From positions 1 through 64,000 of the forward strand of contig MDYQ01000019.1 in assembly GCA_003024175.1 (NCBI GenBank): 64,000 bases of DNA, in the 5' to 3' direction. Origin of the DNA: Planoprotostelium fungivorum. Its lineage: Eukaryota > Evosea > Variosea > Cavosteliida > Cavosteliaceae. A model generated the notes under the pieces. It was not told where the DNA came from. It saw nothing but the letters and a program-made list of their open reading frames with translations, and did not search any database. Positions 1 to 64,000 of this stretch are shown in pieces; position 1 is the stretch's first letter; every line of letters starts with the position of its first letter. The position numbers and the translations under genes are program-made.

Positions 1-247
1 ATGTCCCATGGCCATCTTCTGGGGTGGTCAAGACACAGTTCCCAACCATGAATACTTTTTGGAAGATCTAAAGGGTGAGAGGAGAGAGAAGGAGAGAGAT
101 TGACAATCAGAAATAGGCAAGGCCAAGTTCTACAAGTTGGACACGTACGAGCATTTGGACTTTTTGTATTCGAAGAGTGCGCACGAGGAAGTGTACGAGG
201 ATGTCATTCAGATCATCAACGAAGGCTGTAACGTCAACAAGTATTGA
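1..247 (+). CDS. Acid lipase (lysosomal/gastric lipase family), C-terminal end, partial
   Basis: This is the last part of an alpha/beta-hydrolase lipase whose 5' portion lies before the window. The reading frame enters at base 2 and reads MAIFWGGQDTVPN, then an intron of about 43 nt (roughly 73-115), then GKAKFYKLDTYEHLDFLYSK and the stop at 245-247. GGQD and the EHLDF histidine match the family's catalytic Asp and His near the C-terminus (compare YNHLDF in lysosomal acid lipase). The nucleophile serine would be upstream and is not visible. Members hydrolyse triglycerides and cholesteryl esters in endo-lysosomes, which would suit a phagotrophic cell. The ATG at base 1 is out of frame and is not the start. 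Family is clear, exact substrate unknown. Confidence 0.75.
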
Positions 248-328
248 TAAATCGTCTCGTCTGCTCATGTGATCATCGCTCGAATCTTCAAAATCATTTC
301 TTTTCCTCTTCATTTCGTTCGTTCCATT

Positions 329-1152
329 TCAATTTTCCTCTTCCTCAGCCTCTCCCTCCTCTTCCTCATCTTCCTCTCCTGCCTCTTTCTTGGCTTCGCC
401 TTCGGCACCCTCGACGTCCTCTAATTTTCCATCGTCTTCATCCATGCTCTCTATGCTCTCCTTGTCATCATCATCTAATCCCGTTTCAGATGATACGATG
501 AGCCCATTGGCATCACCTTCGTTAGCTCCCCCCTCTTCGTCTCCGTTGAGTTGTCCCCTCTCCAACTTGCGGAAAAATGATCTTCTCTCTCTCTCTGTCA
601 CCAATTCAGACGTCTGACCAGGTGGTTGCAATCATACCTGACATGGCTTTCACCGTTGCGTCGGCAAGTCTCTCTTCTGCCTCTATCTCTTCTTTCGTCT
701 TAATTTCTCTTTTTCGACAGATCAGTTCTATGATGATATCGATTGTGTCTCACTTGACGAGCTTCTTCGTCTCTTTACACTTGGCGCACACCTTCAGATC
801 TCTGGCGCACTGTGTGCACAGGATCTGTTCATGTTCAGAAATCGGAAAGAAGATGGTTATCTCACGTGATAGGCTCTCTTGATGTTTTTTTGATTGCAGT
901 TGCAGCTGTGAAGAGGTCACTTCAAGGTATCCTATCTTTCGATGATGCTCACCAACGGCCGAGAGTTGTCAGAGGCTTGTATTTTCTGTACCTCTTTCTC
1001 CATTCGATCTGTTCCGTGCAGCGGGGGCATAGACCCTCATTAGGTAACGCTAGAATCTTGGCTGTCTTCGCAGAATTTGGGTTGTGCTTCCAAGCGAAGG
1101 TGTTCTGATGAGCTTGAGCTCCCTTCTTTGTGTTACCTCTTTCCGATGACAT
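329..1152 (-). CDS. C9orf85-like (DUF2039) cysteine-rich protein
   Basis: Five exons read in frame. Exon 1 starts MSSERGNTKKG and carries HQNTFAWKHNPNSAKTAKI and RCTEQIEWRKRYRKYKPL, the hallmark of the DUF2039 family (human C9orf85). The next exons supply CCNCNQKNIKRAYH and ILCTQCARDLKVCAKCKETK, giving the family's CxxC pairs that probably bind zinc. The C-terminal exon (about 329-610) is strongly acidic (runs of E and D), as in relatives. The methionine at 1152 was preferred to the upstream one at 1200 because family members begin MSSxxGN. The molecular function of this conserved eukaryotic family is not established. Family identity is strong and the exon borders are reasonably secure. Confidence 0.85.
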
Positions 1153-1345
1153 GGTGCTGCCCTTGATGAATGAGAAGGAGACACGAATTGAACTTTCCAA
1201 GAATAAATTGAGACAACCCGGAATCGATGGATTTATTTTATTTCATTTCTCTTCTTTTTTTTGCCTGATGCATCACAGCACCATCATCGTGCGATGAGAC
1301 CTCTTCAGACATACTGAAGGAGAGACACAGTTACTACATAAAAAT

Positions 1346-2413
1346 TTATTCCGCTCGTGTGATATGTACAGGGGCGTAGGACTCAGCGACCAACATCTTG
1401 TGTTGTTGCATCATGTGTGGGTTGTAATGGTATTCGTAATAGGCAAGTCTGCTTCTCGCCTCGTGGAGCTCTCTCCTCAGGCTCATGATCTCCATCTGTA
1501 ATGATGCCTCTGATGTCCTACTGTCGTATATTTGTCTCTCGTATGCTTCTTGTTGTGAAGGAACAGGTGAACTCCCTTGTGATTGTCTAGGTGTGAAGAC
1601 CCAGTGTGTTCCGTTGTGAAACTGCATGAGGTGAGAAAGAAGAAGAGAAAGAGGGAGACGTTTACCTCTTCTTTCACGGGGGTAGGGCTCGATGTGGCCT
1701 CATTATTGTTGGTCGATACGATGGATCCCATTACCATCTTGATGGGAGGCAGCTTGCATTCTTCGTTGATGACGGACGCGAGACTGGCCGACTGTTGCAC
1801 GTTAGAAGATGAGCGGATGGGTGTGCTCTGTCGACTCACCATCTGAGGTGGTGAGGATGTTCTGGGGGGTGAACGTCTCTGTCTCTTGGTAGAGGGTCCC
1901 TCTTCTGAAGCCTCTTCTCTCTCCCTCTCCAACGAAGCCTTTCTACCGGCATTCTTATTGACGTGAGCCAGCTTGCGAACGGACTTAAGGATGTGACAGG
2001 CTTCCTCTAACTTGCCTTCGGATGGCAACCTCTCGAGGAGGGGAAGAAGACCTTCGTCGGGGTATGTCTAAGGATGATTAATCTGTGCATATCGGTCGAC
2101 CGTTAGGAAAAACTCACCTTGATCAACTTTCCAAACTTCTTGAGTTTCTCCACCTGAATTATTGTGTCAGCTGTTGTGAGATCATACAGTCGAATGTTCT
2201 CACATTGTTGGCGGAACGTAAATCGGGTTGGAAGGTTCTCTCCCACTGCCCCCTGACAGTGGTGCACTGGTTGAAGATAGAGGATGCACAGGCGTTGACA
2301 GCTGCCACGATGGCCAGTTGTTCGGTGGGTGTGAGCTGTTCCATTGGCTTTAAAAAGTGTGGCAGCCTCCTCTCTCCCAATTCCAAATATCTGCACCTTT
2401 TAGACCCCTCCAT
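1346..2413 (-). CDS. Unassigned helical protein with C-terminal coiled coil
   Basis: Four exons join in phase. The start at 2413 is preceded by an in-frame TGA. Exon 1 reads MEGSKRCRYLELGERRLP. After it come VEKLKKFGKLIK and TYPDEGLLPLLERLPSEGK, then a basic, Ser/Pro-rich linker with a possible nuclear signal (STKRQRRSPP). The final exon holds a short coiled coil around SLQMEIMSLRRELHEARSRL. The helical middle segment vaguely recalls the N-terminal helical bundle of TFIIS/LEDGF-type transcription proteins, but the match is too weak to name. A nuclear role is a guess from composition. It is transcribed towards the C9orf85-like gene, about 190 bp away. Confidence 0.55.
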
Positions 2414-3189
2414 ATATCATGCAACCCTTCACCTCCTCAGTCTGGGTAGGACCTCCGTGTCCGGTAGCTGTGTGGCACACTTGTATGTCCACGGTCCATC
2501 ATAGACCCCCCAGTCCTGACTCTGTTTGCTGTTGCTCATGCTCCTTCCGTTTTCGTGGGCTATATGTGTTGGAAGTCAGACTCTGCGAGAGGTGTGCCGG
2601 AATCGTGCCCTTTTCGGAGGTCGGGGGATAAGTATGTCTAAGTATGCACATTGTAGCCCAAACGCCCGTATTTCCGTTCCCCAACTCGATTCATCCGCGG
2701 TGATGATAAAACGTTCTCAGTATTCCACTCACCATGCCGTTATCCATGGAGACCACCACAGCCACACACGCACGTCCCCAACGATCGAGTGCGAGAAATA
2801 AGAGGTGGTGGTCACACGAGATACCCATCTCTAGAAGGAGACGACGGAGATGGATGAAACCGAGCCAACCCTGTGACTGCGGTGACGTTAAGACGTTCGA
2901 TTCTGAGTTACCGATTCGGTAAAATTGTATCTTCCGTCACCTCACCTCGGATAACCGCCAACCATTTCTGCCGAGTTACTTCCGCCCACCACCACCATCA
3001 CCACAGCGACGCGGAATAAAGTTCTAAAACTCACACCTAACGGGCACGGTCTCTCTTATGTGAGACGCCCGAGGTTTCACTCAGTTCGCCCGGGCAGAAA
3101 CGTCGTGGTTCGTGTTAACGGTCGGGATTGTTACAAAGATAGAGGTGGTGATGCCGTGAGTACGAAGAAGTAAAGGAGGGAGAGGTTTA
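2414..3189. other. Intergenic stretch, no supported gene
   Basis: This lies between the start of the helical protein and the 3' end of the DEAD-box helicase gene. Several short open frames exist on both strands (for example one beginning with Leu-rich residues near 2526), but none shows a domain, a consistent splice structure or family resemblance. It presumably contains the promoter of the 1346-2413 gene. I see no RNA gene or repeat in it. Confidence 0.4.
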
Positions 3190-6102
3190 TTAGGTGAAAT
3201 GCTGTCCGGTGCCGGAATCTTCGATCCTCTTCTTCTTCTGCTTCTCCGGGGCGAAGAACTGTAGAGGGTGTGAGGAGAGGAGAGATAGAGGACGGTCACC
3301 CGTTTGTTCATGTCCGTGTCTTCTAAGAACTGGTTGAACTCGAGACCTTTCTGTCTGATCCGCTCGGCTCTGCGAACTGTCGAAGGTTACCGCCGCGATT
3401 TTCCGCTGTTCCCACTCACTCTTTTTCTTCTTTCCTTGGAGCTGATCTGCGGCATGATGTCTCTTCTTCGCTTGCTTCTCTCGACCTTCGACGACGGCTT
3501 GGACGTTATCTGGGAGGAGATACTCTGGTAGGGACTATAGAGGATGAGTGCATGATACGACTTGCGTTCCGTCACATTGAGATTACGGAAGGCACGATCG
3601 TCCATGGTTCTGATGTTAGCCTTCTTCTTCAGGAGGTTGAGTTCGTTCTCGTGCTTGCTGAAATGTTCCTGCAGTTTTTCGGATTGGATGATCTCTTGTT
3701 TGATGTCATCGATACGAGTCAGTTTGATGAGCTTCTGGTTCAGAATACGGTAGACGTTCTCCACTCGGTATCTGAAACCTTCGACGAGAGCGAGGTTGAA
3801 CTTGTATGGGTTGATGGCTGCATCTCAGAGTCAGTCATATGAGGTGGAGAAGATGATGAAGAGGGTGAGTCACTCACTCTCCCTCTCGGAACGCAAATTG
3901 ACCATCTTCTTTCGGTCGTAGGTGCTGACGAATGTGATGGCGGTACCGTTTGCATCTCCTCTGGCCGTTCGACCGATTCTGTGGATGTAGTCTGTTATTG
4001 TGCGGGGGATGTCAAAGTTGACCACGGTGTCCACGTTCTTGAAGTCGATACCTCTCACGACTCCCACGTCCTTCTTTGCGGTTGCCTTCTTCTGTTTCTC
4101 TCGTTCAGAAGAGGTTCGTCTCGTGAGATGATGTGATGGGATGGTGTGAGGTGATGATGATGAAAGGTTGAGGGGATGTGATGCTGACCTGTTGTTGGTA
4201 TTTAAGCATCTTCTCTCTGTGTTCTTCCATCTTTTTCTTTCTTGCCGCTTCTTCTGCCGTCGTTGGCTGTTTCTTTCAATCCTTTCCCTTCATTTCACCT
4301 CTCACCTCCTCCTTCACCTCCACAACGTCATCATCATCATCATCTTCTTCTTCTTCTTCCTCATCTTCCTCATCTTCCTCCTTCTCTTCTTCCTCTTCTT
4401 CTTCATCATCTTCCTCCTTCTCTTCCTCTTCCTCTTCTTCTTCTTCATCATCATCGACCTTCATCGCTTCTCCTTCTTCTTCCTTGACGATACTCGTATC
4501 TACCTCCTCTTCTTCATCATCATCCTCATACTCTTCCACCTCCTTCCATCAGCTCATCATCATCACCATCATCATCACCTCGTCATCATCTGCATCTTTT
4601 GCATTGCGAATCTCCTCGATCTTGTCTTCCAGCGATGCCTTGTACTCCTTTGAGCTCAATTGTCTCTCGTCTGTCTCTTCAAAACCTGCATCGGTTGCGA
4701 TGAGATAATCCACTTGTCCTCGGTTGAACGACTCGATGATACGAATTCTGGCTCGTTGTAAACGGATGAGAGATGTGGCGTGGAATTCGTGGAAATCTCA
4801 CCTGCTGTTGTACGGGAGGTCGGTGTTGATGGAAGCAGCTTTGAGTCCGAATTTGCTGAGGAACATTCGCAACTTGATCGATCGCTGGATGTCTCTGACA
4901 AAGACGATGGCCCTGCCAGAGATAACCCTTAATCTCAACATGGTGTACAAGATGAGAAACTTGTCGATATCCTTGATGGGGCTACTGGAAGTTAGCCTCG
5001 TGACATTTCCGCGGAAAATCTCACCCGAGGTGGTATTCTAGCAGTTGGCCCTTTACCGTATCTTTCATCTGCAGAATGACAGGTGTTCTCAGCACCAACT
5101 TCTTCAGCATCTCCGTCGACTATGGAGTGTCGACAACACGTCGTCGTGATCATCGCGATCACTCACCTCATCTAACGTGGCAGAGAACAAGAGAGACTGA
5201 CAGATCCTGGGAAGAGAAGTGGCGATCTCTTTCATTTCGTTCTCGTATCCGTGAGATAAGATGAGATCGGCTTCATCGATGATGAGCAGGCTCAGGTTGT
5301 TGAGGTTCGTGTTCTTCTTTTGGATGTGTTCTGCGATACGGCCGGGAGTTGAGATAATGACGTCGGGGTACTCTTTCAGGATGGCTCTGAGATGATACTC
5401 AGATGATGATCAGAATATGGATGATTGGGATGACATCAGATGAGATGGGGGAGTGAACTCACTTTTGTTCGTCGAGAGTGATCTCGTGTCCGATGGAAGC
5501 GACGGTGATGTCTTTCCTGAGATTGGTGATCATGTCCTCGAAATGGCTGTGGACCTGATCGATTATCAACGGAACATCACGTGTTGCAGAATTTAGATGG
5601 AATAGAGATCTTTGGTGAGAGATGATTGAGAATGGGATGGGGTTCTTACCTGCTCGCAAAGGTCACGTGTGGGTACCAGAATGAGTACGGATGTGTGAGT
5701 TGATCTCTGTGAATTGTTAACAAAGTGACAGAGAAGAACTCTCATGACTCACAGCGTTGCCTACTTTGACCTTGTTGTTCAAAATGATCTGGATGGCGGG
5801 AAGACTGTAGGCAGCCGTCTTACCTGAACCAGTGCGTGATCTATCGATATCAATGACTGACAGAGGTCTAATGATCCGATAATGTATGATGAGACTCACT
5901 TGGCAAGCACATCTTTTCCTTGTAAGACGAGAGGAATAGCAGCCGACTGAATCAAAGAGGGCTTCTTCCAACCCAAACTATCGATGGTCTGTAACAGTCT
6001 CTCATCTAGATGGAGATCACTGAAGTCTCCCTTGGACAGAAGAGAAGTATCGACCGAGCTCTTCGTTTGAGAGGGGGTGACGAGGTCGTCTAAAAAGTCC
6101 AT
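3190..6102 (-). CDS. DDX56: DEAD-box RNA helicase DDX56/Dbp9, ribosome biogenesis
   Basis: Nucleolar ATP-dependent RNA helicase needed for large-subunit rRNA maturation in the family. Motifs in order: Q-motif region [20 protein letters not shown], Walker A GSGKT, DEAD box in [19 protein letters not shown] in [38 protein letters not shown] and [10 protein letters not shown]. The C-terminus [20 protein letters not shown] and [20 protein letters not shown] matches Dbp9/DDX56 rather than other DEAD helicases. The acidic insert between the ATDA and RGIDF motifs, present in this subfamily, is expanded here (about 4276-4640, dozens of Glu/Asp). There are roughly a dozen short introns. The start at 6102 ([10 protein letters not shown]) was chosen as the nearest methionine to the Q motif. 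The 3' end was resolved through two small introns to a TAA TAA at 3187-3192. Confidence 0.93.
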
Positions 6103-6327
6103 GTCTCTCTTGGGTGATGTGTGAACCGATGTGATGTGAATCCGGAAAACTTCTCGGTTCAATCATTTGAGACGACCATCCCTTCTCAACATCTTGTGCT
6201 ATAAGAATAACCATGAGAGGAGAGCTCGATCGACATGGGTATAGAGACGTTTATATACTGGTGTTCCACTCTATGAGTTCGCCGATGATCATACGGATGC
6301 ATCCTCTAAAATCTATACACATCTGGC

Positions 6328-9300
6328 TCACTCGTCTTCTCCATTCACGAGCAATCTTTCAGATACTTCCTTCTTTTGAAATATCTTCGATATCTTCTTC
6401 CACATCTTTCTCGTTGCGAAGATGAACCCCACCACCAACGGCATCACAACCAAGACGATCTGTCCTCCCTTCAATTCTTCTTCCTCTTTACAATTCACCT
6501 CTGCGATGATGTAATACGACTTGTCTTCAAAGTTGCTGATGGCAGACATGCAAGCGAGAGAGAGGAGGCAGGCAGTCTCTAGTACATGTCCTGGTCTCGT
6601 TTTGAAAGGTTGAACGAGTGCGTGTGACCCAAATGAGAGCAGCGTTAAGAGGCGCAGGGCCGTTTGGTTCCTGTGGGTCGTAAACGAATGCGACTTCTCC
6701 ACGAAATCCACCATATCGTGTTCACGGTCAATACGTAGATTACAGCCACGGCCAGTCTCCTCAGCATGTATACAGTCTCCCAATATCTATATAGAGGTGA
6801 ACATTCGAACGGCAGCAGTCCACTCACTTGCAGCCGTCTCTGTAGCAGCCTTCTAAAACCATGAGTACGTCCATTGATGTTCGTGTCGTCTTCCGTTTCA
6901 ATCTTCGCCTGGATTTAAATGAGTCGAGAGGAGAGAGGGGAGAACTACCTTAGAAGAAGGAGAACGAAGGGGGAGGGTAAGAGGATGACCATGTAGATGG
7001 TGAGGAGGATCGGCCTCCATGCAGAGTGACAGGACATGCTGCCCGAATTGTACATGACGGATCCGTGATCACCCACCTGTGGATCACATCAGCGCGATGG
7101 GCGATGTGATCGGATGATGCGTGACGTGATCTCAACGTGATGCGAGATGTGATCGTAATGATGGTGATGTGTGTGTTTTCTCGCGGTGATGTGACATTCA
7201 CGATCGCGTATGACGATCACATCGCGATGACGGAGACGATGCGAAGATGAGTCTTCGTAATATCGTGAAGAGACTCACTTGGATACAAAAGGATAATTTG
7301 AGACAAATGGAGAGAACACCACCGTAAACCAATAGACATGCCGTTGTGATCCCCGTGCTGAATCTGCTGGCCCAGCTCCTGCTCCCCCCCGGTACAAATG
7401 TTCGTGACTCCTGCCTCAAGAATACGTCATTGAGGAACCACCCCATACCGAGAGCCATAACGGTAACTACCGGAGCGTACAGCACGATGAATTCTCTCTG
7501 CACGTAATCCAATTTTCCCAGGCAGAAACCGAGATTTCCAGTAGATTCACCGTTTTTGGGGCTGATCGTCAGAGCAAAGAGACCCATAATCCCATCGAAA
7601 TATCTCCGACTCACTGAACGTGTCACTCGATCGTTGTAGACGGTCATCACCTAGCAACGGAGCCGTCTGTAGGAAGAAGGAGAGAGTCTTCCACACGGAG
7701 CCGTCGCCGATGGGAAGGAACAAGAGAGCAGTGACGTAGAGGCAGGGTAAGAGGAAGACCACCAGACCGTACCAGTTGGAGCATTGCTCCATGGATTGAC
7801 ACCGGGATGACAGGAAGCCGATGGTGTAACCGTCTTCACAGTCTCCACAGAGGATCCCACGGTGGTGGGATTCGCAGGAATTGTCCCACGGATGCTCCAC
7901 GGATTTACAGTAGCCACTCGGACAATCGATGCAGTAGAGGTGTCCGTTGGGGTCCTCTTCACACCAGAAGCCCGCTTTCGCCTGGCTCGTTCAGTGAACG
8001 ATCGATGTACGTATTTACGTACCCTGGGAATCACTCCTCGCCTGCACACCGTGTTGGGTGGACAAATTTGACAGGTGTCGTTGAAGATGTTTCCACGGAT
8101 CAATTCAGATGTCCCCGATACGTAACGACCGTCTTCACAGGGTGAACAGCTCCAAGAATAGCCTCCATTCTGAACCTCCGACAATACGGTGAGGGGTGGA
8201 CAATGGATGTCGTTGTCGTGTGAGATCGAATTTCCTGCGAAAACTACGGTGTGATCGGTGTCCATGTCCAAAGGCGAGGCGTAGATTACGTTTCCGGACA
8301 TCTGCCACGTCTTCAATCGAGTTCGCCGATTTTCATCGAGTTTTCACCTCGAACCGTTCGAACTCCATGACCGAGAGGGTAGAGCCGTGTGATGCGATAT
8401 TTTCCAAGAAAGTGCAGTTACGGATGGAGAGTACAACGTTTGACGAGCCCCACATGCTGGCGGCACCACCGTCCAGAGTGGCAGAGTTGTTGATCATTCT
8501 CACGTTTCTCATCGAAATTTCACTGTTCCTCGCCACGATACCGATACCTCCTCCCGTATTCGCACGGCAATTCGTCACACTGTGGCTCGTTGTAGATCGA
8601 TTTTTAAATGTAAAATGTGAAACTCACTTGACGTCAGAGATGACTATCTTGGAACCAACGATATCAGATAGAGATATCGCAGCTCCCACCCCAGTGACAT
8701 AGCCGTAATCCATGATATCAGACGAAGATATCTCTATGATCGACTCCAAATAACGGTCGATCCACAGAGCAGGGCCCACCGAACCTTTCCAGGAATTTTC
8801 TCTGATGAGAATGCGATCCGGATCCCTCACAAACAATGGAAATGAATCATGAATAGAGGACAAGTGATAGCTGAAGAAGCGGTTTCGGAATATGTGAATG
8901 GATGCTCCATGCATACAAGACAGGTGGGTCACGTGTGTCATATCGTTGTCGTGTAAGATGTCTTGGGTGGGGTACATACAGCCGACGCGCTGTGTGGCGT
9001 TTCAGATAGAATGGAAGGAGATTTCACTGACTTGTACGGACATGGAATGTACGGAGCTGGAGTTGATGGTCAAGATTGCTTTGTCGAGTGATAGTGATGC
9101 GTTCCGTGATGTGAGGCGATCGATTTGAATGGTGTAGAGGGACCTGCTGGATATTGAAAGGTCCTCGAGAAGATTTTCCACCACGTGCAAATCAAAATGA
9201 CCGAAGTTTCTCTGCAGAGCCAGCACCACCCGCCCGATGGTGTTGTTTTGCATCAGCATGGATGTTCGTATCATACTAATGACACTGGTGACCAGTTCGC

Positions 9301-10186
9301 GGAGGGTGTTGTCCTCCACAGTGAAGAGGACCTAGAGTGGATGGGTGAATCAAATAGTAGAGATGAGATTGAAACCCACCGATGATGATTTGTATTCGGT
9401 GTACTGATATTCTGCATAGAGATATCCGTCCTCCAAACCGTGATTGTCGTTGAATTGAATGGATCTCATCTGTCCCTGTGAATCAAAGGTGATGGAGCTC
9501 GTCTCGATCTGATTGTGAGATGCGATGTGGTGACTCTCGCCCAATTGTTTGCAAGTGAAAGTGATTGCGCTCCCAGCGATCGCATTGTGAGCGAAAGAGA
9601 TGTAGCTGTTGTTACTTGCTGTTGTAAAGAACCAACTGTTTGACATGTGTGTGTCGTTGACCGAGATGTATGAAAGGCTGCCTGCGATCTGAGGACGTCA
9701 GATCGCATCCATCAAACGATGAGGGGTCACCTCCGCTTTCGAGTCACTCAAGAGGGACGATGTGATCACAACCTCTGATACATGTGACCAAAAGAAGGTG
9801 CAATTGAGTACAAAGATCCTCTCCCAGTGAACACTCTCTGAGGACGCAGTCTGATAGATCAGTTTATGACTCTGACAAGTCAACCTGGGAAACTATGTCG
9901 TTCAGTCTTTAGTCTCTATAGAAATCATTACATCCAGGTCGGAGTCACTCTCATTGTCTATCCAATGACGAGCATTTTGAGGAGGGACGGTGATTGAGTA
10001 TAGTCCTGCCTTAATGCAGAGGGATAGACTCTGGTTGGATGGGATCGTCTTACAGGGATCAGACATTGTCCCGCATCCCTCCCAATCGTGTCCTGTCTTG
10101 GAATCACAGTAGACATCGCATGAGTGAATGCAGAGGACATACGTCCAGATGATCAGGGATATCCTCAGCCACAGTGGGGCCCTCAT
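6328..10186 (-). CDS. Surface protein: signal peptide, beta-helix, Cys-rich region, multiple TM segments
   Basis: A multi-exon gene for a large membrane protein. The start at 10186 gives MRAPLWLRISLIIWTYVLCI, a good signal peptide (MVW at 10195 is the alternative). About 600 residues follow in short exons (9.9-8.3 kb) with Asn/Ser/Ile-rich segments such as NGSxxxxITFxxN-like turns, typical of a right-handed parallel beta-helix. Next is a Cys-rich block (CQICPPNTVCRRG, HHRGILCGDCEDGYTIG, SSRCQSMEQCSNW), then hydrophobic segments including LVVFLLPCLYVTALLFLP and VLVVMPLVVGFIFA. LLPFECSPLYRYWETVYMLR lies between the last membrane spans. This architecture recurs in protist and fungal surface proteins of unknown function. 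The cytoplasmic tail is short and basic. Individual exon borders are less certain than the architecture. Confidence 0.7.
7060..7235 (-). repeat. TGATC/GATGTGA-rich imperfect repeat inside an intron
   Basis: Within the surface-protein gene this stretch is built from many imperfect copies of GATGTGATC, GTGATGTGA and CGATCACATC. It reads as a low-complexity, partly self-complementary intronic repeat. No coding frame of the host gene runs through it. Confidence 0.5.
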
Positions 10187-10351
10187 CCACACCATCTGTG
10201 GGCAGTCGCGATCGGTCGCTACTGTCAGAAATATTAAGCCTGAATCGGACAAACCATTTCATATTGTGATATGAATATGTGCTAAGAACAAATCACACAT
10301 TGAGAGGATGATCAGAGTGAAGCGATGCACTTCTGTTCTCTCAGAGCTGAA

Positions 10352-13300
10352 TCACGATTTTAAAATACAAGAAAGGCATTTTATTTCTTTCGAGCGGGTG
10401 CCATCGGACCGTAATCCAATTGGAACTGTTTTCACGTTACATTCTATCACTCTCCTCTCCCTCACCGTTTTGGTTGGACTACAACCTTCCTCTCTCAGGC
10501 AGTCACCAATGATCTTATCTGGTGATATCTTTCTCCCATCTGTACAGAGTCAGTGATGATCACCATTGCACGTGATGACATCAAGCCAATGTGTTGTGAT
10601 GTGATGATCTCTTCATGTGATGATGGTAAGATGATGACAGACTCACGCAGCCAAAAGTGACAATCCTCCGTGTTCTGTACATTTCCCTTGATCTTATCTC
10701 TCAACACAAACATCTTGCTGCTCGAATTCACACGAGTTTCCAGTGAAAAGTCAGAATGCGTCTTGATCAATACGGACACGATCTCGTCGGGAGGTGTTCC
10801 CACCGGCTGTACAGATGTCAGATGATGTCAGATGAGATGTCATAGCTCACAGATCTTTCTGCAGAAGTTCTGATGGCAAAAGGCTCGCTGATGGCGATCT
10901 CTCCTTCTCGATTTCTGAGAATATTCTCAGGATGTGAAAATCGGGTGAAAATTACCTTCCCACCATCCTTCCGATGCTACCGAATTTCCTGGAAGATTTG
11001 TTGCGGAATCCCTCTGGTGGAGAGAGAGCATCGAGAGGTTTCATGTCTAATGATAGCTGTCATCCTCATCAGCTTCTCCATCACATCCAGTTCATCATCA
11101 TCATGATTGTGATGATGATGATCCCGATGACTGACGATCGTGACGACGATCTCGATGATGATCGTGGCAATGATGATCTCGATCATGCGCCTCACCGTTG
11201 CTTTTCCATTATCGTACACGGATATGGAGTTGTCCGGGTCCAACAATTGCGACCCGAGGAACAATCCGTATCCATGTCTGCTCTCCGGCATCTTCTTTGA
11301 CAGTTTCTCCAGCAGCAATCTGACCGTATCTGTCGATTCAGCTGCAGTCTTCACGGTGAGGTCCCTGCAGTTGACCGTGATGGACATCAGACTCGAAGAC
11401 ACACTCGCAGATCTAAGATTCCCAGAGCTCGTACTGAGCGAAGCGTGCGCGCTGCGAATCGCATGAATTTTCCCGCCAAAATTCGAGCGGTCTCACTTGC
11501 TGGGAAGACCAATGATGGAAGCACGGAAGGTGTGCTTGCCGCTGTCATCCAGGGAATAACTTGTCTGAACGATGTTCTGTAACAGGTCGTGTCTTGCCTT
11601 TAATAATTTCCTGGAAAAGATGGGTGCCTCCATGGCGGCACGTTCTCCGTTCAAAACTGTGGGGGTCAGTGTGAAGGATGGCGGTTGTAGACTGACGTTT
11701 CTTTAGCATGAAATCTCTGAAATTTTCGTCGTGATTGAAGAAGGCGGTGGTGGGTATGGGAGGGCCGAACGGGGGGACACCTCTCTTCGATGTGACGGCT
11801 ACCCTAGTTTTCGTTGAGTTTTCCAGCACCCGACGTACGGTACTCACTTGTAGCGTAACCGTTTCGTGGTGCCGTCGTAGACGGGTTGTACGACCACGAA
11901 GACATCTGTCATAGGTAAAGGATGATATGGTCTCGTTGTAGATGGATGAAAGGATACGATTGAATTGGGATTTGATTACAGTGGGGGAGAAGGCAGTGTC
12001 TCCGTGCTTGAATACGATGATGACGACCTGTCATGATATCAGACGCGACATCATCACATATGTAATGGTCTCACATCATTTCCCACGTGTCTCTTCCTCT
12101 CCACTGTCACGTGCGTCAGGCGGAATCTCGTGGAGATGCCGTAGAAATTCCGTGGAAATCTCACCTTGCTGAGGGTCGTTGGGGGTGTAAGGGATGAGTG
12201 TGGGAACATGGAACATGATTTCTACTCCATTGTACTTTGTGTACACAGAATGCGTACCCGTGGAATCCCCTGGGAAAGTCAGTCTCAAAGTCTCATAGTC
12301 TCAGAGTCTCACGTTTGACGTCCAGTCCACCGTTGTAGTTCTCCCAACCTTGCAATTTGACTTTCTCTCCCATCAACTTTAAGAATTCTTCGTATTGGGG
12401 TGAGCCGTGGCCTGTGATTCTCAATCGATTGTGACGATCTACAACGACCACTCACGATTTCCAAACATGTCATCGTCCGTGACTTGATTTTCGTCACAGA
12501 AGATGATTCCCACCTTCATCTTCGAGATGACCTACCCTCTTCACTTCGAAATTCAAACTTCCCGCCCACCTGCGTCTGCTCAAACTGTGCCAGATCCTTC
12601 ATGATCTGTTCGTCAGCGACGGACGTTAACTTTGCGTTGGATAATACATTTGGAAATGATGTCCTCAATAGCTTGAGGTAATCTTTGCTGTTCTTCGGTT
12701 TTCTCGACCCCGAATCAACGAACGCCCTCTCGTCTCGCTGATGACGTGTCATGACGTCATCCGAAATTTCGTCGAACGTTCACCTCTTCCGTTCGGATCA
12801 GGGCGGGAATGATATTATCCGTCGCACGCATGATGGAGATCACGATGGGTCCACTCTTATTCACTCCACTGAAATTGAGGTGGACTGTGATGATGTCATC
12901 ACACGTCATCACGAATCGATGTAGAAGAGATCTCACTCTTATCTGTAAAGTTGTCACGGTACCAGAATTCATATTTCTCCGGTTGTTCCAATTCATACTG
13001 CGCGACGCTCTTGGAAGAACCTGGGTTGGGTCAATCTACAACGAGACACCATCCCTCCCACCCTCTGTCCTCCAGTTGTCGTTCAGTTCGACCAGTGAAG
13101 ATCTTCTGGTCAGGGTCATGAGTGATCTCCTCGATGTGTTGAGATCACTGATGTGAGGATACATCCCCATGATCTTATCCATCTGCGTCTCATCAGAACC
13201 CATCATCATCATCATCATCATCATCATCAGATATTCAAAAATATTTCTTATATCAATCGACACTCGAAATCCTCCATTGTAGATGGAGAAATAAATGTGA

Positions 13301-14746
13301 ATCCAAATCGACGAAATCGAACAGAATGACGGCTCACCGTGTTGTCTTCCGGGGAACCCTCCTTCGATTCGATCTCCTCACGTTTTAGAATGTGCTTGTC
13401 TAAAAGAGCGAGTGGAGAAGGTCTGTGGTGCATGAAGAGCTCCAGAGAGTGCACCCTCTCGTGGTCAACCGTGAACGTTCGGCTGTTCCTGACTCGAAAG
13501 TCGATTGTAGACGACGCGGAGTCCATGAGTGTCGGTGTCATGAGCAGATTGGCTATGCGAGTGGATTGAGGTCTCTCGTTGTCATCATCATCGTCGAGAC
13601 CAAAGTCGGTCGAGTTGTCCAGTAGATCCGTACCCCTGGAGAGGTCAGCGTCTCGAATATTTGTGACGCTGCACTCACGAGACCCTCGGCTCTTGGATTT
13701 TCGTGGGTTCCTCTTGCTTGGGGGGTTCCGTGGATTTCGATGAAATTTCGGTGGGTTGAATGGGTGAGGGCTCATGATGGATGTCTTTGGCTGGTTGTAG
13801 TTCTCTCGTCAATTCTAATTTTAATTTCAGCACGTGATGTCTGATGTGACATGGTGATGTGGATGACATGATCACCTGGTAGAAGTTGAACGGTGTTTGA
13901 AGAGACGGCAACATCTGGAAGTTCGATCGATGACGTCAATGGAATGGGAGTCGATGATCGTGACGTGTCCATCATGGGCGTGATGGGTGCGCTGTCGATC
14001 TTCTGCTCGGTGTCAAACTACAACGATGTAGATGGACGTCACCCCGTCATTCACGAAGGTGAGAGCTTTGAACAGCTGAGAGCTCTTGTCTACATTCTCA
14101 TCGTGCGCACCTGCGAGCTGTGAGAAGAAAGTTGACAGAATCTCTCATGAGAGATCGTGAAACACACCATCTAATTGTCTCCAGAAGTTTCTGGCCTCTT
14201 TGACTTTACCGCGCTGCTCGATGCTACGAATGGAAGCTCTCGTAGCTCGCGTCGTAGACATCGAATGAGTCAACAATCGATTTTCATCGTCATCCTCTTC
14301 TTGGATGTGAATGGATGGTAATGGTTGGCTGTTCGACAGAGTCAAAGTTGGCTCTTTTGGAGGAGTAGAGCTAATTCGGTTTCCTTCGATCTGTTGGATG
14401 ACAATTCCTCTTCCTTGAAAGGATTTCAAGACAGACCCGGCAGACTTCTTGTTCTCCTGCTGTGGAGCCACGCGGACAGACTTGTCCCCGTTGACCAATA
14501 AGAATCGCCATTCTGTCGGGAGGCCCTCTAACTCGTCTTCCATTGTCTTTCGCAATGTGGCGAGCTACAAATGAATCAGCGATGCAAATGAGAGTTCGTG
14601 TGTACTCACAGTGGTCTCTGTAGAGTCCGTTTCGACGAAACCGAGTGGCTCATCGAGATTGGTGTTGAGATAGATGTTGATCTGAAACACGACATTAGAT
14701 CGACCTGATCGCTCAATGAATCCCTCACGAGAGATGTATCGCTCAT
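10352..14746 (-). CDS. Rap GTPase-activating protein with ubiquitin-like regions at both ends
   Basis: Multi-exon GAP for Rap-type GTPases. The RapGAP domain (about 13.1-11.5 kb) shows [66 protein letters not shown], the catalytic-Asn helix [14 protein letters not shown] and [17 protein letters not shown]. The N-terminus (MSDTSL then [20 protein letters not shown]) resembles a ubiquitin-fold extension. After the GAP domain a phase-2 junction joins directly to [13 protein letters not shown] and [18 protein letters not shown], which resembles talin F0/F1 ubiquitin-like folds. A final segment holds [20 protein letters not shown] and [16 protein letters not shown]. Rap and talin control adhesion and cell shape in amoebae, so the pairing makes sense, but the domain fusion is my reading of splice phases. 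Confidence 0.82.
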
Positions 14747-14854
14747 CTTTGCTGCGTCTATGGCAAACCCTTGTCAGGTGATGCAATCTCCGAAGAGTTG
14801 CAAACCGATTACCACGACGGTTTAGAAGAGGAGATGGAGTTCAGAGACTCAGGC

Positions 14855-15084
14855 AGAGATGGTGACTAGGCCTTCCTTTGCTTTGTGGCTGCCGATGATA
14901 AATTCGCACGCATCCGTCGCAGATTTCAGATCATATACCCGTAATAAACAAAGCCCTGGGCAGATTTCACCTCACCCATTTCTATGGCAACGACTCCATC
15001 AGCTTCATCATCGTCCCACGTTCAGTCCTTTAGGACTCCAAGAGGTGCAAGGATGACATTAGACACGATTCGAATGGACGGGAT
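14855..15084 (-). other. Coding-like segment between RapGAP and RPB8, unresolved
   Basis: On the minus strand a continuous frame reads IRIVSNVILAPLGVLKD, an in-frame TGA, then TWDDDEADGVVAIEMG. A plausible intron (GTGAGG...CCCAG, about 14956-14975) leads to LCLLRVYDLKSATDACEFII and a TGA near 14857. Composition looks protein-like, but there is no initiator ATG and it begins directly after the RPB8 stop. It could be a decayed gene, an alternative 3' exon of RPB8, a selenocysteine read-through, or chance. Confidence 0.25.
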
Positions 15085-15636
15085 TTATGATACTTTCTTC
15101 ATGAGCAGGTAGACGCGGCTGTCTAAATCGATACCTTGCATGTTTCTGGGATCACCCTTGATCATCATCAGCAGACCTCCGAAAGAGATAAAGACAGAGC
15201 TGCACGTCATCAGCTTCCAATGAGACCACCCACACTCACATCTTGGCCGTGGGACTCTTCTCCTCGGCAAACTTGAAGACCTTTCCGTACATCACGTACT
15301 CATACTTGTCGGCCTTCGTCTTCTTTGGTGTTGGATCAAAGACACCCGAATCTGGAGTTCCATCGAGGTTGAGAGTGTAAGTGAGGGCGACGGCAAACTT
15401 GTTCGAGACCTCCACGGGGTAGATGCTGGTGTTCACATCGAGAATGAGTTCCATCTCATAGTTCTCCGAAGTACCCGTGACGCGAGAAACTATTGAGGGT
15501 GGGCGATGGGAAGAGATGTAAGAGGGAAGGTGGTGATATGGGAAGATATCTCACCTCTGTCGAATCTCTTCCCTCCCTTGTCGATGTCCTTTATATCGAA
15601 GATATCCTCGAACAGATTGTCTGCCTTCTGTGACAT
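15085..15636 (-). CDS. RPB8: RNA polymerase I/II/III shared subunit RPB8 (RPABC3)
   Basis: Small shared subunit of all three nuclear RNA polymerases. Three exons read MSQKADNLFEDIFDIKDID, GGKRFDR-VSRVTGTSENYEME, LILDVNTSIYPVEVSNKFAV, YEYVMYGKVFKFAEEKSPTA and SFGGLLMMIKGDPRNMQGID ending RVYLLMKKVS. Order, length (about 145 residues) and the YVMYGKV and GGLLM...GD signatures match RPB8 throughout. The start at 15636 is the family start. It is divergently paired with the SmE gene across 148 bp, so the two housekeeping genes probably share a promoter region. Confidence 0.96.
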
Positions 15637-15784
15637 GTTTCTCAATAGACTCGGCCCTTGTGCGATGTGATCTGATACGATCTCATCTCAAGAAAGTTCT
15701 TCGAATGTTCGAGCCAACGAGATCAGATCACAGATCGACTCCAACCAAACCCCATTAGGTCTATATATTACATACTAGGACAAA
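15637..15784. promoter_or_regulatory. Divergent promoter region of RPB8 and SmE
   Basis: These 148 bp separate two start codons pointing away from each other, so both promoters must lie here or inside the genes. A short AT-rich patch (TATATATTACA near 15768-15778) precedes the SmE start. No motif could be assigned with confidence. Confidence 0.4.
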
Positions 15785-16225
15785 ATGGCGACGAAAGTGC
15801 AGAAGGCTATGACCCAGCCCATCAATTTGATGTTCCGTTTCCTCCAGAATGTGAGTCCATTTCGGCGGAGAGACCTTCTCGAGCTCACGTTCGATAGAAA
15901 TCTAGAATCCAAGTATGGCTCTTCGAACAAACAGATCTCAGAATCGAGGGAAGAATCATTGTGAGTCGAAGCGTCTTTCAAACCTTCTCTTCGTTCCGAA
16001 TCTTCACTTCGGAACAAGTTTCGACTCTTCTCTTAGCTTTCATCTCCTCTACTTCATTTCATATGAAGAGATCTGATATGGACTTAGGGATTCGACGAGT
16101 ACATGAACCTGATGTTGGACGAGTCCGAGGAGGTGAACCTCAAGAAGAAGACGAGAAAGGAGTTGGGTAGAATTCTCCTGAAGGGAGACAACATCACTCT
16201 CATGATGCGGGCTGCAGATAAATGA
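15785..16225 (+). CDS. SNRPE: Small nuclear ribonucleoprotein E (SmE)
   Basis: Core spliceosomal Sm-ring protein. Three exons, 15785-15850, 15898-15960 and 16088-16225, join in phase 0 to an 88-residue protein: [57 protein letters not shown] and [16 protein letters not shown]. Sm1 and Sm2 signatures are intact (GFDEYMN and [11 protein letters not shown]), and length and sequence match SmE. The second intron (about 127 nt) is longer than usual for this window. Very high confidence. Confidence 0.97.
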
Positions 16226-16539
16226 GGCGTCGCACTGTTCGGTTTATAGTAATACATTCACCTAAAAGGAATCTCTTCTTCTCTCCTTTCGTTCTTACCT
16301 CGTTACGACATCAATTCCCTACAGGTTTCTATAGAAAGCATTCCATTCGATTGGATCGATGAGAACCTCTAAGATGAGCCTCTCAATATTCCGTTCACCG
16401 AGCTTGGTTAGCAGTCTGTGCCAACTCCAATGCTTTCTCACATGACGTGGACATCAAGTCCCTCTCTGCTCTGGAAGATGAGACTCTTTCATAAAAACAA
16501 TCCAAAGACATCGGCGGACTGTACAACGTTTTATCTCCT
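16226..16539. other. Convergent intergenic region
   Basis: This holds the 3' flanks of SmE (plus) and of the P-loop kinase gene (minus). I see no additional coding frame with support and no repeat. Confidence 0.4.
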
Positions 16540-17342
16540 TCACTTGACTACCGGCGACTGAGCCGCTTTCATCGGTGATACTGGACCAGTCCAAGAGCAG
16601 CCCTCCACGCTCTGCGTGGCCGATCCCTTGCACAATTCCATGAACGTCTTGTCCCTCCCAGAGACACAAGTGACGAGGGCGTCCATGAGGTCCTGGATGG
16701 ACTTCTCATTGTTCTCGATGATGAAGTCCCAGTCTCTCGAATTGTACCAGTTGTTCGTCGCGTCCATCCAATCGCGAGAGTCTTCGCGGTAAGCGGCTCG
16801 TTCGGGCTGGCGTTTGAGGCGTTCCGAGATGCGAGTCCACAGGAGCTCCTGCTCGACCTGTAGAGGATGAGCGACGCGATGGTGAGATGGAGGGTGTCAC
16901 CTTGAGAGATACGGTGTAGGTGAAGACGTTCGAGTCCTTCTTCAAGTCTTCGATCTGCTCGCGGATCCAAGGTTCCAAGATCTTACCCTAAAGAGGATGA
17001 GAAGGATGCTTGAGATGGGTGCTCCACCTTCTGTCCTGCGTAGTAGACTGCAGAGTAGGGAGAGCGATCGACGATGACGAGGCCATCTCTTTCACCCAAT
17101 TGTTGTCGGATGGACAAGATGCGTTGAAACCAGTTCGTCACCCAAATGGACTCCATCACGAGTGTCTGTGGAGACAGACCGTAGTTGGGCATGTCTAAGA
17201 AACCTTCGTCTAACACCTGTGCGATGGATGAGAGGATGTCGTCGGGAACGAGACTCACATTGAAACCTGCTTTGCGGAATGAAGAGCAGACGGATGTCTT
17301 TCCTGTTCCGTGGCAACCTTCGACGCAGAGAACAATCAGCAT
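16540..17342 (-). CDS. P-loop nucleotide/nucleoside kinase-like protein
   Basis: Exon 1 begins MLIVLCVEGCHGTGKTSVCS, with a classic Walker A (GCHGTGKTS), followed by AGFNVSLVPDDILSS and VIVDRSPYSAVYYAGQK, where DRSP resembles the DR[SYF] motif of thymidylate and deoxynucleoside kinases. Two further exons give GKILEPWIREQIEDLKKDSN, the arginine-rich lid VEQELLWTRISERLKRQPER and a helical end. Total is about 230 residues, normal for this superfamily. Substrate cannot be read from the sequence. Small open frames in the other phases here are shadows. Confidence 0.75.
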
Positions 17343-17421
17343 GGGTTTAGAGGGATCGCGATGTTGGTGGATAGTATTGAGGCGCTTCTGTAATGTAGCG
17401 CGAAGTGGTTCTCGATCAGAT

Positions 17422-17936
17422 TCAGAGGATCCTTCTACTTTGTGTGTCGAGAAAGAACGGCTGAACGTGTTTGGCCTCTTCTAAGGGGGATGAGAATGCG
17501 ATTGGAATGCAATGGATCACCACGATTGATTTGGGGTGAAAACGTTGGTGTTGATGTGAGACGATGAATGGACAGGTAACTGTTGCAGTTGTGTATCTTG
17601 ACACAAGTCCTTTCTCTGTTGGACGGATCAGACTCGACAATGATGTAATCCGATTGGCGTGAAGAGTCTGAGACATAGCTATGGCTCGAAGGTGATGTGC
17701 CATGTCGATGTTTTCGATTTGCGATGTATGATGTTGTTTCAAGAAATCTCAGGTTTCTGGAAAGCGCAAAAGAGAGAAAATAACAAGATCGACAGGAGCA
17801 GAGAGGTCGATGATGATGTCTCACCTTCTCTTTGTGTGGCAGTTGGTGAATTTGAACCGTGCGTGTCGTCAGTTTCTGGCGCGAAACCCTCGAAATCTCG
17901 AAGCACTCCTCTAACGGTTAAAAATGTCGCCGACAT
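17422..17936 (-). CDS. Hypothetical protein, possible mitochondrial presequence
   Basis: A tentative two-exon model: MSATFLTVRGVLRDFEGFAP up to TATQRE, an intron with GTGAGA donor, then a frame that includes MAHHLRAIAMSQTLHANRIT and FIVSHQHQRFHPKSIVVIHC, ending near 17422. The second exon alone, starting at MAHHLRA, would give a basic, Ser-rich N-terminus like a mitochondrial targeting peptide. No domain is recognised. It lies upstream of and in the same direction as the P-loop kinase. Another frame across the same stretch is also open, so the model is weak. Confidence 0.3.
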
Positions 17937-18465
17937 GCGACCACATGGTGTTGCAACGTGACGACCGCCCTCACCAGATAAGCTACATCCAACTGTATCA
18001 ACACCCTTTGTATCAGAGATTTTTCTATGAAGATTGGGACAGATGCCTTCGATGATTGTGAAGACTGGACATAGAATCTAGATTCTATATCTCTAGAGAA
18101 TAGCATGAACATCATCACGACCGTTGCGCGTATGTGCCTCTATGCGAGTGATTCTTTCTCACATCGACAAAACAATCTTTGCACGTGATCACGAAGCAGA
18201 GAGTGCAAGAGTTGGTGAATGGCCGGTCTCTGTTCAAATATCAAAATAAAGTTAAGCGCGGCCTTTTGTCATCCGATGGAACAAAAAGACTTATCTTTAA
18301 GTAGGAAGGACAGGAACCGTCTGACGTCCCGAAAGCCCTCCGATCTCTTAAACGGAAACACAAAGAGGCATTGACGACTACCACAGATAGACACGACCTG
18401 TCGTCGACGTTTGTGTAGCAGCAGGATCCCGACAGACCTGATCATTTTATCCAGAGGCAGTTACC
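17937..18465 (+). other. Upstream region of severin, no supported gene
   Basis: About 530 bp between the hypothetical minus gene and the severin start. It is richer in A/T than the genes. One minus-strand open frame (17918-18118) shows no family resemblance. It presumably carries the severin promoter. No defined element could be assigned. Confidence 0.35.
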
Positions 18466-19957
18466 ATGCAGAAGCAGACCAAGTACAATTTATCAGGTGC
18501 GTCAGCAATGGGACACAGTGATGTAACTTGAGACAGAGACCAACATCGCCAACTTGGGCAGTGACCTCGAGAAGAAGATCAAGGAAGCCGCAGCCAACAA
18601 AGAGGTAACATCCCGACAGAAACACGTGTCTCATACAAACAGATCGCATGGAAGAACTGTGGTAAGGCTGCAGGACTGCAGATCTGGAGAATCGAAAAGT
18701 TCAAGGTCAAGCAGTGTCCCACCTCTAGCTACGGTGCGGTTCATGTTGAGAATCACCTCCTCATTTTCAACCAGGTACCTTCTACGATGGTGACTCATAC
18801 ATCATCCTCTATGCGTACAAAAATCCCAAGACGGGTGCTCTCTCGTACGACATCCACTTTTGGCTGGGACATGAGACCACCCAGGATGAAGCAGGAACCG
18901 CTGCCTACAAGACCGTAGAGCTGGACGATTGGCTCCACGGAAACATCCACGCTCATGCCGTCCAACATCGAGAGATCGAGGTGATGCACCGACATGTTCT
19001 CTCCCTCCATTCTAAACCATCACAGGGTGGCGAATCTGCACAGTTCCTCTCTTATTTCACCACGCCCATCAAGATCTTGCATGGCGGCATCGAATCAGGT
19101 TTTAGACATGTCGAGCCCGAGAAGTACGAACCCAGACTCCTTCAACTGTCTGGAAAGAAGAAAATCAGAGTGCAGCAGGTACCTCTCAAGAGAGAGTCCC
19201 TCCACTCCGGTGACGTCTTCATCTTGGACACCGGCAAGCACATCTATCAGATGAACTCCTCGAAGTCGAGCGGTCTCCTCCACCACAAGGGAATGCAGGT
19301 GTGCATCGGCTCATCTGATGATGATGTCAGATGGACGATGTGCTGATGGGAGACAGGTGGCTACAGCCATCGAGAGCGACAGAAAGGGTCTCGCCAAGAT
19401 CACCGTCTTAGACTCTGAAAACGACGTCGAGCCGGTGCGTCATCTCCTCTTTTTTCATTCACATCGTCTCATCTTCTGACGACAAACAGGGATTCTGGTC
19501 CTTCTTTGGAGGATTTGGACCCATTCAATCTGCAGAAGATGCTGGTCAACACGAAGGAGAGAAGGCACACGGAGACAAGAGGCTCATGAAGGTCTCTGAT
19601 TCCACCGGTTCCCTCGAATTCACCGAGGTAAGATTTCGAATGTCTACAACGCTGTAGATCGTGACAATATTCCAGGTCGCCGTCGGCAGTGAGATCAGCA
19701 AGAGCCTTCTGAACTCGGACGACGTCTTCATCTTAGACAACGGAGAGGAGGTGAGTCATCGTGTCCCATCATCATCTGATGGACGTCATCAGGTCTTCGC
19801 GTGGATCGGAAAGAACAGCTCAAAGGACGAGAAGAGGACAGCTCTCGACTTTGCCCACAAGTACGTCATGGATCATAATCTGCCCGAGCACACGCCCATC
19901 TCTCGTTTAGTGGAGGGAGGAGAGAACATGACATTCAAACAGTCACTCAAGGCTTGA
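18466..19957 (+). CDS. sevA: Severin-type actin-severing protein (three gelsolin repeats)
   Basis: Calcium-regulated actin filament severing and capping protein. Starts MQKQTKYNLS, then TNIANLGSDLEKKIKEAA, IAWKNCGKAAGLQIWRIEKF, GTFYDGDSYIILYAYKN and SYDIHFWLGHETTQDEAGTA (repeat 1), then GFRHVEPEKYEPRLLQLSGK and SLHSGDVFILDTGKHIYQMN (repeat 2), then ISKSLLNSDDVFILDN and VFAWIGKNSSKDEKRTALDF (repeat 3), ending TFKQSLKA. Exons are separated by about nine short introns. About 360 residues, the size of Dictyostelium severin, with no villin headpiece. Very clear. One intron contains a near-palindromic copy of the window-wide CTACAACG motif at 19644. Confidence 0.95.
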
Positions 19958-20178
19958 AACGTTGTATGATAAAAGGTACGTAAGAACATGAGTCGATTTA
20001 CCTCTTCGAAATGGATGGACATGGATATAGATGGATAGATGACTAGTGATGTATGAGATGTGAGGTTGTGTAGATGATGACATGATGGTGTTGTTGTGGC
20101 TTCTCAGACATGATTGTAGATGATGGATAAATTCGACAAAAAATCAATCGGAATCAATTTTCGAACATCATTGTCACG

Positions 20179-21137
20179 ATGTCAGACACCAAAGATCAAC
20201 AGGAGATCACACAGTGGATCACACAGACGACGAATGTTGATGTGCGAAGATGCTTATTATCGAAACAGTTCTTTATTACTCGTCCATCTTTCGATTTCGA
20301 GTTGCTGATTGCTTGCAGAGCCAAGGTCAATCATTAGGCGAATATTTACACAACTCAATAGTCTTGTGTAAACTGATCAATGAGATTAATCCCGGCACCA
20401 TTCCGTCTGAATCATACGAAGGAGAAGGAGAGGATCTCCCTCCTGTCCAAGTATTCACCAACATCCGTCTGTTTCTAGAAGCTTGCAAGTGAGTGTGCAC
20501 AATTCAAAAACGTGTCCTGATGAACATCCCAAAGAGATCTTGGAGTACCAGAGTCCGCGCTGTTTCGCACCAGTCATCTGTACGATCAAACAAATATCTC
20601 ACAGGTCTTGAAATAATCACTCCCTGCATCATATTGGAAAGCTCATCATCAACCAGGTTGAACAGTGTCTCAGACTCTTGAAGCGAATCGCAGAGGACCG
20701 ACAGAAGGTTCAGGAGGACATTCAAATCACCCAAACAAAAGTCAAGACTGTCAAGTTGACTAGAGAAGCCAGGAGCAGGCTACGTGCAGACAGCAACCTC
20801 TTCTACAGTGGAGGTGATTTCAATCCACCCGGTGTCTAATCATGCGATCATGTGACATCGACTCATTCGTCTCAGATGAAGAGGAGGTCAACGTCACGAA
20901 ACGAAAGCCAAAGATTGTACAGAAACCGAAGCCAAAGAGGGAGAGCTTCTTTTTGTTCGAGTTGTTGGGAGGTGCGTTAAATCAATCAGAACATGGATCT
21001 TTAGAGGGTGGCTGAGAGAGATAGGATTTGGAAATTACATCGTAGCTCCTCTGTTGGGAGGCATCACCTTTGGTATCGCCATCAAGATCGGTCAGAACTT
21101 GTTCGGCAGAGCTGCTCTATTTCCTCCCAGAACGTAA
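20179..21137 (+). CDS. Calponin-homology domain protein with coiled coil and C-terminal hydrophobic segment
   Basis: MSDTKDQQEITQWITQTTN, then SQGQSLGEYLHNSIVLCKLI, NEINPGTIPSESYEGE, VQVFTNIRLFLEACK and DLGVPESALFRTSHLYDQTN form one complete CH domain of the calponin/transgelin type. A coiled coil follows (QVEQCLRLLKRIAEDRQKVQ and on), then a Lys-rich linker (KRKPKIVQKPKPKRES) and a hydrophobic/glycine segment (GNYIVAPLLGGITFGIAIKI) ending GRAALFPPRT. The tail suggests membrane anchoring of an actin-binding head, which is unusual for this class but is my inference. It lies just downstream of severin in the same direction, so two actin-binding genes are adjacent. Confidence 0.75.
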
Positions 21138-21327
21138 TAGATCATCATGTCGAGTGTTCCTTGAAGAGATGGCGTTGCATCACTCAAAACATCATCGAAC
21201 GAATCAAAGAAGAGAACGGACACGGCCTGTCTACATCATCAGATGTGATGGCAGCTACCTCTTGAATACCACACCGGTGACCGTGGCTGATTAGAATGTT
21301 CTGAAGTTCGGGACATGCGGGGAGTTG

Positions 21328-23002
21328 ATGTCCGACTGTTTCCCGTGTCGCCGAGAGGTTCACATCAGACCACCGAGGGAGTCAGACAGGCACATGGAGC
21401 GAATGTTTCCTCCAGATCGAAGAGACATGCAGATGCGGTCACCGAACATCAATAGCCCAGAGTTGGAGGAGGCATTTCAACACGCCAACCTGCTTCAGCA
21501 AGCGTTACCTTCGATTGTCAACACCCATTCTCCATCGATTGGGGGCCATAATGGTAATTACCACAATGGAACAAAATCGGCAAATACTGCGCACACAAGA
21601 GTGAAAGTGCAGTCGGCATGCATGGCCTGTCGAAGAGCTCATCAATCATGTGAACAAGGTGACACGCTCACCATTTCGATCCAGGCTCAACATATCAGTT
21701 CGACCTTGTGGAAGATGCAAGTCCAAAGGTATCGAATGTGTAGAGAGAGTCAGTTTCAACAATAAGAGGAGAAGGGACGAACATGTCCATTCACCCGCAT
21801 CAGATCCCGTGAGCTGCTCATTTCGTCTCCATCACCTACACATTACTCACAGATCTTACAGTTGGGAGAGGAGATGGACAATCTCTTCTCATTGTTGACA
21901 CCAAACAATCCATTCATCCAAAATCAATTCAGACAGAACACCAACAGTGACTGCATCACATCACCACCATCATCTTACGTCTTCAGACATGATGGAGGGA
22001 ACGAATTTCAATCCGGACAAAGAAGTCGAAGTCAGAGAGCCACCTTCTCTCTGTTTATTTAACGCCGCTTATTTCAGGAATGTCAGGTGAATCACGTGTA
22101 TATCATCATGTGGATCATCATCATAATCATCATCATGTGGATCATCATCATAATCATCATCGTGTGGATCATCATCATGATGACTTCTTCAGTAAACCAC
22201 AATCTGAAACCGTGAAGAAATGGTACACCGAAAAAGTGGGACGAAATCTCATCGAAATTTTACTGAATCCTCCAGGCCGAGAGGCTGAGAACATGGTTGA
22301 CCCCACAGCAGAAGGAGAACATGGTACAAGAATACGACAGACAGCTGTCGGCCCTGAAAGTGAGAACTCAAAGACAATCAGACGTCCTCACAATCGATAG
22401 ACGGGCTCTGATGAGAGTGAATATCCAGAACTCATCTGTGGATTCGGTGGTTACATTCTCCACGCCAACGGAGCGTTCCTCGCCGTAAGTTTTGATGCAG
22501 AGATGATGGAGTGAAGGGAGACAGGATACGAGGTACATCCAATCGAATCAGGAGATGAACGTGAATCACTTCTTGTCGCCTTGCACTCTGTCGAAAGTGA
22601 GACAGAAGGTCAGCATCGCCATCATGACCAGCATAAAGAGGTGAGCTCATCATCAACCATCATCATGATCATCACCATCATCATGATCATCATTTTCCTT
22701 GAGAAGAATGACACCAAAACAGGCTCACACTCGCCGACGCTTGCGTCAAGTGCATGAACACACCCTATTACCTCATCGGAGTCTTGTGCATCACCATCAA
22801 GCGGGACGTCTTTGACATTCCACACCTCTTCCACATCCATTTCGCCGCCATTGGAACAGTACCCGACGAAGTCATCCTCAACGAAGAGTGCAAGGGACAA
22901 GGACTCGACGACATCAGGGGACAACCCATCAACGAAGAGCAGCTGCTGACAGCGGACATGCACAGCTACGAGCCGTATAGTAGCAGTAGTGATAACGGTT
23001 GA
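21328..23002 (+). CDS. Zn2Cys6 transcription factor with PAS-like domain
   Basis: The ATG at 21328 gives MSDCFPCRREVHIRPPRESD. The binuclear zinc cluster is split by an intron: CMACRRAHQSCEQ joins VRPCGRCKSKGIECVE, giving C-x2-C-x6-C-x5-C-x2-C-x6-C, followed by a basic NKRRRDEH. Downstream exons give a helical region (KKWYTEKAERLRTWLTPQQK), then SEYPELICGFGGYILHANGA, which reads like the start of a PAS domain, then VRQKVSIAIMTSIKR and a final exon with KCMNTPYYLIGVLCITIKRD ending at 23002. Zn2Cys6 factors are best known in fungi but also occur in amoebae. It probably binds DNA through the cluster. Ligand or partner of the PAS-like part is unknown. The 3' end is 43 bp from the convergent GST. 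Confidence 0.78.
22110..22190 (+). repeat. 27-bp tandem repeat in an intron of the Zn2Cys6 gene
   Basis: Nearly three copies of a 27-bp unit starting GTGGATCATCATCATAATC occur back to back at 22110, 22137 and 22164. The unit is divisible by three and would encode a His/Asp/Asn-rich stretch if the intron were retained, but the splice phases on both sides support its removal. Confidence 0.7.
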
Positions 23003-23045
23003 TAAATACGAAGAGAGTGAGAGCGTCACGTGATGGTGGTACGAT

Positions 23046-23786
23046 TTATTTGTCTTGTTTTGCGAGGGCTGCCTTCTCGGCGTTGGCTTCTTTGATGCCC
23101 TTGTGTTCTTCCAGCCTCTTGACGTAGGCTCCCGTGTTGGGGTACTTTTGAAAGGCAGTCTGAAAGTCGTCTAACAGCCAAGGTACACTGGCCAACCAGA
23201 CGTAGTTGTTGATGTCCACGATGGAGTACTTGTTCCCGACGAAGTATTGCTTTCCTTCCAGGTGCTTCTCGATCACAGCCAAGACACGATGGATCTCCTT
23301 CTCGTATCTCTCTATGGCTGACGGAATCTTCTCAGAGTGGTAATTGGAGAACCAACCCTGGATGGGATCAGTCCAAATGTGTGGGATGATGCGAACGGTG
23401 CACCTTCTGACCGAAATATGGACCGATGCCTGAGGCTTGGAAAAGCAGCCACTGATTGGCGTCAGCGATCTCATCTTCGTTTGTGAACCACAGTCTGTTT
23501 TCTTTGTCGTAGTGGTGCTGTAGATATAACAGGATTGCTACTGATTCCCACAGTGTCTGTGGGATATTGAGTCATTCTCTCGTCCATCACACATCACCTT
23601 GTCATTTCTCTTGTGATCGACAATGACAGGCACACGACCGTTCAGAGTCTTGGTCAAAAAGTCAGGCGTCTTATTGTATATGTCAACAAAGATGGACTCG
23701 TAGCTGAGGTTGAGCTCTTTCAGGAGGGAGACGACCTTCCAGGGATTCGGTCCAAACACGTGAGAGTACAGGGTGATATCGGCCAT
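23046..23786 (-). CDS. Glutathione S-transferase, Ure2/fungal-type
   Basis: Starts MADITLYSHVFGPNPWKVVS with the N-terminal thioredoxin-fold signature (FGPNPWKV, GRVPVIVDHK for the cis-Pro and glutathione site). Later exons give ENRLWFTNEDEIADANQWLL and ASGIGPYFGQ, then the C-terminal helical domain (VLAVIEKHLEGKQYFVGNKY, SIVDINNYVWLASVPWLL). About 215-220 residues in three to four exons. The overall pattern matches Ure2p-like GSTs that conjugate or reduce with glutathione. The end (EKAALAKQDK) is Lys/Ala-rich and cytosolic, with no targeting peptide. Confidence 0.9.
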
Positions 23787-24021
23787 GTGTTCGATGATAC
23801 TGATTGAGAATGACTACAATATACACCGCGAAGATCATCGGCGATGTCATCATCGGTCCGATAGAACCCCGCCCGATGATGTCCCAAAAAAGTTTCTACA
23901 CCTAACCGACTCACAACATCGATGAGCGCTCACCATCTGTTCAATTGTGTCACCATCGCTCCATTGAAGCATCTTGAATAGGGTGCGCCACCCTCATCTG
24001 GTGTGACACGAACAAGTAGAT

Positions 24022-25800
24022 CTACAACGAGGGTATATTTAACACCGCTTTCACGTGAGCTCCCAGCGAAGTTGGTGTCTCATCCAATATCCCCTCTACA
24101 TCCTCTCGAAACTGAAATTGTACCGTATTTTCGAAAATCGTCTGCAACGACAAATCAATATTCTCATTTCCATCCACATTCTCACCGTCCCACTCAAAAA
24201 GGCCGACAGATCTACTGATGCAACAGCAACAATCTCAGGTGCTTCGGTAGCTTCTTCTGATGCCGCCGCCGCTGGAAAATTAAATCATAAGCACGTGCCC
24301 TTCTTTACCTTTCAGGTCGTCCGATATCTTGTTCTGTGATATGCTTCTTCGAATGGGAAAGTGCTCTTCTCTCAGACGTTGGCTCGCCGATAGTGTCGGC
24401 TTCTCTGCAGCTTTCTTCTTATCCTGCATGGCCAACTTCTCCTTCGTATTTGGCGTGGTGACGTTCCTCTCTTTCTTCTTCACTTCGGGTTGTTTCAATG
24501 GTTCTTTCAGCTTGGTTTCCCATAGAACAATTCTCACATCTGCAATGTTGAGGAAATTGGAGTCATCGATATCTTATCACCTCGTAGAGAGTCGATCAAT
24601 TTGGAGTCAAATTGATGGATGGGAATCTCACAGAAGAGATCGATGTTGTGAGGTGATGGCTTCCAATGAGCGAATAGCTCACTCTTCATCCTCAGATCTT
24701 GATAAGCATCGGTGTACAACAGATCGAGGTGGTAGAATTTGCTGTTGATGTCAGCGGAAACATATTTATCCCTTTCACCTGACTGGATAGGATAGAAAAG
24801 CCTCCTTTATTACAGACGGCAGAGAGTCAGCGTCTGTCAGGTGAGCGATCTGCACATGAATCACAGCTGGGTGGCGATTCAATTGTAATGACGGCTTTCT
24901 CATGCTCACGTGCTTGATATTTAGGTCTGGAGGAATTTCTCTCTTCTTTCGTGATGGTTACCTCATCCAATACGGTGAGTTGTGGCAGTGCGTCGATGAC
25001 CAGCGTACGATATTCTCGTAGGATGCAGAATGGATTCCCCTATTTTCAGTCAAAGAAAACATCACGATGCGTGTCTCACCGTCAACATCAATTGCTTGAT
25101 ATTTGGCATCTTCTTTAATGTCTCCAGACACGATGATAGATCACTCATTCGATTGTAACTCAGGTCGAGAGACAGCAGATTGTCCTCTTTCAGGCCGTCG
25201 ATGTCCGTGAGATCGTTATACCCCAGACCCAGATGGATGAGATTCGGTGGAAACTTGCACGATCTCACATCTATGATCCTGAGTAAGCTCGGTAAACAGA
25301 CTGAAGTGTCGTGCGAATCATCGTGAATATCACCTGTTGCCAAATGCATTGAGAACTTGTACAGAATCGGGTAGGTTGTCGATGATCTCTAGATAGTTTA
25401 CGCTGATGGATAACACGGACAGGTGACGGAATCGCCGCATGTCTTTGTCGATTGCGTCGATCTTCATGTTGATCAATTGTAAAGTTCGAAAGTGATCGTA
25501 GAGCTTGTTTCTGTTCATCTCTGTGTTTCGAAAAGAAATGAGATCAGGTGCGTCATCGCTCCATTTAAGTTTCTCTCGATCTGTTGCGCTGACGATCAGT
25601 TTGAGATCATCGTTTCATCTCCCACCGATCGGGATGCTGTCATCGTCTCTCAACCCAGTGATACTCTCATCATCGTCTTCTAAATTCTTGCTCTGCACCC
25701 TTGTCTTTCCATTCACGGGCCGGATACCCAAGGTGTTCTTCAACAGCTCAAAGACCCAGAGAGAAGAGAGACGTGGTGCAGCCGAGGAGAGGCTGCTCAT
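24022..25800 (-). CDS. Leucine-rich repeat protein resembling LRRC43
   Basis: MSSLSSAAPRLSSLWVFELL starts the protein at 25800. LRRs follow: FRTLQLINMKIDAIDKDMRR, FRHLSVLSISVNYLEIIDNL, NLIHLGLGYNDLTDIDGLKE and NLLSLDLSYNRMSDL, capped by GNPFCILREYRTLVIDALPQ and LTVLDE. The HLGLGYN and NPFC...YR cap resemble LRRC43-type proteins. The C-terminal exons (LWETKLKEPLKQPEVKKK, a Lys/Glu linker, then TIFENTVQFQFREDVEGILD) may form a C2-like region. In animals the relatives are linked to cilia, but that cannot be assumed here. The stop TAG lies inside a CGTTGTAG motif copy at 24022-24029. Several short introns. Confidence 0.7.
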
Positions 25801-26297
25801 CTTTTAAAATTGTTGAAAGATGAGCCGTGACATTTCCACTATTTTTGGCTTGGGCCAAAACATAGGAACGCTGCCACTGATGCGTGCTGCCCTCTGCAGC
25901 TGGTGATGACGGATGCACCTATAGTCCTCGAAAAGGTTCCACCAGCCTCGGGGCGGGAATCACCACAGGATGTACATCCGAATGTACCCTTAGATGAGCC
26001 AATTCCAGTGAGAGAAAGGCCACGAAAATTTGACAGAAGTACTTTGGCTATATCAGGGGTGAGATGAGCTGTACCTTTCACGACTGACGAACCGAGTAGG
26101 GTCTTCTTCTGAATGGAGGGAAAAAAGGTGCCAGAGAGATTCAACACTCTAAGATCTTGTCTGGCATCGTTCGCACCAGAGCGATCGTCAAGAAATGGAG
26201 CAATAAGAGGAAGCGATGGTATCACATCACCATTTTCTCTCTCCCTTATTTCAACATCTTCACCTTCGAGTTTCTTCAAAGAGAGCACCGCGAAGGG
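25801..26297. other. Divergent region between LRR gene and cyclase, ambiguous open frames
   Basis: A 149-codon minus frame (25839-26288, starting MLSLKKLEGEDVEIRERENG) and an opposing plus frame from 26157 (MSGIVRTRAIVKKWSNKRKR), in phase with the cyclase start, overlap here. Neither shows a domain. The plus frame could be an N-terminal extension of the cyclase. The minus frame may be chance. Promoters of both flanking genes should lie in this interval. Confidence 0.35.
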
Positions 26298-29200
26298 ATG
26301 GAAAACGCCAGTGGTGGTTTCAGACCGGTGGTCCGTATGACAGCAGCCAGTGAGTCAATTGATTCAACTCTCCCTCATTGATGGTCTCAGTCTGTATATT
26401 CATCCACATCTTCTACGGAGGCGTCGAATTGATCTACACTCGTGAGGCGATGGCCATGCTGGCCATACCTCGGTTCGGTATAGCTCTCCCATTTTTATCC
26501 GCATTATATGCCATGCTGTATATACCACGCATGAAGAAATACTACACCTACATCATGAGTCTATTCACCTTGGTTTGGTTCGCCGCCTGTATTGCCAGTG
26601 GTGAGAAGATATCGCCTCTTTCAAGGCTGACGATAGAATAGGCAGAATTGCTCCCACCTTCTCTTCTCTGTACTACTCCTCCGTCACGTGGCCAATCGTC
26701 TTCAGCTTCGTCTCCTTTGGGTTTCACGCATTCTTAGCCACGGCTCTGTTCATCCCGTCACTGATCGCCATCTGCATCATCGACAAGGAGGCAGCATTCA
26801 CCGTCTTTCTCATCCGACAGCTCATCTTTCAGATCGTCTACCTCTTTCAATTCGCCATCACCATTGGCATCTTCACGATGAGAAGCTGGCACGTCAGCTA
26901 TGCGGTACAAAAAGAGTGGGAGGAATTACGACAGGAGAGAGAGACATCTGACCAACTCTTGTTGAACGTCATGCCTGAATCGATCGCGGCGAGGGTCAAG
27001 AAGAAGTGAGTCATAGTCAGTCTTGAACGATGTCTCACGAATGGAACAGAGAGGTCGTGGCTGATGGCCACAAAGATTGTACGGTGTTATTTGCCAAGGT
27101 GAACGACGAGAACTTAGAATTCCGACCTGATTCACGTGAGTCGACGTTCACACATCTGATCTCGAACGAATACATCGAATCGTCTGTACCATCAAAATTC
27201 TGAATCGTCAGCCGCTATGATCACGACTCGCCTGGGATACCAAGATTCAGTTACGTCGGAACATCGAGTTTCAAAATCTGTGGAGGCATTCACCCAATTA
27301 CACGAGATCTTTTCTGCTTTCGATGCCAGAGTTTCTCTTTTCGGTGTAGAGAAGATCAAGACGATCGGACAGACGTACATGGTGAGAGGGATCTTCAGCT
27401 CCATCTCATACATCTAGGTGGTGGGAGGAGTGCCAGATTATGAGGAGGATCACTGCGAGGCAGTGGCGAAATTTGCTCTGGATCTCATCGAGGTCGTGGA
27501 TAATTACAATAAGAACCGAAGCCGGAACATCAGTGTCCGCATCGGTATCCATACGTGAGATCTTCCTTCATGAGATCCTCACTTTCTAATGAATCGTTCT
27601 ACTGATCACCTCATCACTTGAACAGGGGACCTATCGTCGCTGGAGTGATCGGAAATTTGAAGACAGTTTATGACTTGTGGGGTGATACCTGTAATGTAGC
27701 CAGCCGCATGGAATCAAACGGCGTGAAGGGTGAGTGAAGAGAGAGTCTGAAGAATGACGATCCATCAGGTTGTGTGTCGGTAACAGAGGATGTCCGTAAG
27801 CTACTCGAAGGTAAATTCAATTTTGAGGATAGAGGTGAGCGAGATGGTTCGTGGGATCTCCTGACCGAGATAAGGATCTCTGAACATCAAAGGAAAGGGT
27901 AAGATGCATGCGTACTTTCTATCAGCGATGCAAGACACGAACAAACCACTGAGGATGACCGTGAAATTCAGTCACATCCTCCAACAGGCACAAGACCCAA
28001 AAGAGGCTCTTTCATCCATCGCTTCTCTCACTGTGAGAGAATACATCCTGTTCATCACTCGGAATAACAATTGGATAGCCCACTGTGGGACTCTGGCACG
28101 CCGGAGCTGCTCAACTGAGTCGTTACGCTCGAGGCACTCTTCACAATCGTTTCTTTGCATGGCATCAGCACATTCATCTCGTTACTCTTACTCTCAGAGA
28201 GAATGAGATGGGCTATTGGACTCACACAAATCGAACTTTCAAGTGTGTATCTTATCATCGCATAGTCTGACGTCGAAAATAGATTGGGGATGGTGATACT
28301 GCTGTCCAGTCTTCTCATCGTGCAGATATTGACTGTGGTAAGAGAAGTCACGACGCCCTTCGTCCCCTTTTCCTCTGATACGTGGATGATCTACGGTTTT
28401 GTTCGAATCGGAGGACTGCTCGTCTACGTTGTCGGAATAGTGGTTCAGGGTCTGTTCCCTGCTCGAATCGATCGGTACACTCAATTGTTCTCCTTTCTGA
28501 TGTGCCTACCAGAAATCTGCCATTCACTCATCAGTGGGTGACTCAGACTACCAGACGAACTGATCATCACAGATGGATGTCTCATCGATGAACAGTTTTA
28601 TTGGTCCACCGCCACAGCTGCATTATTTGTGTGCTTAATATCTAGATTGAGGTAAATCATTGTGATGATAATTGACAGAGTTGATGGATTGAAAGGTTTC
28701 TCTACGCAGCACCGTTGACTGCTATCATCTTCGTCATGTTCAAAGTGCTGAACAATGTACCCATGTGTAGACATCTGTCGAAAGAGGACAATGTCACTGC
28801 CACTCTCATCTTCTCTATCTTCTTCATTCTGCTGGTATTAGCTCGCTATGTCATCGAGTTAGGAGGACGCATCGTGTATCACATGTACAACCAGCTGGAA
28901 AAAGGCCAAGAAGAGACGCAGAGGGAGAAGGAGAGAGCAGAAGAACTCCTTCAAAACATCTTACCTCTTCCCATCGTTCGATCATTAAAGGTGATCGATG
29001 ATGTGATCGATGTAGTGTTGAGGCGATCAGGTGTTTGGCAGGGCGGATCCAGAAGAATTCCAGGACGTGACCGTACTCTCTGGTGATATTGTCGGATTTA
29101 CAAACTTCTGCTCCGACAAATCGGCCATTGAGGTGGTTTCAGTTCTGTCCGAATTGTTCTGTCAGTTCGACGCCCTCACCACTCGCTTCGGGCTGGAAAA

Positions 29201-30081
29201 ATTGAAAACAGTCGGCGACGCTTTCCTCGGTCGGTGATCACACACCATGCTCGACACAATATCTTCGTCATCACCTTCGTCATCAGCTCACCCTTTCAGT
29301 GGCTGGAGGTCTACCAATACGATCGGAGGATCACGCGATGAAAATTCTCTATTTTGCAAAGGAGATGCTGGAAGTCATGAAGACATTCAACCGAGTCCAC
29401 CACACGACACTAGCCATTCGTATAGGAATCCACACGGGTCCCTGCGTGGCTGGCATCATCGGCGTGAAACGTGACGAGATGCAGAGGAATGACCTCTGAA
29501 ACGACTCAGGTTTTGCATACGAAGTATTGGGTGAAGCAATCATCGTAGCTTCTCTCACCGAATCACTCGGTCAAGCCAACCGCATTCACGTGACGGAACG
29601 TACTGTACGTAGAGTACAGGATGGACCCTTCCTCTTTCAACCTTCCAACAAACGAATCCAATCTCCCAGCAAACACTTGTCGCTCAACTGTGCCTTCTTG
29701 TTGACGGAAATCATCTCAGATGACGGGACGGACCATGGACCGGTCCAGAAACACTTTGCAAACGAAGCCATGGACGAGATCAACCAAACTGCATTTGCAG
29801 TACAGAATCTGGTGCAACAGATCCCTCGCAGTGCAGCACGAAAGAAGCAGCCCCTCATCTTCACCAACAGTCAGACTCTCTTTGGTGATACGCAGGTAAG
29901 TGATGGCTACGTGAATCGATGTAACTCGCATCAGGTGCAGCCCATTCGAACTCCCCCTTCCTTTGCAGAGGCCATCAAGAGTAACTATTCGAACACGCTA
30001 TCACCCACAGACACACCGAATTCAGAACGGAAGGCCGTGAAGCGTGTCTCAGAGACCATCTATAGAACTAACGTCACGTGA
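26298..30081 (+). CDS. 12-TM class III (adenylyl-type) cyclase with reversed catalytic halves
   Basis: [17 protein letters not shown] starts at 26298. Six hydrophobic segments follow ([15 protein letters not shown] to [10 protein letters not shown]), then catalytic domain 1 (27.04-27.9 kb): [40 protein letters not shown] and [17 protein letters not shown] second hydrophobic cassette (28.06-28.88 kb) precedes domain 2 (29.06-29.65 kb): [26 protein letters not shown] and [16 protein letters not shown]. Domain 2 keeps both metal Asps (GDI and VGDA). Domain 1 has lost them (FAK, IGQT) but holds the adenine-type Lys (KIKT) and Asp (YDLWG) and the Asn/Arg of NVASR. Adenylyl rather than guanylyl specificity is therefore inferred. 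A Ser/Thr-rich tail ends [11 protein letters not shown]. Confidence 0.9.
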
Positions 30082-30203
30082 GAGGAAGGAGAAGACGATG
30101 AGAAGAGATGTTCGAGGCTTGTGCGTTTATTCGGTGGCGCGCAGATATATGTGAGAATAAAGCTGCGAGAGCGCTGTTTGGCGGATCTACAGATGGAGGT
30201 GCA

Positions 30204-30616
30204 TTAAATATCGTACGATGTGATTTGATAGCTTGGATTACGGTAGGCTTGAACTAACATCCAGACAGAGTAGCCACCGGGCAAGATGCAGATGAAGCCG
30301 ACTACGATGAGTGCGATGGTTCTTCCGCTCTCGTCGTGTTGTTCGCCCAGTGATACGAATCCCAATATGAGGAAGATGACACCCAGCACCAACAAGATGA
30401 GAGAGATGATGACTGGCCCGAGAATCAATCATCACGTGATGTAAATTCACAAGCGCTCTCACCCATTTTTGCATTCTTCCTCAACAGTTTCTTGATGTCT
30501 CTCGGTTTCTTCACTTGGATGTCTAAATCAACCGCCCGATCATCTTCTTCATATTCTCCCTCTAAATATTCGTCGAGTTTTACTTGTGTGTGCGAGCGAC
30601 GGTCGTTATCATTCAT
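30204..30616 (-). CDS. TMEM230: TMEM230/TMEM134-family (DUF872) two-TM protein
   Basis: Two exons: MNDNDRRSHTQVKLDEYLEG, an acidic stretch, VDLDIQVKKPRDIKKLLRK, then VIISLILLVLGVIFLILGF (TM1) and RTIALIVVGFICILPGGYSV (TM2), ending AYRNPSYQITSYDI. The short acidic cytosolic N-terminus, two TM hairpin and LPGxY at the end of TM2 are the TMEM230 pattern. In animals it acts on vesicle trafficking at endosomes and Golgi. It is convergent with the cyclase (about 120 bp) and divergent from the UFD1 fusion gene (196 bp). Confidence 0.87.
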
Positions 30617-30812
30617 TCTCTGTTGCTTGCTCGTATTCGAGCAGTTGAGAGCGTTGTAGATATGCGAATAATACCGGAAAAGAATTCACGTCATCATTCG
30701 TTGGTTTGCCGTTCAGGGAAATTGAAGTGCGAAGGAAGAAGAACATCATCTGAACAGACAAGTTCACACGAGAATACGAGAAGACAAAAAGATATATACA
30801 TACGAAGAGAGT
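30617..30812. promoter_or_regulatory. Divergent promoter region, TMEM230 and E2v-UFD1 genes
   Basis: 196 bp between two outward-facing start codons. A TATATACATAC stretch near 30793-30803 lies just upstream of the plus-strand ATG and could be a core promoter or part of the 5' leader. No other element recognised. Confidence 0.35.
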
Positions 30813-33800
30813 ATGAGCTCAGAAGAACAAGATAAGATGGACTTGGATCCATCGAACGAGCAAAATCAGCTCACAGATGAACAGAGGGCAGTGTTGAATT
30901 CACTGAATTTTAGTGTCCCTGCCACACAGCCCGCTCAGAGTGATCATTATATTCTTTTTATCGCCTGACCGATATGTCAGCGACCCCTTCTCAAAATAAC
31001 ACAGCAGAAGTGAGAAAACAATTCAAAGAGTGGAAGTCGAACAATTCAGACGTCAATCTCTCACTCGATTCTGTTCGTGATCAGCAGGAACAGCAACTAT
31101 TCTTTACGCTCGTTCTTCCTTCGGTCGACCCCATCTTCTTCCAAGTCTATTGTGATGAACATTGGAAACCTCTCGTGAGTTTTTATTGGATGCAAGTCAT
31201 CACACCCGTTTTAACTCCTCTAGTTGGTTGTATCTGAGAATATCATGATCGAAGATCAGCTTCCCATCATCAACGAACAAATGGAGAGTGTGGACTCTCT
31301 GGCCACCCTCTTAGAGCTCTTCTCACAGACTCTGAGAGACCTCGCCGTTCATTTCGCCCCTTCTGAACCACCCAAGCCAGCCACCCCCATCATAAACCCC
31401 GAGCCAGTCGTGAGTCATCACCCCATCCTCCATCATCTCAACCTCCATCACCAGATCTCATCCCCGATCGTGTCTGAACCCACCACTGCACCCTTTCCCA
31501 TCATGCCCGGCCATCACGTGACGTTTCCGGGCCACGGTGGACACATGAATCATCAACCGTTTCCGAGACCTTTCGGTTGGCCGTTCAACAACCACCCTGC
31601 CATGTCAAACGATCCACCGGTCACCCCCACACCAGAAGATTGGAAGAATCTCATCATCCCCGCCGTGCAGATCACACTCACCCAACACAACATGCAGACT
31701 TACGAGATAGAGGAATGGGTCAGGAGAATTCAAGCCTTCTTGAACAAGGGACAGCAGAAGAAGGCACTGAAGATGATCCAAGGGGAGATTCTGCAGGGAA
31801 TGATACCTCCACACATTCAAAAGTTTTTCGACTACAGACCCATGCACCTCAGGAGGAGCACAGACAAGTGAGTATCGAAACGATTCATTTTTCCATTCAA
31901 ATGAAAACGAAGACGATCTCACGAGCGTCACAGTCGCGATGACATGGCCATTGTAGATGGAACGGATGAAGCCCAACAATTCCTCCAGATCGAATTAGAC
32001 ACGCTGAAGGAGATCAACACGAAGGAACTCGGTTTTGAAGCTGGGCCCGTCAACAACAATCTCTTTCACTGGCAAGCGAGACTCTTTGGCTTCGGTCAAG
32101 ACACGAAAATGGGTTCAGAGTTGTATGAGATGGCCATACGACAGGCTCAAGACAACCGATCGATGTCCAACAAGGTGAGTCTCGCTGTTCTACACAGCGT
32201 ACAAGGATTTAAGGTTTTAGGTGGAAGGAGAGGTCATTTTGGAGATCAAATTCCCGCCCAATTATCCTTACCAAAAACCATCTTTCCGCATCGTCAAGCC
32301 AAGATTCGACGGACTCCAAATCGATTTAGCCCCCGTCGTCAGCAAGGTGACCATCTACAACGTTGTAGATCCTCATTTACAAAGGTATCGAACGGAGACA
32401 AGATGGAATCGGACGAGAAGAGACAGAAGACATCCCATGAGCCGTGGAATCAAGACGTCTCCCTCTTGGAGATGATTCAGATGATTCGCACCTACATCTT
32501 GGATAGCCAAACATCCTCTGTTCTAACAGACAATGGACTAGACAACTACTCCCTGTCCACCGTAGGGGGCTTCTGGAGGTGATCGTCTCGTTGTAGACGG
32601 AAGAAGTCCCGACGAAATTTCAGGTTCTACACCGCCGTCACGCCTTCCACCGTCTCCCTCCCCACGGAATTAGAATCTGGCGGGAAAATCATCCTTCCCT
32701 CCGATGCCCTCGAGGAATTGACCCAGAACGATTTATCCGATTCTTCCGAACTCCGAAGCTCCTACGGCTGGAATCAGAACCCCTCCTTACGTCAATCGAA
32801 CAGTGGTGCACCCATGATCTTTGAAATCTCTGCAGAGAGGGGACACACGTCCTACTGTGGAGTGGAAGAGTTCACCGCTGAAGAGGGCAGTGTCATCGTC
32901 CCCGAGTGGGTTCTGAAGAACTTGAGGGCAAAGGAGGGAGACCAAGTGACGTTGAGGAGGGTGAAGCTTCCCAGGGGAACGTTTGTCAAACTACAACCGC
33001 ACACGGCGGAATTTTTGGAAGTGAATGACACGAGGGCCATGTTCGAGTGGGTACTACCCAAGTTCATGGTACTCAACCAGGGGTGAGCCCGTACGTAGAT
33101 CGAAAACTCAACGAAATTTCAGTGACACGATCGTCGTGCCTTACCGTGACAAAAAGTACACGTTCAACGTGATGGAAGTCAAACCTGGAAATTCGGTGCA
33201 CATCATAGACAGTGACATCAATGTGGATTTTGCTCCACCGATCAGTGGAGAAGTACCCACGAGGGCCGAGTTCTCTACGAGTTTTACGGAGAAGGAAGAC
33301 AAGGAGGAGAAGAAGGGAGCGGCCGTGGGAATGGGCGGAAACACGTACGACACTACGGACAAGCAGGAGGGCGTCGATTATAAGGTGAATAGAATGGCGG
33401 GTTGTAGATTGACGTTTGCAGATCTGTGATAACTGCAGGAAGCCGATCAACATGTCTAATTATAGCATGCACAGCCTCACGTGCGCGAGGAACAATTATT
33501 TGTGCCCGGGCTGTGATGAAGTCATCCAGAAGAGTAAGAAGGAAGAACACATGCAAGAAGTGCATGCCATGGTCTACTGCGAGTGTGGAGCCCACATGCA
33601 GAAGAGAGACCTTCCTCTACACAGACAGAACGACTGTCCAAAGAGGACAGTCACGTGTAACTACTGTCCCCTACAGATGCCCTATAACGAGAGGTGATGG
33701 CGGGTTGTAGATGGGGGATCTGAGGGATATGCAGATTTGAACACGAGGCTAAGTGTGGAAGTCAGACGGTCAAGTGCGAGGGGTGCAGCCGTTACATCAT

Positions 33801-34078
33801 GAAGAAGGGTGAGAATTTAAATTTAAAATTTGAAATTATGCTGATGGCGGGAAGATCTGGACGTCCACGAGGTTGAGTGTCAGTTTGCGCGGGAAGCGGG
33901 CGTCTACAACCGCAACGAAACATACACTCAGCCCACTTACACTGCACCCCCACCCCCACAGCCACAGGAAGACAACCGCATGGCCTGTCCCATCTGTAGA
34001 ACCTCCTTTGAGCACCTTGATGACCTCCAAGTGCACATGATCACATCGCATGAGGAGACTCTTGTTCCAGAAGAATAA
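30813..34078 (+). CDS. Fusion: UBE2Q-like E2 variant + UFD1 domain + TRAF/XAF1-like zinc fingers
   Basis: Starts MSSEEQDKMDLDPSNEQNQL. Part 1 is an RWD-like region (QQLFFTLVLPSVDPIFFQVY) plus a His/Pro linker. Part 2 is an E2 fold of UBE2Q type (NNLFHWQARLFGFGQDTK, VILEIKFPPNYPYQKPSFRI, WNQDVSLLEMIQMIRTYILD) with no Cys at all between PSFRI and WNQD, so it is a catalytically dead variant. Part 3 is UFD1 (FYTAVTPSTVSLPTELESGG, KIILPSDALEEL, CGVEEFTAEEGSVIVPEWVL, GDTIVVPYRDKKYTFNV, DINVDFAPPISGE). Part 4 is Cys/His-rich (ICDNCRKPIN, YLCPGCDEVIQKSKKEEHMQ, CPICRTSFEHLDDLQVHM). The E2-to-UFD1 junction (GGFWR-FYTAV at 32580-32624) is phase consistent. Probably a ubiquitin-binding adaptor of the Cdc48 system. 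Confidence 0.82.
32353..32370. repeat. Full 18-bp palindrome ATCTACAACGTTGTAGAT in an intron
   Basis: The only complete 18-bp copy of the window-wide motif, 7 bases downstream of the intron donor (VVSK|GTGACC) in the E2v-UFD1 gene and about 10 bases before its acceptor. It fills most of that 45-nt intron. Partial full palindromes also occur at 45565-45578 and 54331-54344. Confidence 0.95.
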
Positions 34079-35028
34079 ATTGGAGATGTCATTTCATCTA
34101 TGTTTTGTGTAGAGAAGATGGATCTTATGTCTCTGGTCAAAGTTGATCAGGTGAGGTTCCCGACATGATCGATGATGATGATGATCGATGATGATCGATG
34201 ATGATCAATAATGATCAATGATGATCAATGACTCACGTCTCCACAGATGTTCGTGATAAATGCACATCATCCACAAGTCACTTAGTCATATCATGTCTGA
34301 CTTTTCACCTATTTTGGCGGCGCTATTTTGATCCAAATATTTCTTCTGTTATTGCCCTATATGACCAGTGGTATCTGCAGTTGCGCACAATTTTGCAGCA
34401 ACAGGTCACTCTGTATCACATAATGAAGTTCCATATGGTTATATAATGTCAGAGGGACGAGAGTTCATCTTCTGTGTCATGCTGTGAATATGACCGCATA
34501 TATTTGTACCGGATTGTAGATCATAAAAAGATTAAATCGAAAGGGTTCGATTTAATCCGCTTAAAAGTTAATCCCTCTACAACGATGAACAACCTGCTAT
34601 GAATAAACACTTTTAGCTTATCGTCAATCGAGCCAGTCTTACCTTACCTGTTAGAGGTGTGGATCCATTGCCACAACGAGTGGTACCCTTAAACGAGCCC
34701 CAAAGCTTACATTCTGCTTTTCTTTTCCACTTCATTCAGATACATTTAACATGTGGAGACAAACTGTCTTCTATACATCACGTCCATACTTGACGTTGTT
34801 TTTGTTGTTGTACAGAAATGGACATGGAAAGGGAATCTGTTGGTCCTCGTCTCATTCTCGAAACGAAATTGAACCGAAATGGAAAATGGGTCATTTGTAA
34901 TGGGGTGATACCATGTGCGTCTGTTCCAACTTGTTGGACGTCGGAAATGTATCCCCGCTTCCACTTCGTCGTGACCCGGTGCCCACTTCATCAGTTTGTA
35001 TCGAAAGGAAAGAAACAACAGAGACAAC
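34079..35028. other. Long intergenic region, AT-rich, with one strong hairpin
   Basis: The longest gene-free stretch (950 bp). It contains the perfect inverted repeat at 34530-34557, one CTACAACG site at 34577, a GATGATGATC microsatellite at 34175-34228 and A/T-rich patches. Short open frames on both strands show no domain. A non-coding RNA cannot be excluded, and I found no tRNA or rRNA. Confidence 0.4.
34530..34557. repeat. Perfect 12-bp inverted repeat with 4-nt loop
   Basis: GATTAAATCGAA, loop AGGG, TTCGATTTAATC. The arms are exact reverse complements. It sits in AT-rich intergenic DNA between the UFD1 fusion and MIOX. It may be an RNA hairpin, a protein-binding palindrome, or a small mobile-element remnant. 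There is no flanking evidence to decide. Confidence 0.8.
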
Positions 35029-36029
35029 ATGCTGATCACAGAGAACATGCCCATGGCATTGGTCACTCCAAAGACAACAGAGGAGTTCAGAAACTACCTC
35101 GATTCGGCCCTCCAAGATCGTGTGGCGAACCACTACTATCAGCAACACACTCTTCAGACGGTGGAGAGCGTGAAAGCCAAACGTGAGAAGTTTCTCACCT
35201 TCGATCATTATAAGTTGTCTGTATGGGACGCCATTCTAAAGCTCAACGAGATCGTCGACGAGAGGTGAAACATCGTCTTTGACTTCCATCTCTGACAGCG
35301 TCAGCGATCCGGACACCGAGATGCCCCAGATCATCCATCTCCTTCAGACAGCGGAATCCATTAGAATGGCTTATCCAGATGAAAAGTTCGACTGGTTCCA
35401 TCTTGTTGGACTCATCCACGATCTCGGAAAGATCCTCTCTCACAAGGAGCTCTTCAATGAGCCCCAATGGTGTGGTGAGTGACCATCTGCTTCGTCTCGT
35501 TTCACCATCCGATCTCATTCTCACATTTGTGATGACAGTTGTGGGTGATACATTCCCTGTTGGTTGCCGCTTCTCAGAGTCCAACGTCTTCCATCCTTTC
35601 TTCCAAGGAAACCCAGACAACACCCACCCCATCTACTCCACCGAGAACGGCATCTATGAGCAGGGGACCGGTCTAGACAATGTCCTCATGGCATGGGGCC
35701 ACGATGAGTACCTCTATCAGGTAACTTCCTCTCCATCCTCCATCATCTCGTTCTCATTCGTCATCCTGCAGGTGATGAAACACAACGGTGTGACCCTGCC
35801 TGAAGAAGCCTTCTACGTTATCCGTTACCACTCCTTCTATCCCTGGCATCACAAGGGAGCTTACAACAACCTCACCAACGAACAAGACAGGAAGATGCTT
35901 CACTGGGTCAAGGAGTTTCAGAAGCACGACCTCTACTCGAAGCTGCCGGAGAAGCCGTCCGTGGAGAAACTGATGCCGTATTACCAATCGCTCATTGACA
36001 AATACTTTCCTAAAGTGTTGGAATGGTGA
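35029..36029 (+). CDS. MIOX: Myo-inositol oxygenase
   Basis: Di-iron enzyme that cleaves myo-inositol to D-glucuronate. [20 protein letters not shown] starts the protein. [34 protein letters not shown] and [20 protein letters not shown] precede the iron-ligand region [16 protein letters not shown], then [53 protein letters not shown]-type sequence ([20 protein letters not shown]) and the closing [12 protein letters not shown]. All the His/Asp ligands ([19 protein letters not shown]) are present. Four to five exons. Very high confidence. Confidence 0.97.
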
Positions 36030-36310
36030 TATAGAAATTAGAATGGGAGGGACAGTTTGTACGAAAATGAGAAATAAAATGTCTCGTGTAATGACATTGG
36101 ATGATGGTGGTTGCTTGCGATTGTGAGAGTTTGAAACTCACTCCTGTGGATGGACCTCTTTACCAGAACGATCACGGGGTAATGTGATGTCAAAATTGAG
36201 TGATGGAAAGATTGTTCACTGTCACGGTGACGAGAAATTTCAGAATAAATCTAGCCTAGGTCATTTAATGTACAATTCAGCGTCAGATCACATCACATCA
36301 CATCACATAC

Positions 36311-37498
36311 ATGCTACCCATCTTCCGAATTCAACGTATCATCTTACCAACATGCCAACACCGACCAGTGTGTATCAATAGAGCATCATTGCAACGACCG
36401 CCATCGATCCCTCTGTTTCAACCCATCAGACCTCACGATTGGACCATCGTCAGACACAAACATTCAGAATCGAGAAAGCCCATCTCCTCGCTCCAGATCC
36501 AATTGAAAGCACACGCTGAATTGGGAGACCTTCAATCAGCAGAAGCCGTTTTGAAGGAGATGGATGAGTCTGGTGTGGAGAGAGATGCAGTGACGGACGC
36601 CATCATGGTGAAATTGTTCCTCACCAAGAAGGACTACGACAGCGCACAACATCTGCTGAGCCAGACGGTACAGAGGAAGGAATTCTGTCTGGGTTTGGAG
36701 GGAGGAAAGATCATCTTAGGGCTTCACAAGGGCCAACTCAGACAACTCGAACAAGTATGGAGGAAGGTGGAGGAGTTTGATAATATTCGCCTGTGGAACG
36801 GCATCCTCACCGTCGTTTCATCGGATGCGAGAGCCCTTCGAGAAGCTTGGAAGAGGATGAACGAACGGATCGAACCCTACGCCACCTCATACGAGATCAC
36901 CATCAAGGCCGCCGCCGCTCTGGGAGATGCAGACTTTCTCATGGACGTCTTTGAACGATACACGAAGGACATCAAGACACCCAGCCCACAACTCTACACC
37001 ATCGTCATTAATCGCCTGGCCGGTCTGGGGAAATTCGAACACGTCCAAAAGCTCTGGAACAGTGTAGCCGTCCAGCCCGACATCGGCCTCTATAACACGT
37101 ACCTCTCCATCTGGGCCAAACGAGATCATCTCCCCAACGTATCACGCATATGGCGGCAGATGCAAGAGACCGGTTTGAAGCCCGACCTCTTCTCCTACAA
37201 CATCCTATTGGGTATCCTGTGCCGTAGAAAAGAGATCTCGAAGGTCCAGGCGGTTTGGAAGATCATAGAGGATGCCGGCATGGTGCCCGACCAAGCCACG
37301 TGGAATACCGTTCTGCACATGCTCGCCGAGAACAGAGATCGCGTGGCCGCGGAGAAATGGTTCGATAGGATGGAACAGAAGAACAAGATCTCTTGTGTCA
37401 TCATGATGGGCATGTATGAAGCTCTACAAGATACGGAGGCGAAGGATCGTGTCTGGAGGTTGATGATGTCCCAGCACAATGAAACACCGCCGGGATGA
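36311..37498 (+). CDS. Mitochondrial pentatricopeptide-repeat (PPR) protein
   Basis: A single intron-free frame of 395 codons. The N-terminus (MLPIFRIQRIILPTC, many Arg, no acidic residues for about 45 residues) looks like a mitochondrial presequence. PPR units follow, for example LQIQLKAHAELGDLQSAEAV, QLYTIVINRLAGLGKFEHVQ, GLYNTYLSIWAKRDHLPNVS, LFSYNILLGILCRRKEISKV and ATWNTVLHMLAENRDRVAAE, about eight in total. PPR proteins bind organelle RNA and act in its processing or translation. The target cannot be predicted. It is unusual in this window for lacking introns. Convergent with the next gene over 37 bp. Confidence 0.88.
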   Translation: MLPIFRIQRIILPTCQHRPVCINRASLQRPPSIPLFQPIRPHDWTIVRHKHSESRKPISSLQIQLKAHAELGDLQSAEAVLKEMDESGVERDAVTDAIMVKLFLTKKDYDSAQHLLSQTVQRKEFCLGLEGGKIILGLHKGQLRQLEQVWRKVEEFDNIRLWNGILTVVSSDARALREAWKRMNERIEPYATSYEITIKAAAALGDADFLMDVFERYTKDIKTPSPQLYTIVINRLAGLGKFEHVQKLWNSVAVQPDIGLYNTYLSIWAKRDHLPNVSRIWRQMQETGLKPDLFSYNILLGILCRRKEISKVQAVWKIIEDAGMVPDQATWNTVLHMLAENRDRVAAEKWFDRMEQKNKISCVIMMGMYEALQDTEAKDRVWRLMMSQHNETPPG

Positions 37499-37535
37499 TG
37501 ATGATGACGATGTTCTCTCCTCTTTTTCTTCTCTT

Positions 37536-39197
37536 TTATTTCTTTTTCGGAGGTGACGCTGCCGTTCGTTGAAAGTGGGCTTGTGTGGAAATGTGAGGTG
37601 ACATGTGATGATCGTACGTGTCGGTGATGGGACGCACTCTCTCCTCTTTGAGCCACTTTTCTTCTTTCATGTCCCAACGGTATCTCTGTCGGTACTTCCT
37701 CTCGATGGCTGGGAACAACTGTTGGATGGCAACGATCTGTCGGTCGATTAAGTCACGATGTGATGACGATGAGATCAACACGTGATGATGTTCATCATGA
37801 TCATCGATCACAAGGTGACTTCACCTTATCCATGTCAATGAACGTAGAAGTTTCAGATGGAAAGAACAACTCTTTCTTCGCATCGATACCCGGATAATCC
37901 AATCGAACGTCAAAGATCGTCCCCTTCTCAAATTCCTTCCTCAGCGATCTCCTGTACTCCCTCACGATATCCTGTATCTACAACGGTTCATTCGAACGTT
38001 TTGATTCCGCGATATTTCACCGGAAACCCGAGACCAACGTGATATCCTACAGAGTACGTTTCGTTGAAGCTCATGTGCCTTGAAGAGGTGACGGTGTAGC
38101 TGCCGACGACCAATGTCTGTGGCAACGATGACCAACTCTTCATGACTGGATCTTCATAACGCGCGAACACCCTCCTCGTCATCTTGCCGTAACCTGAAAT
38201 GTCGATGAGATTTCGGATTACGTACTGAGATACCGTTCTCTGTGGGGTGAGGCGGGTAGATGTCCACGATGAATGGAATGGATCTCAGTGAAGCTTGTTT
38301 CTCTTCCAGTTGCGAGCAGTGTTGGCACTTCCAGTCTCCGCCGGACATTCTGAACGAGAGGAGTGGTTTCTGTATGGATGAGAGAATTCGTCACGTTTCG
38401 ACTCACTTTTCCGTTCCATTCTTTCTCTAAGAAGGGGGTGGCTTTCGCTTCGACCCAAGGAATACGATGACGATTCAATTCTGCCACCTAACAATGTCAT
38501 CACGATGGCGATCGATCATCGTGATCGTGACAACGGAGACACACGCTCACCTTCTGTTCTTTCATCTCACTCGTGTGGAGCACTTCGATCACTCCGACTA
38601 AATTCTTCACCTTCTCACCGTCTTCGATGATCTTCAACTCTTTCTTCGTGATTCCCCTGTCCACCATCAACCACAGACATCTCTCCACAACACTCACTCT
38701 GGCCGCACTGATTTCGCTCTCTCCAGTGCAATGTCAAACCTTCCTATGCCCGTGATCGAGTGTTCTGTGTGGACCGTTTCCCAGCCGCTGAAAAAGTTTT
38801 CTATCTTTCTAAAGTTTGTACAAGTGTAGGCGGGGAGTAGGTTCACATTCTTCTTACCTTTGCACAGCTGAGAGAGTTCATTCGTTGTGATGGGAGAGAC
38901 GTTCACCGATTCCATGGCCGAGGTGTTCTGTTTGGTCGAGCAGAATTGTATGACGTCCACGGATTTCCTCTTCGATAGCTCACGGACGATCTTCTCTTTC
39001 GATAAGTAATGTCGTTCTCCTTCATTCTGTGGTCGTTGTGATTCACCAGCGGATAATGAGATCTGTGTTCCAGCAGAATCAGTGATGGAGGGGTTGACCT
39101 TCACAGTCGTCACTTCAGAGACAACTTGTGGTATCTTGGGTGATCTGATCTTGGAAGACGATGTCTTCTTGTCTTCCTTTGGAGTAATCTTGTCCAT
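37536..39197 (-). CDS. Unassigned protein, about seven exons
   Basis: Start taken at 39197 (MDKITPKEDKKTSSSKIRSP). An in-frame upstream ATG at 39368 is possible. The N-terminus is charged and Ser/Thr-rich. The conserved-looking part is KIENFFSGWETVHTEHSITG, GITKKELKIIEDGEKVKN, VGVIEVLHTSEMKEQK, LNRHRIPWVEAKATPFLEKE, GGDWKCQHCSQLEEKQASLR and SIPFIVDIYPPHPTENGIS, then KGTIFDVRLDYPGIDAKK and VAIQQLFPAIERKYRQRY. One CxxC is present. The junction at 38697 (GTGAGT...GGACAG) closes in frame. I do not recognise the family. No signal peptide or TM segment is visible, so it is probably cytosolic or nuclear. Confidence 0.6.
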
Positions 39198-39601
39198 ATT
39201 TCTCGACGTCTTTGTTTTTCGTATTGTGATGGTCTGATGTGAAATGCATGGATGTCGATCGATGAAAAGACGAGTGATTGAGGGGAATGAGGGTGGTTCT
39301 TTCAGAAAATGTCGCACTGTCCAAAGTGCTGCCAGGTTCATCACTAGATCTCCAGTGTCTGGTGTCAATGTCTACAACGAGACATATATTTGTCTCTGGC
39401 TACTATGAATGACGCATTTTCACACGGCCTTCGAATCGAAGATTCACCTATAGAGCATCCTCCCCTCTTCCTCTTCTGTTGAGGATGGGCTGTGCTCAGA
39501 GAGAAATGCAAGGACACAGGAGGTTGAACAATAAATAGTTGAGCTGATCATGTTCTCTTTGCAAAGTATGATGTTGTACGCTCCATGATTATGCAGTTGT
39601 C
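39198..39601 (-). other. Intergenic region upstream of the unassigned gene
   Basis: Promoter side of the 37536-39197 gene and 3' flank of the zinc-ribbon gene. It contains the possible extended N-terminus up to 39368 and a CTACAACG motif at 39372. Nothing else supported. Confidence 0.35.
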
Positions 39602-40031
39602 TCACACTTTTTTATCAGAGAACACATGCGGCATGCTGTTTGATGCCGGGTCAGATGTCTCTTCCACAAACTTGTTCCACTCGTTGATCAGCTCTTCTGC
39701 ATCAGCATCTAATTCAGACGTTGGGATGGATGGAATCGAATTCGTTGGATTCGATACATTGAACGTCTTCTCTTCAGGAATAAGATCCACCAATGTGGGC
39801 CTCTGTGATGATCGAAATAATTTGTTTCCACAAGAATAACAGAAGACAGCTCTATCTAAGCCCTTCGTGCCACACATGTGACAGAATACAGCCGCTGAAC
39901 ATGGTATCAATCACGAGATCTACATCAATCAAGATCAAACCTGAATAACATCTCTTTTGCAGTGTCACAGACGTCTGACGATTCAACCCTGCTCGTCTCC
40001 ATTGTGTTATAGGACGGATGGCCCGCAACAT
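39602..40031 (-). CDS. Small double-CxxC zinc-ribbon protein, probably mitochondrial
   Basis: Two exons join in phase 1: MLRAIRPITQWRRAGLNRQT SVTLQKRCYS to AAVFCHMCGTKGLDRAVF, then CYSCGNKLFRSSQRPT and an acidic tail (TSELDADAEELINEWNKFVE). The 30-residue N-terminus is Arg-rich with no Asp/Glu, ending RCYS, a typical mitochondrial presequence with an R-x-x-S-like cleavage site. CHMCGTKGLDRAVFCYSCG is a zinc ribbon. About 128 residues. No family name could be given. It is divergent from the CAF-1 gene across about 105 bp. Confidence 0.65.
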
Positions 40032-40135
40032 GATGATCTGATGTTGCTTTTTGTTTTTCCCGCGTAAAATTACCGTTATTGAATTTTCAATCAAACAGTC
40101 GGCATAAAACAACAACATCTTCCATCGCTTCGCTC

Positions 40136-43100
40136 ATGGAGGTGAAGTCTGATTCGACATCTTAAACTCAATAACATAGGTCTCTGTAGAAACCAATCGA
40201 AAACGTGAGCGAGAAGATGAGTCGTCCGATGTTCTCGTCAAGCGAAGAGCTGTAGAGAACACACAGACGAACGATGTATCCGTCGTCCAAACGGTCGTCA
40301 CTAGCTCAGAGGAGGGTGAGCATGGAATTGCAGATTATGCAGGATGTCGATTCACACAACCAGACCAACATTCGCACGGAGAGAGTGATAAAGAGAATTC
40401 TCTCAAGGACAGAAGAATCGATGGAAATGGACCCGTGAAGGTTATCACGAACACCTCACAACCAGTGACACCCATGACGGCAGCAGAGAGGGTAATGTTT
40501 TTGCTTTTATCCGTCTCCTCTCTTCAAATGTGTCGCTTATGTTATGTCTAAATCAAGGTACAGAAACTCGAGGCAGAGAAGAAGAGGCAAGAGAGAGACG
40601 CACAGAGAGAGAAAGCTGCAGCAGAAAAGAAGGCCAAACAAGATGAAAAAGAGAAGAAGGCATTAGAAAAGAAACAAAAGGCCGAAGAGAAGCAGAAGGC
40701 ACTCGAACTGAAGGCAGCCGAGAAGGAAAGGGAAGAGAAGAGGTGACTCACTTCATTTTCACCGTCTCAACATCATCTGAAACCATGACAGAAAAGAAGA
40801 GGAGAAGCAGAAGAAAGAAGACGACCGATTAAAGAAGATGCTGGAGAAGGAAGAAGAAAGGAGAGTCAAAGAAGATGCAAAGAAGAAGAAGGAAGAGGAG
40901 AGGAAGAAGAAGGAGGAAGAGGCCAAGCAGAAGGTGACATCATCATCACTCCATCACTCTGATGACTTTAGGAGGAAGAGCAGAGGAAGAAGGTAGAGAA
41001 GCAGAAGGCCATCAGCTCGTTCTTCACCATCAAGATCGTTCCTTCTCCCGCCAAAACAGTCAAGAGTGAAGACGGTATGAGCCGATGGTATAAGCCATTC
41101 GATACCACGGGGAAGATCATGCCACCCACTCGCTTCTCCTCTCTACCTCAAGAGGACATCGACCGACAGATTCGCGCCGGAGGTGAGATTTGAATTTCGA
41201 ATTCGAGTTGAAGGCGGGAACAGGAGCGGACCTCACCGTGTCACTGAAAGAGTTGATCGAGAAGAAATCGCAGAAGGAGCGCGGAATTAAGATGCAGAAG
41301 GAAGAGATGGAGACCGTGAAGGTCGTCTCGTTCGACGATGTACCCCAACAGAATGCCAATCTACAACGCAACAAACGAATGAAACTCCTCCGTTTCCACG
41401 ACAACCGTAGACCCTCCTACTGGGGTGCGTCTCATTTGAATGCGACGACTCAATGTGACAGGCACTTACTCGAAGCTGAGCAAAGTGATTCGAGGCAGGA
41501 GACCTTTTGCAAAGGATGAGACTCTATTGGACTACGAGGTGATGACGTGGCATGACGTATGTTCTAAATATAGATACAGGTCGATTCTGATGATGAATGG
41601 GAGGAAGAGCCTGAAGATGCCGAAGACCTCAACAAATCAGAGGACGAAGCTGACGATGAAGCCGAAAACTCCGAAGAAGAGGTGAGTCGCGCAGTCGCGC
41701 CGTCCAGTCGCCCGCGAATCCCGTTGTAGATGACACGTCGTAGGACGATTTCGTCGTGGCGGATGGATATTTTTCGTGTGACGAAGGCATCCAAGAAGAA
41801 GGACAGGAGGGACAAGTCAGCCGACAGAAGGTAAGTCCTTAGCTTCACACGCTCGTCTCACCTTCTCTTTAGAAGCCGATTCAAGAGGAAGGGAAGGGCC
41901 ACACTGTGAGGCTGACCCCTGTTGTGTATGGTGTCTGCTTCGAGTTGAAATCGGATGACCCCAACTACACTCTCATCAGTAAGATGACGACTCGCATGAA
42001 CGTCGGTGAGTCGAGATGATGATGATCACCGATGATGACGAACGATAGCTGGACCAATCAATCTGGCCAAGCCGTTCGGTGAAGTGATGGAAGTGTGTGG
42101 AGGTGATAGCGTGGGAACATCTGGGACACCATCGAAGAGATGTAGAAGAAAATTCGACATGACAGAAGAACAGATCGTACAGATCATCCAAGTGAGATCT
42201 ACCGTTTCATTCAAATGAAACTGACGCGTTGTAGATGACCCACGGGAATCATAATTCGGTCGCCAATTTCGTCTCTACCCTTTCGGAGAAACTTTCGATT
42301 CCACAGAACATCATCAAGCAGAAAGTCAAGGAGATTTCAATCTTTGAGAGGAGACCGGCTAACCCTAGGGTGAATGCTTCTACTCTTTCATTTCTCAATC
42401 TACAACAGTTGTGTTATTACGTCAAGGACGAAGTGTTGGCCGCACACAAACTGCAGGACATGACCCCGAGTTCATTTTCCACCACACCCAAGAAGGTTCG
42501 TCCATCTACAACTCGCCTCGTCTAAATATAGAACAGGTCCTGAAGAAGGGTGAAGAAGCTGAAGCACCCACCGAGACACCCCTCGTCCGTCAACTTTTCC
42601 CCGAAACTTCCAATCAATCTGTACAAAATGTCAAGGCCAGCCACGCTCCCACCCAACCGGAAATTTCACCGACTTCCACAGGAGTCGTCCCACAGCCCAC
42701 CACCGCTCCACGGATCGTCCCACAGCCAATCCATACTACGGCAATGGCTTCAACACAGGTACAACTTCCTGTTACCATGGAAACGACTGCTCCACGAATC
42801 GTCCCACAGGCTGTTGCGAATTCCGAGCAGGGCCGCAAACCTACTCCGCGAATTGTCCCACAGCTCGTCAGCGCACAGACGGTGTCTCCACAGATCGTCC
42901 CACAGCCTGTGCATACCACGGTAGTCGCTCCACGAATCGTCCCACAGCCCGTGACAACGACACCACGGATCGTCCCACAGCTCATCAGTGCCCCACAGGC
43001 ATCCCCACAACCCGTTACAACGGCCCCACGGATTGTCCCACAGCCAGTGACAACGACTCCACGAATTGTCCCACAGCCAGTACTCGTACAGACCGCTTCA

Positions 43101-43541
43101 CGGATCGTCCCACAGCCAGTCGCTCAGCTCAACGCTCCACGCGTCATCTCCCACACCGTGACCCAATTCGCCCCAGCTCCACGAATCGTCCCACAGTCGA
43201 TGACCCAGGTCTCCACGGCAGTTCCACAGATGCTCCAGGCTATCTCACCGCAGAGCACGAGCACACCCTCTCTCCCTCACATCAGCATGCCCACGATACC
43301 TCCACACTACAACCAGTCAAATCTCTCCAACGTTACCATGGTACCCCCACCCATGTCCTTCTACGACAGTTACCTTCCCACGATGACGTCATCTACCCTG
43401 TACACGTCACCTCTTCAGACCCCCCAGCAGATGTTCGTGCAACCATTCGTCCCAGTGGGAACCGTTCCCAGCCCGATTCCCAGGTTGGCTCCCAGATCTG
43501 TCATCGTGCAGACGCTGCGAGGAAGGAACAGTGAAATTTGA
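40136..43541 (+). CDS. CHAF1A: Chromatin assembly factor 1 large subunit (CAF-1 p150/CHAF1A)
   Basis: Histone H3-H4 chaperone that deposits nucleosomes at replication forks. A Lys/Glu-rich helix (QKLEAEKKRQERDAQREKAA onward) occupies 40.56-40.93 kb. AISSFFTIKIVPSPAKTVKS has a PIP-box-like SFFTI. The ED region follows (NKRMKLLRFHDNRRPSYWG, IRGRRPFAKDETLLDYE, VDSDDEWEEEPEDAEDLNKS), then a winged-helix-like domain (MTEEQIVQIIQ, THGNHNSVANFVSTLSEKLS). The C-terminus (42.7-43.2 kb) is a run of about ten PRIVPQ-type repeats not usual for the family. The first exon is uncertain: the only nearby ATG (40136) does not join in frame by an obvious intron, but the frame from about 40190 on is firm. Confidence 0.88.
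42690..43200 (+). repeat. Array of about ten PRIVPQ-coding repeats in the CAF-1 tail
   Basis: The 18-base core CCACGAATCGTCCCACAG and close variants recur about ten times with irregular spacing (roughly 30-70 bases). The DNA is conserved almost as well as the peptide, suggesting recent duplication or gene-conversion between units. Confidence 0.85.
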
Positions 43542-43682
43542 CACATCGATCTGTCATCGATGGAGAAATATAAAGACTAGACTTTCGCTGGAGATGTATT
43601 CATTTGAATCGAAGGGTGCGGATAGTTGTGAGACGATGGCTCAGGGGATGTGTCTGTCTCTTTAGAGGATGAGATGTTGTCA

Positions 43683-44472
43683 TCATCGAGCCCCTCGACG
43701 AACGGCGGGGGTGAACATGAGATCGAAGAGGCTGACTTCGTGTGGATAGGTCGGTGGGGCGTATTCTCTCATGGTCTGTCTCATCTGGAATGTGATGACG
43801 GGTCTCTGAACCTCTTCATCTTCGTCCATCTCGTACTGCATCTCGTCGATGTGTTGTCTCTGATGTTTGAACTCTTTCCTCCTCGTCTGACTGACACTGT
43901 AACCCTTTCGATTGGCCCACGTGTTGGAAAAGATGGGACCTCCAAAGCTTCTCATCGGGTGAGTGTGACCGCGTGATCTGTAACAGGCGGGGCACATGGT
44001 CAAAGATGGACAGACGGTGCAGGTGTTACGAGTGCCGACGATGAGTTGAGAGCACGCGTTGCAATTGACAGAGTGGACGATCGTGTATCGTTGGGGGTTG
44101 GGCAGGGTGACAGAGGTGGGAGGGGCGGGCATCTCCTCTTTCTCCACGTCTCTTCTCTTCTGTGTGATGACAAGCTGGATGGTGTCTGGCTGCTGTGTGA
44201 CGGCAGGTGTGAGACTTTCGTCGTCGTTGATGTCTTCGAAATCACCTAGATGGGTGTGAGTGTCTTGCGGATGAACAGAGTTACTCACCGTCAGGCATCA
44301 CATATCGTAGTTGAGCAGAACGAACGTGTTGAATGTCCCTTCCAAACTTGGCGGCAACATGATCTTGCAACAGATCGAAGGTCAATCCGCGTCTTTGTAC
44401 TTGGCTCTGTCTCCTCTGTCCACCCCAGCGGGAGTGGATGGTGATGGTGTTGTATTGGTTGGTGTAGCTCAT
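43683..44472 (-). CDS. PB1 + ZZ zinc-finger protein, p62/NBR1-like
   Basis: Two exons. Exon 1, MSYTNQYNTITIHSRWGGQR, with DLLQDHVAAKFGRDIQHV, is the start of a PB1 domain. The intron at about 44240-44282 joins YVMPDG to DFEDINDDESL, giving a complete acidic OPCA motif. A ZZ finger follows: HSVNCNACSQLIVGTRNTC, TVCPSLTMCPACYRSRGHTH, PMRSF. The C-terminus (EFKHQRQHIDEMQYEMDEDE, YPHEVSLFDLMFTP) has an acidic patch and EVSLFDLM, which might serve as an LC3/ATG8-interacting motif. No UBA domain was seen. The architecture resembles sequestosome/NBR1 autophagy adaptors but is shorter (about 250 residues). Confidence 0.8.
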
Positions 44473-44761
44473 CTTGATCTGGTGTAAGTTGGAATGAGAG
44501 AAGAGAGAAACAGGATTTGACGTTCACAGAAGAGGGCTGTGGCTGTGCTTCCGGAAGCAGGTCACTACAATTGTCCGTGAATTGTGGTTTTTATCCATCC
44601 ATATAGACACAGAGACGTGTTGGTGGTCGTCACTCGACAGCAGTGGCGTGTGAGATAATGTGGATCATTTATGGATTTGTTTGTGATTTTGACCCACGAA
44701 TAGTCAGAATTCAGAAGAAGAGGTGATATGAGATGGTCTTCCTCAAACATTTTTCGACAAT

Positions 44762-45554
44762 ATGACGTTTATAGACTGCGCAACGGTTGTAGGTGCCTCG
44801 TTAGCTGGTGCTCTTCTAGCAGAGCGTGAGTGTGCCAATCATTCACGATCCTGAAAACTCTCAGTCATCTCGTGGGTGTTGATCTATAGAACCGACAGCT
44901 ACAAGAGACTGACTGCTGAGCTCGAGCGCCTTCAATCGAAAGGTAATTTCCATACTCAAATGATCCACTGACATTTGTTACTGCACGGCTCACAACTCAA
45001 ACAGTGGATAAATACAAAGAAGTTGCAACAGCTGATACGAAATCAAAGAAGAAGGACAGATTTGAAGATCAGATCAAGCAGACCAATCAAGATCTGACTT
45101 CGTTCCGTCTTCGATCCACCATCGCAATCGGTGACGATTCTCGTCTCCAAATTCTTCTCAACCTCACTCAGGTATTGCCATGTTTTCTCTCTTCGCCGTA
45201 CTGAACTCCACGTGAGCACCGTCATCATCATCTACTTCATCTATCAACCTTCCAAATGCCTTTCTTGTGACATGTCTGACGACCTTCAGTTTCGATGGTG
45301 TCGTGGTCGCCCGTCTCCCCTTCGAGCCTTTCTCCTGGATTCGTACTGTGTCCCACAGAGGCATCAGCGGCACAGATTACTACCAATGTGAGATGATGCA
45401 TCCGTGATCCAAACTCCATCGGCTCATCATCGCAGCCTCCATGGTCTTCGTCTACATCTTATCCTCCATCGCCATTCGAGCCAATCTACAACGGTTGCTG
45501 GGCACCACACCCCCACCCAACCCCACTCCCTCCATCTGGGGTGCTCCCCAATAG
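44762..45554 (+). CDS. TMCO1: TMCO1, ER calcium-load-activated channel/translocon component
   Basis: MTFIDCATVVGASLAGALLA (TM1), IYRTDSYKRLTAELERLQSK, a Lys-rich coiled coil (KEVATADTKSKKKDRFEDQI), then a TM pair ending in FDGVVVARLPFEPFSWIR, VSHRGISGTDYYQC, ASMVFVYILSSIAIRANLQR and LLGTTPPPNPTPSIWGAPQ. RTDxYKRL, VVVARLPFxP, HRG and the C-terminal helix match TMCO1 along its length (about 185 residues). Five short exons. In animals it lies in the ER membrane and works with the multipass translocon. High confidence. Confidence 0.93.
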
Positions 45555-45564
45555 ACATGACGTA

Positions 45565-45578
45565 CTACAACGTTGTAG
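45565..45578. repeat. Perfect palindrome CTACAACGTTGTAG between two convergent stops
   Basis: A full copy of the window-wide motif sits in the 25 bp between the TMCO1 stop (45552-45554) and the stop of the convergent MORN gene (45580-45582). As RNA either strand would form a short hairpin just after a stop codon. This could mark 3' ends, or be one of many dispersed copies by chance. Confidence 0.85.
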
Positions 45579-45579
45579 A

Positions 45580-46292
45580 TCACGGCATTTTATTCTCGAA
45601 ATTCGATTGTCCTGCTGGCTTGACTCCGTGTAAGATCTCGTTGTAGAATCGTCTGTCGTAGCCTGTACAATAATTTCCCTGCTTTGCGTCGTGCAACAGA
45701 CCATCTCTGAAGGTGTATTGACCCTGACACTACATCAGTTGCGAGGAGCATCATGATTGGATCACCTCGATCACTATGCCTTTGCTCCACGTGGCGGCGT
45801 ATTGACCGAAATCTTTTATATACAATATGCCTTCGCCGTCAAATCTGAAGTTCGATCAGAGCTCGATGGAGATGGTGACGTGCGACACTCACTCTCCATC
45901 TTTGAAATCACCGACGTAATAGTTTCCATTGGCGAATGTGAATGTACCCTATTTCATCTTAATTCACCCCACAGACATTGATTCATTCACCTTCCCATGC
46001 ATTCTGGTGACACCATCAGAAGAGTCAAGATACATGAACACTCACCTCCCGTTGAATCGCTCTCCGTCATATGTACTACCAGACAGGTCCATCGTGTGTC
46101 GGTGTCTGACTCCCGATTTAGCATCATCGTCATCTGAAGAAGATGGAGACACCGAATGCTTGATTCTCTCCTTACCTATTACGATGTACCTGAGTGCTGG
46201 ACTGGAGGTCCTCTCAGAGAAAGGGGAAGCGCGAGGAGGTTGGGCTTTCCTTGAAGTTCTACAACGCGCCGGATAGGCTCGGGGCTACTCAT
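45580..46292 (-). CDS. MORN-repeat protein
   Basis: MSSPEPIRRVVELQGKPNLL starts at 46292. A 56-nt intron leads to SDDDDAKSGVRHRHTMDLSG and STYDGERFNG (MORN). The next exons give GTFTFANGNYYVGDFKDGE, FDGEGILYIKDFGQYAATWS and CQGQYTFRDGLLHD, then GYDRRFYNEILHGVKPAGQS ending NKMP. About three to four MORN motifs. These repeats occur in membrane-linked scaffold proteins and in flagellar radial-spoke proteins. One junction (near 45953-46045) is off by one base in the simplest model, so either the border is unusual or there is a small frame error. Confidence 0.65.
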
Positions 46293-46324
46293 CTCGGGCA
46301 AGACAGCTTCAAACACAGCCAAAG

Positions 46325-48151
46325 ATGGTGAACATTGCGCTGGTCGTGATCAGCATCATCATGATGATCGCTATAACGATCGGCAACATATATATTCTCG
46401 TGTATTTTCAACATGAGGCGGATAGGAATACAGCTTGGTTTCCGAAGGGGGTTACGGTGAGTAGGAATATACGCTTGGAAGGTGCATTCTCATCAGAGGT
46501 AGCTGGCGGGCTTAACACTAACCGCCTGTCTCATTTTGCTTCTTCCGGTCGATGTAGGAAACAGAGGCGACCCTGGTATCCCCATGCAGATACTGTGGAT
46601 AGTCGCGTATCTCGTAACGGCTGCCTTCGTGGTGCTCATTTTACCCTTCACCATCTTCTATTATGAAGCCGAAGATCCAGATCAGCCAAAGTGACGCCTT
46701 TCTTATCTTTCATGTCTGACATCTCCAGGGCATCGAAGCAAGTAGTGGAGGCCGTCAAATATACAGCCATCTCCATCGTCATCTTTGTAATTTTCACCGT
46801 TGTGGGTTGGGTACTGCTGGGAACAGCTCAAGTACCGATAGAGAATCTTTATTTCTCAGCCAACGTCTATAACGACGGTTTCACGGATTACAGTCTCGTC
46901 TCATATGCCAACTTCGTCAGAGGAATGGTGAACGCATCGCATCATATGAATGTTCTGCCAATGACGACGAATAGCAAGGCGCCAACGACGCTCAATTAGA
47001 ATTCCAAGTGACATTCATCCTCTACATCATCGGAGTGCTCAATCTGGGTGGTGTCTTCTGTCTCGTCATCTTTGGAGGCATCGGTCTGTCCGCCTTACCC
47101 GTGGATCTTCTCATGGCTTGGAGGAACAGACCACGATACATGACCAAGGGAGCGTAAGCACAGCACGTCCCTCAGCCCGTGATGACGATCTCGCAGCTAC
47201 CAGATGTATCAGGAACCCATTCTGGACAGATCCATACAATTGTTGGAAGTAGGATATCGCATGAAGGAGAAGATGAAGAGGACCGGAGGTCAACCTTCCG
47301 GTGGTCGTGCCCGAAGAGCGTACAACAAATTTAGAAAGGTGAACGATTCCCCTTCGGTGGCGATGCCCACATCTACAGGACGTCTTCCTCTTAGAAGAGA
47401 GATTCAATACGTTGGAGAAGGCTTACAACCGAGGTATCGGACCAAAGTTATTGACTATCATTTGGGCTTGGATTCAACTCGTCCTCGGTGTCGTTGCGTG
47501 AGTCTTTCAGCTGATCTCGACATCACTCACCACTCACAGTATCGTCACCTCCGTATTGTGGATCGTTCAGATCTTCATCGTACTCATCATCAAAGTTCCC
47601 GGCAACGTCTTCTTGTCCAAAATGTTCAACAGTAAGTGTCATCCTGATCTGACTCTCTCATCTGACCGTCACCAGCCCTGGACGCTGCCTTCGGTCTCTT
47701 TGGTGTCTGCGCCTACGGCGTCTTTGCCTTTTACCTCCTGTGGTGCATTTTCGCGGGTAACTTCCGTTTTGGGCTCCGTGTACCCTTCTTGTTCTCCATC
47801 CACCCGATGAAGGTAGGAGAGACCATGATGAACGCATTCTTGTTCAACACGCTCCTCCTGTTGCTGTCTGCCGTAGCCGTGGTGCAGTTCTGTACCGATG
47901 CGTTCAACGCATACACTCGTCTGACTGGTTCTGACGGTGAGTTGAGATGAGAAGATCGTGATGTCTGATGGAGAACAGTCATCTTCAACACGGGCATCAA
48001 GACACTGAAGGGAACCAAGTACATCTGGTTCTACTACCCTTACGTTCTGATCGCTCTCACGTTCATCGCGGGTGCCTACTTTGTGGTCTACCCAGCCGTG
48101 AAACCGAAGAAGGACAAGTATGGATTCTTGGTCAAGGCAAAAGACGCTTGA
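46325..48151 (+). CDS. LMBR1-like multi-pass membrane protein
   Basis: MVNIALVVISIIMMIAITIG (TM1), then LILLLPVDVGNRGDPGIPM, LWIVAYLVTAAFVVLILPFT, FYYEAEDPDQPK, VEAVKYTAISIVIFVIFTVV, FILYIIGVLNLGGVFCLVIF, GGIGLSALPVDLLMAWRNRP (the LPVDLL and GGIGL signature of LMBR1/LIMR proteins), LLTIIWAWIQLVLGVVA, VLWIVQIFIVLIIKVPGNVF and further TM segments up to VLIALTFIAGAYFVVYPAVK. About nine TM spans, typical for the family (receptor-like or lysosomal membrane proteins). Eight or more short introns. The first exon partly faces the MORN gene start 33 bp away. Confidence 0.88.
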
Positions 48152-48524
48152 TGTTGGCGAATAGATTATATAGGATGTCGAAATCTCACACAACTCGTGC
48201 TCAACACGTTCACTGCGACACAACATCACACAGACATGACTTCATCTTTCGGGACCGTTCCGCTTCAGCTATCTCTGTCCAGATGATGGCTTCAAGATAC
48301 CATAAGAGGTGAATTCACGTCAGATCCTGCACCATGAGCTTCGCAGCAGAAAGCCAGCGGGAGACTCCAGGAGATTTCATTGACCATGATTTAGATAGGC
48401 TACAACGGGACATGTATTGCGTTTTTGGAAGGCAGGGCACAATTTCCAACGCAGATGTGTTCGCCCGCAACGAGCTTTCTACAGAGATAAAAACATCATA
48501 ACGAACTACCCAAAGAATACAAAC

Positions 48525-49360
48525 ATGAAAGTCTCGATCGACACCCAATTGATGTCTGATGATTCGTCATCGACGTCGACAGAAGAGCCGCCCTTCGTAC
48601 AAATAGACATGGACATCGCATCAGAACCCATACAACACACGACGATGGAACCTACAATATACAGACATCAGAACCCACCGTCACTGTCCTTTTCCTCTAT
48701 CAGTCTTCAACTGTCAGGTGGTCGAAAGAGTTCTAAAGCGGACTCATATCGTAAACAATTGGAGAGGGAAATGACAAGAGCTCTTCAAAGGAAGGACAGA
48801 GACGAATACGATTCATCTGATGGTGATTGAATTTCTGTCTCGATGCATTCTGAAAACAACCCAGTTGATTCTGATGATGATTGTGAGATGATGGAAGCAC
48901 CAGCAGGTCAGCGGATGACAACCGATGACGATCGAATGTCTGTCGTCAATTATCACTCCGACAGCCCATTAGAGAATCTCCCCGACGAGGTACTCATCAG
49001 GATCTGGTCGTTTCTAGATCCACCTTCCATCGGTCGAACCGCTCAAGTGAGTCCCCCATCTTTTTGATGTCATTGTTGATTCGAATCACCCAGGTTTCTA
49101 GACGTCTGAGAGACATCTCATATGACATCCCAATGTGGAGAGACAACACCATCCATTGGATGCAAAACAAGACTCAAGGTCTATCTCTAGACCAATTGCA
49201 TCGCTACAGCTACTCCTTCTTCGTCAGACAATTCGTCTCGTTTCGCAAGGGAGAGAAGAAGAAGGAAGAAGAAGTGAAGAGGGAGCAGAAGGTTCTGAGG
49301 GACCAGAGGAGAAGAACGAGAGCGTCACGCATCATGAAGGCTGCATCATACGGAAGGTGA
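48525..49360 (+). CDS. F-box protein
   Basis: Tentative start MKVSIDTQLMSDDSSSTSTE at 48525. The N-terminal 100 residues are Ser/Glu/Asp-rich and likely disordered. An intron joins SSD to VDSDDDCEMMEAPAGQRMTT. The F-box is SPLENLPDEVLIRIWSFLDP, PSIGRTAQ, VSRRLRDISYDIPMWR. The rest is basic and coiled (GEKKKEEEVKREQKVLRDQR). F-box proteins bring substrates to SCF ubiquitin ligases. The substrate part is not recognisable. An upstream 55-codon frame (48334, MSFAAESQRETPGDFIDHDL) may be a first exon or uORF. The stop is only 5 bp before the next start codon. Confidence 0.75.
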
Positions 49361-49365
49361 TTGAG

Positions 49366-50423
49366 ATGACGATGATGATGATCGAACTGACTGGAAGAAG
49401 GGTCTGGGAGTGGATTTGTGCTATCTGCGTGGTCTTATTCACTATTCTATTGGTATTGCGACTGCAGGACATACTACAATGCGCCTGGTCCATCGTATTT
49501 ATTCCCCTATTTTTCATCATGGCTCAACTCCTCCTCGCTCCCACCCTCTACGACGCCTTCAGAACTTATTACGATTACAATTTTGACACCGAATTAGAGC
49601 CAGGTGAATATCCCATCTCATCGTCTAATCATCTCGTCATCACATCATCACATCATCTGATCGTCACCTCCAGATGAAGAACAGAATCGCGTCTGCGGCC
49701 CCATCTTCTTCTATCTCGCCTTCCCCGCCCCCCTTCAAGTCGATCCAAAGACATCCCGCTGCTTCATCTACCCTTCCGTCACCCTCATCACTCTCTGGAT
49801 CATCCTCCTCGTCCTCAAATTAGACGGCACGACTTCTCTACCCCACTGGGCCGTCTTCCTTCCTCTCATCATCACCACCTTCTTGTGGTCTCAACTTCCA
49901 CTCTGGGTCGGAGGCTTCTCGAGTATCTTGTCCGACAGTAGAAGGATCGACCGCATATTGGGATGCTCCGTCATACTATCACTCGCCGTATTCCTCATTC
50001 TGCTCGTTCTCAAGCTGGACGGAAGGATGGAGGAGACGTGGTACGTTGTCATGAGCCCTCTGTGGGTTGGAAAGGGGATCTTTATGATGACGCCCATCTT
50101 CTTTACCGTGGTCAAATTGTGGGTCTACCTGTGTGGATGCGGCTTGACCTGCTGTCGATCTACAACGAGGTTCTTCAGTCACTGGGGGACACTCTGCGTG
50201 ACCTTCTTGGGAATATCGACCATGGTTCTGGTGCCGCTCTTGGTCTTTGAGATTCTGATGGCTCAGCTGCTGCAAGGAATAGCCCATCCGTTTGCGGTGG
50301 TCTTCATCCCCATTTTTGTCATAGAAGGTGAGAGGAGAGAATGATGGGAGTGGCTGATGATGAACAGGATTCATACTGTGTGGATGCTGTGTGGTCAATT
50401 GCGCGTTCTTATGCAGTGACTGA
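49366..50423 (+). CDS. TMEM185 (transmembrane fragile-X-F) family protein
   Basis: MTMMMIELTGRRVWEWICAI starts at 49366. Hydrophobic spans: ICVVLFTILLVLRLQDILQC, AWSIVFIPLFFIMAQLLLAP, VTLITLWIILLVLKLDGTTS, HWAVFLPLIITTFLWSQLPL, SVILSLAVFLILLVLKLDGR, TWYVVMSPLWVGKGIFMMTP, LCVTFLGISTMVLVPLLVFE and HPFAVVFIPIFVIEG. The repeated VLKLDG...W..VF.PLW pattern is the TMEM185 family's internal repeat. It ends in a Cys-rich tail (FILCGCCVVNCAFLCSD). Three exons. The function of the family is not established. Confidence 0.82.
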
Positions 50424-50702
50424 GAGTCGGCATTCGATTTTACGATCGGTGTGAATCTACCATCGCACATCAAGTGCCGAGTGGCCTGAGGCCAGAAGAC
50501 CCGTTTTCTTTCGTGATCATGACGATGATCATCTCGATCACTCGAAATAAACGAAAGACGAAATCGTGTCATAATGTCATTCGATTTACGTGTGGTGTTG
50601 TCCGCTGATCCACACCGTGCGATAATGTACAGAAATTCGGCATTCATCTACAACGGCCCATTCCGTGATTTCCGATGAGAGGTTGGTCCACACAGACACA
50701 CG

Positions 50703-53211
50703 ATGCCCCCAAAGAAGGGAAGACCGGAACCAAATAAGATCGTCTCAGAAGAGCGATCTAGCTCCCCAGATGATGCTACTCCGGCAAAATGTCCGCACAT
50801 CTCTCGTAACTTCAGGTACAGAGACGTCTATAGACGGATCTTGAACCCTTCGAGATGGTGTTGTGGAGGTGATGATCTGATATCGCCTCTCAATGCAAAA
50901 GACATCCGATGAACGACTTGCAGTGTGTGGAACGACCGAGAATGTGTGGGCGTGTCTATCTTGTGCCTTCATGGGCTGTGGACGTTATCTCAAGAACCAC
51001 GCGAGCCAACACTACAATGACAAGAAGCACGCCCTCGTATTAGACATCAACAGCAAACTCTGCCACTGGTGTTGAATCAATTCATCTCGAGATTTAGCTG
51101 ATCTTCGATCAGCTACGAATGTGAAGCTTACGTTCCAAATGACAACACGAAAGGACAGATACAGCAACTAAGAAGACTGTTGGAACGAGCACAGACGAGA
51201 CAAGATGATGATGAAGTGAGTTCGATGTCTATCTCTTTTGATGAAAAGAAATTGATGTCCACAGGATTTGAACCTCAGCAAAGACGAGATCATTGTGAGT
51301 CACTCACCATCCTCTCTTCTCATCCACACCCAGGAAGATGAACCAGAAATTCCTCAACAGATCGACTTCCAGCCAACTCAGAAAGAGTGATCTTTATTTT
51401 ATCTCTCTCATCACAACTCATTGATGTCATCTCATCTGAATTCATCTTTAGATTTCAAACGATGGATATCGTAGAGTCAGTGAAGAAGAAGAGAGGAATG
51501 AGACTGGCCAAGTCAGCCTTCTTGAAATGGAAGAACAACGTAGTTCTCAATCGCTCGTCCGAACTCGACGTGGAAGTGAGATCCGTGCACCTCCTCCCGC
51601 GAGATTCAAATTTCAAATCAGGCGCCAAAATCGGAAGAACTACCGTCCAAGATTGACAAGAAGAGAAAAGTGGAAGGAGAAGAGAAGGTGAGATCTCATC
51701 GATGTCTCATGATCAACCGTCGCAGGTCATCGAAGAGAAGAAGAAGGATGCAACCAGTGGTAGGACGGGCCTGCGTAACCTTGGTAACACTTGCTTCATG
51801 AACAGTATACTGCAGTGTCTCGGTCACAACCGGAGATTTCGCGAATATTTCATGCATCAGCTCCTGCCGCGATCGCAGGGAACAGAAGAGGCGTCGGTCA
51901 CCATCAACTGCCACGTGTGTACACGTCATCGTGACGAATCGTGACGAATCGTGACGTCATCAGACTTTCACGCGGCAGCCCACGGCAGAGATGCTGGCGC
52001 TCATCATCCAGCAGAGTAAGAGGAGGAAACAAGAGAAATTGAAATTGGAAGAATTGTGAGTCGACGTGTCGTCTACAACGACTGAAGATATCGTGAGATC
52101 TCTGGCCATGCAACTGCACACCCTCTTGAGATGTCTCTGGTCCGGAGAATTATCCGTAGTTTCTCCGAACGGGCTATTGGATGCAATTTGGTCCTTCGTC
52201 CCAAAATTCAAAAACTACCAACAGCAGGACGCACAGGAATTTCTGACGGAATTTCTCGACAGGTGCGTCCATCTCGGTACGTAACGTGAAATTTCGCAGG
52301 TTACACGTGGAATTGATCAGCGCGGGAGAAGATAAACCGGATGGGAAGTCCATCTACAACACGAGTCATCTAAAGAGTGTGATCAACGACATCTTCCAAG
52401 GCACGAAGATGAACCAGATCAAATGTTCCAACTGTCAATCTACAACTCGAGTCAAGGAGCCATTTTTAGATCTCATGCTGGACATCCCCAAAGTCTCCTT
52501 ACCCCAAGGTGAAGGGTCTCGTTGTAGACGAACGTAACGGTGCGTACAGGTAGGAGGGCCAAGAGGGATCCGGGTGCCGTCTGCAAGCTGGAGGAATGTA
52601 TAGAGGCCACCCTTAAGCCTGAGATCGTCACAGACAGGTGACAGACGACAAGTGTCAAACTGACATCCAATAGACATTGCGACCACTGCAAGACGAAATG
52701 TGACGCGGAAAAGTCGACGAAATTCGAAGTCTTACCCCAGGTGGGTAGTTTTCGTCGAGATCTCTGTTGATCACGTGACAGGTCATCTGCATCGTATTGA
52801 AACGATTCTGCTGGATGGGAAATGTGAGGAGCAAGATCAACACCAGCGTCACTTTTCCTCTGACCTCACTCAATCTATCCGCTTTCTGTCTGACTCCATC
52901 TACAACGACTTACCACCTGCAATCGATCGTCACACATCACGGCACACAGTGAGACATAGACAACACATCATGATGATGGTTGACATGATGACAGATTAAG
53001 AGAAGGACACTACACCAGCTACTGTTACAACGATGAAGGAGACACGTGGGAACATTACAACGACAGTAAAGTCCACATTGTCATGAGAGAAGAGGTAGAG
53101 GGTACCGAGCCTTACCTTCTCTTCTATGAGATCGATGCGGTGCAGGAGGGGAAGGAGAACGATTTAAACACGACACAACCCTTTTTTGAAGACGAGATTG
53201 TAGATGAATAG
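50703..53211 (+). CDS. Ubiquitin-specific protease, USP3/USP44/49-like, with Zn-UBP domain
   Basis: [20 protein letters not shown] starts the protein. The Zn-UBP finger [40 protein letters not shown] binds free ubiquitin C-termini in the family. After a Lys-rich linker comes the catalytic domain: Cys box [38 protein letters not shown] (QQDAQEFL), zinc-ribbon [20 protein letters not shown] and [17 protein letters not shown], and the His box [20 protein letters not shown] followed by YLLFYE. Cys and His are intact, so it is probably active. About twelve short introns. Candidate substrates such as histone H2A/H2B come from relatives only. Confidence 0.92.
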
Positions 53212-53446
53212 ATGTTTGGCTCAATGTGGCCTTTCTGTTGAATATGAGGAGAAAGGATGGAGGAGGATGATCATGATGTGACGACGTGTGATTTTGTAGA
53301 GGGAGAGCTGAGTCAGTTGAAATGAGGAAGAGGTGATCATGATTTGGAATGAGAGACTGATGAGGAAATTCCGTGAAATTCTCTGACTGATTTTTGACGA
53401 TCGGCAGGGCACATCTGTATTTTCTGATCGGGACTCAACACTATAG

Positions 53447-54718
53447 ATGGGGCGGCTTAACTTCCTCGTCTTGATTTCCCTTATTTATTTACGAGTTGGC
53501 GCATACGGTGTCACCGATGAAACGTCCATTCCAGGTGATGTCCATCCATCTCCTTCTCGACTCACATTCTTTAGACATCCCTTGCTTTCCAATGGGTTCA
53601 GCATCGTTTCGCGACGGTCTGCCTACCGCCAATCGAACAGAATGGTTCTGCGATTCAGATCAATTATTCGGTTTCCTAGGGTGAGCTCCACCTCGAAACT
53701 TCATCCAACGTGTCTCGTAGGTTCAGCTATCCCATGGAGAGCTTCGATTGTGAATCCGACATATATAGCTACCAACACCTCTATACCGATCTCAGTCGCA
53801 TGAAATCAGAATTCGGCGCCACATTCGTTAGAACGTATCTACCGGGATGTAGAGAGACCTTCGTGTGGGTCAACCTCGTCAAAGCCGCTCGCGATCTCGA
53901 CATGTGAGCATGTTCTTCATACATCCGTCGACTTCATTGCCTCTGTTCGTGTAGAGTACAGAGTCTAGAATCTGAGTGAAATTGGTAGGGCCATCATCCC
54001 CATGTTATATTGGGACTGGCAACGTAACGATACGTACATGTACAAGTCCGAAGATGCTTTGATGGGCGTCTTTGAAGACCCAGAAGTCGGCGAAATTTCA
54101 CCTTACGTCATCCACTCTGTCGCCTTTGGTGATGAGCTGGGAGAGCAGGGAGACTATTGGCTACCTCTCATGAAAGAGATGAAAGCAAAGTTGGCGCGAT
54201 ACGATGTCCCAATCACCGTCACGGACGATTGGGACCGGGACATCTACCGAAAAGGCGGGAAACTGAACGAATTTGGGACGCTCGTCAACCAACTGTCCGA
54301 TCTGACCAACGCCCACGGTGAATATCTCATCTACAACGTTGTAGACAACCATTTACCCCCGGCAGTCATGCCGTATTACCATGCAGATCGCTGCCCCGAC
54401 GCCTATCACTACTGGGACTATTTTCAAGAACAGATCGAGTTCATGATCGACAACGATCTGAAGCGTCCCATCTTGATCTCTCAGACTCTTTGGTCATCAT
54501 CTCACGAGGGCATCCACGATCGCGGTTTGCACGATGAGGCGAGGGACTTGGCCAACTTTGAGACGTACTGGAACACCATACTGGACCGATGTCTGTACTT
54601 CAAAGAGAAGAAGATCGGATGGTTCGTGCACGCTTACGATGATGATGGAGAGCCCGGAATGGGCATGATCGATCATCAAGGGCAAGTTAAGATGAGATTT
54701 CACCCTAAACGCTGCTGA
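53447..54718 (+). CDS. Secreted GH17-like protein (beta-1,3-glucanase fold), nucleophile apparently replaced
   Basis: A signal peptide (MGRLNFLVLISLIYLRVGAY) precedes ASFRDGLPTANRTEWFCDSD, FSYPMESFDCESDIYSYQHL, FGATFVRTYLPGCRETFVW and MAIIPMLYWDWQRND, a (beta/alpha)8 pattern like fungal GH17 glucan hydrolases. VIHSVAFGDELGEQGDYW matches the acid-Glu strand (GNE-like). At the second catalytic strand, where the family has ETGWPS, the sequence reads ILISQTLWSSSHEG, with Gln for the expected Glu. It may therefore be a non-hydrolytic glucan binder, or belong to a different sub-branch. About five exons. The third contains a full motif palindrome at 54331-54344. Confidence 0.65.
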
Positions 54719-55217
54719 ATCTACGATGAGCTTCCTATATTCAAAGTCATTAGATATAAAATGGAAGTTGATGCAATTGCATCATAGTGTCGTGCGATTA
54801 CAATGAGGTCTACACATGGCCGAGAATCTCCCATGTGGTGTGTCTCGCTCGCAGGTGTGTAACAAAATCATCCTTGACAGTACCACCGGTCGTCAACGTG
54901 GAATACGCTCCCACAAGAAGCCCAGTAATAGGATGGTTGGTATACTCTGCACCCACCAAATGGTCAGTTCCGCTCGCCTCCCAGTTCCCTGGCGGTCGAG
55001 ACAGCTCTCCTGAAATCTCGGACAGAATTGGTCGTTTGAGCCTCTCATTTGCAAGGAACAACGTACCGCAGGGCAGACGGGACAGATACTTTATTGGGAT
55101 AAACGAAAAAAATCTGTCTCATTTTGACTTTGGCCGTGCCGTGCCGCCACTTCGCTACGAGAAGAAGATAAGATATAATCCACTCGAAGCCACGAGAATC
55201 AGACGAAAGACGATGGA
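54719..55217. other. Unresolved region upstream of the IPT receptor
   Basis: Open frames occur on both strands: plus, about 54787-55269, containing SLTVPPVVNVEYAPTRSPVI; and minus, 54810-55061, containing TDHLVGAEYTNHPITGLLVG. Neither has a clear start or a recognised domain. The plus frame can be joined in phase to the IPT gene through an intron starting at 55268, so it could be the receptor's N-terminus. The evidence does not settle it. Confidence 0.3.
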
Positions 55218-58200
55218 ATGGAACCGACGATATCACGGTGGTGCCGTTTGGCTGTATCTCACGTGGTGATTGTCTTGATGCCAAGTTGTAATCATCCACG
55301 ATTGACGAAGGCAGCATCATTCTGGGTCAATCAGTCGTCCATGCCGGCAGTTGCGATAGATCGCCGAGTCCGTTTGGAGATAACATCAACTGTACTCTCA
55401 CCTCCGGTAAAACAGTTCAATTTATCGCCTACGACAACAACCAGACCGCCTGGATTGGTGCAAACACTTGTAACAAATCACCATGTCATGTTCCGATACC
55501 TGCTGGAACTGGGCCAAATCACAACCTCACCTTCTACGCCACAAAGAACGAGATCATGGAAACCATTGTCTATAACTATCAAGCACCTGCAGTCTCCTCC
55601 TGGACTCCAGTTGGAAGTGCTGGTTCCCTCTTTTCGATCAATGGACAATACTTGAACTTCCCCGGCGTCAGCATCACCATCGGACAGAACCAATGTCTTA
55701 ATGTGAACTTTTCAAACGGGTCGATGACTTGCATCATTCCAACGGGTGTTGGAAGACTTCTCCCTGTCTCTCTCACAGCCAACGGTCAGTCCATCGCGAG
55801 CAGTCTCCAAAAAGGCCTCGGTTGGGAGGTGACAATCACACATTCTCATCTTCATTTTCATCGTGGAATATAACAGCCAACAGATCTACTCTTCCAGGCC
55901 CAGCCAGACCGAAGACAATTTCAACTTGGTCAACAGCGACCCTCGAGTCACTCAGCTCTTCACAGGATACACCTATACTCTCTCTGCCACATCATCCACA
56001 AACGGAAGCGATTGGTATAATGCACCCGCCAACATCACCTCCTACGCGATCGTCTTCACTGGCGTTCTCTATTCACCTTCGACCACGACCTTCTCTTACA
56101 GTATCGGCTCAGTCCCTCAGTCCTTGACGTGCAAAGCATCATCTGGCATCAGCAATGGGGTATTCAACTTTCAACTCTCGGCCAATCAATACTACCCTCT
56201 CCGAATTGTCTTCTACATGAACACTTCTTCATCATGGTCCATCAATCTCACCGCATTTACCAATTACGTTTATCTGGTGAGACCTTATTTTCATTTCATC
56301 TGCTCATTCATTTACAGAGCAATATCAGTAGCGCTGCGGTATTCTCTTATCTTGCTCCCACATTCTCTAGCATCTTTCCCGCCTCCAACACCCAGCCCAC
56401 CTCCCAGCTCACCTTGACCATGAACGGCACAAATATTGGGGACGCCAGCTATTCCCCCACCCTCTACGTCAACGGTCAATCCACCGCATTCCAGATCAAT
56501 AACGGCTCCATCACCTTCACTCCACCCTCTCAGGGAAGGTTCTCGTTACGTTACGTCACCGGAGGTCAGTCGTTCCAGACCGATTGGACTTTTCTACCCC
56601 CCTACATCAACTCATCTACAACCTGCCCGTCCACAGGCTGTCAGTGTACACTCACTGGTACCAGTCTGGGAAACGTACCCGGAGCGATCGGAGTCATCTA
56701 CAACGGACAGAGATTGAATTTATCCGTCAGCATTCCTACGGATTTCAGTGCCGTCACTTTTGCCCTGCCGGCTGGGTATCGCAACGCGTCTCTACAACTC
56801 ATCGTGAGTGATTTGGTGGGAAATATATTCAACTACGCCTACTCTCCCGCCAATTTCACCGCCATCACCGGTCTATCTACAACGCTACCGGGCGGAAACC
56901 TCGTCACCATCTCTGGAGGAAATTTCGGTCCAAACACCACGTACCCCATATCCCTCACCTGGGGTGGTGTGCCCATCTACAACGCGACACTTCAGTCAGA
57001 CTACAACGGCATACAATTGTACCAGCCGACAGTCAGTCGAGTAGGTCCGGTACTAGTGTCTCTTTCCATCGGTGGAGACGTATTGACCCAGAATTACGTC
57101 GCCCTACCGTCTATCTACAACGTGGCTGGGCCCTCTCAGGGAACACCTTCCTTCTCACTGAACGGTACGTGGGGTGACACGTCATCGTACAACGCTCTCC
57201 TGTACATTGGTAACATGACCCTGCCCATCAGCCCTTCGTCTACAACGACCTTCACTTTCGACCTACCCCCTTACCCTGCCGGTATATATCCCATGGTATT
57301 TCAACTGGGCAACTACAACTCGACGCCGGCCAATTTCACGTACATTGCCGCACCCCTCGTTACCTCAGTGTCTTTAGTACCCACCATCGGTGGTTCATCG
57401 ATTATTCTGGGAAATTTTCTCAACTACTCATACCCCAGCGTGACCATTGGGGGAACGTATGTGAACGTCAACTCTGTCAGCATGACATCTATCACCATCA
57501 TGGTTCCTCCCGGAACAGGCAGTACTCTTCTCATCGTCGACGTCAATGGTCAATCTACAACGATCACTTTCAGCTACCAACCCCCCACCATCACGGATAT
57601 TTTCGGAAATTTCAACACGACGGGTGGTAGCATCAACATCACCGGTACGAACTTTGGAACAGACGTCAGTGTCATCCGGGTCACCCTTGGAGGCATCGAT
57701 TGCCCCGTCATCAGCTTACCGGGAGCTCACACGGTAATGAACGTGAAAATTCCACCGGGCTCGGGTAGTCGCACTCTCTTCGTACAAGTCGACAGTCAGA
57801 TGTCTCCAGCTTACGTATTTACGTACTCTCCCCCCTCCCTGACGAGCTTGACGAGAAATGTCCCCACATCGGGAGGAACGGTCCAGGTTCTGGGGGCTAA
57901 TTTTGGACGCAACTTGAGCTTGGTCAACATCAGCCTGGGAGGCATTCCACAGAACGTCTCCTCTGTCACAGATGACTTAGTCTCCTTCTACGCTTCACCC
58001 GGCACGGGATTCTCTCTTCTCTTCATCACGGTGGATGGCGTGACCGTAACCAATACGTTCACTTACGCTCCCCCTCTCATCTTATCCGCCAAGATCGACG
58101 ACGGCATGGAAAATCTCACTCTCCACTGTCTCAATCTGGGTTTCAACTCCTCCGACACTCTCGTGTACATCAACGGCTCGATGTCGAATGCCTCGACGAA

Positions 58201-61200
58201 CGTGTCTTCATTCACCACCCTGGTCATCCCTTGGAACGGAGCATTGTTTGCCACCATCTACGTCAACGTGTCAGGGCAGTCATCTCCCCCATTCAATTAC
58301 ACGCTGGGAGCGCCCAGCCTGTTGGCCCTTCCCACGGATCTGTCCACTGCCGGTGGATCCATCAACGTTACCGGTGTCAATTTGGGAACGGCTCCAACTC
58401 TCGATGTCTCGTGGGCCGATCAGCTGTTAACGTTCGACGTGTACAATACGACGGTACTGAGTGGAACTTACCCTCCCGGTGTGGGTGCCAATCTCATCTT
58501 CTCCGTTACCATCGCTGGTATGTCGACGTCGACTACCTTCGGTTACGCCCCGCCAACCATCAGCCATTACGCGAGCTCGGGCGATACCAGTGGGAGCATC
58601 GTGTACGTAAATGGGACGAATTTGGGATACGATGCCACCACGATGACGGCTACCCTGGGCGGAATCCTCTGTGACGGTCTTGTTGTCGACACGAATTATT
58701 CCTCGGTACACTTCAACGCGCCACCCGGTGTGGGATCCACCGATCTACGATTGACGGTGGGAAGTGGAAATCCTTCAGCCACCTTCACGTACAACTACAG
58801 CCCTCCATCTCTCTACAACGTGACGGGAAATATCTCCACCTGTAATCCCATCGGATTCATCCAGGGGGTCGATTTGGGACCGGACACTTCACGGACCCAA
58901 ATTTCCGTAAACGGAAAGCCCGCCACCCTCGTTACCATGGTCACCGGTCACACCACTCTCAGCTTCACGGCTCCATCAGGTACTCCCAACGGAACTCTTG
59001 TCTCTGTCACTGTGGGGGGACAGTCCAGCAACTTCGTCCCATTCTACTACGCACCACCATCCATCAGCAGCGTCACCGGTCCCAACAGCACCCAAGGCGG
59101 TAAGATGATCATACTAGGGTACAATCTCGCCGCACCCGGCTACACTCCCACGGCCACTGTAGATACAGAAACGATCGCGGCCGCGATCAATGATTTACAA
59201 TGTGGTTCACTTCGAATCTCGATCGGAGCGGGTGTGGGAACCAATCACACCATCACCCTGCACATCAACAACGACGTATCGATCAACGTCTCCTTCTCCT
59301 ATCCACCTCCCCAGTTCACCGTGACTCTTCAGAACGATCCAAAGAGTTACGGCTATCTCGTCATCTCGGCCACCAACGTGGGAGCCACGAACGATCTCAC
59401 CACCGTATACTTGGATGGTGCACCCGTGGACTCTTCTCTCATCATCTCGATCGCACCCGGACAGATACAAATCGCAGCACCGAACGTACCCCGTGTCATC
59501 ACCATACAAGTGGGAGGGCAGCGCTCTTCGCCGTACACTTACGTTCCTCCACCGGCCACGGTAGCGACTTACACGTCTACCATCACCACACAAGGAGGCT
59601 ATATCCAGCTGACGGGTAAGTACGTGTACGCACCGTACGATCGCATCAATGTCATCCTGGGAGGCGTAACCGTAAGTGACTTCTATGCGGCCAACGACGG
59701 AACTTCCCTGGGAATCCAGATACCGCCTGGTACCGGCTCGAAACTTCTGGTGGTATCCATCTACAACGCTACAGTCTACTCCAATTTTATCCGCTACAAC
59801 CCACCCACTATCACTGGCCTCGTGCTCAACAATCTCAACACTGACGGTGGAAGGATCTACATTAACGGCAATGACTTTGGAATTCTCGCGGGAGACGTGA
59901 CGATATCAGTTGGGGGCACGCCGTGTGGGAACGTCACGATGGAAACGGTACATCACGTGATGAGTGTGGATGTACCCCCCGGTGTGGGAGTCGATCTTGC
60001 CCTCACTCTCAACGTCAGCGGCCAGGCCATTGTCTTTCCTTTCTCTTACCCTGCACCAACGATCACGTCTGTGGGAACCGTGGGAACTTCCGGTGGAGAA
60101 TTGTTGGTATTTGGAGACAATCTGGGAAGGAACAACCTTGTCGTGGAAACGGATGGAGCATATTTGGTTCGGAACAATCGAACTGTGGCCTATCTCAATG
60201 TTTTGGCGGGAACAGGTGTACAACACTCGTGAGAAATCTCATCACAATGAAACGCTGACGAAAATAGATTGAACATCACGGTCGGAGGACAGGCCATCAG
60301 CTTCACATTCAGTTATGCCCGACCGACCATCTACAACGTCGCGATCTACTCACAGAATCACCTCTACGTCGTTGTAGATGGGTTCAATCTGGGTTCTCTT
60401 GATCAAAATGTCACCAAACCGATTCTCACTTTCGGCACGATTCCTGCCGAATTCATCGGAGTCACTACGGGTAGTTTACTGTATCAACCCCCTCTGAGCC
60501 TCAGCAATGGCAACTACACCCTCTACATCGTTGTAGATGGACAGAGCAGCTCGGGATATCCCTTCCAGTGGAAGACGAACAAGCCCATCCTCCGCAGCCT
60601 GCCCACCAACTACACAGTTATCGACGTCGACAGAGGTATCGTGACCTGCCAGATCGGAATCTCCGTGGAAGATCACGTCGGAACCTCCGATCAGTCTCTG
60701 TCCCTGACCAACAACGTCACCTCCCTCCCCTCCGTCTACGTCGCCGATCAGATCACCATCTACAACGTGCCAACTGTGGTCGACGGCGGCAAGAACATCA
60801 CCCTCACCTTCAATGTCACGGTGGATATCAATCGCATCTCACCCTTGGGTTTCATTTCGTTGAGAACGACCAATGCGGTGAATCAATCTTCAGACTTGGT
60901 GACCATCCGTCTACAATTACCCAATGACGTCATCTTGGAGGTGATTTATTATTCTATCTTATTCTCTTGGAAGGGGTGGAGCTGAATGGCTGACGTCGTC
61001 CAGTTGAATAAGAAGAATAACTCTGCGCTGAACGGTACTGCCATCTACAATGCGATCAATCAGTTGCAATCACTGTATCATAATTCATCTTATTTCACCA
61101 TCTCCACTCCACAATTCACCATGACGATCCGTGGTATCAAGGTCTGTATCATCCATTTTCCCGCCAAAAAGTAACGTCATTCTGAATCTCCTCCAGGGCC

Positions 61201-63074
61201 AGAACACCACCAGCGTCGCGGTCAACGGTAGCGCTGCAGCTGTCACTATTCCTCAGTCTTCTCTGTCTCAACTCAATATCACCGATGCGTACGTTACGCT
61301 CCTGTCCATATCTAAAAATCCATTCGGTTCCCTGGATCCCACTCCTGTGTAAGTTTCACCTATTCTTCCGTATTTTTCCGTAACCCCCACCAGCCACGGT
61401 GGTATCACGGCCGTACAATTATCCGATCCTTCCGGTGCGGAAATTCCCGTGGAAGGTCTATCTACACCCATCCAGATCGTCATCCCCCTCTTCTCTATCC
61501 CCGACAACCAATCAGGTACCCCCTCATTTTCCCGCCAAAACTGAAACGTATCAGTCCTCGTTTGTTCTTATTGGAACGTGAACAACTCCTCTTGGAGCGG
61601 TGACGGTTGTACGGTTGGAAATGTCAGCGCCACGTCACTGACGTGTCTGTGTAATCATTTGACCAATTTCACCGTGACAGCCTCACCGAGAAAGTCGGAT
61701 AATTCCGGTTCACCCGTTTCCGGTGGATCAACCGACGATCAGACTACAACGAGCCAAGGAGATAAGACGGTTATCATCGCCGTGGCGGCCGCCGTGGGAT
61801 CCTTCTTGTTCATATCACGTGAGTGGGACCGAATTTTCAACGGAAAACTGACGAAATTTCAGTCGTCGTGATCATCATCATCTTGTACGTTCGATCGAGG
61901 AGAAACGCAAATTTCATCGACATCGAATTGACAGAGAATGTGACCACAAACGTGAGCATCTACAACTCGCCGCGTTCATTTCTCATTTTCCTCAGAATTT
62001 CGACGAGACGAACATCGTGTTGGACGAGACGTTGAGCATTGGAAAGAAGACGACGGTGTATCGCACCATTTGGGGTGTCACTGTGACGGCCGTCAAGATG
62101 GAAGACGCTGATGATGCCGATTTGTCTCGTGAGATGGCCCGTCTGAAGGTATGGTATCATGCATGTCGCGATCGTGATCGTGATGGTGATCGTGTAATCG
62201 TGATGTGACCGTGTGATGATGATGACGTTGATCAGGAACTCCATCACATTCGCATCGTTCAGTATCTCGGTGCATTCAAGAGAGAAAATCGATTGGGTCT
62301 ATTACTCGAATTCATGCCCTGCGGAAACCTCCACACGGTGCGTACTCCCGAGTCAAAATTCCCCTGACTTTTCCACAGTGGACGAAAACGAAAGTCATGT
62401 ACCGCGGTGATATCCTCTCCATGTGAGATCATCAGGAAATTTCATCTTAATTTCTGACACGAGAAAAGTGGAAGACAAGTCGCCGACGGCCTCGTTTACC
62501 TCCACGCCTTAGAGTGGGTGCACGGTGCAATCTGCGCAGAGAACATCCTCTTAGCCTTGGGAGTGGGTCACGTGACCTCTCGAGCTTCCCTGACCTTCCC
62601 ACAGAGCGGGGGGAACATGGTCGCAAAGATTTGCGACTTCGGCAGCATGGTCAGGCCGGGAGGAAAAGCTGAAGCCTTGTGTGATGCACCGGAAGTGAAA
62701 GACTCGAAGAAGGTGGAGAAGGGAACGGATGTCTTCTGCTTGGCCGTCGTCATCATGTGGGTACACGTCATGCGACGTAAGAGTGACGTCAGCAGGGATA
62801 TGACACATCCCATCAAGTGCTCGACGTCTCTGAAGGTGAGAGGAGATGGAGGAGGAGGATGACTGACTCGTTGTAGACGATAGAAGATGCAGAGAAGAGG
62901 ACGTTGCCCGATGATATCGATGAGCTGATGGACAGATGGTGATGCAGATGAAAATATGAGTGTTGACTACTTTACAGTTGGAGACCGAAGCCTAGAGATC
63001 GACCCACGGCAGTGGAGGTGTACCGCGCTCTCGAAGCGTACAAGCATGAACCCATGTCCATGAGTGGTTTCTGA
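55218..63074 (+). CDS. Giant receptor: IPT/TIG array, PA14-like domain, GPS motif, one TM, pseudokinase
   Basis: The start is uncertain: MEPTISRWCRLAVSHVVIVL at 55218 looks like a signal peptide, but its junction does not close cleanly. The ectodomain has about 15-17 IPT/TIG units, most in one exon (56.32-60.23 kb), each with a T-x-GG-x-I-x-I-x-G-x-N-x-G core and a Y-x-P-P linker, plus a PA14-like insert (NITSYAIVFTGVLYS, YYPLRIVFYMNTSSSWSINL). N-glycosylation sites abound. Then come CSYWNVNNSSWSGDGC and LTCLCNHLTNFTVTA (GPS motif, HL-T cleavage), TM VIIAVAAAVGSFLFIS plus VVVIIIILYV, and a kinase fold: VTAVKMED, EFMPCGNLHT, HGAICAENILL (HRD changed to HGA), ICDFGSM. Loss of the catalytic Asp marks a pseudokinase. 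It ends EPMSMSGF. Confidence 0.85.
60331..60377 (+). repeat. Inverted pair of CTACAACG motifs in the IPT exon
   Basis: CTACAACG at 60331-60338 and CGTTGTAG at 60370-60377 face each other across 31 bp of coding sequence. Translation at the first is IYNV and at the second VVDG, so the DNA word is kept in two different peptide contexts. Confidence 0.8.
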
Positions 63075-63306
63075 AAGACGTCGATAAAAGAACTTCACGT
63101 GCCCTCATTAGAGGCCTTGTACGACCAAGGCAGGTTCTCCGAAAAGTAACCAAAGGATTATTGCCATTCAGCTAACGGGAGGTCGTTCACTCGGTGAATT
63201 GCGCACTAGGAAGTTTGGTTCGGTTTGCCTTGTGACCATTTACGGTCTACAATGCTTCGGAATTCTTGAGGCGAATAAATTCTCCTCTTCCATCATCTGA
63301 TCAGAG

Positions 63307-64000
63307 ATGAGCGGTAAGAAGGGGAAATCCAAGAAGGAAGAGGTCCTGGACCAAGTCAAGGACATCCTTCAAGGTTTAATTCTTGCAGACAGCTTCGACA
63401 ACAAGTTTGCACCCATCACGAAAGATGCACCCAGGGTGATCGTAAACCATCTTTGAGAGACTGAATGATCTAGTGTTTACTCCCTCTGATGAACATTCCG
63501 TTGATCGAGTACACTCTCGAGTTTCTCGCTTCAGTCGGTGTCCAACAGATTTTCATCTTATGCTGCGCTCACGCCGATAAGATTCAACAATACATCAGGT
63601 GACCATCTCGATCCATTCACAGATCACCTCCTATGAATCTCATCTCCTCTCCGTTAACTCTCTTGTAGCAACAGCCGTTGGTCTAGACCGGGTGTGGTTA
63701 CGGTAGAATGTGTCGTGTCCAGCGATTGCAGCAATGTAGGAGAGGCTCTCCGAGAAATCTATACCATGGAGAAGATCACAAACGACTTCATCTTGGTCCC
63801 CGGCGATCTCGTTTCGAACATGAATCTCGACCATGTCATCGCCAGACACAAGTGATTCCATCTCTATTGAATCTTTCCACTCATGAGAGATCGCAGGGCG
63901 AGAAGACAGAAAGAAGACAAGGCGTGCATCATGACGACCGTTTTGAAGAAGGCACCTCCCGATCATCGCTCGAGGTGACGATATCATCTCCGTCTCCATC
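63307..64000 (+). CDS. EIF2B5: Translation initiation factor eIF2B epsilon subunit, 5' part
   Basis: MSGKKGKSKKEEVLDQVKDI starts at 63307. LQGLILADSFDNKFAPITKD, APR then CLLPLMNIPLIEYTLEFLAS, VGVQQIFILCCAHADKIQQY, VTVECVVSSDCSNVGEALRE, ITNDFILVPGDLVSNMNLDH and KEDKACIMTTVLKKA give the nucleotidyltransferase-like N-terminal half of eIF2B-epsilon, the catalytic exchange-factor subunit that recycles eIF2-GDP. Four exons are visible, and the gene runs off the window, so the left-handed beta-helix and the catalytic HEAT domain are not seen. The start is consistent with family members. High confidence. Confidence 0.93.

Follow-up and report, generated by a model that had tools for sequence, protein, structure and literature searches.

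To our knowledge, the highly iterated exact words described so far, namely HIP1, DUS and USS, are all prokaryotic. USS of the Pasteurellaceae has an asymmetric core with weaker flanks, and the HIP1 octamer is itself a palindrome linked to methyltransferases. The PATCs of C. elegans are intronic gene-body signals made of periodic A/T clusters, and pairing-centre and other chromosome-identity motifs are short, dispersed and bound by zinc fingers in chromosome-specific clusters. Neisserial DUS lie roughly 1,130-1,150 nt apart, favour permissive regions and are often found as inverted repeats (PMC2397512), and HIP1 of cyanobacteria, GCGATCGC, is described in PMC4390886.

Here a window of 64,000 nt from Planoprotostelium fungivorum (GCA_003024175.1, contig MDYQ01000019.1, positions 1 to 64,000, forward strand) was analysed, and all densities and enrichments given below hold within this one 64-kb window. 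The word CTACAACG/CGTTGTAG was found there in 47 exact matches (31 plus, 16 minus) at 44 distinct places, being exact, dense, present on both strands and located in permissive positions; in density and exactness it appears to resemble bacterial DUS and USS. It consists, like USS, of an asymmetric core with weaker flanks. Unlike DUS and USS, which are bacterial and have a defined uptake function, the word belongs to an intron-bearing genome, where introns carry it at a higher density than intergenic DNA does. PATCs are likewise intronic DNA signals, but without an exact word; the pairing-centre motifs are likewise short, dispersed and read by a protein (putative in our case), but clustered by chromosome. 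Membership in HIP1 is not supported, as CTACAACG is asymmetric and not a palindrome, with full 14-bp palindromes at only 3 of the 44 places. The likeness to HIP1 (PMC4390886) is that of an octamer strongly over-represented, here within the window; the likeness to DUS (PMC2397512) is that of a short exact word occurring about once per kb in permissive positions, with inverted pairs.

Abundance and spread of the word

The expected number of CTACAACG is 1.25 under an order-2 Markov model and 6.07 under order 4, the strictest model, and its z-score is the highest among 8-mers with at least 10 copies under both. Four 8-mers have higher raw counts, all of them simple-repeat-like or overlapping. Sixty dinucleotide shuffles contained a mean of 0.95 copies (maximum 4), and the 1120 anagrams of the word have a mean count of 1.96, with a runner-up of 12. 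A sequence-only reading of the same DNA had reported about 45 exact half sites against about 2 by chance; the count of 47, where chance predicts about 1 (or 6 by the strictest model), bears this out, and the word is present at all 28 of the coordinates listed in it (Table 1). The gap placed at 24.0-32.3 kb exists, but is really 24.0-30.7 kb, because the site at 30652 had been missed. The uneven spread also described there is seen when the TIG-repeat gene is included (variance test, p = 0.015), but no clustering of the word was detected outside this gene (p = 0.55). The literature matches listed for the 8-mer include several on DNAzymes, and others are apparently primers.

Table 1. Positions of the word and associated features in the window (a minus sign in brackets marks the minus strand).
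Feature	Position	Strand	Context
core word	7632..7639	-	within predicted 37-bp intron 7614-7650, sense
core word	8588..8595	-	intergenic in models; strong 48-bp intron-like context
core word	11934..11941	-	RapGAP gene, intron 5, sense
core word	12331..12338	-	RapGAP gene, exon
core word	12439..12446	+	RapGAP gene, intron 1, antisense
core word	13036..13043	+	intergenic
core word	14018..14025	+	3' end of predicted intron, antisense; near-palindrome with one-mismatch second half site
core word	19644..19651	+	gelsolin-like gene, intron, sense; near-palindrome
core word	24022..24029	+	intergenic
core word	30652..30659	-	intergenic; absent from the earlier list
full palindrome, 18-bp ATCTACAACGTTGTAGAT at 32353	32355..32368	.	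predicted 38-bp intron 32347-32384
core word	32589..32596	-	predicted intron 32579-32623, antisense
core word	34577..34584	+	intergenic
core word	37978..37985	+	forms 3' end of predicted intron, antisense
core word	39372..39379	+	intergenic
core word	41361..41368	+	exon, codon phase 0 (LQR)
core word	41722..41729	-	predicted intron, antisense
core word	42227..42234	-	forms 3' end of predicted intron, antisense
core word	45486..45493	+	exon at codon phase 0 in a weak model of 83 residues
14-bp palindrome	45565..45578	.	flanked by convergent gene predictions, of which the left is weak
core word	45639..45646	-	MORN-repeat gene, exon
core word	46259..46266	+	intergenic
core word	48400..48407	+	intergenic
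core word	50160..50167	+	predicted intron, sense
core word	50648..50655	+	intergenic
core word	52073..52080	+	ubiquitin hydrolase gene, intron, sense
core word	52520..52527	-	ubiquitin hydrolase gene, intron, antisense
core word	52900..52907	+	ubiquitin hydrolase gene, exon, codon phase 1
full palindrome	54331..54344	.	coding in model, yet within 48-bp intron-like stretch 54318-54365
TIG-repeat gene model	55556..62839	+	14 core words in exons
TIG-gene core words, first seven	56698, 56877, 56977, 57001, 57115, 57240, 57555		exons
TIG-gene core words, last seven	58813, 59761, 60331, 60370 (-), 60529 (-), 60760, 61744		exons
core word	62869..62876	-	intron-like context 62836-62886, 3' end of modelled TIG gene

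Half site, flanks and palindromes

The repeated unit is an asymmetric half site of 13-14 bp, roughly GTCNATCTACAACG, with a nearly invariant core, TCTACAACG. This 9-letter core occurs 41 times exactly, and ATCTACAACG 28 times; the earlier remark that most copies are flanked by T is right for 41 of the 47. One-mismatch copies of TCTACAACG number 44 (including six of CTACAACG that lack the leading T) against 14.3 in six simulated windows, and two-mismatch copies 195 against 180.5. Over the 44 places the flanks prefer G at -6, T at -5, C at -4 and -3, and A or G at -2, and preferences are also found at +8, +9, +11 and +12; the left extension, GTCNAT, had been overlooked. Columns -18 and -15, well beyond the motif, have chi-square values similar to those of the weaker motif flanks, which are therefore not to be over-read.

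The label of an iterated palindrome, used in the sequence-only reading, does not suit this unit, as the full 14-bp palindrome, CTACAACGTTGTAG, is found at just three places (32355, 45565 and 54331). Its count of three is right for the 14-mer, while the 18-mer of its title occurs only once. Half sites nevertheless abut: GTTGTAGA, with at most one mismatch, follows at zero spacing after 7 of the 52 starts of TCTACAAC (0.06 expected; the count takes palindromes from both strands), and among other spacings from 1 to 59, inverted pairs were found only at 33 (n = 2). This excess of abutting inverted half sites, far above chance, suggests a binder that dimerises. No covariation of the flanks, such as a hairpin in RNA or DNA around the word would give, was seen at 30 centres (largest |z| 1.45), and 5-6-bp arms with a different centre exist only at 32589 and 39372.

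Outside the motif the copies are unrelated, with a flank identity of 25.3% at 15-74 bp out (24.9% for random sequence), and no site is covered by any of the nine self-BLAST matches of the window. One local gene-family duplication, the alternative raised in the earlier note, is thus no explanation, and duplication as a general cause is rejected; likeness does not extend beyond the motif, as it would for a dispersed mobile element or introner. An origin from remnants of some small mobile element, or from the terminal repeats of a domesticated transposase, in which half sites would be single ends and palindromes joined ends, would account for the extended half site and the occasional head-to-head joining; however, the same flank and self-BLAST results, and exact copies within predicted exons in several codon phases, have already weakened this origin, and it is very unlikely. 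A viral or prokaryotic source is also rejected. The 16-bp palindrome has 13 matches in IMG/VR, where the stretches (4-14 kb) all contain at most three core words, and 79 matches in a prokaryote collection of 257 billion bases, against about 60 expected; one of these 79 stretches has two palindromes. Class I RNAs of dictyostelids were considered from their description in PMC7919456, and no Rfam family reached its gathering score anywhere in the window.

Placement in introns and coding sequence

Sites were assigned to introns, exons or intergenic DNA by self-trained gene models made from the DNA itself (31 genes, 136 introns, median intron 43 bp); conservative first models held just 398 intron bases, so that no intron test was possible with them. 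By these models the word has 2.1 matches per kb in introns, 0.47 in intergenic DNA and 0.28 in exons other than those of the TIG gene, a preference that the sequence-only reading had overlooked. Before the TIG gene (0-55.5 kb), where introns make up about 11% of the DNA, 13 of 29 places are intronic, against a circular-shift mean of 3.1 (p about 5e-5). In eight Pfam-supported genes alone there are seven intronic places against 0.87 at the intergenic rate (p = 4e-5). Other words, TCATCATC, ATCATGAT and TTCCCGCC, are also intron-rich here, and part of the preference may therefore be general to introns. Splice scores have limited power to judge sites outside predicted introns, as random intergenic positions reach a median of 6.6 against 9.0 for the predicted introns. 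Their longest inverted-repeat arm (4.64) is slightly above that of shuffles (4.51, SD 0.08), and their folding energy (-7.5) is clearly lower (-6.7, SD 0.2).

Per kb, introns and one repeat gene have the most copies, and intergenic DNA is poorer than introns. This bears on the possibility of a self-spreading word, similar in kind to DUS/USS or HIP1, that would be gained through uptake bias, repair bias or methylation-coupled repair, mark the species' own DNA and have no role at single sites. Exactness, both strands, three coding phases and the position of one of the three palindromes (45565) between convergent models, one of them weak, are in line with such a word, as is the mean spacing of 1,455 bp, close to that of DUS (PMC2397512). 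Inverted pairs of uptake words act as transcription terminators, which for this palindrome would be a putative role. However, intergenic DNA should be equally permissive, but its density of copies is 4-6 times lower than that of introns, and no eukaryotic case is among the literature matches listed; we consider this origin unlikely. Ordinary transcription-factor sites for local genes, dense here by chance and not genome-wide, are a still weaker candidate: TTCCCGCC, a regulator-like word, is also enriched, with 14 copies where 0.84 would be expected, and shows a mild leaning towards introns (4 of the 14), but CTACAACG is not concentrated upstream of start codons, 28 of the 47 matches being in introns and TIG exons, and the genes appear to us, from their Pfam families, to have unrelated functions.

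In the TIG gene, where about 15 copies had been claimed, 14 lie in predicted coding exons and the one at 62869 just outside. Synonymous-codon shuffles of this gene gave a mean of 2.9 copies, and none of 2000 reached 14. The exons of other genes have seven copies against a shuffle mean of 2.9 (p = 0.006, 500 shuffles), although two of the seven come from a single, possibly intronic palindrome and a third belongs to a weak model. STT in the TIG gene is spelled TCTACAACG in three of six cases (p = 1e-5), and [IVLF]YN[AGVDE] is encoded by the word in seven of eight (p = 0.001), so the earlier view that the word is kept at the DNA level appears sound. All three coding phases were seen as described, phase 0 at two sites, one in a weak model. 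Five of the 14 TIG-gene sites fall within 25-26-bp repeats of two families, whose members are weakly similar and include the word itself; direct repeats of at least 24 bp, sought in 55500-63000 only, form four weak families (25-41 bp), two with the word. The 3' part of the gene looks kinase-like by eye. The window also has a TgrO1-like Ig match that falls short of the Pfam cut-off; together with the TIG-repeat gene it is compatible with the amoeba assignment. A PDB search with the protein of gene 28 gave no match.

The word might also be a by-product of splicing, as an intron signal, and of protein sequence, as a codon pattern (IYN, STT) in the TIG repeats. Three introns do end in CGTTGTAG, and [IVLF]YN[AGVDE] occurs eight times in the TIG protein against 0.64 expected from composition. 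But intron matches have no fixed orientation or position (6 sense, 8 antisense), and codon shuffles keep the protein while losing most copies of the word; as a full explanation the by-product fails on these shuffles, and this reading is highly improbable.

A candidate DNA-binding protein

We consider it about an even chance (roughly 0.5) that the copies are dense sites for one candidate sequence-specific nuclear DNA-binding protein, kept by selection or biased gain. This putative protein would recognise a single half site as a monomer and, at pairs of half sites that adjoin with no spacing, would at times bind as a symmetric dimer. Since the word occurs in both orientations, the sites would act as double-stranded DNA. 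Selection or biased gain would keep them where coding constraint allows, above all in short introns and also in the long and presumably loosely constrained TIG-repeat exons. The likeliest role would be a gene-body chromatin or architectural mark, not promoter activation or splicing. In a wider version the exact word would be kept genome-wide, chiefly in introns and in permissive exons, and a dedicated dimeric reader would take it as a mark of self-identity or of gene-body licensing; a eukaryote would then have its own counterpart of DUS or HIP1. This version is tentative and rather doubtful.

New here are the placement in introns, by the gene models, and coding copies in excess of codon shuffles. 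If the proposed reading is true, a eukaryote would have an exact word in its tiny introns that also reshapes codon choice, and selection or drive on DNA words would be strong enough to act through both introns and coding sequence. One word, usable as one probe, would then be a ready handle on the reader protein, and the retention of some short introns might have a concrete explanation.

Abundance and form of the word

The 8-letter word CTACAACG or its complement occurs in 47 exact copies at 44 places in the window (a palindrome being one place but two copies), and it is present at all 28 positions where the sequence-only reading had listed it. Because Markov models predict 1.25 (order 2) or 6.07 copies (order 4), dinucleotide shuffles of the window (n = 60) gave a mean of 0.95 and a maximum of 4, and the runner-up among 1120 anagrams of the word reached 12, base composition is rejected as the cause.

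The 9-letter core, TCTACAACG, is almost invariant, with 41 exact copies in the window. One-mismatch copies number 44 versus 14.3 in simulations, six of them being CTACAACG without the leading T, and two-mismatch copies number 195 versus 180.5. The flanks are weakly conserved (left: G-T-C-C at -6 to -3, then A/G at -2; right: A at +8, G/T at +9, C/T at +11 and A at +12), and the far columns -18 and -15 deviate about as strongly as the weaker of these flank columns. An iterated profile gave roughly GTCNATCTACAACG as the consensus of the half site (core plus flanks). In six one-mismatch copies another base stands in for the final G and CG follows one base further on, and the left flank GTCNA is present in four of them; these may be working variants, or an alternative form of the element. 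There are two copies of TCTACAACNCGAG and five of CTACAACNCGCC, the latter including the exact core at 46259.

Inverted half sites abut at zero spacing in 7 of 52 starts (at most one mismatch, palindromes scored from both strands) versus 0.06 expected; elsewhere in the 1-59 range of spacings, inverted pairs occur at 33 only (two). The earlier description of the word as an iterated palindrome is a misnomer, since 41 of the 44 places are not full palindromes. Local duplication, or a mobile or other element, is ruled out because the flank identity of the sites is at the random level, and no hairpin covariation was found around the word. The 16-bp palindrome had scattered matches in IMG/VR and a prokaryote collection, and the word is not enriched in the 13 matching IMG/VR stretches.

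Coordinates of variant sites, palindromes and associated features in the window
Feature	Positions
Variant sites with a substituted final G and a CG after one more base (9-mer centres)	33404, 33707, 42509, 52357, 52443, 61963
Full palindromes (two inverted half sites, 14 bp)	32355, 45565, 54331
Predicted introns ending in ACGAAATTTCAG	32579-32623, 33083-33122, 61819-61862
TIG-gene introns carrying TTTTCCCGCCAAAA	61142-61196, 61516-61554
ATC/GAT simple repeats	13203-13230, 34168-34230
Cluster of GTCCCACAG/CTGTGGGAC	42687-43196

Distribution among predicted genes

A self-trained gene finder predicted 31 genes and 136 introns (median 43 bp) from the sequence; donors are mostly of GTGAG type in the 131 introns of an earlier model round, whose proteins were used in the Pfam search. 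In the RapGAP model, residues 18-199 align to positions 1-184 of the 185 in the profile and extend from the first through the last of the model's eight exons, and the ubiquitin hydrolase model matches its Pfam domain profile over 1-254 of 254; gelsolin repeats, UFD1 and MORN were also matched. Several site-bearing models have Pfam support, and the proteins of site-bearing genes 4, 20 and 28 have no Pfam match. MIOX, PPR, GST, ZZ and TIG domains were detected in open reading frames. The TIG-repeat gene (TIG gene; 55556-62839, forward strand), termed the IPT gene in the sequence-only reading, is a very large model that, by eye, is kinase-like at its 3' end and includes a stretch resembling a transmembrane segment; it also has a TgrO1-like Ig match under Pfam's cut-off. 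Three of the 136 introns share an identical final 12 bases, perhaps a branch point plus acceptor. As RNA, predicted introns fold more stably than their dinucleotide shuffles (mean -7.5 versus -6.7, SD 0.2).

On these predicted models, on which any intron preference is contingent, the word reaches 2.1 copies per kb both in introns (14 copies) and in TIG-gene exons (14), versus 0.47 in intergenic DNA (12) and 0.28 in exons outside the TIG gene (7). By place, 20 are exonic (14 in the TIG gene), 13 intronic and 11 intergenic. Introns hold 13 of the 29 places at 0-55.5 kb, ahead of the TIG gene, versus a mean of 3.1 in circular shifts (p = 5e-5), and the introns of the eight Pfam-supported genes alone hold 7 places versus 0.87 at the intergenic rate. 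Strongly intron-like contexts surround the intergenic copies at 8588 and 62869 and the exonic palindrome at 54331 (fractions of random positions scoring as high: 0.002, 0.028 and 0.025, respectively); the remaining intergenic copies are unremarkable by this score, which only partly separates introns from random sequence.

The claim of an intron preference specific to this word is weakened by TCATCATC and TTCCCGCC, which are also commoner in introns. TTCCCGCC, with 14 copies in the window versus 0.84 expected, resembles an E2F-type site, and TTTTCCCGCCAAAA is carried by two TIG-gene introns. The most intron-enriched 6- and 7-mers are ATCATC-type words. A splice signal is ruled out because the intronic copies are mixed in orientation (6 sense, 8 antisense) and in position, and a plain promoter element because the word is not concentrated in intergenic DNA.

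Copies in coding sequence

The 14 copies in the TIG gene compare with a mean of 2.9 in synonymous-codon shuffles that keep the protein fixed, none of 2000 being that high. The 7 copies in other genes also compare with a mean of 2.9 (500 shuffles, p = 0.006), two of the seven being a single, possibly intronic palindrome and one lying in a weak model. TIG-gene shuffle means are 2.8 in sense and 0.06 in antisense orientation, and the sense bias of the coding copies fits what codons permit. In this gene TCTACAACG encodes STT in three of six cases (p = 1e-5), and the word encodes [IVLF]YN[AGVDE] in seven of eight (p = 0.001). That peptide pattern is itself over-represented there (8 versus 0.64 from composition), and so the excess comes either from the word acting on the protein or from a contribution of the repeat fold. 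Repetition may account for a few copies, since 5 of the 14 sites fall in two families of 25-26-bp repeats whose members are weakly similar to one another and contain the word. Elsewhere, 11 of the 13 copies of GTCCCACAG/CTGTGGGAC form a cluster that fits a RIVPQPV-like tandem protein repeat in a reading frame at 42.4-43.5 kb.

Possible basis of the enrichment

This window shows an enriched, exact word used in either orientation, with a preference for predicted introns and with half sites that abut, and we infer a protein, selection and a function behind the word. As a rival reading, a self-spreading word, of the type of the bacterial DNA uptake words of Neisseria (DUS) and Pasteurellaceae (USS), would be consistent with the density and permissive placement, which resemble those of neisserial DUS in the available part of one account (PMC2397512). 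Such spreading is, however, disfavoured because intergenic DNA is poor in the word. Uptake systems of this kind are not known to us from eukaryotes. A word of this sort in a eukaryote is not described in the accessible parts of PMC4390886, PMC7919456 and PMC2397512, or among the open-access matches listed. The reading that we favour is that a candidate sequence-specific nuclear protein, sometimes dimerising, would bind the dense sites, that these would act as a gene-body chromatin mark, and that the word would be retained where coding constraint is low.
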